Shown here: piece after piece, positions 1-64,000 of the stretch
How positions within the stretch are numbered: the first letter of the stretch is position 1
Layout: each line of letters begins with the position of its first letter
NCBI RefSeq assembly: GCF_012489685.1
Contig: NC_080043.1
Coordinates: 34,119,987 to 34,183,986 of the forward strand
From: Lotus japonicus
Lineage: Eukaryota > Streptophyta > Magnoliopsida > Fabales > Fabaceae
DNA length: 64,000 nucleotides
Direction: 5' to 3'
Position numbers and translations under genes: made by a program
Notes under the pieces: generated by a model
The model's input: only the letters and a program-made list of their open reading frames with translations
Databases searched by the model: none
What the model was told of the DNA's origin: nothing

Positions 1-3000
1 AAAGTTGCAGATAACAAGCTTGGTTCTTTTTTGTTTTGGCTCTATTTATGTTCTAAATTTCATCTTTCCATCTTGTTTTCATTATCTTTTGCTAAAGGTA
101 TCTCATTCATTGTTATTCAATTGGTTTTTTATTCTTTTAGAGCTTTATCTTTTCACTATGATAAGCTTCTACTTCTTTTCACTTGACTTGTTTTTCTTTC
201 TAAATTACATTTTCTTCTGCCACCTAATTCTTGCATACTGATGTCATTTAGCACTTCTACGAGTTTTGCTAGTGAGATGACAAATGTATGTTTTTAATGC
301 ACAATCATCAAATAATTAAAAGGAGATAAAGGATTCGAGGGTTCTAGATAAATCGAATAGAGGATTGATTGTATTGATGAAATATTTTAAAGATTGAATT
401 TAAGTGAAAAAATGAGTGTTAAAAAACCTATATGGACCAAAATAGAGATGCTTACGTTTTCATGCAATGTAAGGTTAGCTAAATAAATATTCCATTTTCC
501 TTTTGAGGTATACATCTTCCAAGTTGATGATGATTCCAAAGTCCCACCGCAAAAGGAAAAAAAAGACTGAACACATGATACGATGTATATGGCATCGCTG
601 TGGTGTGGGGATTGATAGCTGATGGTAATCCAACAAAAGCTACCAGTGGTGGACACAGTACACATGATATATATTGCTTTAATTAGAATAAATTCTTGCT
701 ATGAATATGTGTCAATTAGGCATAATAGTTAGATTATTTTTTTTGGTGCTTTAAACAGAAATAATAGTTATATTATAACTTGATCTGACGTTAAATTTCC
801 TAAACAATTAAGCAGTTCGTTTCGTTGTTGTCTTCAATTTTTATAGTATCTTGAGTTTTTTATGAAACGAATGAAGATGACTCACATCACATGTGTTATC
901 AATTTCTACTCACTCCGTATTATTTTTATCTCTTTCCTGTTTATTATTTATTTATTTATCACATTACCATCATGTCCCTTATCTATCTCTCTTTTATTCT
1001 TTTTTTTGTGTGCGCATGAGTTTGTGGTATTGATGAAGTCTTTTCATTAGGTTTTGCTTGAAAGTTGGGAGAAGAGATGAAGGCTTTGAGGGGAAGGGAA
1101 AGGGGAGGGAGGGGAAAGCAATAGAGAGGGAAATGAAGTAAGTTTTTCCCTTGTTTTGCAATAGAGAGGGAAATATAGTTCTAGATTCTGTAAAACCCTC
1201 CAATTTGGGGAAATAAAAAATATAACTAAAAGAGAGTTTTGAATAGACTTTGAAAGGGTTATAGAAATATCCCAAACCCTCGGCCCCTTCGTAAAAGAGT
1301 AATGACATCAAATTTACATACACTTTTTTGGCGGTGTTTAACCATTGTAGAAATTTGTAGCAGTTAAAAACTACCGCTAAACTGTATGTTTAAATAATGT
1401 CTATAAAAAGTATATGTTTGACCGTCATTTCCGTTTCTAAAATCTCAAAATTTCAAATCTCTCCTCCAAAACTCAATTCACTAACTCACACTTAATAAAT
1501 ACTATACTCATATTACAATTGTTCCCTTAACCTTTATCAAACAAGCCTAGGTACTTCCTTCTCGTTCGTCTGATTTTTCATCTTTTTGGTGGGCATGGAT
1601 GGAATCTTTGGAATTAAGTGGTTTGAACACAAGTCATTATCTCTGACTGAAGACATCTTTGCAGTTTACTTATGGGTGTGTGGCCTGTGTATGTTACCTT
1701 TGTACTTTTTGGGGAGGCACCCCTTGTGCCCTTTAATTAATTTGTTGCTTATCCAAAAAAAACAATGCCAGATACCAGTGAATATAAAATGAGATTGTCT
1801 AACTTAATTACATTAAAATATACCCATAGGGTTCTAAAATTCAAGTAAAGATTGATGCAATTCTTAATCAAACATATAACACTATATTCTATTTAAGATG
1901 TGATTATTTAACCCGCCAATATCATATTTCCATTCCCCACATCAAGCAGGGAGGGGAGGAATTCCAAAGATTTTCCATCAAAATTGCTGATAACATTGGG
2001 TGAAAGTGAAAGTCTCTCTCTCACTGGCCACTGCCCCCATGCATCTACCAAAGTTTGCATTCCACACGATAGCTTTAGAGTGATCCTTGATCCATTATAG
2101 CCACAAGTTCAAAAAAGACATGGTCATAGATATCTGGAATTTGCTTTCTTTTTTGTTAACAAGCAGTAATTGGAACAAACATGGTCCTCTATTCTGTTAA
2201 GAAAACCATGCTTTATGCTCTGCATTGTTATAGGCTTTCCCTTAACAAGTTAAGTTCTATAGCGTTCAAATTCACTAGAGAATAATGCTCTTATGGTCCT
2301 TATATATAGTTATAGGTATAGGACACGTTCCAGAGAGTAATAGACTAGTTTATAGGGACTGCAAAGGTAACATTTGATCACATGGCAATGTAAAACATCG
2401 ATCTAGTGGAATCAATTCTTGGTGGATTGGATGAAAGTATTTCCCATGAAGCTACCTCATATTATTTGGAGTGACATGCATGTTGATGCAACCTCTCTGT
2501 CACATAGTATCTATTTTGATGAGGACATAAAATTTATGCATGAAAAATGAAAACTGTTGTATGATTCATTTGTCATGCTTTTCTCTTCAAATATAATGCC
2601 AAAGCTTGATGTGACATGTTATGTCGGTTAATGATTTCATTGCTTGTTGCTAGATCCTTCTTGAAAAGACCAATTACCTCTGAATATGTTAGAGAGATGC
2701 ATTGTATTTGAGACTTCATATCAACTCACAATGTAATGACTTGGAAGACAAATCGTTCTAACCAATTTTTTCTATGTGCTCATGATAAAAATAGTATGGC
2801 TTGAATGTTATTAGAATTATGCATTATATTAAGAAGTTCTACTATGACATTTGTTGAGGCATATTATATGGTTGATAGAAGTTATATAATCTCAACCATA
2901 CATGGACGATCAAGATTATTACTTAAATCTTATCATGACAATTTATTACAACCATACTCACATTAATTCAAGGAATGCATTTATCCAATACATGTATCCG

Positions 3001-3051
3001 CAAACATCGAAACCATCGATCATAAGACACACTATATGGTGTAATTTTTCT
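1..3051. other. Gene-free duplicated DNA upstream of MIR2111
   Basis: I see no convincing coding sequence here; the open frames are short, AT-rich and without recognisable domains. The stretch is repeated at 27,729-30,745. Bases 2,175-2,335 resemble 11,485-11,635, the equivalent distance upstream of the third MIR2111 hairpin. This part may therefore be ancient promoter-proximal sequence of the MIR2111 locus. Confidence 0.5.
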
Positions 3052-3461
3052 TGGCAAATTCTGTGCTACCCATAAATTGTTTTTGGGTGTGATACCCACA
3101 TTATGTTATTTAATAGATTATTACTATGTTGTTCAACATAAATTTTACATTTTTAAATTTTATTTTACTTTTCAATTAACTTCATTCCATAAAATTTATT
3201 TTTTAATGAAAAATAGACGAGTTGTGAAGATGAACGATGGTGGTGGCGATGCGCGTCAAATGACCATATTTGACGGAATAACAAAGGTTGAAAAATACAA
3301 CAAATAAATTTCACGTCCCTAACAATGAAATACTACATTACTATAATATAATAAAATCAAACTTTTAACGGATATATAAATTTTTACTATTAATTTAACT
3401 CATTTTGGGTACCACGCCTTGAATTGACTCAAGGTACCACAGCAAGCACCATTTTTTTTTT
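3052..3461. mobile_element. MITE-like insertion private to copy A
   Basis: About 400 bp interrupt the sequence that is continuous at 30,740-30,755 in copy B. The ends are imperfect inverted repeats: TGTGCTACCC near the left end, and GGTACCACAG near the right end, which reads CTGTGGTACC on the other strand. There is no transposase and no coding capacity. The class is not certain. Confidence 0.55.
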
Positions 3462-3696
3462 TCACAATCAATTTTGGGAACGAGATCTGGAGGATCATCT
3501 TGGAAAAGTTTATCCATGAAAATTGAGATTCTTAGGTGAAAGATTGGTTAGCTTCTGAAACACTGCAAATATTTATTTTCTGATATGATCTGAACACTTT
3601 AGAAAATGACTATCAAGCTAAAATACAACTAGTATTCCATAAAGTAAAGAATAAGTATCATCATGCACATTAGTTTTGGACAACTTTGAAAACTAC

Positions 3697-3702
3697 TATA
3701 AA
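3697..3702 (+). promoter_or_regulatory. Candidate TATA box for the MIR2111 hairpin pair
   Basis: TATAAA lies about 100 bp before the first hairpin and is kept in copy B at 30,984-30,989. No comparable box lies between the two hairpins at a usable distance, which suggests one transcript for both. Confidence 0.4.
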
Positions 3703-3780
3703 TTCTCATCATGAAGCAAATGAGACCTTCAATTCAAACTCCTACAAACATCCATTGGCTCAATACTTGGAAGAACTACT

Positions 3781-3878
3781 ATTGGTTATGGATGGGCTAA
3801 TCTGCATCCTGAGGTGTAGAGCAATAATTTCTTGTATCTAGTCCTTGGGATGCAGATTATTTCTTCCTAGTTATCAAT
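3781..3878 (+). ncRNA. MIR2111: MIR2111 precursor, hairpin 1 (copy A)
   Basis: This is a microRNA precursor. The 5p arm at 3798-3818 begins TAATCTGCATCCTGAGGT and ends GTA, while canonical miR2111 ends TTA, so there is one change near the 3' end. The 3p strand at 3841-3861 begins GTCCTTGGGATGCAGATTA and pairs with the 5p arm with the usual 2-nt offset; the loop is 22 nt. The lower stem continues with ATTGG against TCAAT. miR2111 is a conserved plant miRNA; in Lotus and Medicago it moves from shoot to root and silences TML-type Kelch F-box mRNAs. The next hairpin begins about 65 bp downstream. Confidence 0.9.
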
Positions 3879-3943
3879 TTAAAACCGTGTAATCAATGAG
3901 ATTATTTCCATTGGTCCAATGCTTCCTGTAAGAGTCTGTATAT

Positions 3944-4042
3944 ATTGGGTCAGGATGAGGTAATCTGCATCCTGAGGTTTGGAGCAATATCTTTCTTGTA
4001 TCTAGCCCTTAGGATGCAGATTACCTCTTCCTTATCACCAAT
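3944..4042 (+). ncRNA. MIR2111: MIR2111 precursor, hairpin 2 (copy A)
   Basis: The mature arm at 3961-3981 matches canonical miR2111 except for the last base (G instead of A). The 3p strand at 4005-4025 begins GCCCTTAGGATGCAGATTACC, shortened by one base relative to pairing expectations only at the loop side. The loop is 23 nt. The stem extends well below the duplex: GATGAGG faces CCTCTTC and ATTGGG faces CCAAT. It probably shares a primary transcript with hairpin 1, because only about 80 bp separate the hairpin 1 star strand from this stem. Confidence 0.92.
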
Positions 4043-4984
4043 GCAAAACATTTCAATTAATTTGATATGTGTAACATTCTTTTTATTCAATATGTCTTTA
4101 CTTTTGTATATTTATATTTTACTAAATTTCTTAGTTATATTATTTTTCACAAGGCAACATTTTGTGAGAACCGGTGAATACAATTCTTTTCGAAATTGAG
4201 CAAAAAGTACCTCTGATCTAGATGTGGGAGTGAAAGGCTAAGAGCTTGGTTGTATGATGTACGTCATTGGTGAAGCACCGCGGGAGAGATACCTGCAGAA
4301 GATACTCTGACACATAAATCAACTCAAGATCATAGAAAAAATAGAAGAGTATATATTGAGAAAAATGAGTAATGCTTATGTAATTAATGATCAAACATGT
4401 ATTTATAGAGTTTAATATGAACTATGAAAGAACTTAATCTTAGTAAGGCTATCATGAATAACTTTTGAGATTATGACAACACTTGGGTCTTCGTCTAGCA
4501 AGGTACTTGACGAGGTAGAGCCCCGCTTTGGTCAATTTGACCGAACAGCAATACATTCACTTGACAGTGAATCCTTTAGGCTGACCAGAATAATATTGGA
4601 TCTTATGGCCATTTGACCGGAACAACCATTGAAGAAAACATCTTGGGCCTGAGATTTTCGCATCTTATATATTTATGATTTATCAATTGGCCAAAGTTAA
4701 AATTTCGATCATTAAACGCATATGGCAGTGTGTTCCTCATGTTGGAGCTTTTCTCTCCGTACAATAGGATATTTTGCTGACTGAAGAGCTCGTCTGAACG
4801 TCTAGGTTCCTATTTCCATCGCTAGTTGAGGTGATTTGAAGATCTTTTGGTCATCTTCTGTTTCCTTTAGGTGTTGCACGGCTAGAGGAAACTCTACCTT
4901 CCTCTATTAGTGTTTTTTTATATAGTCCTTTTCACCGGTTAAGTCTCTCCCTGAGCTAGTACCAAGGGTGCTCATGAACTCTCC

Positions 4985-6063
4985 AATGAGTTGAAATACA
5001 TGATGCTACAACTAGAGTCCGACCCTATTAAGGGTCTACATACTTCTAAGAAAACCTTGGTGGGCAAGATCCTCACAGATAAGCCCCTGAATAAAAATAC
5101 AATGGAAGAAATTATTGCCAAGGCTTGGGGCTTGGAGAATGAAGTGAAAGCATCTGATCAGGGTGTCAATGTTATTATGTTTAGCTTCAACACTCGTGAA
5201 GCCGCTAAGAAAGTCTTTGAAGAGGCCCCTGGAATGTCATGAGGCATATGCTTAGCCTCCAAACCTGGGTTCCACAACCCTCCACCTAAGAGCTTGACTT
5301 CAATCACATACAGTGTTGGGTCTAACTCCATGGCCTCCTCTTGGATACCATATCCACGAACAATGTAGTCAAGATAGGGTAACTCATAGGTGAGGTGAAG
5401 GAAGTCGAAAACCCATACGTTGAAGGTCACTTAGTGAGAACTTTCCATCGAGTTAGAGTTAACCATCATGTCAAAAAACCCTGCTCATTGGGTTGTGGAT
5501 CCCCAGACGTGACCTTCCAAAGAGATGGATCTTCGTCACGTATGAAAAGATCATTGACTACTGCTTTAATTGTGGGATGATAGGGCATGATCAAGAAAAC
5601 TGTACTAGACCAAAAGTGATGGGAATCCTTGACCCAACCAAACCTAGGTCTGGACCCATGCTTGGAGTGACTCAAGCAAGGTCGCTCACGACCATTTTCA
5701 CACAAAAGGAAAGATTGGTAATAGAGCAGAAAAAACGAGCTCGGGACTATACCCCCCTTGGGTCATCTAGCCCACCACCCAAGAGGTCAACGTAGTCATG
5801 TCTAGTCTCTCTCAAGGAAGCAAGGCAGGAGGAGCTTTGGTAGAGGAACTAGCATGGAGAGGGACCTAGAGGATAACGACGAATTGTTGCCTCAACGATT
5901 AGGAAGCTTGGCAAATCAGAGTGGAGCTTCCTATCCTAGAACTAACCTTGGTGTGGTCAGCCTGGGCAACTGCCCCATAGCTACGAATAATGCCAAATCT
6001 AACAGCTTTGGCCTACAGAATTACGAAGCTAGGGAGAAAAGACATAAAATGAAAAGTTCTTAA
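4985..6063 (+). pseudogene. DUF4283/CCHC zinc-knuckle (LINE ORF1-like) pseudogene, copy A
   Basis: Pieces in different frames carry the plant LINE-ORF1 type order. First comes a DUF4283-like part (LVGKILTDKPLNKNT near 5,056-5,100, then AWGLENEV and FSFNTREAA to about 5,230). Next comes the link with VENPYVEGHLVRTFHRVRV (5,401-5,460). Then comes a CX2CX4HX4C knuckle, CFNCGMIGHDQENC, near 5,557-5,600, followed by a basic, proline-rich tail. At least two frameshifts and a stop separate them. No reverse transcriptase follows, so this is not a complete LINE. Copy B has the same gene with its own further damage. Confidence 0.75.
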
Positions 6064-8337
6064 CCTAAAATACATCATTTTCTTAATATTCTTAATATTA
6101 TAATTACTAAGATGCAATTGGATTTAAACTTAATAAAATTATTTTTTATGTTCAAAAGTAATATTTTAGCGCTAATAAATTTAAATCAATGAGAATAAAT
6201 TTTATGTCTCATCGTAATTCTTGACATTGTTAGCTACAAATTAAGAGGAAATTGAAGCACAATATGAGAAATCATCTTTATTATTGAGAACTTAAGAGTG
6301 AGTAAAAATAAATAATAATATTAATAATATTTATAATAATAACAATAAGTCATGCATTGGATGAAAAAAAAGAAACTGTTGAGAAGTATATCAGTGAAAG
6401 AACTCATACGTACATGTTGTTTTTCGAAAACTGAACTATTATTGGATTCATAAAAAAAGATGAGAATAACCTTTCCCAACTAAGGAACCAAAGTTCAAAC
6501 TAAAACACAAAATGAAATACTACACGTCTACAGCCTACACGACAAACACAACAACAAAATAGAATAACAACTCCAATTGTTCTAAAAAGGATAGACAAGG
6601 CACCCATTAGCAAGAAGGATGGAACAAGGCAAACAACCCATAAAAAATATATTCATATCTCCTCTCATGCTACAACAGTACGAGATAACCTCTCAACACT
6701 GCACTGATATTGAAATTCAAGTTCCCTTAGAACAGATGTCCTACGCGATGCTGGGACAACATATTCGACAATCAACTAACAATGATAACAATAACTTAAA
6801 AGCATAAGTAAACAAGACACAAGAATTGTTAACCCAGTTCGGTAAAACTTCACCTACGTCTGGAGAGTTTGCACCAAAAGAAAGGAAATCCATTATTTCA
6901 AGATTCAGGAATTACAGACACTAATGAACACCACAGTTCATAGTTCACTTCCTAATCTACCCAGTGTATTTCTACTTAGTATCCTAACCTAAGTATGAGA
7001 GCCCCTCTCACTTACTCTCAATCACTGCCACAGTGATTGGTAATACACAATCAACAATCAGAGTTTGAAGAATCAAACAACACAGAACACAACTTTGCTT
7101 TATAGAATCAGTGAGCAAAGTTTATTCACAAGTAACAAGGACAAAGAACAATGAACAATCCTAAAACACTTGATCTCTCTCAATTAGCTTCCGTCGTCTT
7201 CACGTTTTAGGTCTTTATCCTTTTATATCCTTCAGCAGCGGAAACATAAATGCTGGGGTTAGCTTGGGCTGAGGAAACAAATTGCAACAACAATTCAAAC
7301 AAAACGCAATCTCCAAAAGATCTTGTTGCGTTTTGCACAAGTAAAGATAGAAACAAATCTTCAATCAAAGATTGTTTCAACAATTAACAACCCACAATTA
7401 AAACCCTTTTGGTACAGCTACTTAAACCTCAAGTAACTATAAAAACGTATCTGCAGCAAATCTTCAAGGGCCCACAAATACATTCCAAGAAGAGGATTGA
7501 TGTCCTAGCAACACAAAGTCAGATGCCACGACATCGGCTTCGACAACCAGTTGTTTTTGACAAAATGCAAGACAACAAAGTAACAACAGATATCATTGTC
7601 AAAACAAAGTTACTAGAGACTCAAGTTAGATAATTTGAAGGAACAATGCTCCGGTGAGCATTGATAGAAACTTGTCAATTCATAGGGTCCAAAACTTCAA
7701 GGAGTGTTGAAGTTAAAAAAAATAAATTGAACTAAGGATTGGAGAATAAATTTGCGAATTTGAGGGAAGAAATAAATTGCCTTAAATGAAAAACAAACAC
7801 AAAAGTGGAGGACGTTATGTTTACTAGTAACTCTTTGTAGCCATTGTCGTAATAATAGATGTTAGACATTTTAAGTGTTTAGTAGTAATATGTCCGAACT
7901 TTATTCTGAATTACAAATTGCTATCTAATTCTACATATGAAAATAAAACAAGATAAAGTTGTTTAATCTATGATATACATTTAGCCTAACTATGAAGCTT
8001 CGATTTAGGCACTATTACTTTGAACCCTTCTAGAGTTCCTCAAACCCATCAGTCCTGTCTTCAAATCCATTAACTAGTTTAGAAGGTGGACTGGTGTCTC
8101 TAATCATGTATAATTGCCTCTGGTCTTGGGTGAGTACTCACTCTTGAACGTGGCAACGCGTCTTTGACCAAGAAAGCTTTGAATTGAATGTGACTTTGAG
8201 TAACCTTGAATTGGATTGATCTGAATAACTTAGATCTTCATGAATCTTAAGATCATCTTTAGGCTCAGATGCAATGTTATTAAACTCGACTCTGTGATTG
8301 ACTCGGCCAAGGTACTGGATTATTGATTCAACCGATC
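6064..8337. other. Gene-free stretch with retrotransposon-like debris
   Basis: No supported gene. From about 6,685 to 7,600 the sequence differs entirely from copy B (33,905-34,240). It contains phrases common in plant Copia LTRs, such as TTAACCCAGTTCGG and CACCTACGTCTGG near 6,828-6,865, so it may be LTR debris. The rest is shared with copy B and unremarkable. Confidence 0.35.
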
Positions 8338-8547
8338 AAGTGAGAGTAATGTTTATTATGAGAGATGAGAGCATTATATTGTGACTGTTTGATTTGACAT
8401 CAATGGTCAATATTAAAACATAAAGTCACATGATTTTTTTAAAAAGTCACATGACCATTAATTAGAATTTAATCTTAACCACTCATGTTAGATCAAATGG
8501 TCACGATTTAGTGCTCTCATCTCTCATAATAAACATTGCTCTCACTT
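8338..8547. mobile_element. 210-bp MITE with long inverted ends (copy A)
   Basis: The first about 36 bases (beginning AAGTGAGAGTAATGTTTATT) are the inverted complement of the last 36, which end AATAAACATTGCTCTCACTT. The 210-bp length is the same in copy B, so it was present before the duplication. It encodes nothing. The target duplication is unclear, so I do not assign a superfamily. Confidence 0.75.
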
Positions 8548-8568
8548 AATACGCTCCACACACACATA

Positions 8569-8586
8569 TATATATATATATATATA
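8569..8586. repeat. AT dinucleotide microsatellite
   Basis: A run of alternating A and T directly right of the 210-bp MITE. The same place in copy B (about 35,205-35,224) has a run of a different length. Confidence 0.7.
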
Positions 8587-8849
8587 AAAACATTTTCTTA
8601 ATTGGTTTAGTAGTATATCTTTACGTTTATCCGAGTTTGACTGGCTCGTGCTGAGTTTGACCAGTTTGATAGCATGTCTGATCCAACTTAATGATCGGAC
8701 CGATCACATGCCCAGATCAAGGTCGGACCGGCTGGCCCGGTCCGACTTTGAGTGTTTCTCATGTTAAGTTCAAACGCATCATATCGCTTTAAAATCTAAT
8801 TTTGATCAATAACAATTTTTGTATATATAGAGAAGCACTTCGCTGAAAT

Positions 8850-9970
8850 CTAAGCTTCTTAATTAATTTGAATTTTAGGATTTATTCTATTATGAATAAA
8901 GGACTTCAATGTCAATCTATCCTAAAGATAAAGATTCAAATCTGCAAGACTGTCTGGCACACATGTGACACAAGCTAAGCCACATCCACTTTTGATCGTT
9001 TAATGTCAGCTCGTCATTCAGAAAAGTTAAAGACAAATTTCAAAGAGTCAAAGATAAAGTCAGAATGCAACCAGCTGCTACGGATTCAAACGAGATCACG
9101 TGAAGATATTCTCTTTCCTTGAAGCACGCTGACTAGCGAGGAAAAGTACAACATGTCAACAACAAATTTCCAAATTGTCTCATTTCTGAGAAGTAGCCAA
9201 AGTCTATTGTCACCTACTAGCTGACAAGCCTCATCTTTTCGGAAAAATGACAGACTTAAACAATAGCATGCATTTAATGCATATACCAACCGAAGCCATT
9301 TGAATCAACGGATGGATCTATCTCACAACAGCCAGAACAACAGTTGGATTTGTCACAACGGCTACAACAAATGCAAGCAAGTATTTAAGGCGATTCTGAA
9401 GAAAGAAGAGTAGAAGAGTTATGATCGAAAGAACAAGAACACCAAGCATTCATTCCCTCATTCTTCTAAGCATTCAAAGCTCTTCTAGTTCACAGAATCC
9501 TAAGAATCAGAACTCTCTAAGAATCTAGATCCTTAAAGAGTCGAATCTCTTCATTTATTTCTCTCTAAGAATCAGAACTCAGTGATCCAAAGTCATATCT
9601 GTACCAAAACACTTAGAGTTCCAGTGCCATAAATTCTCTACTAACACTCTTGTAACAAGATAATCTTTGTAGAGTCAAACGATCTTGTGAAGATTGTAGG
9701 AGAAGTCCTGGAGAATACTTGTATTGGAGAAGTCCTTGATACTTGCTAGTGAAAAATTTGGTGGTGGCCAAGTACTAGACGTAGCCCATCGTTTAAGGGT
9801 GAACCAATATAAATCTGTGTGTGCTGATCGTCTAATAACTCTGTTTACATTTCCGCTGCACTAAACATTTACAAAAAGTTTTCAAAAACATATATTCTTT
9901 TCGAAAAACAAAGTTTTAAAAGAACACAATTCAAACCCTCCTTTCTTGTGTTATTTACTTACATCTCACC
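8850..9970 (+). mobile_element. Probable Copia-type LTR remnant (copy A)
   Basis: The stretch reads like an old LTR: a polyadenylation-like zone, CATTTCCGCTGCACTAAAC near 9,850, and an end of the type ACAATTCAAACC...TTTCTTGTGTT near 9,925-9,952, which is common at the ends of plant Copia LTRs. I cannot define both termini or a target-site duplication, and no internal region is attached. Copy B has the same sequence interrupted by a second solo LTR. Confidence 0.35.
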
Positions 9971-10736
9971 TCAAACTTCTCCATGTAAGTCTTATCCGCG
10001 TGACCTATAATTAACTTGAAGCTTGAACTATGATGCTTTCTCGACCTTCAACATTAAATTAGAGTTTGAGCGGTTCATGCCGAATTTGATAAAATGTCTG
10101 CTCCAACTCAATGGACCGATGATCATATGTCGGTCATAGTCGAACCGGTCGGACCGGTCCCAATTTGGGTATTCTCGAACTTTTCCATGTGAGTTTTATA
10201 CGCATGGGCTCGAATTGACTTCAAGCTTGAACTATGATGCTTTCTGACTCCTCGAACCATCAACATTAAATCAGGTTTTAAGTTAGTTCTTTAGATTCTC
10301 ACCTTTGACGTAATTCACCAAGCAAACTTCCTTGAATATGCCTTCAAGGTAACCACATTAGTTGTGCATTTTGACATTAGCCCATGGTTAACGATCGTGA
10401 TATTCTAATTTTAACAGGAGAGGAACAATTATAGACAGATTCACCTTGGCCAAGGTGGGGGCATCAGCCCCCACTTAACTTTCCAAAAATTCAACAACAA
10501 TATACTTTTTTTTTAACAAAAACAACAATAATATACTTGATTATGAAGATTGTGGGTTATATGTTGCCCCCATGTAATAAATATAGCCCCACACTACCAT
10601 TTATTTATCAGTAAAGTTGAACCTTGCACTCTTTTATTTTGTTTTCTATTGTGTGTTGTCTATTAGCTATTCAAATCCTTTTATCACTTCCTTAAGTTTT
10701 TTGCCTAAAAGCCACAACACCATGATTCAAAACATA

Positions 10737-10973
10737 GGTGTCCACTAGGGTGGATAACTTTTTTTTTTGGGTCCACCGGTGCTCCATGGACATTTTAGAC
10801 TTTACACTCAGGGTTTTTTTATACTTTTCCCCTTCTCTCCTTCTCCCTCTCACCCCAACCCTTGTTCTCTTCCTCGCACCTTCATTCTCGAACTCGCTAA
10901 AACCTTGATCTAATGGTGATTAATGATGGAGCACTGGTGGACAAAAAAAGAGTTGCCCACCCTAGTGGGCACC
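10737..10973. mobile_element. 237-bp internally deleted MULE-type element (copy A)
   Basis: The terminal inverted repeats begin GGTGTCCACTAGGGTGG and end CCACCCTAGTGGGCACC. They are flanked by a perfect 9-bp target-site duplication CAAAACATA (10,728-10,736 and 10,974-10,982), the length expected for Mutator-like elements. The copy B orthologue at 38,745-40,307 has the same flanks but is 1,563 bp, so most of the interior was lost here after the duplication. Confidence 0.88.
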
Positions 10974-10982
10974 CAAAACATA

Positions 10983-12864
10983 AACCCAAGTCGCCAACCT
11001 TTTTTCCCTTTCTTCTTTCCTTCATATCGAAGGGGGAAATTTCCCCCACAACATTTTCATAAATTTTATGAAGAGATACAAACTTTAACATGGGAAACAT
11101 GAAAAATTTCACAAGAGAAGATCATAATCCAGTGTTATCAAGTTACAAGAGGACCTAGTAGAGTAGCTTGACTGGTTAATTCAAAAATCTCAAGAGTTCG
11201 ATATGTATTAGATGATCCTCCTCCTCATGATTGTAGGGAAGAGAGTTTCTTTCACGAGTACGGTCTTAATTTAGAGTTTTTGTTATGTACGAAAAAAATT
11301 TGGTGTTTTTGTTTCTAGGCCTTTTACCCCTCCTTTTGACAACAAAAATTTGTATTTTGACAAAAAAATCACATATATTTCCCCTACAAGGTAAAACTTC
11401 TAGATCCTTCAATGCAGTATATATTCAATAAAGTGATGACACCGGCGCTGGGAACTTCATTTCTTTTTATGGACACCTGTAATTGGCAGAGAATGGTCCT
11501 GTAACCTGCATACCAACCATGTTTTATGCTCAATATCATTGTTATTCTTATCAAATTGGGATTCTATACCTTTCAATTCAAATCAACTTTAAGAATAACA
11601 TTCCTATGGTCCTTAAGTACAGGACATGGGCTACAAAAGAGATGTACTGGCTTAATTCTGCAGCTGATATATATTATATGAATGTTGCATTATTGGAAAT
11701 CTTGCCACTTGCAAGGAAGCTACAAATTTGTCATTTGTGGCATTTATTCCTATGTAAGAAACCGAAAGTGCATGCATGAAATAAATGATATGAGGAAAAC
11801 TATTTTCTGCCACCTGAGCAATTTGCTTCTCCTTTTATAATATGTATGCTTCATGTTTATGTCATCCTGATAAAGGTGATGTGGACCTTTGGGAACAACT
11901 TACAGAAGCATAGGCTATCTTTGATCATATACCGAACACGTATATACACCAAGCACATAAATGTACATGAGAACTTTTCATACTATAATGCCTCTATTTC
12001 AGCTTCTCAATACTGGATTTCCTTACACAACTTCAGGAGGGGTGTTTTTAAAAGAAAATCAGATTATAGGATACAACAGATAGCTAGATTGTAATGACTT
12101 CACTTAAGATCTAGAATACATTGTGAAATTTTACTACCAATGATTTTTACTTGATCGAACGCATTAGTTCAATGAATGAATATATTAATTAGTTAGAAAT
12201 TTAATATAATCATTAATGACATGTCCTCACTTAATAGCTTAAACTTTCAGAATAGTTAGTTTTTTTTTTGACAAAGAATAGTTCATGACATGGTTTTAGA
12301 GTCTATTCTTATTCTAGATTTAATATTTGGCCACCCATAGCTATCCAAAAATTAACCTGGCCCAGTATGGATTTCCTGTGCAATTTAACAATGATCCAAA
12401 CATTCAGGCCCGAGCGTGAAGAGGTATGTTGAGATCCCACATAAAAGAGACAATTTTCAATGCAAGAGTAGAACTTACAAAGGCTGAGACAATTTTCTTT
12501 TCATGAGTAAGCTTTTAGGGTAGAGTTACACACTAGCTCAATTCATGATGGTATTAGAGCCCCTAATAAAATGAATTTAAGCAAGGGGTTCATGACTCAG
12601 ATAATACATATCTTTAAGATTCACATACAAGTGAAAAAGGGACAATTAGGAGCTTTTTTGAATGGCTAAACTGCCAAAGGAATAGAATGTATGCTACTGC
12701 TAAAAGACAGTGGGGGCTTCCTTTCTTTTCAGTTCATCATCATCTACTGTGTGCAGGGATGGACCCAACTAGGGGTAAAATAGGGTGGTCGCCACTAAAA
12801 GAAACTTTTTCCTTAATAGAATAGTACGCCCTTTTGAAAATTTTTAAACTGCATCTTTCAACTA
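10983..12864. other. Gene-free stretch upstream of the third MIR2111 hairpin
   Basis: No supported gene. Bases 11,485-11,635 resemble 2,175-2,335, for instance in the words ATGGTCCT, TTTATGCTC and TAAGTACAGGACA-like motifs. This suggests the hairpin 3 locus and the hairpin 1/2 locus derive from one ancestral locus including its upstream DNA. Confidence 0.45.
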
Positions 12865-13012
12865 GTTTTTTTTTTTTTTTTTATAAGCAAATGTTAGTGG
12901 TTAGTTGTTAGTAAGTTAGAAAATCCCTTCAAATTTCTCTTTCAGGATTAGAACCCTGGACCTTCCCCTCCCCAACCCTTATGTCCCCTAACTCTTACCA
13001 CTTGGACTAACT
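12865..13012 (-). mobile_element. tRNA-derived SINE (copy A only)
   Basis: Read on the minus strand it has an A-box-like AGTCCAAGTGGTAAGAG, a decayed B box GGTTCTAATCC, the body AACTTACTAACAACTA and an A-rich tail (the T run at 12,866-12,882). Copy B lacks it at 43,530. The same family occurs at 58,104-58,260 and about 41,285-41,397. Confidence 0.75.
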
Positions 13013-13387
13013 ACCAGTGATTACTAATTTTGCTTATTGTGTTAACTTTCACCCCTTACTTATTTCTGGTTCTGTCCTAGAATGTGAGTACTGAAAGCAC
13101 GCAAGTTCTACATTATGATTTAGAGTTACATTTCAAATTTAATGCTGAAGATTCTTACACTAAAGTAATAGGCTAATAGCTTCAAACATATACTTGGTAT
13201 TCCATACCAATTTATATAACCTGCAAGGAACATTTCATCAAAGGAACATGTAAATTTTGAAAGAACATCATTTCTGCTGAAAGGGAGAGTCCAACTTCAT
13301 GATTGGGGTAAGAACAGGTATCAGATGGACCCAACATATCATATCACTTCTACCAGAATATTACTAACTTTTAAGTCTTTAAGAGAC

Positions 13388-13395
13388 TATAAATA
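13388..13395 (+). promoter_or_regulatory. Candidate TATA box for MIR2111 hairpin 3 (copy A)
   Basis: TATAAATA lies about 135 bp before the hairpin and is conserved in copy B at 43,897-43,904. The spacing suits a short pri-miRNA leader. No transcript data are available here. Confidence 0.45.
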
Positions 13396-13523
13396 TAAAC
13401 CAAGTAATGACCATCAGCCTCATTCCTACTGACTACAACTACAAGTACTCTTCTTACAGACTATTTGTTCATTTAATTTTCATCTGTCACTTCCATTGGT
13501 TCAATCCCTCATGGAAGAATCAG

Positions 13524-13631
13524 TGTTGGGTCAGGATCACGTAATCTGCATCCTGAGGTTTAGAACAATATATTTTGTTTTGTATCTAGTCCTCGGGACG
13601 CAGATTACGCCTTCCTTACCAGCAGTCAATA
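13524..13631 (+). ncRNA. MIR2111: MIR2111 precursor, hairpin 3 (copy A)
   Basis: The 5p arm at 13,542-13,562 is the exact canonical miR2111 sequence: TAATCTGCATCCTGAGGT followed by TTA. The 3p strand at 13,589-13,609 begins GTCCTCGGGACGCAGATTA. Its ACG replaces the usual ATG, giving one A:C mismatch opposite position 9 of the mature strand. The loop is 26 nt. The locus stands alone, about 9.5 kb after the hairpin 1/2 pair, with its own candidate TATA box. Upstream and downstream similarity to the pair points to an old local duplication. Confidence 0.94.
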
Positions 13632-16407
13632 ACATGTTATTCAATTTGCTTAAGTTTTTTCACTAATTGTTAAGTATGCATTGCATGTCTGTATTGGATT
13701 GAACTAGTTGCCTTTTGTACTTCTGAGGCTCTTGCTGTCAAGTTTGAGAAAACATAATTTTTCAGTTTTGTCAATTTAAGCAACATTACATGCTGCAAGG
13801 GTTCAGCTTCAGCCCTTCATAGAGCATAATGCATGTGACGTGGCCTGAATTTGTTAAAATGGGTGAGATCAAGCATCCTCTGGAACAATATAAGAGTAAT
13901 CAAATTTAAAGATCTTACTAAAGTTTTTATGAGCTTACAAAATTGGTAGACTATGGAAGAGTGATCAAAGATTGATGAAATTGACCCGAAATAGTTGGAA
14001 AACCCCCTTGTTTTTATGTAGGTTCGTACATTGAATTTGTTCTGAAATTAATCTGTTCCTGAAAGAGCGTAATATGTTTTTGCATATGAAAATTAGGGAA
14101 AGCCAGTAGTTTCAAATGGAGATACCTATAGTATATGTGATGATTTATGAAACAACATTTGTGTTCTAGTTTCCTGAAGCACTCCGTAGTTTCTTCTTTT
14201 AGTTCCAAAGTTCTTCTCCCTCTTGTAGATTACGATTAAAAATCACATCACAAGGCAGCATTTTGTCAGATTGGGTGAAGACCATTCAAGAAAACATCTT
14301 GTGCCAGAGAAGGAACGGAACGAAATAAATTATAACTTTGGTATTCCTTTATTACCCTTGTCTTTAAAGTTCTCACGATAATATCTTTTGTGAAAGATTA
14401 AAAAACAAGGATAAAGAAGTAATTTCATAATTATAAAAATAAACTTAATGTTGATTCAATCATCCGAAATTGGGAGGAAATAAAAATACGTAGATACTAT
14501 ACAATGCAGTGCGACGGAATGGATTCCATCATGTTCTTTTCATTTTGTTCCATTCCGTTGCATAATTTTTTAACAAATAAGTAGATATAATGTGATTCCA
14601 TTACATGCCCCTCTCGATCCATTCCATCACCTGCATGCCATTAATCCAAATATAGCCGCCGGCTTCTGGTTTAGGCTCCTCCATTGAAAGATCCTCTAAC
14701 TGACTAGTTTGTGTGACCTTTGATGTCAATGTTGGTCCTTGTTTTGGCACATCCAAAAAGTCCTCCAGTCCACTAGTCAAGGTAGACTTCGATGTCAAGG
14801 AAGCTCCAAGGAGGCTCAAGGCCTGCACCACAAGGGAGGGGAGAGAAAAGAAAGAAAGATCAAAATGTTATAAACAAGAAAAAGAATTATAAATGTAGTA
14901 ATAACAGTCAGTCACCTTACCTCTGCCTCCCCAATGCGTACCACCTTCACTTCAATATCATCAAGGGGAAGGCTTAATTCTTTCAAATATGAAATGCAAG
15001 AAATAGCAGACAGCAGTTTCACTTTTAGATCATCTCCTACACCATATATTGCAGGTCTCCTCACAAATCCTACACTACCTTCTTTCAATCTGCTAGGGGA
15101 TCTTGGGTCCAATGCGGTTAAGGTTCTTAGATTTGAAACTAATCCCTTGGACTTAGAAATAACTCCGCTCTTTACCTCTATGGCTACTTGTTCTGATTGA
15201 TAATATTTTAAAAAAGAATTACAAACATTCCTTGCTTCAAATGTACCATTACCATAATAATAGCCAGGGGGTTCTACTTCTACATCTGGAATGTTGAGGG
15301 GCTGACTTGGACAACCAAACTGCGGTGCCAATCCAGGATTGAGTAACAAAGAGCACGAGTCTGTACACCATGAAGAGTCCAAGCTCTCCACGCTCTTATA
15401 CAAATTATCAACACATCCAACAAAAGATTGACCACTCACCACCCAAAAGCTTTACAATGGACCCCAATGGTATGGTAAGGAGGCTAAAAATGAAGTCAAC
15501 AAAATCTGCATTGGCTTCAGCAAAGATTATCTTGTTCTGAGATTTACTTCGCACTACCTTAACATCCATTTTACTGTCACCAATGTTAGCCCTTGCCCTA
15601 ACTGCTGATGCAAACAGGTTTTGAGGGTTGTCTTTCTTCTTGGAGTCACTTCCCAAAATTGCATTTGTCAGAGGCTCACGAGAGGTTAAGGTGTACATGA
15701 GGATCTTCAATATCTAAACATCAAAAGGACAGATGGGAACTTTTAGTCAAGATAACAAACAAACCACACACGTATAACTCTCCATTTTTGTTATTTTTCT
15801 GTTTTTTTAGAATTTCACTGATAAGATGAAATCACATGATATACAAGATGTTAAAACCAAACAATAATAGTACAACAAAGACTCACGAAGTAATCCATCT
15901 TAATATCAAGAACTAACCAAGATTGTGCCTACTAAGTACTAACTATATATATTGATATTCGCCAGTCTCGTTTATAGGACATCAAGAAGTTTAGAACCAA
16001 TTTATGCAGAGAACTGAGCAATGCTTAGGCAGAGAGAGCTACTTGTGTCGAAATTCAATTTTGTATGAGAATAATGGGGGCGGCAATAACTGATCTGTTG
16101 AGCAGTCAATGACTCGATCATGGAGGTCATATGGTAAGGATAAAAGTGAAGGGTCCAGTCAGAGAAGTTAGTTAGCTAAAGCGGATATAAGTTAAACTAA
16201 TTTGTTAGATGATTGTAGAAGTTAAAAACAATTACAGAAGTTACTTCATTAAGGGCAGAGGCCTCATTCATTCTTTTTAGCATCAAGTAATCAGAGCCAT
16301 GACTCAGTTGTAAGGGAAAACCCTTGGAGGAGACATCTTTCTCTTTGTTTATGCTGAGTTTCATTCATCAATGAAAACCATATTTTCTTTTACCCTCATT
16401 CCTTTAA

Positions 16408-16688
16408 GAGCATCTCCGGTGCAAAAAATGCAAAGTTGCTAGTTGGGTTACTTAAACATTATTCTGGTGGGCACAAACTGTCACATCGGATTTAAGAAAC
16501 TGAAGCATAATTCGCTCCAACCACGGTTAACTATGTCTCATATATTTATATTATTTCAAGGTCATAACACTATTTAAGTTTGTGAATGAAAGAGAAAATA
16601 TAATTTTTTAATCAAAAGGCAAGAAGAAAGAGGATAAGCAACCGTTGCTACCGTTGCTTAAACATGTCATGCTGCTCCAATGATACTC
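16408..16688. mobile_element. Tourist-like MITE flanked by TAA (copy A only)
   Basis: The element begins GAGCATCTCCGGTGCA and ends TGCTCCAATGATACTC, an imperfect inverted pair, and is flanked by TAA on both sides (16,405-16,407 and 16,689-16,691), as for PIF/Harbinger-type MITEs. It lies in intron 1 of DUF674 copy 1 and is absent from copy B. A relative begins at 25,095. Confidence 0.65.
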
Positions 16689-16974
16689 TAAAATAAGCAA
16701 CGGTTGCTTAAGTGCTCGAACTAGAGAAATCTTCACCCCAAAAAAATGCAAGGGCATTCCCATGTCCCTAACAGTTCTATTATCAAATACAACTACTCTA
16801 GAAATTGGGGTAAAGTTAGGCCTAACCTAAATTGCAAAACTTTTCATGTCCCTAAACATATCCTATGTAATCTTGAAGTTATAGAGTGAAGGTTCATCAA
16901 TGTTCTAAAGGTCCAATGCAAGTACAAAAAGTATATCAAAATTGATGTTACGGGGGCATGGGAATTGTAAGACA

Positions 16975-17483
16975 TGTAGGTTTCTTACAAATAAGGATTT
17001 GTTCCTAACCACATGCTTTTCTACTCATATAGAAAATAGAAGCATAATCCTAAATCACACTTGATTAACCCATACCCGAAAAACATGATGAAGATCTAGA
17101 GCGGAAGCGTACCTGAATGAGCCATGAGAATCGCTGAAGGATCTGGGGTTGTGATCTTCCAATTGTAGATCACCCTTAGGGTTTCCTAATGTTCTCCTCT
17201 GATGGGGATGAGGAGAAACTTTTTTTTACGTTGTTACGTTGTGTCTACAATTGGGGACCATAACCCTATAAGTAACTGCATCAGTTACAATTCTGTTTTC
17301 AATATTTCTAATTTGGCCCCTCATCAAATTAGAATATTGCCTTATGGTATCTGCACAATACCTTTTCATAACACATATGCCCTTAGCCATAAGATCAATA
17401 TTAAATAGACCACTTTAGTTTGGCTAATTAAATAATGGCCCTAACACAATTAAAAGTTATATTTGTGACCCAAAATTCTAACA
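16975..17483 (-). repeat. 3' LTR of the Copia element
   Basis: 509 bp. On the element strand it begins TGTTAGAATTTTGG and ends TTACAAGAAACCTACA-like sequence. It is preceded by the polypurine tract at 17,484-17,495. Confidence 0.93.
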
Positions 17484-17495
17484 ATCTCCCACTGG
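17484..17495 (-). other. Polypurine tract of the Copia element
   Basis: On the minus strand CCAGTGGGAGAT directly precedes the LTR start TGTTAG. This is a very common plus-strand primer site in plant Copia elements. Confidence 0.85.
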
Positions 17496-18207
17496 TCACA
17501 TATGTAACTTTACACACGTGTTAGACTTTATGAGCTCAAAAATTTGCCATTATATACCTTAAGCATATCCAAATAATCTCGTCCATTAGTCATGCCAGTA
17601 CATAGAACCAAAGCGATTTTCGTTATATCAATCATAACTAAACCCATCAATGATTACTAGTACTGACATAACTAAATGACATAGATTCATTATGAAATGT
17701 GCAGCATGAAAATCACAAGAAGGTGGCCTGTACTTGTCAATTTTCAACTAGTCCTACTTTACTTTAGTGAGATCATCCAATAACCTTATTGTACAAAGCA
17801 TAAATGACAGAATACCAAACTTTATAATTAACCAAAAAAATCCAAATACTAGAGTATGCATGCATAATACCAAACATAGAACACAAAATTTATAAATGAC
17901 TAACTCCCACTAAACTAAGCATTCCTCACACGGAAAAACACCCATGTGAGCAGTGTGCTCATGAAAGACCTTATGCGGTAGACCTTTTGTAAGAGGATCC
18001 GCTATCATGGAGTTTGTCCCTATGTGTTCTATAGAAATCTGTCAACTTTGTACCCTTTCCTTAACAACTAGGAACTTGATGTCAATATGTTTTGACTTGG
18101 TCGAGCTCCTATTATTGTTGAAAATAGGATGGTTGATTTATTGTCACAGTATAACTTAAGCGGTCTTTCAATTCCTTCCACAATTCGCAGCCCAGTGACA
18201 AAATTCA

Positions 18208-20187
18208 TCAACCAAATCCCATGGTTAGATGCCCCAAAAATGCTACAAATTCAGCTGCCATGGTGGATGAAGCAATAAGAGTTTGCTTGGTACTACGCCA
18301 AGAAACTGCACCACCAGTCAACATGAAAATATAGCCCGAAGTGGATCTTTTACTATCATGGCATCCCATAAAACCAGTCAGAATATCCAATGATCTCTAA
18401 TTGGTCTGACTTCCTATATGTGAGCATATAATCTTTTGTTCTCTGTAAATACCTCATAACTCTTTTGGCTGCTTTCCAATGATCCATTCCTGGATTGCTC
18501 AAATATCTGCCTAACATCCCAACATATCTGGACGCGTACAAACTTGGGCATACATAGGACTCCCTACAGCTGATGCATAAGGAATCTTTTGCATTTCCTG
18601 AATTTATAAGTTTCCTTTTGGGCATTGACTGAGACTAAATTTGTCTCCCTTAGCAACTGGAGTATCCCCTGATGTACAATTCTGCATGCCAAACATTTTA
18701 AGTACCTTTTCGATATAGTTCCTTTGTGACAATCCCAGAATACCCCGAGATCGGTCTCGGTGTATCTGAATTCCTAAAACAAAGGAAGCGTCACCAAGAT
18801 CTTTCATTTCAAATTTTCTTGATAGAAATCTCTTGGTTTCGTGCAACATGCCTATATCATTAATGGCAAGCAGTATGTCATCAACATACAGAACCGGGAA
18901 AATATACTTGCTCCCACTGAATTTGTGATACACACAATCCTCAACAACATTCACCTCGAAACCAAATGAGAGAATTACTTCATGAAATTTGTGGTACCAC
19001 TGACGAGATGCCTGCTTTAGTCCATAAATGGATTTTGTCAATTTGCAAGCCATATTCTTTGGGTCTCCTGACACAAAGTTTTCTGGTTGCACCATATAGA
19101 TTGTCTCATCAATGTTTCCATTGAGAAACGCTGTCTTGACATCCATTTGATGAAGTTTCAAATCATAATGTGCAACAAGAGCCATGATTGTCCTAAAAGA
19201 GTCTTTCAATGAAACCGGAGAGAAAGTCTCTTTAAAGTCAATCCCTTCCTTTTGAGTATAACCCTTAGCCACAAGACGAGCCTTATACCTCTCCACATTA
19301 CCATTAGAATCCCGCTTGGTCTTAAATATCCATTTGCAACCAATGGGTTTCACACCTTCTGGTAATGGGACAAGTTCCCAAACCTTATTGTCTTGCATGG
19401 ACTTATACTCTTCCTTCATTGCTTCAATCCACTTTTTAGAGTTGGAATCCTGCATGGCTTGCTGGAAGTTGATTGGATCAACTTCCATCATACCATTATT
19501 TTCCTCATGTTCTTGGAGAAAGACTATGTAATCATCTGGAATAGCATTTCTCCTTTCTCTAGTGGATCTCCGCAAAGGTATTGGTTCTTGTAACACTTGT
19601 TCTTGAGGATCTTGAGTTTGTTCTTCATGAACCACCATATCACCTTGAGTAGGAGGAGATTCAACAACAATGTCTTGTAGAGGTTCCGTACTTGCTTCAT
19701 CAAAAGCAACTGTATGAATCGGTTTTGGAATTGTTACCGACTCTTCCTCTAAAACAAAGTCTCTAATCTTATTCTCCCCTCCAAACTCTATATCCTCAAA
19801 GAACGTGGTTGTTCCCGTCTCAAAAATTGTCTTTAATTTGGGATCATAAAATTTATAGCCCCTGGATCTTTCAGAATAACCAATAAAGTAGCTGCTCACT
19901 GTTCGGGAGTCCAATTTCTTTTCATTTGGCCTATAAGGCCTTGCCTCAGCTGGACATCCCCATACATGAAAATGTTTCAAACTAGGCTTTCGCCCAGTCC
20001 AAAACTCATAAGGTGTTTTGGCAGCTGCCTTGGTTGGCACTCTATTTAGAATGTAAGCTGCAGTCTTTAGTGCCTCTCCCCAAAGTGACTCTGGCAAGGT
20101 AGGATGACAAATCATACTCCTTACCATATCCTTAAGAGTCCGGTTTCGTCTTTTAGCCACACCATTCATGCTAGGTGACCCTGGCAT
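18208..20187 (-). pseudogene. Copia pol remnant: integrase end, reverse transcriptase, RNase H
   Basis: A 527-codon frame (18,604-20,187) starts inside integrase ([19 protein letters not shown]) and continues through the integrase C-terminal part ([20 protein letters not shown]) into reverse transcriptase, with [10 protein letters not shown] and the catalytic YVDD in [10 protein letters not shown]. It then shifts frame near SLSQCPKG. The RNase H part ([24 protein letters not shown]) follows in two further frames at 18,208-18,625. The glutamate of the integrase DDE triad, normally in the AERRNRT-type motif, is lysine here. The first part of integrase, including both catalytic aspartates, is deleted. 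Confidence 0.9.
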
Positions 20188-20232
20188 GGTGTACTGTGGG
20201 ACGATTCCACATTCAGAGATTCACTATAGTAG

Positions 20233-20855
20233 CTACAGTATCAACAAATATAGATTATCATATCCCATAAGTGGACCGGTTCCAACAACATTTGAGTTAA
20301 AAGACAACTTGAATTTATTATTTCCAAATGAACATAAATAACCATATTTGTCCATATAAGAAACTGAAACCAAATTCCATCTAAATGACGGAACCACAAA
20401 AGTATCTTTCAAATCCAAATAAAATCCAGTACACAATAATAATCTAAAATGCCTTGTAGCTGCCACATCCACCGACTTGCCATCTCCAACATAAATGTAT
20501 CTTTCAACATCATTTGGCTTTCGGTAGTTCAGGTAGTCCAGCCTTGAAACACTGATGTTAGTAGTTGCACCGGAGTCTAACCACCAAGTGTTTCTAGGTA
20601 CTGAAGCTAAATTGACCTCATAAATGTACCTTTCCTTACACGCCAAGCGTGATATTTAGGACATTTCTTTTTCACATGCCCAGACACATTGCAAAAGAAA
20701 CAGTTATCATCCTCATTCTGTTTCTTTTGTGCTGGAGCATTTGCAGCTTCATTCTTGGGCTCAACAGTTTTCTTTCTTTTGCCCTTGTCTTTAGAGGTGC
20801 TAACAAAATTAGCACTTTCTTTTCTTGCTTCAACCTTTCCTCTTCTTGCACACAA
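20233..20855 (-). pseudogene. Copia gag zinc knuckle and protease remnant
   Basis: Two overlapping frames on the minus strand. The first (20,607-20,855) is lysine-rich and holds a CX2CX4HX4C nucleic-acid-binding knuckle, CFFCNVSGHVKKKC. The second (20,233-20,646) is the aspartic protease part with the active-site motif WWLDSGATTNIS. A frameshift lies between them. Right after the protease the frame reads DTVATIVNL and stops, then jumps to ECGIVPQYT of integrase: the integrase zinc-binding (HHCC) and catalytic-core sequence is missing. The remaining gag region to about 22,500 has no long open frame. Confidence 0.85.
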
Positions 20856-22527
20856 AATGAAATGAACTCGTTAAGAGATCATTTCTCCTTTTGACAGTTA
20901 TAAGATATCTTAAACTGACTGAATTGTGCAGGAAGAGAAAGCAAATACTAAATGAATGAGCAAGTCATCCGACAGCTCAAGTTTAGCGCCTTAAGTTTTG
21001 AAGCAATATTTGACATGCCCATAATGTATTCCTTATATTTCCTTTGCCCTGATATTTCATGGAAATCAAGTTATGAAGAAGAGTACTTGTTTCCGCCTTA
21101 TCGCTTTTTTGCGAAGCGCTTTTCAATTTCAGCAAGGAAATCTTTGGCACCTTTTATCTCTTCCAAGATAGTACCCCTAAAGACCTCAGGAATGATGCGC
21201 TTAATGATCATGAGACTCATGCGATTGGAGCGATCCCACTTCTCATAATCTTTCCTCTGTTCAGAGGTACTAGATTCCGTAAGAGAAGCGGGTTAGGCCC
21301 CCCTTAATGCAAGGTCAAGATCCATGCAGCCAAGAACAATTTCCATGTTCTCTTTCCAGTCCTTAAAATTTATTCCATTAAGGACCAGAACCGAATTTAG
21401 ATTAGCAGATATCGAACCAATAGTAGCTGAATGTAGAACAAAATAGATACTATAAATATACTCACATTATAAACTAGAAAAACCAAATCATTTGTATGTT
21501 CAAATAATGACATAACCCATCTCAAGATACCTAGTGCACCATCAATATCATGTCTTTTGACAGTAATACTAATTGCTAGTGGTACTCTTGTTGTAATGAT
21601 CAAACATTGATAATAAATCATGTCAAATAACAAACCTTCTTTGGATTGATTTATCATTCACATGTAAACCCTTAAAATTATCACATGTTTATCATCACAG
21701 GTGTGTATGAAATCCGGCCAAGCATTAACTTTTCCTTTGGGGTCCATTAATACTCGCATGGATAAACATACACACGCACAAACTTTTAATATTTCTTATG
21801 AGCAATCTCCATAAAAAGAGGTCACTTTTGTGACTTTCTTATTTTAATTGACTCATTTAAAATATTAAACAATTGTATAAAAAAATACAAATCATAGCCA
21901 AAATTTGAACGCACACTAATAATTTTCCATATACCCATAGCCGAATTATCAACGAATTGAAACAGAAGCATGGTTCACAATTATATAATCTCTTTTAACA
22001 TGTCAAATTCAAAAACTTACATATATGAAAAAAAGAATTCATGATTCACGTGAACCCAGAAAACATAAATTGATTCACAATCAATATATCCATATTGCAA
22101 ACAAAACTGAATGCAATTTTGATATTCACGTGCTTTGCAAATAAATCAATATCCATGCTGTTTTTGATATTCACGTTTCATATATATATAAAAGACGAAA
22201 CTGTTGAATGAATGCAATTATAAAACTGAATCAAGTCTATATAGTTTCTTTGACTGAATTCACACATGGAGTGCAAGCGTGGTAGACATGTGAAATGAAA
22301 ATAGTGCAGCAAATCCCCAATAAAAGCAACACCATCACAGCACCAAAAAAAATTAATCACCGCCACCGGTGTTAAAATAAAAAAAAACCACACTATCACA
22401 TAACACAATAAATAGCGGAAACATATTTTCTCATGAAACTGTTCGATGAACATAATTCCCAATATCACAAAATTGAAACCCTAATCTTAAAAAAATTACC
22501 AAAATCATACATGAATCAGGCATGGGT

Positions 22528-22540
22528 GGCTCTGATACCA
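22528..22540 (-). other. Primer-binding site of the Copia element
   Basis: On the minus strand TGGTATCAGAGCC lies 2 bases inside the 5' LTR end. It is complementary to the 3' end of plant initiator methionine tRNA, the standard primer for Copia elements. Confidence 0.92.
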
Positions 22541-22542
22541 CT

Positions 22543-23051
22543 TGTAGTTTTCTTACAAATAAGGATTTGTTCCTAACCACATGCTTTTCTACTCATATAG
22601 AAAATAGAAGCATAATCCTAAATCACACTTGATTAACCCATACCCGAAAAACATGATGAAGATCTAGAGCGGAAGCGTACCTGAATGAGCCATGAGAATC
22701 GCTAAAGGATCTGGGGTTGTGATCTTCCAATTGTAGATCACCCTTAGGGTTTCCTAATGTTCTCCTCTGATGGGGATAAGGAGAAACTTTTTTTTACGTT
22801 GTTACGTTGTGTCTACAATTGGGGACCATAACCCTATAAGTAACTGCATCAGTTACAATTCTGTTTTCAATATTTCTAATTTGGCCCCTCATCAAATTAG
22901 AATATTGCCTTATGGTATCTGCACAATACCTTTTCATAACACATATGCCCTTAGCCATAAGATCAATATTAAATAGACCACTTTAGTTTGGCTAATTAAA
23001 TAATGGCCCTAACACAATTAAAAGTTATATTTGTGACCCAAAATTCTAACA
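22543..23051 (-). repeat. 5' LTR of the Copia element
   Basis: 509 bp, nearly identical to 16,975-17,483. It lies only 23 bp inside the intron from the exon 1 splice donor of DUF674 copy 1, so any LTR promoter or polyadenylation activity would act right beside the host exon. Confidence 0.93.
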
Positions 23052-23752
23052 AGACATACACACCATACAATTACCTCTTGCATGCCAATATTCTGTGTGA
23101 TTTCCTCTAGTTGAGTCAAGTCTGAATACCCCATTTGCACCAGCAGCGGCATGAAGCTCACAAAAGAACTAGGCACAATCTTCAAATCATCAAAGACCAG
23201 AAAAGATGACTCAGTCCCTTTCACAAACACTCCACCTTTGACTTCCACGCTACCCTCGGAATCCAAATTCTTGGGTTCTCTAACGGGTTTTCCACAGGTA
23301 CAAACCAGATTAGGAAAAGTAGTAAACTTGTCACAGGAAGCGCACACATAAACCTTTGTTGCGGGTTCTGTGTCATCAACATTCAAAACCAGCTTCGAGC
23401 AAAGCGCTTCACAGGGGTTCCGGGGACGCAGCAGCATCTGCTTGCAGACAGGGTTCCATACATCGTTAGGGGAGAGATTCTGGACGCTTTGGTAGAGATT
23501 GTTGATGCTGTTAAGGAACGGTGGTTCTGGGGGCTGTTGATCGTTGTTGCCGTCGCTGCTCGAGGTGGCTGTGGTGGTGGTTGTGGCGGCGACAAGGCGA
23601 GTGATGGTGCCGAGTGGAAGGGACAGAAAACTGAAGAGCGTGTCGACGAAGTCGTTGGTTGCTTCAACTGCGACAACTTTGTTGGTTTGTTTGTCGAACA
23701 AGATTTTGATGGGAAGGGTTTTTGTCTCTTGTGGCTGCGATTGGGATGCCAT

Positions 23753-25094
23753 GACATACACATGCAGAAGCACAAACCAAAATTGGCGTGGCTCTTTCTA
23801 ATATATTTTTTTTCTTTAAAAAAATTATTATTTTTCAGATCTAGAGTTGTTGCAATTAACAATAACAGAAGATAAATATAAAAAAAAAGAAGTTATTAAC
23901 AGAAGATATCTAGTTAAGATTTTGCTTCCTGTGTGTTCCTCCTCTTTGATTAATGCAATTCAGTTTTCAAAATAAGATATTCTTTCGATTTGTTTTCAAA
24001 TTAGAATAATAACACTTATTTTCAAATAAGGTAGGTAGATAAAAGCATTTAAAAAAAAAGGTAGGTAGATAAAAGAGTTGCATTATGTATAAGACCCTAA
24101 TAGGACCAGAGCAGGATAAACCGTATACCTATATTATGTTTGGGAAACTTTGATATAAATTAAATAACGACAAATGATTAAACTTAAAATATATATATAT
24201 ATATATATTAATTTTTTCTATTATTATAAGTGAGGCAAGCACATTAGACACAACTCCTCTTCCATTCCTTCACCGCTTGGCTATCGAAACCCGCAAAATT
24301 TACCCCAGAAGCTTACCTAGTAGCAGCGCTCTTTTAGCTCTGGTTAGATAGGGCCTTGTTTCAGTGTGTGCGTTGCTATCTTGGCTGGTTTGGTTAGCAG
24401 TGTTGGAACCGTTGCCAGAGATGGGAATGCTGGGAAAATGGGAGCCAAATTGTGAGGTTACCGAAGATAAGGAGGGCAGAAAAGGGAAGCATTGATTGGG
24501 AACCAATAGGATTTGGTGCATGCTGTGGTGTCTCCTCTCAGATGTAGGTATGGTGCCTCCGCCTAGTTGGACCAGTAGCAACATAACATGTATTAAATGA
24601 GGCGTTTTTTCCAATTATCCTGAAATGATTTTTAAATAATATTGTTTTAGAAAAAAAAAGTTTATATATTTGCTAACTGGTCCCTAACTAAAACAGTTAC
24701 CATGGTAAAACTAACTCTTTAACCTCCCTCATATTCAAGTGATCTGACTATTGCTCTTCTCATGGGAAGGAGGAGAAGACGAAGTGGCAGAGAAGAACAT
24801 TCCAGACAAGAGAGGGGATTTGGGTTTAACACTAGGGTTAAAAACGTCGGATCCTCAATAATTGACGTCGACCGCCAATTCAGCGCTTGCCGGACCTGAG
24901 GCTGCCGGAGGGACGGGTCAAATTCGTTTTTAAAAGTCTGAGGATGGTTTTCAGATAATTTTCCGGCGAGGGACGGTTTTCAAAACTAGCTCAAAGTTTA
25001 GGGACAGTTATAGTTTTTAACCCTAATAACTAAAACAACTACTAATATGGAAATCAACTAAATTTTAAGGCGTATGGTTGGACACTTAATCTTA
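23753..25094. other. Gene-free stretch right of DUF674 copy 1
   Basis: About 60 bp next to the start codon match the 5' flank of the third DUF674 gene (23,753-23,795 against 59,004-59,046). After that I see no gene. A 104-codon minus frame at 24,300-24,614 has no recognisable domain. Bases about 24,661-25,030 contain transposon-end-like phrases (GGTCCCTAACT, CGGCGAGGGACGG), probably old terminal repeats. There is an AT microsatellite at about 24,188-24,209. Confidence 0.4.
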
Positions 25095-25290
25095 GAGCAT
25101 CTCCAATGGTGTGATCTTAATTTGAGACTTTACTCACTTTCTGTGGGTCCAAACTGCCACAAAGAATTTAAGACACTCGTAAGGTCTCCATGCACATTTT
25201 GCTCCAGTGGTTGGGATCTTATTTTACTTTTGGTTTGACCCATGGTACCCAATATATTTATATTATTTATATACACGTAATATTAAATTA
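25095..25290. mobile_element. Fragment related to the 16,408 MITE
   Basis: Begins GAGCATCTCCAATGG after TTA. It shares GGGTCCAAACTGCCAC-like, TTTAAGA and ATATTTATATTATTT phrases with 16,430-16,560. The right end is not defined. Confidence 0.4.
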
Positions 25291-26990
25291 AATTATAAAT
25301 TCAATACAAAAAATTGAATTTTTCAAAATAAAAAAAGGCTCAAACAGAATTTTTCGAAATTAGAAAAAGGCTCAAACGGGCAGAAAACTATCGGCCTAGT
25401 CAAAAGAAGGCCCAATGGTCTGGACCGTTATCATCTTCGGTGACTCTGAGTAGGTTACTCTGAAAAGTTTCCGGAGTGCTTCAGCCACAGATAATAGTCA
25501 CACAGTTCCTTGTTTGTCATTCTCTGTTTTCATTTCATTTTTTTTCTAATTTCTTTCTTCTTCCCTTAGCTTTTTTTCTTTTTGTTATTTTGTTTTTAAT
25601 CTCTTTCATTGTTCTTCCTTCTAATGCCCTTTCTTAACTTGTTTCTTCTTTTTCTTTTCTTTGAACATTTTTTTAACATTTGTTTTTCAATGCCCTGTTT
25701 TTGCTGTTTTGTACGCTTAATAAATGTCATGCTCTGTTTTTTTTCTGTTTTGTTCTCTTCAATACTGAGTACTCTCAGGTTCTATTTTTGAACTGTGTTT
25801 TCATTCTTCAATACTGAATGCTCTGATTTTCTTCCTTTTGTTTCTTTACTGTTTTCCCCCCTCTTTCTCTTTCTGTTTTCTATTTTCTCTGGTGACAAGC
25901 TTAATTTTCTATATATTTTGTACATATTTTAACCGCTATTGCATCTCCCTTTATTTTCTCGTGACGCTATCCGCTTCAGTCACAGATAATAGCGGATTTT
26001 TGGCTTTCCACTAATTCCGTGAACCACGATTAACAATACTGATGATATCACATGTATTAATATTTGATGTCTATTTAATTACTTCTGATGCATGTGATAA
26101 AATGTGATTTCTATTCTAAAGGTGTGAAATTCAGTCATTTAACTGAATGTCAATTTGGTTGTCTTGCTGCTGTTTCTTGTCTCTTCTTCAAGATTAGCGT
26201 ATGATTTTTGTAGGTTTTGGCTAGAATTCTCCGACTTCCCTTCTGGATGTGACTCTGAAGCTTATATTTTAGTTGGTATTTCTTTTATTCGCAGTTGATA
26301 TAAAAGAAACAGTATTCTGAAGTTTTTTTGGCAGAATGTTTATTTGGTTGGCTTGCTTACCTTTATAATCTAAGCGATCTATCATTCTCCATCTGTTTCT
26401 CAATTTTCTGAATTACATGTATTTGAAATATGGAAACAAATGCGATTATTTAAATTGCTTAGGGTGATTATGGTTTTAGTCCTGGTAAAATTGTGAATAT
26501 TGGATTTTAGTCCCTTAAACCAGCCAATTACAAGGTTATAATAGTAAAATATTTTTATTTTTATTTTCCCTTCCATTGCCTTGAACAATGGGAGGTTATT
26601 TCACCCTTCCTTTGAACCGAATACTCTGTTCTTCCTTTATGATGTGAGATAAAAGTCCTAGGATTAGCACTCAAAAAGTATGAGGAGTGAAGAGGAAGGG
26701 TGCAAGAAACCTTAAACTCAGCCTTCTTTTTTTAAATATTCTAATTAATCCTTATTTGAAGGCTTCGGATAAGTTGAATCCTAACTGTCTTGGGATAAAT
26801 TAATACAAAAAAAATACTAACATGGTTAGCTAGTCCAGAAATTCGTTTTCATTAATAGAATATATACACGTCATGTTTAGCCATGGCTGATTTGGCCTTG
26901 AAAGAAGTCATTATACCAAAACTAGATAAAATAGTATTCTGTATTTGGCATGATTTTATGGGCATTACCTAACATTTTTGTCTCTTGCGA
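25291..26990. other. No confident gene; pyrimidine-rich DNA before the carrier exon
   Basis: A pyrimidine-rich zone at 25,500-25,900 followed by AT-rich DNA. Earlier exons of the carrier gene, which should encode the first two carrier repeats, are not seen. Very short exons could be missed by eye. Confidence 0.35.
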
Positions 26991-26997
26991 AATGCAG

Positions 26998-27233
26998 TAA
27001 TATTTCCTTTGGATCTTGTAAGGCGAAGGATGCAGTTAGAGGGTGTTGGTGGTCGAGCTTGTGTCTATAACACTGGTATGTGTGGGGCATTTCAGTGCAT
27101 AATTAAAAACGAAGGGGTCCGTGGTTTATTTGGAGGCATTCTGCCTGAGTACTACAAGGTTGTTCCTGGTGTGGGAATTGCCTTTATGACTTATGAGACG
27201 TTGAAGAGGCTTTTATCAAGCACTCCAAGTTAA
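26998..27233 (+). CDS. Mitochondrial carrier family protein, last exon only
   Basis: One terminal exon after a clear acceptor (TTGCGAAATGCAG at 26,985-26,997), ending in TAA. It encodes about 78 residues of the third carrier repeat: the signature PLDLVRRRMQLEG, then NEGVRGLFGGILPEYYKVV and GVGIAFMTYETLKRLL. These match the C-terminus of plant inner-membrane solute carriers of the CoA/adenine-nucleotide-type group. A whole carrier is about 330 residues in three repeats, and the first two repeats are not recognisable upstream. It may therefore be an orphan exon left at a duplication junction, with the complete gene left of the window, or the far end of a gene with a very large intron. I prefer the first reading. 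Confidence 0.75.
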
Positions 27234-27728
27234 TTAGCATACTCAGTTGCTGAATTTCAATTATTTGTAATGCTTATAGGTTAAGTTAATTAAAAAATAC
27301 AATTTGACGGGTGTTTGATTTAACAGAATATGCTAGAAAGTGTCATTGTTAGCATATTTTCCAACAAGTTTTGTTGAGGTTTTGTTATTGCCAATATTTT
27401 TGTCTGTGTATAGGTTGTAGCTGGAACTCGAGAGACAACAATTGTAATTGTAGGCACATGAAAATTTTGGTTCAAATCATATTGTAGTTGGTGATTATAT
27501 CAACAAATCAGCTTTTTATTGTAAAGACACATTTGTCTTTTCCATTGCACTATTCAAACAAGACATGGAGGGCTGAATTAATCTAATTGAGAGAGTAGTT
27601 TTATCTACACATTCTTGTATTCACATGTAGTGAAGAAGTTTGTGAGTAACAAGTTTGGATTTAGTAGAAACAGTAAAATGAGTTCATTGAGTTGTAAGTG
27701 GATAATTCAGTTGAAACCCATCGTAGTA
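27234..27728. other. Downstream flank of the carrier exon
   Basis: Probably 3' untranslated and intergenic DNA. It borders the start of alignable copy B sequence. No gene seen. Confidence 0.4.
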
Positions 27729-30700
27729 AAAGTTGCAGATAACAAGCTTGGTTCTTTTTTGTTTTGGCTCTATTTATGTTCTAAATTTCATCTTTCCATC
27801 TTTTGTTTTCATTATCTTTTGCTAAAGGTATCTCATTCATTGTTATTCAATTGGTTTTTTATTCTTTTAGAGCTTTATCTTTTCACTATGATAAGCTTCT
27901 ACTTCTTTTCACTTGACTTGTTTTTCTTTCTAAATTACATTTTCTTCTGCCACCTAATTCTTGCATACTGATGTCATTTGGCACTTCTACGAGTTTTGCT
28001 AGTGAGATGACAAATGTATGTTTTTTATGCACAATCATCAAATAATTAAAAGAAAATAAAGGATTCGAGGGTTCTAGATAAATCGAATAGAGGATTGATT
28101 GTATTGATGAAATATTTTAAAGATTAAATTTAAGTGAAAAAATGAGTGTTAAAAAACCTATATGGACCAAAATAGAGATGCTTACGTTTTCATGCAATGT
28201 AAGGTTAGCTAAATAAATATTCCATTTTCCTTTTGAGGTATACATCTTCCAAGTTGACGATGATTCCAAAGTCCCACCACAAAAGGAAAAAAAAAAGACT
28301 GTGAACACATGATACGATGTATATGGCATCGCTGTGGTGTGGGGATTGATAGCTGATGGTAATCCAACAAACGCTACCAGTGGTCACTACAACAAAAAGC
28401 ATTTTTTTGGTGCTTTAAACAGAAATAATAGTTATATTATTAACTCGATCTGACGTTAAATTTCCTAAACAATTAAGCAGTTCGTTGTTGTCTTTAATTT
28501 TTATAGTATCTTGAGTTTTTTATGAAACGAATGAAGATGACTCACATCACATGTGTTATCAATTTCTACTCACTCCATATTATTTTTATCTCTTTCCTGT
28601 TTATTATTTATTTATTTATCACATTACCATCATGTCCCTTATCTATCTCTCTTTTATTCTTTTTTTTGTGTGTGCATGAGTTTGTGGTATTGATGAAGTC
28701 TTTTCATTAGGTTTTGCTTGAAAGTTGGGAGAAGAGATGAAGGCTTTGAGGGGAAGGGAAAGGGGAGGGAGGAGAAAGCAATAGAGAGGGAAATGAAGTA
28801 AGTTTTTCCCTTGTTTTACAATAGAGAGGGAAATATAGTTCTAGATTTTGTAAAACCCTCCAATTTGGGGAAATAAAAAATATAACTAAAAGAGAGTTTT
28901 GAATAGACTTTGAAAGGGTTATAGAAATATCCCAAACCCTCGCCCCCTTCGTAAAAGAGTAATGACATCAAATTTACATACACTTTTTGGCGGTGTTTAA
29001 CCATTGTAGAAATTTGTAGCAGTTAAAAACTACCGCTAAACTGTATGTTTAAATAATGTCTATAAAAAGTATATGTCTGACCGTCATTTCCGTTTCTAAA
29101 ATCTCAAAATTTCAAATCTCTCCTCCAAAACTCAATTCACTAACTCACACTTAATAAATACTATACTCATATTACAATTGTTCCCTTAACCTTTATCAAA
29201 CAAGCCTAGGTACTTCCTTCTCGCGCGTCTGATTTTTCATCTTTTTGGTGGGCAAGGATGGAATCTTTGGAATTAAGTGGTTTGAACACAAGTCATTATC
29301 TCTGACTGAAGACATCTTTGCAGTTTACTTATGGGTGTGTGGCCTGTGTATGTTACCTTCGTACTTTTTGGGGAGGCACCCCTTGTGCCCTTTAATTAAT
29401 TTGTTGCTTATCCAAAAAAAACAATGCCAGATTAATGTCCCTATATTTTACTATAAAACGTATACCAGTGAATATAAAATGAGATTGTCTAACTTAATTA
29501 CATTAAAATATACCCATAGGGTTCTAAAATTCAAGTAAAGATTGATGCAATTCTTAATCAAACTTATAACACTATATTCTATTTAAGATGAGATTTTTTA
29601 ACCGGCCAATATCATATTTCCATTCCCCACATCAAGCAGGGAGGGGAAGAATTCCAAAGATTTTCCATCAAAATTGCTGATAACATTGGGTGAAAGTGAA
29701 AGTCTTTCTCTCACTGGCCACTGCCCCCATCTACCATAGTTTGCATTCCACACGATAGCTTTAGAGTGATCCTTGATCCATTATAGCCACAAGTTCAAAA
29801 AAGACATGGTCATAGATATCTGGAATTTGCTTTCTTTTTTGTTAACAAGCAGTAATTGGAACAAACATGGTCCTCTATTCTGTTAAGAAAACCATGCTTT
29901 ATGCTCTGCATTGTTCTAGGCTTTCCCTTAACAAGTTAAGTTCTATAGCGTTCAAATTCACTAGAGAATAATGCTCTTATGGTCCTTATAGGTATAGGAC
30001 ATGTTCCAGAGAGTAATAGACTAGTTTATAGGGACTGCAAAGGTAACATTTGATCACATGGCAATGTAAAACATCGATCTAGTGGAATCAATTCTTGGTG
30101 GATTGGATGAAAGTATTTCCCATGAAGGCGAAGCTACCTCATATTATTTGGAGTGACATGCATGTTGATGCAACCTCTCTGTCACATAGTATCTATTTTG
30201 ATGAGGACATAAAATTTATGCATGAAAAATGAAAACTGTTTTATGATTCATTTGTCATGCTTTTCTCTTCCAATATAATGCCAAAGCTTGATGTGACATG
30301 TTATGTCGGTTAATGATTGCATTGCTTGTTGCTAGATCCTTCTTGAAAAGACCAATTACCTCTGATATGTTAGAGAGATGCATTGTATTTGAGACTTCAT
30401 ATCAACTCACAATGTAATGACTTGGAAGACAAATCGTTCTAACCAATTTTTTCTATGTGCTTATGATAAAAATAGTATGGCTTGAATGTTATTAGAATTA
30501 TGCATTATATTAAGAAGTTCTACTATGACATTTGTTGAGCATATTATATGGTTGATAGAAGTTATATAATCTCAACCATATAATCATACATGGACGATCA
30601 AGATTATTACTTAAATCTTATCATGACAATTTATTACAACCATACCCACATTAATTCAAGGAATGCATTTATCCAATTCATGTATCCGCAAACATCGCTA

Positions 30701-30983
30701 CCATCGATCATAAGACTAAGACACACTATATGGTGTAATTTTTCTTTTCCACAATCAATTTTGGGAACGAGATCTGGAGGATCATCTTGGAAAAGTTTAT
30801 CCATGAAAATTGAGATTCTTAGGTGAAAGATTGGTTAGCTTCTGAAACACTGCAAATCTTTATTTTCTAATATGATCTGAACACTTAAGAAAATGACTAT
30901 CAAGCTAAAATACAACTAGTATTCCATAAAGTAAAGAATAAGTATCATCATGCACATTAGTTTTGGACAACTTTGAAAAGTAC

Positions 30984-30989
30984 TATAAA
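30984..30989 (+). promoter_or_regulatory. Candidate TATA box for the MIR2111 hairpin pair (copy B)
   Basis: TATAAA, orthologous to 3,697-3,702, about 100 bp upstream of hairpin 1'. Confidence 0.4.
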
Positions 30990-31067
30990 TTCTCATCATG
31001 AAACAAATGAGACCTTCAATTCAAACTCCTACAAACATCCATTGGCTCAATACTTGGAAGAACTACT

Positions 31068-31165
31068 ATTGGTTCTGGATGGGCTAATCTGCATCCTGAG
31101 GTGTAGAGCAATAATGTCTTGTATCTAGTCCTTGGGATGCAGATTATTTCTTCCTAGTTATCAAT
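31068..31165 (+). ncRNA. MIR2111: MIR2111 precursor, hairpin 1' (copy B)
   Basis: Orthologue of hairpin 1. The mature arm at 31,085-31,105 is identical to that of copy A, including the GTGTA end, and the 3p strand at 31,128-31,148 is also unchanged. Only loop and lower-stem bases differ (for example GGTTCTGG for GGTTATGG). Preservation of the variant arm in both copies argues that the hairpin is not drifting freely. Confidence 0.9.
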
Positions 31166-31230
31166 TTAAAACCGTGTAATCAATGAGATAATTTCCATTG
31201 GTCCATTGCTTCCTCTAATAGTCCGTATAT

Positions 31231-31325
31231 ATTGGGTCAGGATCGTAATCTGCATCCTGAGGTTTGGAGCAATATCTTTGTTGTATAGCCCTTAGGATGC
31301 AGATTACCTCTTCTTTATCACCAAA
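31231..31325 (+). ncRNA. MIR2111: MIR2111 precursor, hairpin 2' (copy B)
   Basis: Orthologue of hairpin 2. The mature arm is at 31,246-31,266 (same as copy A, ending TTTG) and the 3p strand at 31,288-31,308. The lower stem is damaged: GGATCG precedes the mature arm where copy A has GGATGAGG, removing pairs that face CCTC on the other arm. The loop is also shortened near TTGTATAG. Processing efficiency may therefore differ between the copies. Confidence 0.88.
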
Positions 31326-32239
31326 GCAAAACATTTCAATTAATTTGATATGTGTAACATTCTTTTTATTGAATATGTCTTTACTTGTACAGTTATATTT
31401 TACTAAATTTCTTAGTTATATTATTTTTCACAAGGCAACATTTTGTGAGAATCGGTGAATACAATTCTTTTCGAAATTGAGCAAAAAGTACCTCTGATCT
31501 AGATGTGGGAGTGAAAGGCTAAGAGCTTGGTGGTGTGATGTACGTCATTGGTGAAGCACTGCGGGAGAGATACCTGCAGAAGATACTCTGACACACAAAT
31601 CAACTCAAGATCATAGAAAAAATAGAAGAGTATATATTGAGAAAAATGAGTAATGCTTATGTAATTAATGATCAAACATGTATTTATATAGTTTAATATT
31701 AACTATGAAAGCACTTAATCTTAGTATGTCTATCATGCATAACTTCTGAGATTATGACAACACTTGGGTCTTCGTCTGGCAAGGTACTTGACGAGGTAGA
31801 GCCCTGCTTTGGTCAATTTGACCGACCGACAAGACATTCACTCGATAGTGAATCCTTTAGGCTGACCAGAATAATATTGAATCTTATGGCCATTTGGCCG
31901 GAACAACCATTGAAGAAAACATCTTGGGCCTGAGATTTTTGCATCCTATATATTTATGATTTATCAATTGGCCAAAGTTAAAATTTCAATCATTAAACGC
32001 ATATGGCAGTGTGTTGCTCATGTTGGAGCTTTTCTCTCCATACAATAGGATCTTTTGCTGACTGGAGAGCTCGTATGAACGTCTAGGTTCCAATTTCCAT
32101 CGCTATTTGAGGTGATTTGAAGACCTTTTGGTGTTGCACGACTAGAGGAAACTCTACCTTCCTCTATTAATGTTTTTTTATATAGTCCTTTTCACCGGTT
32201 AAGTCTCTCCCTGAGCTAGTACCAAGGGTTCTCATGAAC

Positions 32240-33270
32240 TCTCCAATGAGTTGAAAGGCATGATGCTACAACTAGAGTCCGACCCTATTACGGGTCTACA
32301 TATTGCTAAGAGAACCTTGGTGGGAAAGATCCTCACAGATAGGCCCCTGAATGAAAATACAATGAAGAAATTCTTGCCAAGGCTTGGGGCTTGGAGAATG
32401 AAGTGAAAGCATATGATCTGGGTATCAATGCTATTATGTTTAACTTCAAGACTCGTGAAGCCGCTAAGAAAGTCTTTGAAGAGGCCCCTCGAATGTCATA
32501 GGGCATATGCTTAGCCTCCAAACTTAGGTTCCACAAGCCTCCACCTAAGAGCTTGACTTCAATCACATACAGTGTTGGGTCTAACTTCATGGCCTCCTCT
32601 TGGATGCCATATCCACGAACAATGCAGTCAAGATAGGGTAACCCATAGGTGAGGTGAAGGAAGTCGAGTCAGAGTTAACCATCAGATCAAAAAACTCTGC
32701 TCACTGGGTTGTGGATCCCAGACGTGACCTTCCAAAGAGATGGATCTTCATACCGTATGAAAAGATCATTGACTACTGCTTTAATTGTGGGGTGATAGGG
32801 CATGATCAAGAAAGCTGTACTAGACCAAAAGTGATGGGAATCCTTGACCCAACCAAACCTAGGTTTGGACCCATGCTTGGAGTGACTCAAGCAAGGTCGC
32901 TCACGACCATTTTCACACAAAAGGAAAGATTGGTAACAGAGCATGAAAAGGAGCTCGGGACTATACCCCCCTTGGGTCATCTAGCCCACCACCCAAGAGG
33001 TCAACCTAGTCATGTCTCTCTCAAGGAAGCAAGGCAGGAGGAGCTTTGGTAGAGGAACTAGCATGGAGAGGGACCTAGAGGATAACGATGAATTGCTGCC
33101 TCAACGATTAGGAAGCTAGGCCAATCAGAGTGGAGCTTCTTATCCTAGGGCTAACCTTGGTGTGGTCAGCTTGGGCAACTGCCCCATAGCTACGACTAAT
33201 GCCAAATCTAACAGCTTTGGCCTACAGAATTACCAAGCTAGGGAGAAAAGACATAAAATGAAAAGTTCTT
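32240..33270 (+). pseudogene. DUF4283/CCHC zinc-knuckle pseudogene, copy B
   Basis: Orthologue of the pseudogene at 4,985-6,063. The knuckle region is open in one frame at 32,654-33,052, with RRDLPKRWIFIPYEKI and CFNCGVIGHDQESC. The link VENPYVEG...TFHRV is deleted here, and the DUF4283-like part upstream (LVGKILTDRPLNENT) is in another frame. No reverse transcriptase follows. Confidence 0.75.
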
Positions 33271-34039
33271 AATCTATAGTACATCATTTTCTTAATATTA
33301 GAATTACTAAGATGCAATTGGATTTAAACTTAATAAAATTATTTTTATGTTCAAAAGTAATTTTTTAGCGCTAATAAATTTAAATCAATGAGAATAAATT
33401 TTATGCCTCATCGTAATTCTTGACATTGTTAGCTACAAATTAAGAGGAAAATTGAAGCACAATATGATAAATCATCTTTATTATTGAGAACTTAAGAGTG
33501 AGTAAAAATAAATAATAATAATTTTTATAATAATTTAATAATAATAAGTCGTGCATTGGATGAAAAAAAGAAACCGTTGAGAAGTATATAAGTGAAAGAA
33601 CTCATACGTACATGTTGTCTTTTGAAAACTGAACTATTATTGGATTGATAGAAAAAGATGAGAACAACATTTCCCAACTAAGGAACCAAAGTTCAAACTA
33701 AAACACAAAATGAAATACTACACGTCTATCGTCTACACGACAAACACAACAACAAAATAGAATAACAACTCCTATTGTTCTAAAAAGGACAACCAAGGCA
33801 CCCATTAACAAGAAGGTTCGAACAAGGCAAACAACCTATAAAAAATATATTCACATCTCCTCTCATGCTACAACAGTACGAGATAACCTCTCAACACTGC
33901 CCTGATATCATTGTGTTTACACTTGAAATAAGTACAAATAAATCAATGTATCCAAAGAGTAATATAAGAACTTTGATAAGGTCCGCTTTAGGAACTTTTA
34001 ATTCTAGTAGTTTATAAGCAATAAGATTGTGCGTCCTTT

Positions 34040-34192
34040 GGGTTGGTTTTGGGGGTTTGGTAATGATCTTTGGGTTGTTTCTCTTAGGCTTTAAGGTTTT
34101 TTTTTAATCTCTTTTTTATTCTTTTAAGGAGGGTTGTGAATCTTGTCAATTTCCTCATTATTATATCAATATAATTTTGCTTTCTAAAAAAA
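34040..34192 (+). mobile_element. 5'-truncated LINE-like insertion with long target duplication
   Basis: About 150 bp ending in an A tail (after TTGCTTTCT) are flanked by a perfect 17-bp direct repeat, AAGATTGTGCGTCCTTT, at 34,023-34,039 and 34,193-34,209. That is the hallmark of target-primed reverse transcription. Copy A has different sequence at this place. Confidence 0.8.
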
Positions 34193-34982
34193 AAGATTGT
34201 GCGTCCTTTAAGTTTGAAATTGTTTTGTGAAAAAAAAAAAGTTACTAGAGACTCAAGTTAGATAATTTGAAGGAACAATGCTCCGGTGAGCATTGATAGA
34301 AACTTTTCAATTTTAATAAGGTCCAGAACTTCAAGGAGTGTGAAGTTAACAAAAATAAATTGAACTAAGGATTGGAGAATAAATTTGCGAATTTGAGGGC
34401 AGAAATACATTGCCTTAAATGAAAAACAAACACAAAAGTGGAGGACGTTATGTTTACTAGTAACTCTTTGTAGTCATTTTCGTAATAATAGATGTTAGAC
34501 ATTTTAAGTGTTTAGTAGTAATATGTCCGAACTTTATTCTGAATTACAAATTGCTATCTAATTCTACATATGAAAATAAAACAAGATAAAATTGTTTAAT
34601 CTACGATATACATTTAGCCTAACTATGAAGCTTCGATATGGGCACTATTACTTTGAAACCTTCTAGAGTTCCTCGAACCCATCAGTCCCGTCTTCAAATC
34701 CATTACCTAGTTTAGAACGTGGACTGCTGTCTCTAATCGTGTATAATTTCCTCTTGTCTTGGGTGAGTACTCGCTCTTGAGCGTGGCAACGCGTCTTTGA
34801 CCAAGAATGCTTCGAATTGAATGTGACTTTGAGTAACCCTGATTTTTTTTTTGTCTTGGATTGATCTGAATAACTTAGATCTTCATGTATCTTAAGATCA
34901 TCTTTAGGCTCAGATGCAATGTTATTAAACTCGACTCGGTGATTGACTCGACCGAGGTACTAGATTATTGATTCAACCGATC

Positions 34983-35192
34983 AAGTGAAAGTAATGTTTA
35001 TTATGAGAGATGAGAGCATTATATTGTGACCGTTTGATTTTACATCAATGATCAAGATTAAAACACAAAGTCACATGATTTTTTTAAAAATTCACCTGAT
35101 CATTAATTAGCATTTAATCTTAACCACTCATGTTAGATTAAATGGTCACGATTTAATGCTCTCATCTCTCACAATAAACATTACTCTCACTT
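34983..35192. mobile_element. 210-bp MITE with long inverted ends (copy B)
   Basis: Orthologue of 8,338-8,547, of the same length and with a few substitutions in the ends. It was therefore present before the segmental duplication. Confidence 0.72.
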
Positions 35193-36373
35193 AATATGCT
35201 CCCTATATATATATATATATATATTTAAACATTTTCTTAATTGGTTTAGTAGTATATCTTTACGTTTATCCGAGTTTGATTGGCTCGTTCCGAGTTTGAC
35301 CAGCTTGATAACATGTCCGATCCCACTTAATGACCGGACCGATCACATGCCCAGATCAAGGTCAGACCGACTAGCCCGGTCCGACTTTGAGTTCAAACGC
35401 ATCATATCGTTGTAAAATCTAATTTCGATGAATAACAATTTTTGTATATATAAAAAAGCACTTCGCTGAAATCTAACCTTCTCAATTAATTTGAATTTCA
35501 GGATTTATTCTATTATGAATAAAGGACTTCAACGTCAACTTATCCTAAAGATAAAGATTCAAATCTACCAGACTGTTTGGCACACAAGTTGCACAAGTTG
35601 AGCCACATCCACTTCTGGTCTGTTTAATGTCATCTCGTCATTCAGAAAAGTTAAAGACAAATGTCAAAGCGTCAAAGATAAAGTCAGAATGCAACCAATT
35701 GCTAAAGATTCAAAGGAGATCACGTGAATATTTTCTCTTTCCTTGAAGCACGCTGACCAGCGAGGAAAAGTACAACATGTCAACATCAAATTTCCAAATT
35801 ATCTCACTTCTGAGAAGTAGCCAAAGTCTATTTCCACCTACTAGCTGACAAGCCTCACCTTTTTGGAAAAAGGACAGACTTAAACAGTAGCATGCATTTA
35901 ATGCATCTACCAACTAGAACCATTTGAATCAACAGATGGATCTATCTCACAACGGCCATAACCACGGTTGGATTTGTCTCACAAAAGCTACAACAAATGC
36001 AAGAAAGTATTTAAGGAGATTCTGAAGAAAGAAGAGTAGAAGAGTTAAGACCGAAAGAACAAGAACACCAAGCATTCATTCCCTCATTCTTTTAAGCATT
36101 CAAAGCTCTTCCAGTTCACAGCAGAAATTTTTTTATTGTCAAATCCTTGACCACCAAATCTGTGAGAAAAGAGAGAGAGAACCTAGATCCTTAAAGAGTC
36201 GAATCTCTTCATTTATTTCTCTCTAAGAATCAGAACTCTTGAGTGATCCAAAGTCATATCTGTACCAATTACAAAACACTTAGAGTTCCAATGCCATAAA
36301 TTCTCTACCATCACTCTTGTAAGAAGAGAATCTTTGTAGAGTCAAATGATCTTGTAAAGATTGTAGGAGAAGT

Positions 36374-37673
36374 TGATGACCCGGGATTAAATGCTATTTT
36401 TCTATATAATTTTCATGCATTTTAATATATTATTTAGGATATTTTAGTCATTTTAGGTCACTTTAGGATTATTCCATGCATTTTATTATTTTTATGTGTT
36501 TTTAGTATTTTCTATAATTTTTATGATTTTTATTTATATTTTATTAGGATTTACTTAAGTTATTTGGGTTGGTGATCTTATTCTATCTTCTAGTTAATCT
36601 TTTCTATTAGGTTTTACTTATTTTCCCTTATTGTTATTGTTATTTTAGGAGAAGATGTGGAAACAAGGAGCAAATCAAGGGAGAAAGATATGAATTTCGA
36701 AACCTGGAACAATCTGGATTTATTTGCGCCAGTTCTGCACCAATTTCCTCTTGCATTTCACGCAGACGCGCCAAGGAAGTAGCTGCTGGAACGTTTTGCG
36801 CGAGTTCCTTCACAAAGTTCGCGCATTTGCGCGTAATATCAGCAAGACTCTATTTAAGTGTGTTTTTAACCTAGTTTAGACATCTTTTCACGTTGAAGCA
36901 TTGGGAGAGACTTTTAGAGGCAGAGCTCTGAGTTCTTTAGGGTCCCCTACAGGTTTCTATTGTAGTTTTGATGTTTTGCTATCTTTTTCTTGAATTGTTT
37001 CCTATGACTATGATGAACTAATCCTCTTTTGCATTAGGGATATATGAAGTTACATCTTTGATTATGTTTGGATTCGTTTCGATTTTTATATGAATGACTA
37101 TATTTCGTTCCAGAATTTCTCTCTTGTTTTGATTGTTATCTACTGTGCATAGATTGTGTTGCTTGATTCTATACAATTGGTTGATAGGAACTAGGGATCT
37201 AGAGAGGAATTGGATTTTGGTCTCTACACCTTAGGGATAAGGGTAGCAATTAATCTCTGATTGTCTGATGTTGAACTAAATCTCTAGTTAATTAGGATTA
37301 GGTACTAAGGGATTAGCTATCACTAATTAACTAGAAGGAGAACTTGACTAAGGAATTAGTAAGTAATCACATAGACATAACACCTTGAACGGGTTTAGTC
37401 GAATTCATATGGAATCGGAGCGGATACAAGCATAACGAGGGTAACGGATTCAATTCCCTAGTGCAGCTTTTCTCCCAAAGTTTTCAAATCAACAACCGTT
37501 TATTTGTGTTTCTTAATTTCTTTTCGTGATAGTTACAATCAATCAATCCTCTATTTTTATCTTTGTTTTTTCGTCCTTACAACTAAATTGGTAAATTTAG
37601 AAGTAAACTCACACAATCCTTGTGTTCGATAATTAAAACCCCGGGCGAAACTATACACTTGCAGTTTGGCACA
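36374..37673 (+). mobile_element. Ty3/gypsy-type solo LTR nested in an older LTR (copy B only)
   Basis: About 1.3 kb interrupt sequence continuous in copy A at about 9,710. It begins TGATGACCCGGGATTAAATG and ends near AACTATACACTTGCAG...GGCACA. It contains the leader-like features of gypsy LTRs (TATTTAAG near 36,852; CATTGGGAGAGACTTTT; AACCCCGGGCGAAACTATAC near the end). Flanking words GAAGT and AAAGT could be a 5-bp target duplication with one change. No internal domain is present. The exact right end is uncertain by about 10 bp. The surrounding 35,460-37,980 is the copy B version of the older LTR remnant. Confidence 0.6.
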
Positions 37674-38744
37674 TTAAAAGTCCTGTAGAATACTTGTAGG
37701 AGAAGTCCTGTAGAATACTTGTAGGAGAAGTCCTGAAGAATACTTCTATTGGAGAAGTCCTTGATACTTGTAAGTGAAAATCTTGGTGGTGATCAAGTAC
37801 TGGACGTAGCCCATCGTTTAAGGGTGAACCAGTATAAATCTGTGTGTTGATCGTCTGATAACTTTGTTTACATTTCCGCTGCACTAAACGTTTACGAAAA
37901 GTTTTCAAAAACATATATTCTTTTCGAAAAACTAAGTTTTAAAAGAACACAATTCAAACCCCCCTTTCTTGTGTTATTTACTTACATCTCACCTCAAACT
38001 TTTCCATGTAAGTCTTACGCATGACCTAGAATTAACTTGAAGCTTGAACTATGATTCTTTCTCGACCTTCAACATTAAATTAGAGTTTGAGCGGTTCATG
38101 CCGAATTTGATAAAATGTCTGCTCCAACTCATTGGACCAAACTGATCACACGTCGGTCATAGTCGAACCAGTCGGGCCGGTCCCAGTTTGAGTGCTCCTC
38201 GAACTTTTCCATGTGAGTTTTATACGCACGGGCTCGAATTGACTTCAAGATTGAACTATGATGCTTTCTGACTCCTCAAACCATCAACATTAAATCAGGT
38301 ACTAAGTTAGATCTTTAGATTCTCACCTTTGACGTAATTCACCAAGCAAACTTCCTTGAATAGGCCTTCAAGGTAGCCACATTAGTTGTGCATTTTGACA
38401 TTAGTTGTGCATTTTGACATTATCAACACATAGGCCATGGTTAACGACCGTGATATCCTAATTTTAACAGGAGAGGAACAATCATAGACGAATTCACCTT
38501 GGCCAAGGTGGGGGCCGAATTTTCCAAAAATTCAACAACAATATACTTGATTATGAAGATTGTGGGTTATATGTTGCCCCCATGTAATAAATATAGCCCC
38601 ACACTACCATTTATTTATCAGTAAAGTTGAACCTTGCACTCTTTTATTTTGTTTTCTATTGTGTGTTGTCTATTAGATTCATATCCTTTTATCACTTCCT
38701 TAAGTTTTTTGCCTAAAAGCCACAACACCATGATTCAAAACATA

Positions 38745-40307
38745 GGTGCCCACTAGGGTGGACAATTTTTTTTTTGGTCCACCGGTGCTCCATGGACATT
38801 TTAGACTTTACACTCAGGGTTTTTTAGACTTTTCTCCTTCTCTCCTTCTTCCTCTCACCCCAACCCTTGTTCTCTTCCTTTGACCCCTTCTTTCTCGAAC
38901 TCGTTGAAACCTTGGAAGACTCTCTCCCTTCCCCTACTCCACTCCTCCACAAGCTCAGAGACGCTTCCTCACAATCCCTCATGTCCACTCCATGGCCTTC
39001 CCGCAAGGACGAGCCCGACCCTTTTTCTCCCTTCTCACCACCCTGCGTGCGCTTACAGTGGCTGTTGCTTCCGCGCCGTTGTCAGAACCGGAATCGAGGT
39101 TGACAGTGAGGATGGCGTATTTGCCTTGAGATATGATCTGAGTCGTTCCTTTGATGACGATGTTTCCGAACTCGTCGATGACGTGGCCGACAGAGCCCTG
39201 GGCGACCTCGATTTTGGTCTTCGATCCAGTGCTGAATTCATGCAGATCGTGACGGTAGGTCTCGATTATGGATTCGGATTTGGCTGTCAAGGTTTTGATC
39301 AGGCCGCCAAAGTTCCAAGTGTCGCCGCCTTTGTTGCCGGATTCGGGTTTTGGAGGATCTGGGTCGTCTACGAAAACGATATTGAAGAAATTCATGACGG
39401 AAACGCTCCGTTTGGGGAACAACCTAATGTTGTTGCAGGGCTTGTGGTTGCGACGGTTTTGGCTTTCATAGATCTGGAAGGATTTTGGCAAGAAAAGACG
39501 GCATAGTAGGGTGGGTTTCAGAATTGGGTGTCAAGTTCGTAGGTGAAGCGATGGTGGCAGCCGCGCTGGTCGTACATGGTGATAGCCGCAGTGGCACGAG
39601 ACACGACAGCGAGGAGCGGCTCAGTGGGGGTTCTGGTCGCGGCGCGATGACTGAGGGTCTGGTGCGAAGAAAGCCCCACCACATTCATTGTTCAGACTTC
39701 AAACACCAATCCCAATTTCTTTCTTCCCTTCTTTCCCTTCGATTTTGTATGGTTTATGGGTTTGGGGTTTGTGAGAGTAGGAGCTGACGAGTCCTGGATT
39801 GGAGGTTTGGATCTGGGTTGCATTTGAAGATGGTTGTTGCTTGGATTTTCTATTAGTTTTTATGAATATATTGAGGATTGATGATGTTACCAAATTCATA
39901 AATTTTCTATTATGATGTTGCGTAGAGTTTAGAGAAAGGTATATCAAATCTGGATGGTGATGATATTACCGGTTGGAACCTGAGCACGTAGAGTTTAATG
40001 GTGAATGATGATGTTAAAGAAAAGCCTCAGCATGCTTACAATTTAATGCTTACCAGCTCTAATTTTTTTTAAAAACGTAGATGGTGATGATGTTGAATGA
40101 TGATCCACATGAAACATTTTGATAGTGAAATGAAAAGCTCGTAGAAACTTACATAGAAATAGAGAGAGATGAGTCTGTCATTTACATTTTTACCTTTTTA
40201 TTATTCAATAAATCATGACCATTTAATTAAAGAATATTCCAAGATGGTAAGATCTAATGGTGATTAATGATGGAGTATTGGTGGACAAAAAAAAAGTTGC
40301 CTGCACC
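38745..40307. mobile_element. Pack-MULE carrying a BSD-domain gene fragment (copy B)
   Basis: 1,563 bp, flanked by the same 9-bp duplication CAAAACATA as in copy A (38,736-38,744 and 40,308-40,316). The left inverted end begins GGTGCCCACTAGGGTGG. The right end has lost about 10 bases of its repeat. No transposase. The interior (39,080-39,400, minus strand) is host-derived coding sequence, so this fits a gene-capturing Mutator-like element. The copy A orthologue kept only 237 bp. Confidence 0.85.
38979..39491 (-). pseudogene. Captured fragment of a BSD-domain protein gene
   Basis: A 170-codon minus-strand frame whose middle (about 39,080-39,400) reads MNFFNIVFVDDPDPPKPES, WNFGGLIKTLTAKSESIIE, TYRHDLHEFSTG, AQGSVGHVIDEFGN and TQIISQGKYAIL. 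This is the conserved N-terminal part of plant BSD-domain-containing proteins. The BSD domain itself, further toward the C-terminus in the parent, is not included. The fragment lies inside the MULE, between its inverted ends, and has no counterpart in copy A. The frame is open, but nothing shows that it is expressed as protein. Confidence 0.7.
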
Positions 40308-40801
40308 CAAAACATAAACCCAAGTCGCCAACTTTTTTCCCTTTCTTCTTTCCTTCATATCGAAGGGGAAATTTCCCCCACAACATTTTCATAAATTTTA
40401 TGAAGAGATACAAACTTTAACATGGGAAACATGAGAAATTTCACAAAAGAAGATCATAATCCAGTGTTATCAAGTTAAGGGGCGGACCTATAGCATGATG
40501 AGGAGGTTCAGTTGAACCCCCTGAAAAATATAAATTTACACTTAACCCCTTATATAATTTTTTTTTGAATCCCCTAAAAATTTTAAATTGTATTAGTAGT
40601 CTAAATTTTGCACATATTTACACCAAAAACCCAAATTCTACTTCTTTTGCCATTATTTCTCTTTCCCCTTTCATATTGATGTGTCTTTTGCAATCCCTAA
40701 ATTCATGGCTTAGTTTGGGGCAGAAGGGCTTCAAGAAAGATTGGAACGTGTTCTTCAACGCCCTCTTATGGAACTTGAATTTCTAGCATAATGTAGTTGC
40801 G

Positions 40802-41120
40802 GTGATTTTTACTTGTGTATCTTATTTGATTCCCCTCTTTGCGATCAGAGTGAGTGGGAATCTGAGTTCTGCTCAGGATGCAGAAATCATTGCTGGGAAG
40901 TGGCTGAAAGTTTGGCTTGAGATTGGTGTAGTTCTGTATGCAATTGGGCCTTTTGAAGCACTATTAAGCAACAACGCCTACCAGATTTTGGGCATGGCAG
41001 AGATAGGGATTTTACCCAAAATTTTGAGGAGTTTGGTCTAAATGGTTCAATACACACCTTGGGTGGGCATACATTATCTCCTCTGCAATTATTTTGTACA
41101 GTGGGCATGCTTTTGGAATT
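40802..41120 (+). pseudogene. Captured polyamine/amino-acid permease fragment
   Basis: An open stretch reads [49 protein letters not shown] and [12 protein letters not shown]. This corresponds to the middle of plant APC-superfamily polyamine-uptake-type transporters (LAT/PUT group). After a stop the homologous WFNTPWVGI-type segment appears in a shifted frame (bases about 41,036-41,085). Start, end and most membrane segments are missing. It was probably captured by the surrounding hAT element. Confidence 0.7.
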
Positions 41121-41284
41121 TTCTTTCATTTCCTTGGTTGTGATGAAAGTTACCGATGATAAAGCGAAAGAAAGAGGAAATTTTTCGGAGAGAGAATGAT
41201 TTGGTGTGCAAGTGGGTAGAAAGGGGTAAGTTTGGAAAAGAAAAAAAAAACTGAAAAGGTTAGCATTAATTAGAATTTTGAGGG

Positions 41285-41397
41285 GGGAAGGGTAAGGGAA
41301 CGAAGAGATTTGCAGGGTGAAGGGTCAGTGTTCGAATCCTGGCGAATGAACTAATTTACAAACAATTAACAACTAACATTGACCTATAAAAAAAAAT
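41285..41397 (+). mobile_element. SINE fragment inside the hAT element
   Basis: Has a B-box-like TGTTCGAATCC (41,330-41,340), the family body AACAATTAACAACTAACATT and an A tail after ACCTAT. The 5' third is too diverged for a clear A box. Confidence 0.55.
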
Positions 41398-43896
41398 TAA
41401 AATTTTGAAATTGAGGTACACATGTCAATAAAATGCGGTTCGTAGGATATTTCAGCCATCTGGTTTCGGAGGAAGAATCATTTTCCTTTCTCTGTTATGA
41501 ATATTGTGAAGAATAGGTTACGTAACCGAATGAGAGATACATGGATGAACGACTGTTTAATTACTTACATTGAGTGTGATGTATTCAAGAACATTGACTA
41601 TGAGCTTATTATTCAACGATTTCAAAATATGAAATCACGTAAAAGACAATTATGACTTGTATAATTTATTAGTATAAACATATTAAAATTGTTTTTGATT
41701 ATATTTTTACCGATGTTTTCGTTTGAAAAATTTGAACCCCTGAGGTCCTGGATCCGCCACTGATCAAGTTGGTTATTATACTCTACAAGAGGACCTAGTA
41801 GAGTAGCTTGACTGGTTAATTGGAAATTCTCAAGAGTTCGATATGTATTAGATGATCCTCCTCCTCATGATTGTAGGGATGAGAGTTTCTTTCACGAGTT
41901 CGGTCTTAGTTTAGAGTTTTTGTTATGTACCAAAAAAACTTAAGTGTTTTTGTTTCTAGGCCTTTTACCCCTCCTTTTGACAACAAAAAATTGTATTTTG
42001 ACAAAAAAATCACATATATTTCCCCTACAAGGTAAAACTTCTAGATCCTTCAATGCAGTATATATTCAATAAAGTGATGACACCGGAGCTGGGAACTTCA
42101 TTTCTTTTTATGGAAACCTGTAATTGGCAGAGAATGGTCCTGTAACCTGCATACCAACCCTGTTTTATGCTCAATATCATTGTTATTCTTATCAAATTGG
42201 GATTATGTACCTTTCAATTCAAATCAACTTTAAGAATAACATTCTTATGGTCCTTAAGTACAGGACATGGGCTACAAAAGTGATGTACTGGCTAACTCTG
42301 CAGCTGATATTACATGAATGTTGTTTTATTGGAAATCTTGCCACTTGCAAGGAAGCTACAAATTTATCACTTATGGCATTTATTCCTATGTAAGAAACCG
42401 AAAGTGCATGCATGAAAGAAATGATATGAGGAAAACCATTTTCTGCCACCTGAGCAATTTGCTTCTCCTTTTATAATATGTATGCTTCATGTTTATGTCA
42501 TCCTGATAAAGGTGATGTAGACCTTTGGGAACAACATTACAGGAGCATAGGCTATCTTTGATCATATACCGAACACGTATATACACCAAGCACATAAATG
42601 TACATGAGTTCTTTTCATACTATAATGCCTCTATTTCAGCTTCTCAATACTGGATTTCCTTACACAACTTCAGGAGGGGTGTTTTTAAAAGAAAATCAGA
42701 TTATAGGATACAACAGATCACTAGATTGTAATGAGTTCACTTAAGATCTAGAATACATTGTGAAATTTTACTACCAAATTACCAATGATTTTTACTTGAT
42801 CGAACGCATTAGTTCAATGAATGCATATATTAATTAGTTAGAAATTTAATATAGTCATTAATGACGTATCCTCACTTAATAGCTTAAACTTTCAGAATAG
42901 TTAGTTTTTTTTTTGGACAAAGAATAGTTCATGACATGGTTTTAGAGTCTATTCTTATTCTAGATTTAATATTTGGCCACCCATAGCTATCCAAAAATTA
43001 ACCTGGCCCAGTATGGATTTCTTGTGCAATTTAACAATGATCCAAACATTCAGGCCCGAGCGTGAAGAGGTATGTTGAGATCCCACATAAAAGAGACAAT
43101 TTTCAATGCTAGAGTAGAGCTTACAAAGGCTGAGACAATTTTCTTTTCATGAGTAAGCTTTTAGGGTAGAGTTACACACTAGCTCAATTCAAGATGGTAT
43201 TCGAGCCCCTAATAAATTGAATTTAAGCAAAGGGTTCATGGCTCAGTTAATACATATCTTTAAGATTCACATACAAGTGAAAAAGGGACAATTAGGAGCG
43301 TTTTTGAATGGCCAAACTGCCAAAGGAATAGAATGTATGCTACTGCTAAAAGACAGTGGGGGCTTCCTTTCTTTTCAGTTCATCATCATCTACTGTGTGC
43401 AGGGATGGACCCAACTAGGAGTAAAATAGGGTGGTCGCCACTAAAAGAAACTTTTTCCTTAATAGAATAGTACTTAAATGTTGTTTTACCCCCCTCCCTT
43501 CTGAAAATTTTTAAACTGCATCTTTCAACTGGTGATTACTAATTTTGCTTAATGTGTTAACTTTCACCCCTTACTTATTTCTGGTTCTGTCCTAGAATGT
43601 GAGTACTGAAAGCACGCAAGTTCTACATTTAGAGTTACATTTCAATTTTAATGCTGAAGATTCTTACACTAGAGTAATAGGCTAATAGCTTCAAACACAT
43701 ACTTGGTATTCCATTCCAATTTATATAACCTGCAAGGAACATTTCATCAAAGGAACATGTAAATTTTGAAAGAACATCATTTCTGCTGAAAGGGAGAGTC
43801 CAACTTCATGATTGGGGTAAGAACAGGCATCAGATGGACCCAACATATCATATCACTTCTACCAGAATATTACTAACTTTTAAGTCTTTAAGAGAC

Positions 43897-43904
43897 TATA
43901 AATA
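43897..43904 (+). promoter_or_regulatory. Candidate TATA box for MIR2111 hairpin 3' (copy B)
   Basis: TATAAATA, orthologous to 13,388-13,395. Confidence 0.45.
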
Positions 43905-44027
43905 TAAACCAAGTAATGACCATCAGCCTCATTCCTACTGACTACAACTACAAGGACTCTTCTTATAGACTATTTGTTCATTTTCATCTGTCACTTCCAT
44001 TGGTTCAATCCCTCATGGAAGAATCAG

Positions 44028-44135
44028 TGTTGGGTCAGTATCACGTAATCTGCATCCTGAGGTTTAGAACAATATATTTTGTTTTGTATCTAGTCCTCGG
44101 GACGCAGATTAGGCCTTCCTTACCAGCAGTCAATA
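44028..44135 (+). ncRNA. MIR2111: MIR2111 precursor, hairpin 3' (copy B)
   Basis: The mature arm at 44,046-44,066 is exactly canonical miR2111. The 3p strand at 44,093-44,113 begins GTCCTCGGGACGCAGATTA, ends AGG where copy A ends ACG, and keeps the A:C mismatch opposite mature position 9. The flanks are near-identical to copy A, with GTATCACG for GGATCACG just before the mature arm. About 13 kb separate it from the hairpin 1'/2' pair. Confidence 0.94.
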
Positions 44136-45122
44136 ACATTGTAATTCAATTTTCTGAAGTTTCTTCACTAATTGTTAAGTATGCATTGCATGTCTGTATT
44201 GGTTTAAACTAGTTGCCATTTGTAGTTTTGAGGCTCTTTCTGTCAAGTTTGAGAAAACAGAAATTTTCAGTTTTGTCAATTTAAGCAACATTACATGCTG
44301 CAAGGGTTCAGCTTCAGCCTTTCATAGAGGATAATGTGAATGAATTTGTCGAAATGGGTGAGATCAAGCATCCTCTGGAATAATATAAGAGTGTCAAATT
44401 TAAAGATCTTACTAAAGTTTTTATGAACTTCCAAAATTGGTAGACTATGGAAGAGTGAACAAAGATTCATGAAATTGACCCAAAATAGTTGGAAAACCCC
44501 CTTGTTTTTATGTAGGTTCGTACATTGAATTTGTTCTGAAATTAATCTGTTCCTGAAAGAGCGTAATATGTTTTTGCATATGAAAATTAGGGAAAGCCAG
44601 TAGTTTCAAATGGAGATACCTATAGTATATGTGATGATTTATGAAACAACATTTGTGTTCTAGTTTCCTGAAAGCACTCCGTAGTTTCTTCTTTTAGTTC
44701 CAAAGTTCTTCTCCCTCTTGTAGATTACGATTAAAAATCACATCACAAGGCAGCATTTTGTCAGATTGGGTGAAGACCATTCAAGAAAACATCTTGTGCC
44801 AGAGAAGGAACGGAACGAAATAAATTATAACTTTGGTATTCCTTTATTACCCTTGTCTTTAAAGTTCTCACGATAATATCTTTTGTGAAAGATTAAAAAA
44901 GAAGGATAAAGAAGTAATTTCATAATTATAAAAATAAACTTAATGTTGATTCAATCATCCGAATTGGGAGGAAATAAAAATAAGTAGATACTACAATGCA
45001 GTGCGACGGAATGGATTCCATCATGTTCTATTCATTTTGTTCCATTCCGTTGCATAATTTTTTGACAAATAAGTAGATATAATGTGATTCCATTACGTGC
45101 CCCTCCATTCCATCACCTTTCA

Positions 45123-47725
45123 TTAATCCAAATATAGCTGCCGGCTTCTGGCTTCTGGTTTAGGCTCCTCCATAGAAAGATCATCTAACTGACTAGTTTG
45201 TGTGACCTTTGATGTCAATGTTGGTCCTTGTTTTGGCACATCCAAAAAGTCCTCCAGTCCACTAGTCAAGGTAGACTTCAATGTCAAGGAAGCTCCAAGG
45301 AGGCTCAAGGCCTGCACCACAAGGGAGGGGAGAGAAAAGAAAGAAAGATCAAAATGCTATAAACAAGAAAAAGAATTATAAATGTAGTAATAACAGTCAG
45401 TCACCTTACCTCTGCCTCCCCAATGCGTACCACCTTCACTTCAATATCATCAAGGGGAAGGCTTAATTCTTTCAAATATGAAATGCAAGAAATAGCAGAC
45501 AGTAGTTTCACGTTTAGATCATCTCCTACACCATATGATGCAGGTCTTTTGACAAATCCTACACTACCTTCTTTCAATCTGTTGGGGGATCTCGGGTCCA
45601 GCGCGGTCAAGGTTCTTGGATTGTAAACTAATCCCCTTGATTTAGAAATAACTCCTCCCTTTATTGTTACTACTTGATCTACATATCCTTCATAATTTAC
45701 ATAAACCGGCCTTGTTTTTCTTGTATCACCAGTACCATAATAATAGCTAGGGGGTTCTACATCAGGAATGTTGAGAGGCTGATTTGGACAACCAAACTGC
45801 AGTGCCAATCCAGGATTGAGTAATAAAGGATGCGAGTCTGTACACCATGAAGAGTCCAAGCTCTCCACGCTCTTATACAAATTATCAACACATCCAACAA
45901 AAGATTGACCACCCAAAAGCTTTACAATGGACCCCAATGGTATGGTAAGGAGGCTAAAAATGAAGTCAACAAAATCTGCATTGGCTTCAGCAAAGATTAT
46001 CTTGTTCTGAGATTTACTTCGCACTACCTTAACATCCATTTTACTGTCACCAATGTTAGCCCTTGCCTTAACTGCTGATGCAAACAGGTTTTGAGGGTTG
46101 TCTTTCTTCTTGGAGTCACTTCCCAAAATTGCATTTGTCAGAGGCTCACGAGAGGTTAAGGTGTACATGAGGATCTTCAATATCTAAACATCAAAAGGAC
46201 AGATGGGAACTTTTAGTCAAGATAACAAACAAACCACACACGTATAACTCTCCATTTTTGTTTTTATTTTCTCTCTTTTAAAAATGTTTTACTGATCAGA
46301 TGATATCACGTGATGGATATAGAAGAAGATAAACCAAACAATAATAGTATGACAAAGACTGACGAAGTAAGCCATCATAACATAAGACCTAACCAAAATT
46401 GTGACTACAAAGTACTAACTAACTGATATTCGCCCGTCTTTTTTTTGGACACCGAGAAATTTAGATGCAATTTATGCCGAGACATGAACAATGCTTAGGC
46501 GGAAGCTAATTGTGTTAAAATTCAATTCTGTATGAGAATGCTGGGGTTTCCTATAAATGATTTGTTGAGCAGTCAATGACTCGATCATGGAAGTAAAGCG
46601 GACAAAAGTTAATTAACTTGTTAAACGATTACAGAAGTTAGTCAATTAGAGTAGGGGCAGAGTACTCGTTCACATTTGCTAGCATCAAGTAACCAGAGCC
46701 ATGACTCAGTTGTAAGGGAAAACCCTTGGAGGAGACATCTTTCTCTTTGTTTTTGCTCAATTTCATTCAATCAATGAAAACCACATTTAATTTTACCCCA
46801 TTCCTTTGAATGTTAAAGAAACCTTCATCCATAAGCTAACTTTTGGGCAAGAGTTAGGTCTCACCCAAATGTCCCTAACAGTTCCTATGTCAAATAGCAA
46901 GTTAGCAACTACTCTAGAAATTGGGGTAAAGTTGGGCCTAACCTAAATTGCAAAACTTTTCATGTCCCTAAACAGATCCAATGTTTATAGAGTTGGGTTC
47001 ATGAATGTTCTAAAAATCCAATGCAAGTACAAAAAGTATATCAAAATTGATGTTATGGGGGCATGGGAATTGTAAGACATACACACATTACACATAATAG
47101 AGTTTCCCATACAATTACCTCTTGCATGCCAATATTCTGTGTGATTTCCTCTAGTTGAGTCAAGTCTGAATACCCCATTTGCAGCAGCAGCGGCATGAAG
47201 GTCACAAAAGAACTAGGCACAATCTTCAAATCATCAAAGACCAGAAAAGATGACTCAGTCCCTTTCACAAACACTCCACCTTTGACTTCCACGCTACCCT
47301 CGGAATCCAAATTCTTGGGTTCTCTAACGGGTTTTCCACAGGTACAAACCAGATTAGGAAAAGTAGTAAACTTGTCACAGGAAGCGCACACATAAACCTT
47401 TGTTGCGGGTTCTGTGTCATCAACATTCAAAACCAGCTTCGAGCAAAGCGCTTCACAGGGGTTCTGGGGACGCAGCAACATTTCCTTGCAGACAGGGTTC
47501 CAGACATCGTTAGGGGAGAGATTCTTGACGCTTTGGTAGAGATTGTTGTTGCTGTTTGTGGCGACAAGGCGAGTGATGGTGCCGAGTGGAAGGGACAGAA
47601 AACTGAAGAGGGTGTCGACGAAGTCGTTGGTTGCTTCAACTGCGACAACTTTGTTGGTTTGTTTGTCGAACAAGATTTTGATGGGGAAGGGTTTTTGTCT
47701 CTTGTGGCTGCGCTTCGGAAGCCAT
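45123..47725 (-). pseudogene. DUF674 gene copy 2, frameshifted after the start codon
   Basis: Exons on the minus strand: exon 1 47,119-47,725, exon 2 45,410-46,183 (258 codons), exon 3 45,123-45,311. Splice sites are as in the paralogues. The start ATG at 47,723-47,725 reads MASEAQPQETKTLP and then runs out of frame, because four Gs stand at 47,683-47,686 where the other copies have three. From there on the original frame is open to the stop, about 200 codons in exon 1. The low-complexity Thr/Asn-rich linker of module 1 is shortened. The 5' flank shared by copies 1 and 3 is replaced right at the start codon, so the gene has probably also lost its promoter. Part of exon 2 looks converted from copy 3. 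Confidence 0.85.
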
Positions 47726-47734
47726 GATGACACT

Positions 47735-48869
47735 AAAATGGGTTTTTCTGCACCTTCTCAAACGGCTTCCACCATACTACCGTATACTTAAGTCAAATTC
47801 GGATGAAACTTAAGAATCTATACCTTGGATGTATTGTAGGAGTTTCATCGATTTGTTTTTTTTTGTGTTGACTCACTCACCAGTTGTTATTCCTCAGCAT
47901 TTCACACTGATTCCCTTGAAAGCTTCTTATTATGTGCTTTGCGTCAGATTTATGTTTTAACCAAACATGTCTTCTGGTAACCATTTCTTATATCTTGTGG
48001 CGGAGGAAAGAAATTTCTTTTACATCTTACCAAAGAAACCACCAGAATATACTTCCCTTTGAGGTCTAATCATTCATATCATCCAAAAAGGTTCACAAGT
48101 TCCTTCAATGTGAAAGCAACCATAAAGTTCCTTTCTTCATATTCTCCCCTAGTTTTAATACTCAACTTAGCAATCTTTCATTATCTATAATATAATAATT
48201 AATAACCATAAGAATCATAGTAATTTCAAAACTATCTTTTAGAAATGATAATCATGTCTTTCGTCATCTCTATCACTATCTTTTAGGAAAGAAATAATAA
48301 AGTCCTTCATTCTCTATTACTAATAAGCAACTTAACCAATTCATGAGGTTTTTGCATCTGCACAAGATTTAATACCTATCTCCAGACTATATTTTGCGGA
48401 TTTTGATCAATCCAATTTTGCCATAAAAAACAAACTAACAGAAAATTAGTAAGAACAAAACAATACCTAATCACTACAACAATTTCAACAGTAACTACAT
48501 ACCACAACATATTCAAATATTTAATACCAATCCAAACAAAATCAAACAAAATGCAGTCATGATGAGTTATCAACTAACAGTACAATCCTTTGATAATTAA
48601 AATTTTAGAAAATTACAATATTTAAGTACATCATAAGTACATAACTGAAACAAATTACTCCCACAGAAGCTTGTAAGCAAACTTACAAATTATCCACCCA
48701 AAACATTATATCACCACCAAGGATCAAACAACAAAATAAGCTTAACATTCACTGCCACACAAGTCCCAAAAAGAGGATGAAATTAACATAAGGTACAAAC
48801 TAAGCCATAACGTCCTGAACATCAAACTACTACATAAAAGTACTCCCCACTTCATTCATAGCCAAATCC
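47735..48869. other. Gene-free stretch between DUF674 copy 2 and the RPA-like gene
   Basis: AT-rich, no supported gene. The left part marks the end of homology to copy A. The right end is the 3' flank of the minus-strand RPA-like gene. Confidence 0.45.
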
Positions 48870-48898
48870 CTAAAGATCAAGTTTGACCTTCCTTGTCC

Positions 48899-51800
48899 TC
48901 ATCCTCTTGGCACGTTCCCAGAACTTGAATCGCGATCAGCAGAACAACCAGCAGCAGAAAGAACAGAAGAACATTCCACAGGTGAAATGTCATCAAGCGA
49001 AACAGCGATCCCCCCAATTTCTGACAGTTCACCAGAATAATCAGCCATATTGTCACTCAATGGATGATCATTTGATCCAGAAGCAAGTTTGGAAACAAAT
49101 GCATCGGTTATCAACTGGAAATGTAAGTTTTAATCTTAGTCAACATAAAATCAATTTTTTTGACAATAGAAGAACAAAATAATACCTTCGTAGGAGTATT
49201 AACAACAACTTTAGACTTGAACATTTCAATGACACCAAGATTATCACAGATCTTCTTTACTTTAAAAGAATCATCAAATTTCACACCATGGTCACAGACT
49301 TTCTCAACCTTGAAAAGGAACTCGCGCCCAACTATGTCCTTCACAGCATCAGGGTATTCACCAATAGAATCAATCTACAATAAAAGATTAAATGAAAATA
49401 AACAAATGTTCAGGGAACAAATGACCAAAACACAACATATATTACACACTAAATAGATTTCAAACAGAAACATGCACCTTGCTACCCAGAACCAAATCTT
49501 TGCAACTCTTTCTAATGATAGATTCACCATCAGTATCAAACATCACAAATGTAGCTGCTTCTTCCCCATCATAGACCTCAGCCTTAATTATAAACCTACA
49601 TAAATACCAAGAAACATCTAATAATTTAAACACCAATACAAATTACCTCAAATTTAACAATCAAACTAAACTTATAGACTTAAAGAACTTGCCTTGGAAT
49701 CAATTCAAGCACAAACATTGCGCATCCCCGACAGTAATAGAGACCTTGCTCAATAGTTAATGATTTATGACAGCGGCACGAGGTATAATACCATCTCTCC
49801 CCATCAACCAAATCACTTATTGTAGCCAATACTATGAATATACCCTCCTAAAAAACATAAACACATAAATAGGGTTCACTACTCTTATATATAGAAATTA
49901 ACACATCTACATATCTAACAAATATCAACAAATTCCAATATACAGATTACCTCTGCAGTGGAATGCAACTCCTGAATTGTCTTCCTAGGAAACTGGGAAA
50001 TAAACTCCTCATCAACAGTCACATAAGGAACCCCACCATCAATCTCACCAATAGGAATGTCAAAATCAATCCCATGCAATGCCAAACTACAAATAATAAC
50101 AAAGCACAATCAAGTAAATTTTATATATAGATATTAATATGAAAACTAACTTGAAAATTAAAACAATACCCATTCCGAAAAGAGGTCACTTCAGGAATAT
50201 CAGGGTTAAAAAGAATCTTAGTCCCATTCATGACATTTTGAATAACCACATTACCTAAAATATATAACCACAGAATTAAAATCATCAACTACCAATCAAC
50301 TAACAATACTTAAAAGGTAGAAAAAATTCAGATACAACATAACCAAATTAATTTAAAAAATACCTCTAAATGACTTAATTTTAGCCAACTGCACAACAAC
50401 AACCGGTAAGTTGCTCCCATTTCCAGCTAACAATTCCTTCACAATGTCCACATAGTTTCCAAAGAGAGCACACCTGACCTTACCCCTATCAAACCACACA
50501 CAAAATAAAGTAATTAAGTAAACAAACACAACTGATAAAAAAATAATAACTAAACATAATATTAGATGAAAATACTTGTCATCAATTAGCTCAAGCTCAA
50601 TCTTCCTTGTTACATTTCCAGATTTTTCATACTGCCTCTCACTTGGAACTTCTGTAAGTAATCCAATCTATATATATATGTAAAGCACACTTGAGTTTTT
50701 GCATTAAATACATAAGCAAAACTCAAGTGTGTATTAAAAGCAACCAAAAAAATAAAAAACTTTGTAATAAATATATTAAACAATAATAAAACTAAAATTA
50801 AAAAAATATATATTGTAAAAAACTATTCAACTACTACCATTAAATAAAAACATTCATAAACTTAAAATTTCCTTGAGTTTTGTATTTCACAAATATTAAA
50901 AATTAAATTAAATAAGAAAATAATATTTATTAGCAAATAATTTACATAAAATAATTTTAAAATTCAAAATATTCTATCTATATATATATAAAGGAGACTT
51001 GAGTTTTTTACATTAAATACATCAAGTAATTCCTACCTCTACATTAAAATGCACTAAAAATAAAGAATTTCATTTGCAATAAATATGTTAAATAATAAAA
51101 TTAAAACTGAATAAATTGTAATGTCAAAAACTATTCAACTACCAACATTAAATAATATATTTATAAACTTATTTATCTTCATTTTTATAATTATTTATAT
51201 ATTATATATTAATTACAAAATTTCCTATACATTTAAGTAAAAGCTAAATATAATGTGATAAAAAATTTTAACATATGTAGATAAAATATTAATTATTGAC
51301 CTCAACTTGAGAAAAAATTAAATTTATATAAAATAAATATATGAAATATCAGAAATAGTCAATGATTGAATACTCTTCGTAAAGATATACTTATAATTTT
51401 TTTAATAGTTACATGTGTTGTTTAATATAGATTGTTATAATGTTGTTTTGTGTTATTTTATAAAATAATTTTACATACATAAAAAATTAATATATTATAA
51501 TTATTTAAGTCTTTTAGAATATCTTTTTATATACATTAAAAAGTGTATAGAGTATACACAAGATGATATTTAGAATAAAATTTTATTAAATAATATTTTT
51601 ATATGGAAACATTATTTATAATTAAAATTAATTAATTTTACTAATAAAAAATTAGCAAATAGTTTTAAAATTAAAAAATGCCGCAATAATTTATAAAAAT
51701 ATTTTTAAAATTAACATTATTAAGTATGACGTGGATGTCAAAAAAGTATGACGTGTGTGTATTTTTTTCAGAAATTTATTCAATTATAAATTTTATCTAT

Positions 51801-53333
51801 TTTTTTTTCTTTTATTTGTTTGGAGGTGCAGGTTATTAGATAGTTGGATAATGCATTGGTTATACAGAGGGTGTAATTTTCATTTGCTTTTGGGTGTTTG
51901 TATGGGGTTTTTTGGCCATGTACTATGATGTTTTGACTCCTTTGAGATTTGGGTACTCTTTTTCCTAATTAGGATTTTTTCCCAATGAGTTTCTTCCTAC
52001 TAAGGTTTTAATGAGACCCTCTCTCAAAGTCATTATGTGGTCATTGGGTGGGGGTTTTGTATGCGACACGGACATGTGATTCGTTGCTGACCTGTTTTTG
52101 GAGGCTTTTTAATAATATGTTATTCAGTTTTCAAAAAAAAAAACTTAAAGAAGTATAACAGAGAAAAATAATTAAGGCTAAAATTAAAAATTAATTATTT
52201 TACTAAATAATATTTTAGAATATTAAAATTATAATTTATTGTAATTATAAAAGTTAAAGTTAATTAATTGTTGATAAAAAGTATAAGAAAACGTTGATAT
52301 AATTTTACTGGTGATATTAAAACTTATTAATTGATTTAAAATATTTGAAATGCACTTTATAATTTATTGTATGTTTTAATAAATTCATTTTTAAATTTTT
52401 AAAATTATTATAATGCTAACTATTAAATTTGAATAGTATTAATTATTTAAAGAAAACTCTAATACTCATAATGAAATGTTTTAACACAATTATTTTTATT
52501 TTATTATAATTTATATGTAAAAAATGTTTATTTTTTTAAACTATAATAAATTTTATATTATGTTGATAAAATTGTAAAAACACCCGTGCAACGCACGGGT
52601 TTTATATCTAGTATAATCTAAAACAAAAACAATACACAAAAATATTATTTCAAATCAACAGCAAGGCACATTACACATTACACATTGCTGATAAAAGAAA
52701 AACTATTTATGGTATCTATCATAACAAAAAACTATTTAACAAAATCATATACATTGCTAACAAAAATTGAATCTATACTAATCTGTACTAATAACTACAA
52801 GGTCAAAGATTTACCTATGAGATAATCAGAATCCCCCAAAGTAGCCTCAATCTCAGCAGAGTTCTTCAATGTCAACCCAACAGTTGGAATGATATCACAA
52901 GAATCAGGGACAGCACGAGTCCTTGAAGTGAAAAATATCTTGTACTCATGTTCACATGCACGAAATGCACCACCATTTACACCAACAGCAAAATAGGTTA
53001 TCTTATACACATTACCATCAGCAAATTCACCTCGAAACTTCGGCATGTAATTCTTGTTAATATAAGCTTCAATTTTGACTCCCTACACAAAAAAGAAAAA
53101 TCAACACACAAACAATATTAAACATAATGTCGTTGAATAAAGCAAATTACCAACAAAAAAACACAAATAACAACCTGTTCATCAATTAGGACAAGATTAA
53201 TGGCATAAGGTTTGGAAGGATCACCGACAGGAAACATCTCCCACACACGAAGAACGCGAACCTTGACTTTCCAGGTTTCTTTCCCAGGGAATAAAGATCG
53301 CAGCGGATTAAAAGTACCAGCTGTATAAGCCAT
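48899..53333 (-). CDS. RPA70-like single-stranded-DNA-binding protein, split by a Helitron
   Basis: Ten exons: 53,175-53,333; 52,815-53,082; 52,612-52,617 joined to 50,576-50,666 (one exon cut by a Helitron); 50,364-50,485; 50,170-50,254; 49,951-50,086; 49,693-49,847; 49,478-49,595; 49,186-49,374; 48,899-49,114. With the Helitron left out they sum to 1,545 nt with no stop before the end, 514 residues. The first OB fold (DUF223-like) has KVRVLRVWEMFPVGD. The second OB fold has VPSERQYEKSGNVTRK and KVRCALFGNYVD. The C-terminal fold has a zinc ribbon at about 313-331 (CRC...CRGC). This is the plan of the large replication protein A subunit, which binds single-stranded DNA in the nucleus. Intron 7 uses a GC donor (CCAAG|GCAAGT). 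A likely 1-bp loss near 48,915 removes a basic tail. It may be a decaying paralogue. Confidence 0.82.
50667..52611 (+). mobile_element. Helitron inserted in exon 3 of the RPA-like gene
   Basis: 1,945 bp. It starts TCTATATATATATG and ends CTAG (52,608-52,611), with the hairpin CCCGTGC-AAC-GCACGGG at 52,583-52,599 about eight bases before the end. It is inserted between A (50,666) and T (52,612) without target duplication. All of these are Helitron hallmarks. Removing it restores an exon whose length and frame fit both neighbours. No Rep/helicase is encoded, so it is non-autonomous. A second, LINE-like piece is nested inside. Confidence 0.88.
51785..52143 (+). mobile_element. LINE 3' end nested in the Helitron
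   Basis: A G/T-rich block stands out from the AT-rich Helitron body. It holds phrases typical of plant L1 3' ends (TTTTTTCCCAATGAGTTTC, AAGGTTTTAATGAGAC) and ends in a run of A at 52,133-52,143. No target duplication could be fixed. Confidence 0.5.
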
Positions 53334-53357
53334 CAATAAGATTATGTTGGATAGCAA

Positions 53358-55660
53358 TTCTCAGATAAAAACACAAATCACAAAAGGTAAAATGAAGTGA
53401 GCAAGCACAAAGAAACAGCAAAGCATGACAGTATTTATAGACAATTGTAAAGCAAAACAACTGACACGAACTCCTTCTCAGTTTTCTCTCTTTCTTAAAG
53501 CAAAACAACTGACAATTTACAATTAAATCTAAATGACCAAAAATATACAGGCTGTATCAAATTGGATACCAACCACTCTTGTACTAACCTGACTTCTATA
53601 GAAGCTTCAGCAGGAGAACAAACAGCAACTCCTTCTCAGTTTTCTCTCTTTCTGACAATTGCATCTCACTATTCCCCTATGTTCGTTCAAACTTAACCCT
53701 AGTCCAAAATCACATCAAGGGAAAATTTTGGCTAACCCATACTCGATTGACTCAAATTACGTCAGTATGATGAAATCTCCAGCACTCAGCAAATCAATCA
53801 AGAAGCACGAGAAAGACTAACCAAATCAACAAACTCAACTCTTTCTAATATTTAACTCAATCATAAGACAGGTCCTCAGTACTTCCACAATCTGATTCAC
53901 TAATCACCAAACCTAATCCCCAATGGAGAAGAACCGACTACACCATTCAAAATCAAAATCGTTCTCTTCTCCTTCAAAATTCTACCCACTACACTTACAC
54001 ACATCAGGTACTATCAACCTACCCCTCAAACAATTGACGACAGACTAACATCATTACAGAGGACCGGAAAACGCAACCAACACTATTCCCATTCATCATC
54101 TCCATCTTCAACCAAAGAATGACATCAGGTTGAGAGGAGTCAGGTCAGAGAAACTACTGGGCTTCCTCTTTGGGCCAGCCCAACAACATCCACAAATGAT
54201 CAATGGTGAAAACTAAATATAAGCAAGTGGGGCCACTAAAAAAGGAAATTAACGGCCAGGATTGAGAGCTTTCTTAGGAACAATGTTCCTTCAAGCTCTC
54301 TTTTCAAGTTTAGTAGATTCTCTCTTCTCTCCACTTCACTTTCACTTTAAGTGAGGTGAAGCAAAACTTTATCCAATAGCTAACTACCAGCATACAATCA
54401 ACATATAGCAGAAAGACACCATTTCAGAAGGTTAGTACATGAATGATAAGATAAATAAACTAACGCAAATCTTTTCTGTTACAATATCAAGTAGTAATAC
54501 TTTCTTTCTTCTTCCTTCTTTTCATAATGTACTAAATTCCTCCTAAATCATCATTCATCACAAAATGAAGCAATCCCATCTCACATAGACGAGTCAGCTT
54601 GCAAGGCGCTACAAAAAGTCACAGGGATTCTTGATGGGGACCATGGAGAGAAAGGCCCAAGTGACGCAACATGCCAAAAAGGAATTCTTGAAATAAGAAA
54701 AGGTTTTCTTTATTAACATTATACAAGCCAAAGAACCTGAGAAGTACAAGTTAGCTGCTAGGAAGAAAGAAGCAAAAATATGGATTCCAGATACCACCAG
54801 TATGTCAGTGCAAGAGTATGGTGAAGAAGAATTCAGTAAATAGCACTTATCTATTTATGCTTCCCAAGAGTGCAAAGCTTCCTTTCTCTTCAGTTTATAG
54901 GATTCATCTTCCCTAGAAGCTAATGACTGGGCATCAAATTAATTTTATTTTCTCTGATATTTGTCCACTTCTATTTATGATTAAGGTGAACCACAATATG
55001 AATGCATTAGTACAAGCTATGATGCAAGAAATAAAAGTAAAAGCATTCAACCTCAATAATTTTTTTACAAATTTGCTATAGTCCTTTAATTTGGAAACAA
55101 ATACCCAATACCTCTGCAGGAACAACAAAGGTAATCTTTTTTTTTTTAACTCAACAAAGGTAATCCTAGCAGAACTAGAGCAGTGCCACAAGTCTATGTT
55201 CCAAGTTTTATTGAGACATGAAGAATTAACACAGATCTTTTAGCCTTATACTCAATTGAAAATCTTAGGAAAAAATTGTATCAGGATAATATTGCTAACA
55301 GAATATTCTTAGAGCATTAAATTATGACCAAAACGAATTCTTTTAAGCTCAATCTTGAAATCTGACTGAGAAGATACACACAAATTTAAATGTACTTTTT
55401 TTTTCTATTTGTATACCCGATTTTAAAAACTGTGCAGCATGAAAAATGTGGAATGCTAAAGAATATTTCATGAATACATTTTCAAGTAGTACCCACAAAA
55501 CCTGGCCGTTCAATATTTCAACACTTAAACTCCACGAACCTGAAGAGAAGAAACGAAAAACAGTAACTAGAAATAATAGTAGGTGAAGGCAAACCACGGT
55601 CTACGATATTCTTGGCTATATTGTTCATTACACAGGCTGAAATAGCAAGTGATCGAGAAC
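53358..55660. other. Gene-free stretch upstream of the RPA-like gene
   Basis: Promoter side of the RPA-like gene and 3' side of DUF674 copy 3. A pyrimidine-rich patch lies at 54,290-54,350. I see no coding sequence with a recognisable domain and no clear repeat. Confidence 0.4.
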
Positions 55661-58600
55661 TTAGGCTTCTAGATTAGGTTCCTCCTTTAAAACATCATCA
55701 AGCCTCTGCCTCTTGTTTTGTGTATACTTCGATGTCAATGTTGATCCTTGTTTTGCCACATCCAAAAAGTCCTCCAGGCCACTAGTCAAGGTAAACTTTG
55801 ATGTCAAGGAAGCTCCAAGGAGGCTCAAGGCCTGTACCACAAAGGAGGGGAGAGAAAAGAAGGAAGATCAGAGATGTTGAAAACAAGAAGAAAAAAAAAG
55901 GCTTAAATAAGTTTTTGGTCCCTAACGTTTACCATATGTTTGGCATTGGTCCCTCGTCGGAGTAAAGGTGGGCTTTAGTCCCTAACCTTTGTCAAAAGGT
56001 TTGGTTTTGGTCCCTCCGGAGCTCTCGGTCAACGCCGGAGCTCCGGTGGCTCATGTGACATTGTCACATCAGATTAATGAACATGATGTGAAATTTTTTT
56101 TATTTCCAATTAAAATTAACGAAAAAAATGAAATTAACAATTTTTTATAAACCCTTATTCATCACCATGTTCAACATTTCCATCATCATCTCCAACAAAA
56201 AAACCCAACCCAGAACCATCTTCAACAACAAAAAAATTCCATTCAACATTTTTCCTCCTTCCAGTTGATATCAACATGACCACATCCTATTAACTAAACA
56301 TGACCACATCCTATTAAACCTGCCAAAATCCCCAGACCTCACGAAACAAAAAACCAGAGGGAGAAATTCATAAACCAGGTTTAAGATGTATCAAACTCGA
56401 CAAGAGCATCCAAAAAAGAAGCACTCTACCACATCAAAAGGATCATGAAGTATTCCCATCACACAATCAGAAATGATTCGAGACCCTCCAAAAGCACTAC
56501 TCCCAACAGAGAATCGAAAACTTGCAAAGCAATAATCCAGAATTATAGACACTGCAGACAAAGAATTGGGTTTCCAAGCCACTCTGCTACAGATCTGGAA
56601 CACCGTTTGATGGTCGATGGCTGCACCGTTTGGAGGTGACGGCGGTGTGTTGGTGGTGGCTCTGGTAGAAGAAGGGTTGGGGAATGAGAAATTAGGTTTT
56701 GGGCTCAGGTAGTCAAAGGGGATTAAGAATTTAATTAGATATCTTTTTTTAATTAATTAGTTTTTTTAAAAAAAAAAAAATTAACACCTGACCTCGTTAA
56801 TCTCACGTGGCAATGCCACATGGGCCACCGGAGCTCCGGCGTTGACCGAGAGCTCCGGAGGGATCAAAACCAAACCTTTTGATAAAGGTTAGGGACTAAA
56901 GCTCACCTTTACTCCGGCGAGGGACCAATGCCAAACATATGGTAAAGGTTAGGGACCAAAAACTTATTTAAGCCGAAAAAAAATGATAAATGTAGTAAGT
57001 AATAACAGTAACCTTACCTCTGCTTCCCCAATGGTCAACACCTTCACTTCAATATCATCAAGGGGAAGGTTTAATTCTTTCAAATATGAATAGCAAGAAA
57101 TAGCAGACAGTAGTTTCACTTTTAGATCATCTCCTACACCATATAATGCTGGTCTCTTCACAAATCCCACAACACCTTCTTTCAATCTGTTGGGGGATCT
57201 CGGGTCCAGCGCGGTCAAGGTTCTTGGATTGTAAACTAATCCCCTTGATTTAGAAATAACTCCTCCCTCTATTGTTACTACTTGATCTACATTTCCTTGA
57301 TACTTTACATAAACCGTCCTTGTTTTTCTTGTATCAGCAGTACCATAATAATAGCTAGGGGGTTCTACATCAGGAATGTTGAGAGGCTGATTTGGACAAC
57401 CAAACTGCAGTGCCAATCCAGGATTGAGTAATAAAGGATGCGAGTCTGTACACCATGAAGAGTCCAAGGTTTCCACGCTCATATACAAGTTATCAACACA
57501 TCCAACAAAAGAGTTACCACCCAAAAGCTTTACAACGGACCCTAATGGTATGGTAAGAAAGCTAAAAATGAAGTCAACAAAATCTTCATTGGCTTCGGCA
57601 AAGATTATCTTGTTCTGAGATTTACTTCGCACTACCTTAACATCCATTTTACTGTCATCAGTCTTAGGCCTTGCCCTAACTGCTGATGCAAACTGGTGCA
57701 GTGGGTCATCTTTCTTCTTAGAGTCACATCCCAAAATTGCATTGGTTAGAGGCTCATGAGAGGTTAAGGCATACTTGAGGATCTTCAATATCTAAACATT
57801 AAGTTGACAGAAGGGAACTTTTAGTCAAGATAACAAACAAACCACATCTGTTTAACTCTCCATTTCTCTTTTTTTTTTATGTTTTTTTATTTCACTAATA
57901 AGATGAAATCACATGATGAACATACAAGATGTTAAAACCATACAATAATAGTATGACAAAGTCTCACAAGTAATCCTTCATAATATTGAGAGTGACCACT
58001 AACTAACTGATGTTCACCCATCTCCTTTATAGTAACACCAAGAAATTTAGAAGCAGTTTATGCCGAGACATGAACGCTTAGATCCTATGTCAAATAACAA
58101 TTCTCTTTTTTTATAGGCAAATGTTAGTGATTAGTTGTTAGTAAGTTAGAAAATTCCTTCAAATTTATCTTCCTGGATTCGAACCCTAACCCTTGACCTT
58201 CCCCTCCCCAACCCTTATGTCCTATAGCTCTTACCACTTGCGCTAATTCTCGGGGACATATCAAATAACAATTCATTAGTTTTCTAAAGTAAAACAAACT
58301 TCATGTTATGGGGTACACGAAATAGAGTTTCTGATAGAATTACCTCGTGCTTGCCAATATTTTGTGTGATTTCCTCCAATTGAGTCAAGTCTGAATACCC
58401 CATTTTCAGCAGCAGCGGCACAGAGTTCACAAAAGAATTAGGCACAATCTTCAAATCATCAAAGACCAGAAACGATGTCTCATTTTGTTTCACAAAGACT
58501 CCACCTTTGGCTTCCACACTACCCGGGGAATCCAAATTATGGGGTTCTCTAACGGGTTTTCCACAGGTACAAACCAGGTTGGGAAAAGTAGTGAACTTGT

Positions 58601-59003
58601 CACAGGAACCGCACACATAAACCTTCCTTGCGGGCTCTGTGTCATCAACATTCAAAACCAGCTTCGAGCAAAGCGCTTCACAGGGGTTCCGGGGACGCAG
58701 CAGCATCTGCTTGCAGACAGGGTTCCATACATCGTTAGGGGAGAGATTCTGGACGCTTTGGTAGAGATTGTTGATGCTGCTAGGGAACGGTGGCTCTGGG
58801 AGCTGTTGATCGTTGTTGTTGTTGCTGTTCGTGGTGGTGGTGACAAGGCGAGTGATGGTGCCGAGTGGAAGGGACAGAAAACTGAAGAGGGTGTCGACGA
58901 AGTCGTTGGTTGCTTCAACTGCGACAACTTTGTTGGTTTGTTTGTCGAACAAGATTTTGATGGGAAGGGTTTTTGTCTCTTGTGGCTGCGATTGGGAAGC
59001 CAT
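55661..59003 (-). CDS. DUF674 family protein, intact copy 3
   Basis: Three exons on the minus strand: 58,344-59,003 (220 codons), 57,018-57,791 (258 codons), 55,661-55,831 (56 codons and TAA); 534 residues, no internal stop, all junctions phase 0. Donors are GAG|GTAATT and GAG|GTAAGG; acceptors are TTTAG|ATA and TACAG|GCC. The start is the ATG at 59,001-59,003 (MASQSQPQETKTLP), the same as in copy 1. Module 1 has KILFDKQTNKVVAVEATNDF and a CGSC...CTCG cysteine pattern; module 2 has KSQNKIIFAEANEDFVDFIF. The short exon 3 begins ALSLLGASLTSK and is charged at its end. DUF674 is a plant family of unknown function. Intron 1 holds a SINE and intron 2 a MULE-type element, both avoided by the reading frame. 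This is the only undamaged member here. Confidence 0.88.
55900..56974. mobile_element. MULE-type TIR element in intron 2 of DUF674 copy 3
   Basis: 1,075 bp with inverted ends of about 170 bp: GGCTTAAATAAGTTTTTGG at the left, and TTTTTGG...CTTATTTAAGCC mirrored at the right. Both ends share GGTCCCT, GGTTTGGTTTTGG and GAGCTCCGG blocks. Flanking A-rich nonamers (55,891-55,899 and 56,975-56,983) differ at one base, as expected for a 9-bp duplication. Copies 1 and 2 lack it at the same intron position (14,885; 45,365). The interior (about 56,150-56,700) has short open frames without a recognised domain and could be captured DNA. Confidence 0.82.
58104..58260 (-). mobile_element. tRNA-derived SINE in intron 1 of DUF674 copy 3
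   Basis: On the minus strand it shows an A box (TTAGCGCAAGTGGTAAGAG), a perfect B box (GGTTCGAATCC), the family body and an A-rich tail. It is flanked by the 14-bp direct repeat TCAAATAACAATTC (58,090-58,103 and 58,261-58,274). This is the best-preserved of three relatives in the window. Confidence 0.88.
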
Positions 59004-59125
59004 GACACACACATGCAGAAGCACAAACCTAAATTGGCGTGGCTCTTTCAAAACATTATTTATTTTGGTGCATACTAGGATACCTCAACGTTTACTCAGG
59101 TATGATACAGAAATAAGTTAGGGTA

Positions 59126-59133
59126 TGACGTGG
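59126..59133 (+). promoter_or_regulatory. Possible bZIP-type element between divergent genes
   Basis: TGACGTGG, followed at once by ACCAATTAG with a CCAAT core. It lies in the about 260-bp space between the start codon of DUF674 copy 3 (minus) and the probable 5' leader of the B3 gene (plus), so it could act on both. Only the motif is seen. Confidence 0.3.
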
Positions 59134-59986
59134 ACCAATTAGAAAGGTGCATGTGGCAAGGAATTTATTTTTTGTTATTTCATTTTTTAATAACCGAAAA
59201 AGGGAAAAAGAAATTAAGTTAACCTTAGTTAACCGAAGTTAACCCAAGGTGGCAGATAGTCAGAGTTGAATGACTACTCCACTTTTCACCTTCCCAACAT
59301 TTTCAAAGTTCAAAGTCACCTTCGCTGAGAAGCTTTATCTTCCCGGAGAAGCTCTACTGTTTCCAAGCAAAGACCAAGCTCAGTGCAACTCCGCCGGTCC
59401 TTCGTCTCACTCTTTCAAGGTACCGCTTAGTTCTTCGTCTCACTCTTTCCCTTTCCCCTCTCTTCCTCCTTTATCGTTACGTTTTTCAGTTTCAGTTTAA
59501 GTTTTCCGTTTTGTATCTGATGTCGGTTTCCATTTACTTTTGGTTTTTGTTTTGTTTACATGCTTTGGTTCGTGTCTTGTTCGTGAAGGGATTTTAGGGA
59601 TTTTGTGTTGCATGTTGATATTGTTGCGGTGTTTGCCCATGGGTTCAGTGTTTGAGGTTTTGTTTTTCGATTATAGGTTTAATCCAATCTTTGTTGATAT
59701 GGGGTTAATGTTGGCATATTGAATAAAAAAAATTCAACGGAATTTTGATCTGGGATAGGGTTTGTGGTTGGTAATCTCTTTGACTTTTCTCTTTTGTTTT
59801 TTGGTTGAGGTTTTTCTCTGTTGTTGATGTTGTTGTTTACAGATATGACATATGTTCAGGATTGGTAATGTGTATGACATATGCTTGTTGATAATTTTTT
59901 TTTTGATTCATAAGTGGCTTGTTTTGTCCATTCTGTTGATATCTTTTAGGTGATTTAATCTACCTAAATTTTTTTATTGTGAAGCA

Positions 59987-60951
59987 ATGGATCCCTATCC
60001 CTGTGGTTGTTCCTCTCGTAGAAATGCCCCAAGGTTTTCAATCCCTATAAAACTGGGAGATTTTAACATGAGATTGCCAAAGGTTTTTTATGAAAGTAAG
60101 AAAAATGAAATTAAGAATGAGGTGCAGCTGACTGATCCTATGGGAAACTGTTTGAAGATGAAAGTTGTTGTGGGGCCGTCTGGAGGGATTCTTTTTGAGG
60201 CTATTCCTATATTGGTTTCATTTTATGGTCTTGAAAAAGATCATGATATGGTTTTCATACATCAAGGGGGGAATAGGTTCAAAGTTGAAATTTATGATGA
60301 AAATAGAAAACATTTCCCGTATCCAAATCATAGTGAAAAAGGGAAGAACAAAACACCAACTGTTTCCCCTTCTCCGAATCCCCCAACCCCAGAGGTTATA
60401 TACTTGAGTTCTGACAATGAGGAAGAGGTTGTGGCTGTGGCTGTGGCTGAGGAAGAGGTTGTGGCTGCTGAAGAGGTTGTGGCTGCGGAAGAAGTTGCTG
60501 CACCTGGCCAAGCTCAAAATGGAATTCAGACCTTTGAGAAGAATGTGACTAGTTCTCTTGCTGGTGGTGGTCAGACTGTGGTAAGCATCGATGTTTGTAT
60601 TTTTTAGATAGATGCTTTTAGTATATGTATATGTCTCTCTAATGCGACTTTTTACTTTATTTTTTTCAGGCATTGCCACGGTCATATGTCCGTGGCCACC
60701 TTAGACAGAACTGGCAATCTGTTTTATTGAAGAATGAAGGGGATGAAGAGTGGTACATTTGCAAGCTCTGTTGGAGGACGAGGAATGGAAGAATTACGGA
60801 TTGCCATCTTGGAGATGGGTTTTACAAGTTTGTCACTGACAACTCTTTAGCCGAACACGACCGGCTGGTTTTCAGAACTGTTAATGGGTCCAATAACATT
60901 CTGCATGTTAGGATTGAGCGCCATAATGGCAATGGTGCCAATGGCAATTAG
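59987..60951 (+). CDS. Two-B3-domain DNA-binding protein
   Basis: Two exons, 59,987-60,580 and 60,670-60,951, joined in phase 0 (CAGACTGTG|GTAAGC and TTTTTTCAG|GCATTG), 291 residues. The N-terminal B3-like domain (about 15-110) has RFSIPIKLGDFNMRLPKVFY, DPMGNCLKMKVVVGPSGG and DMVFIHQGGNRFKVEIYD. An acidic Val/Ala/Glu repeat linker follows (about 140-175, EEVVAAEEVVAAEEV). The second B3 domain (about 200-285) has RSYVRGHLRQNWQSVLLKN and HDRLVFRTVNGSNNILHVRI. This is REM-type architecture of plant nuclear transcription factors. A 5' leader intron is likely, because a donor (TTTCAAG|GTACCG) stands at 59,419 and an acceptor just before 59,951. The target genes are unknown. Confidence 0.87.
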
Positions 60952-61148
60952 ATTAGTAGTTTTGTGGCCATGATTTCATGTTGAGGACAAATGATGTTTT
61001 CTATTGCACTGTTTATGTTTAGCGCTGGTTGAACATGCTTTGCTTAAAATAAGTTTTATATTTTACTGCTTATGCTTATGCTTTAATATTTGTTTTGCCT
61101 TTGTTAATTTTAATTATGTTATTATTTCAATTTTTTGTAGTTAAAGAA

Positions 61149-61632
61149 ATGGCCTCCCAATCCTTTACTTCCCCTAGATCTGGAAATTTTGTGAATGATG
61201 GAAGGCGTTGCAAGAGTGGTGTTTATCCTACCCTTAAAACGTCATGGACTAAGTTCAACTATGGGCGCACATTTTATCAATGCCCTACTGGGGTATATAA
61301 ACTAATTTGTCCGGACTATACTTTGTGTTAGTTGAAATTCTTGATCTTAGTTTAAGTTCAATGTGTAGGGGTGCAATTATTTTGATTGGGCTGAAGCTCC
61401 TACTCAAGCTGTGGATGAAGTACCTCAAGTTAACCATTCTACTGTGAGTAATTCACAAAGTATCAGGGAGACCAGTGCTCAGATTGAGGAAGCCACTTTG
61501 AAAGTTTTGCTGGCTGATGCAAAGAGGAGGGAGGAAGCTTATGAGCAGGTTATTAGGGGCACTTGGGTCTTTGCTTTCGTTTGTATTGTGCTTGTGATTG
61601 TTGCAATAGGTTTTGCAAGCAAAATGGGTTAA
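61149..61632 (+). CDS. GRF-type zinc-finger protein with C-terminal membrane segment
   Basis: Two exons, 61,149-61,292 and 61,369-61,632, phase 0, 135 residues. The zinc-finger part has RCKSGVYPTLKTSW, FYQCPTG and GCNYFDWAEAP. The spacing of the Cys residues and the GCNYFDW ending are those of plant GRF zinc fingers, which bind nucleic acids. A predicted helix (ETSAQIEEATLKVLLADAKR) follows, then a hydrophobic stretch near the end (VFAFVCIVLVIVAIGFA) that should anchor it in a membrane. Small GRF-coil-TM proteins like this are abundant in legumes and of unknown role. Confidence 0.82.
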
Positions 61633-61711
61633 GTTGAAGTGTCTGAAATGTAGTACGTATTTAAGACTTGAACCTTATGTTTCATGTTTCTATGTAGCTT
61701 CTATGTAATGC

Positions 61712-62108
61712 ACTACATTGGTCCATAACTATAATTTATGCTATCATGAAGTTTGGTATGGAAACATCTAATGTATAAGCATGATTATATTATGTAGTTT
61801 TTAATTGTTATTTCTTTAAAAAAAAGATTAGTGCATGATATAAATTATAATAAAATAAGTTTAGAAGTAAATTGAATTGAGTCTTTAAATCCAATAAGAC
61901 TTGAACTACATTGCTCCATAACTATAATTTATGCTATCATGAGGTTTGGTATGTAAACATCTAATGTATAAGCATGATTATGTCATGTAGTTTTTAATTG
62001 TTTTTTCTTTAAAAAGATTAGTGCATGATATAAATTGAAATAAAATAAGTTTAGAAGTAAATTGAATTGAGACTTGAACTACATTGCTCCATAACTATAA
62101 TTTATGCA
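61712..62108. repeat. Tandem repeat, about 2.2 units of 173-193 bp
   Basis: Units start at 61,712, 61,905 and 62,078, each with ACTACATTG(G/C)TCCATAAC. The second unit lacks about 20 bp near its end, and the third is cut after 31 bp. It lies in the 3' flank of the GRF gene. Confidence 0.85.
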
Positions 62109-62546
62109 TCTATGTATTCTATGTAATGATCGATCCTATATCATGCACACAACAAATCCACTCAAAATAGTTATCCATTTCCATATGGAGCTATAAAATT
62201 ATGGAAATCAAATTCATGCTAAAATAATAAGACTTCTTTTTAAGTCTAAGCTAAATAAAACAGCAGCAGAATATTCATGCACAGAGCCAAATTCATCCAT
62301 GAAATAAAACCTGAAGGCCACCAAAACCAAATGGCACCTCAGACATTAAAGGGTTAAAGGTTCCCAACATCCAGCAAGATGAGAAAATAATGGCACACAG
62401 GCCAAAGTTGTCCAAGAGAAAATTTAAATTACAATCACAAAATCATGGGGGCAGGCATTATAGACAGAGTTCAAAAAAACATGCACCAAAGCTAAACAGC
62501 AGCTTTCTCCCCATCCTCAAAACATGCACAACTTTGCAAAAGCAGG

Positions 62547-63957
62547 TCAATTCTTCCTAGTGAACGCCGACTTAACAAGGGTCCCATAGTTGTCAAAGGA
62601 CTTCCTTATCAAGACATCCTGCATCTCGTTGAAAGGGTGGAGAGCAAGCTGCAATGCCAGTGTCAAGCGAGTTCCATTGTTAACCTGCAAAAAAGACATA
62701 CATTGATCACAATTCTGTAGCCACTTCTCAAAGCTTCATAGCACAATTGTTAAAGTTTTAGAAAAGTAACCTGAAGATTGTAACCACTTCTCATACTGTC
62801 CTTCATCCAACATGCGACCCAAATGCCACAATCATTTCTACATACAAAATTAAGCAACAAAGAGCTTATAATGAGAATTCCCCTCAAATCCTACAATCCC
62901 ACATCAAATCCCAACAGTCTAAAATGATAAGGGTTTAGAGGTCAAATGCACTTACGAATTAGCTCTCTGCACTGGCAGTCCTGGTGGTATGACAACCCTA
63001 AACAAGGAGCAGCGTGGCCTTGGAGTTGTTTCAAACTGGTAGAATGTGCTGTCCCTAAGCATGATCTCCATGTAGAGTGCCTGAATGAATGCAGTTTGAA
63101 TTAGTGTAGCTTAAATAATAATCACATGTACATGAATCAGTAAAATGGGAAAAAAATAGATGTGAAGACTTACAACTAACTTAGCATCTGTTATCCTATA
63201 TTCCAGCCTATCAGGTTGAGGGAATGAGTCTAACAAGACTATTTCTTGCTTTTCAAAATCAAAGACAATCAAGTACCAGTGCTCGTTGTTGTCATTCATC
63301 GGCACAAACACCTAACATAATGTCAAAACATTAATTTGATAGATAGATTTGCATAACATAGATAGATAGAACAACTAAATTGGAATTATTGTGAGGTAAC
63401 AAACTTTTGTCAACGTTTCAATCTTTCCCATGAAGGTTCTTTGCTGATGGGTAATCATGCTTCGGGGATGGGTTGTCCAGCCAAGGATGTATTGCTGTCA
63501 ATTAGAAAAGGTCAGGTTTGCTAATGCATGGAATAATATAACCTAAACTAACATTTCTACTGCAGAGGGAAAACTTACAGACAAGTACGTAGGCAAGAAC
63601 CAAGTGGTTTGATTCTTGTTGAAGGCTCTTTCAGAGTAGGTTAACATGCAGGCACTCAAGTTTAGGATCTCTTGATCAAGACACCTTCTGGGCTTCAAGA
63701 ATTGCATAATGCGACGAGTACCATCGACATTATTCAGGATTGGTTTGATAAGTGTCTCCTTGCTGTGTTAGAAAATAATAAATATTAAAAATTTTATACT
63801 AAAAGATATATATTGTAAACGAAAAATTATTAAAGTAATCTACTATCTACCTCTCTGCACTTCCAGCAGTACATCTCTTGAAGATATAACAAGCCACAGC
63901 AGCCTCGATGTAGCTCAGGGACTCTGTCACAGCAGGTCCAAACTGACTAAGCAGCCA
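62547..63957 (-). CDS. Ulp1/C48-type cysteine protease, 3' part
   Basis: Seven exons are visible: 63,851-63,957; 63,579-63,762; 63,405-63,494; 63,174-63,311; 62,956-63,080; 62,771-62,837; 62,547-62,684 (TGA). Together they make 849 nt in one frame; more exons must lie right of the window. The catalytic set of the SUMO-protease (Ulp1) fold is complete: His in NNEHWYLIVFD (codon 63,279-63,281), Asp in VLLDSFP (63,228-63,230), Gln in LPVQRANS, and Cys in NDCGIWVAC (62,828-62,830). Upstream residues (NVDGTRRIMQFLKPRR, LSACMLTYSERAFNK) fit the N-terminal part seen in plant Ulp1-like proteins. It may be a desumoylase-like gene or one descended from a MULE that had captured Ulp1. No transposase is seen nearby. 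Confidence 0.85.
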
Positions 63958-64000
63958 CTGATTCAAAGACAAATACAGTAGTCATGGTATGCTAAAATTA

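Follow-up and report, generated by a model that had tools for sequence, protein, structure and literature searches.

The window, the 64-kb stretch of DNA analyzed here, very probably carries a legume MIR2111 cluster of a known kind that was duplicated in tandem and in which two hairpins of copy 2, the second of the pair and the single one (B and C), have eroded. miR2111 moves from shoot to root and represses TML in Lotus japonicus, Medicago truncatula, and soybean, according to PMC8321092 and PMC7562733. The dose of miR2111 governs the acceptance of rhizobia by legume roots, so precursor output matters for nodulation genetics and breeding. The locus also offers a natural comparison, as it displays identical microRNA arms on steady and on eroded basal stems.

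Six MIR2111 hairpins in the window

We scanned both strands of the window with a 21-mer that we took to be the canonical miR2111, accepting up to 4 mismatches. The 12 matches comprised six 5p arms on the plus strand (0 or 1 mismatch), which start exactly where the first-pass annotation had placed them and form the left ends of the hairpins in Table 1, and six matches on the minus strand (3 or 4 mismatches), which are the 3p arms of the same hairpins. All six sequences folded as hairpins with the 5p arm inside the stem (-40.7 to -57.9 kcal/mol), with 19 or 20 of the 21 arm bases paired and z scores of -4.6 to -8.0 against 200 dinucleotide shuffles apiece (n = 6), which bears out the annotation on pairing 3p arms and on stable folding. 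Its loop size has to be corrected, since 19 to 24 nt separate the 21-nt arms when their limits are taken from the scan, in place of 22 to 26 nt. Two features of the MIR2111 family, a miR2111-like 5p arm and a stable stem-loop in which 5p and 3p pair, were found in 6 of 6 cases. The mature isoforms differ at positions 19 and 21 only, away from the microRNA cleavage site at positions 10-11.

A covariance model of the six hairpins, run over the whole window, recovered all of them and also matched the reverse strand of each, with lower scores. The next match had an E value of 0.028; no seventh or decayed MIR2111 hairpin was detected at E < 0.01, and none was found beside the third DUF674-like unit. 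In a permissive Rfam search, six weak matches to other microRNA families at 3700-4100 fell far under the gathering scores and were discarded as generic hairpin matches.

Table 1. Features of the window, with basal pairs of the folded hairpins counted at three flank lengths
Feature	Position	Strand	Basal pairs at 22/40/100 nt flank	Remarks
Copy 1	1..23754			Interrupted by Copia element; left end perhaps before window
Copy 2	27729..47727			Carries its own insertions
Hairpin A1 (first of pair, copy 1)	3798..3859	+	12/0/16	5p end GTGTA; MFE -42.0, z -4.6
Hairpin B1 (second of pair, copy 1)	3961..4023	+	14/14/16	5p end TTTG; MFE -57.9, z -8.0
Hairpin C1 (single, copy 1)	13542..13607	+	12/12/12	Canonical 5p TTTA; MFE -50.9, z -6.8
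Hairpin A2 (first of pair, copy 2)	31085..31146	+	14/6/6	A1 isoform; MFE -44.5, z -5.8
Hairpin B2 (second of pair, copy 2)	31246..31306	+	9/1/1	MFE -40.7, z -5.5
Hairpin C2 (single, copy 2)	44046..44111	+	9/11/1	Canonical 5p TTTA; MFE -41.6, z -5.5
Copia LTR retrotransposon, young, copy 1 only	16975..23051	-		RVT_2; target-site duplication AGACA
hAT-like insert, copy 2 only	40477..41762			ATCAAGTT at both flanks
DUF674 gene, copy 1	14912..23797	-		Open blocks 14912-15451 and 23018-23797, Copia element between; Pfam test covered 14912-15448 only
DUF674 gene, copy 2	45401..47757	-		Open blocks 45401-46183 and 47053-47757
Third, older DUF674-like unit	55664..59084	-		Assigned by similarity to the other two DUF674 genes

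An interrupted tandem duplication

Alignments within the window match 1-17 kb and 23.1-23.8 kb to 27.7-47.7 kb, with 15.4 kb alignable between the copies at a mean divergence of 4.5% (K2P, 0.047). The order of the hairpins, 2+1 and then 2+1 again, is the product of this interrupted tandem duplication, in agreement with the segmental duplication that the first-pass annotation had proposed. Its description of the duplication as recent stands only loosely, as the divergence amounts to some 2.3 to 3.6 million years under the plant substitution rates that we assume.

The two LTRs of the Copia element show 3 differences in 510 compared bases, and copy 2 has the empty site at 47075-47079. Likewise, the flanking sequence of the copy 2 insert, which we presume to be a hAT element, is present once at the matching site of copy 1 (11137-11144). 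The first block of the DUF674 gene has 179 open codons in copy 1 versus 260 in copy 2. In the second block, 73 private changes fell in copy 1 versus 27 in copy 2 (p = 5e-6), and the first block points in the opposite direction (4 versus 20), as if the blocks had been converted with the third unit; we therefore rejected a clean reciprocal loss between the copies. Open frames at 38979-39530 and 59954-60604 had no Pfam or NCBIfam match at E 0.001. Within 1.5 kb upstream of A1, A2, C1, and C2, a search for what we take to be the P1BS pattern (PHR1-type) returned a single site, at -1469 of C2, which lends no support to direct phosphate control.

Constant arms on changing basal stems

Between the copies, none of the 126 aligned arm bases has changed, against 96 of 2854 flanking bases; zero arm changes occurred in 354 of 20,000 random draws of matching shape (p = 0.018). 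The polarizable changes in hairpins B and C number seven in copy 2 and none in copy 1 (sign test, p = 0.016), a bias that weakens to 7 versus 1 when hairpin A is included (p = 0.07). Four of the seven events affect the basal stem and two the loop side, and the remaining one sits past the paired part; the polarization of two of them, at columns 62 and 91, leans on a split outgroup (2 of 4 rows). B2 has a derived loss of 2 nt from the 5' side of its basal stem, lacks another 2 nt on the loop side, and carries substitutions, among them the basal-stem event at column 98, a G-C to G-U change that keeps the pairing. C2 has two derived substitutions in the basal stem, at columns 18 and 91.

Counting basal pairs on the folded hairpins with increasing flank (Table 1) showed B1 and C1 to have the steadiest basal stems of the six. 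The basal stems of A1 and A2 were also unsteady at the 40-nt flank, so a weak stem is not specific to copy 2, and C2 retains 11 pairs at that flank. After the duplication, the arms remained constant in both copies, but the basal stems became less paired in hairpins B and C of copy 2.

Alternative explanations and dosage

Mimicry of a microRNA by transposon hairpins or by fortuitous inverted repeats would be in keeping with the absence of an Rfam match at gathering scores and with the lack of covariation. Pair counting over the six hairpins, which covered 33 pairs, gave 0 compensatory changes and did not exceed column shuffles, and is for that reason neutral, neither for nor against structure. 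However, six exact or near-exact miR2111 arms face a chance expectation of about 2e-6 (21-mer with at most 1 mismatch, 64 kb, both strands), and the arms are better conserved than their flanks, so that such mimicry has practically no chance of being correct. It is also quite improbable that the assembly placed two alleles of one locus end to end. The low divergence of the first 3 kb (1.4%, 40/2943) would be compatible with allelic copies in an outcrossing plant, but the remainder diverges by 5.3% (655/12466; Fisher p = 6e-25), the window is free of any N, the spacer at 23.8-27.7 kb has no match of at least 150 bases elsewhere in the window, and each copy has private insertions and deletions. 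Paired paralogous loci are reported from the L. japonicus Gifu assembly (PacBio and Hi-C), an argument that is not independent if the assembly is the same. A genuine duplication may have been overwritten in places: the contrast between the first 3 kb and the rest, together with a substitution-free run of 417 aligned positions that ends at 14405, could reflect gene conversion between the copies, and the duplication would then be older than the mean divergence implies. Since multiple duplication events or uneven constraint would give the same pattern, we consider the odds for gene conversion to be balanced.

The first-pass annotation also proposed that doubling the locus would raise precursor dosage; six hairpins with intact arms agree with this, and the derived basal-stem changes in B and C of copy 2 do not. 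A full doubling, with the six hairpins equally processed, the miR2111 supply doubled, and nodulation competence shifted, appears unlikely to us, even though every arm is intact, well paired, and unchanged between the copies, A2 folds as well as A1, and the unsteady basal stem of A1 itself suggests that such stems may be tolerated. Moreover, the hairpin of L. japonicus MIR2111-4 has its duplex at the base and, on overexpression, still yielded detectable mature miR2111 (PMC7562733), and an absent basal stem is therefore not proof of no product. On the other hand, the same overexpression left nodule number and TML mRNA unchanged in that account, and a single locus leads in L. japonicus leaves, the MIR2111-5 transcript being three to five times that of other leaf-expressed loci, which makes copy count a poor guide to output. 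In L. japonicus, miR2111 fell when the MIR2111-3 stem-loop carried a 12-bp deletion adjoining the mature sequence, as PMC10700597 describes. Hairpin count should not be taken as dosage. Possible, if still doubtful, is an uneven decay of the two copies, with steady basal stems on B and C in copy 1 but not in copy 2, and with a DUF674 gene that is interrupted and truncated in copy 1 but has stayed open in copy 2. On this reading, the additional B and C hairpins would release little miR2111 or release it out of phase, even though their arms are perfect.

Proposed history of the cluster

For the reading that we favor, a tandemly duplicated MIR2111 cluster with eroded B and C hairpins in copy 2, we propose an ancestral unit that combined a one-hairpin gene, C, with a two-hairpin gene whose hairpins, A and B, lie about 160 nt apart and probably share a transcript. 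In copy 1, C lies 9.6 kb beyond the A-B pair. Tandem duplication would have copied this unit, which spans about 20 kb in copy 2. We infer the transcription, processing, mobility, and target of the window's hairpins: each working hairpin would be a substrate of Dicer-like 1 and release miR2111, which, in a step taken from the literature, would pass from the leaf phloem to the roots, bring down TML mRNA, and permit nodulation. Because B and C lost basal-stem pairs, the number of hairpins in copy 2 probably overstates how much usable miR2111 this copy contributes.

Comparison with known MIR2111 systems

The arrangement of the cluster is already known in kind from L. japonicus (Okuma et al. 2020, PMC7562733). 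As that paper describes, two-hairpin and one-hairpin MIR2111 loci are tandemly paired on chromosome 3 and encode three isoforms, with identities of 96% for two pairs and 93% for two singles. The window likewise has 2+1 and then 2+1 paired loci and three isoforms, a likeness that we judged by layout and identity percentages. With three choices of limits each and gaps counted, its pairs are 95.2-96.3% and its singles 93.4-94.6% identical, in rough agreement with the published values, given that transcript limits were assumed and that MIR2111-4 and -6 need not be the window's singles. The window itself most likely derives from L. japonicus or a near relative of it. The same paper reports the duplex at the hairpin base in hairpins F, H, and J, of which J is the second hairpin of MIR2111-7 and F and H are the two atypical single hairpins. 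B2 resembles J, and C2 resembles F or H in part, whereas C1, with its good basal stem, is unlike them. The window has two paired units versus three in L. japonicus, the latter figure being a reading of hairpin counts.

M. truncatula shares a large legume MIR2111 family that acts in nodulation, with 18 predicted hairpins (PMC4212123) and an action through TML1 and TML2 (PMC11668588), a likeness of description. Arabidopsis shares the mature miR2111 family with the window but differs in being a non-nodulating plant with two loci and a single isoform, whose target, the F-box Kelch gene HOLT, acts in lateral root initiation (PMC10700597).

Six MIR2111 hairpins follow a tandem duplication

A scan of both strands with the 21-mer that we take to be canonical miR2111 (≤4 mismatches) gave 12 matches: six plus-strand 5p arms and the 3p arm that belongs to each; the chance expectation for 21-mers with ≤1 mismatch in the window is about 2e-6. 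These arms belong to the six hairpins located by the first-pass annotation, an A-B pair and a single C in each half of a tandem duplication: A1, B1 and C1 start at 3798, 3961 and 13542 in copy 1 (1 to 23754), and A2, B2 and C2 at 31085, 31246 and 44046 in copy 2 (27729 to 47727). All six precursors fold stably (z of -4.6 to -8.0, 200 shuffles per hairpin). Their loops are short, as annotated, and measure 19 to 24 nt between arm limits instead of the reported 22 to 26 nt. Three isoforms occur twice each, with A ending in GTGTA, B in TTTG, and C in TTTA. With filters off, a covariance model made from the six hairpins recovered all six on the plus strand, together with minus-strand matches at these same positions, and revealed no further MIR2111 hairpin under E 0.01 in the window. 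Pair counting found no compensatory changes in the stem and no excess over shuffles.

Self-comparison (matches of at least 150 bases) and realignment of ten blocks (1-16975 and 23063-23798 versus 27729-47757, the last block slightly extended) confirmed that the hairpin layout tracks the duplication. The copies differ by 695 substitutions over 15409 aligned bases (4.5%; K2P, 0.047), which corresponds to an age of 3.6 to 2.3 million years at plant rates of 6.5e-9 to 1e-8 substitutions per site and year. Divergence is uneven, with 40/2943 substitutions in the first 3 kb versus 655/12466 in the rest, and a run of 417 aligned positions without substitution ends at 14405. This patchiness and the long run suggest gene conversion or several events.

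Each copy ends with a DUF674 gene. The LTRs of the Copia element show 3 differences in 510 compared bases, and the element has a five-base target duplication, with the matching site empty in copy 2. The insert carried by copy 2, which is presumably of the hAT type, bears an eight-base target duplication. The covariance-model search found no MIR2111 hairpin at the third DUF674-like unit (55.7 to 59.1 kb). The second block of this unit is 10.1% different from copy 2 versus 14.4% from copy 1, and its first block has more in common with copy 1, as if by conversion. The inverted repeat falls exactly between two of the unit's matching blocks (55889 and 56975) and is probably an insertion private to it.

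Features of the window outside the hairpins
Feature	Position	Remarks
First 3 kb of the copies	1-3052 vs 27729-30746	1.4% different; 5.3% elsewhere
Copia LTR element, young	16975-23051	Copy 1 only, inside its DUF674 gene
Mitochondrial carrier fragment (Pfam Mito_carr)	26973-27233	Spacer between copies
GC-rich block, 183-codon open frame	38914-40251	In copy 2, absent from copy 1; frame without Pfam or NCBIfam match at E 0.001
hAT-like insert	40477-41762	Copy 2 only
Third DUF674-like unit	55664-59084	Adjoins duplication
Inverted repeat	55900-56974	Arms ∼180-208 nt, 91-94% alike, 0.7 kb apart

Arms are conserved and basal stems differ between copies

The six arms show no substitution between copies in 126 aligned bases, and the flanks show 96/2854; six random 21-base stretches lacked substitutions in 354 of 20000 draws. 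Arm conservation thus lends modest weight to the view that the miRNA itself has been kept since the duplication.

Okuma et al. (PMC7562733), citing Arabidopsis work, state that correct processing depends on the length below the duplex. We counted pairs in this basal stem in minimum-energy folds at four flank lengths and in the ensemble at two. Both counts predict weaker stems for B and C in copy 2 and an unsteady stem for A in both copies.

Basal pairs below the miR2111 duplex
Hairpin	Minimum energy, 16/22/40/100 nt flank	Ensemble-expected, 40/100 nt flank
A1	6/12/0/16	2.6/5.9
A2	6/14/6/6	5.6/5.7
B1	11/14/14/16	14.1/10.9
B2	8/9/1/1	3.5/3.2
C1	9/12/12/12	11.9/11.8
C2	6/9/11/1	6.5/6.8

Changes were polarised against the remaining two paralogous hairpins, an outgroup of four rows that amounts to two hairpins. 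B and C together have seven events, all derived in copy 2, and A has one, derived in copy 1 (sign test, 0.016 for B and C and 0.07 with A added). At columns 62 and 91, the copy 1 base occurs in just two of the four outgroup rows, and two changes (A column 60 and B column 23) have no assignable polarity. The two 2-nt deletions of B2, each taken as one event, are shared by no other row; two leading gap columns of B, an effect of the sequence cut, were dropped. Of the seven copy 2-derived events, four fall within the basal stem, and one of these is a G-C to G-U change that keeps pairing. The first-pass annotation held that the doubling would raise precursor dosage; the duplication is real, but higher dosage cannot safely be read from it, since derived basal-stem changes are present in two of the three hairpins that copy 2 adds.

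Comparison with published MIR2111 loci

The MIR2111 system, its layout, and its role are already described. Leaf-made miR2111 reaches roots, lowers TML mRNA, and permits nodulation in L. japonicus, Medicago truncatula, and soybean (PMC8321092). MIR2111-5 is the highest-expressed locus in L. japonicus leaves, its loss brings miR2111 to under half, and overexpression of MIR2111-2 or -5 increases nodule number (PMC7562733). Overexpression of MIR2111-4, which has an atypical hairpin, left nodule number and TML mRNA unchanged, although mature miR2111 was measured (PMC7562733). In MIR2111-3, loss of 12 bp adjacent to the mature sequence within the stem-loop reduced miR2111 (PMC10700597). By analogy, B1 and C1 would be the likeliest working precursors in the window, and B2 and C2 the probable weak ones.

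Okuma et al. (2020, PMC7562733) report seven L. japonicus MIR2111 loci with ten hairpins and three mature isoforms; MIR2111-1 aside, monocistronic and polycistronic loci are tandemly paired near the chromosome 3 pericentromere. There, MIR2111-2 and -7 (two hairpins apiece) are 96% identical and MIR2111-4 and -6 (one apiece) 93%. With gaps counted, identity between the two window pairs is 96.2% over a stretch of 790 nt, a length picked after the published transcript length (PMC7562733), and two other choices of limits give 95.2 and 96.3%; for the singles, three choices give 93.4, 93.9, and 94.6%. The same authors already noted atypical hairpins, and place the duplex at the proximal end in hairpins F, H, and J. 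The window cluster agrees with these chromosome 3 loci in layout, in the number of isoforms, and in percent identities, and in part also in its weak-stem hairpins, which makes Lotus the likely source of the DNA; the loci are the closest printed match that we found for the cluster.
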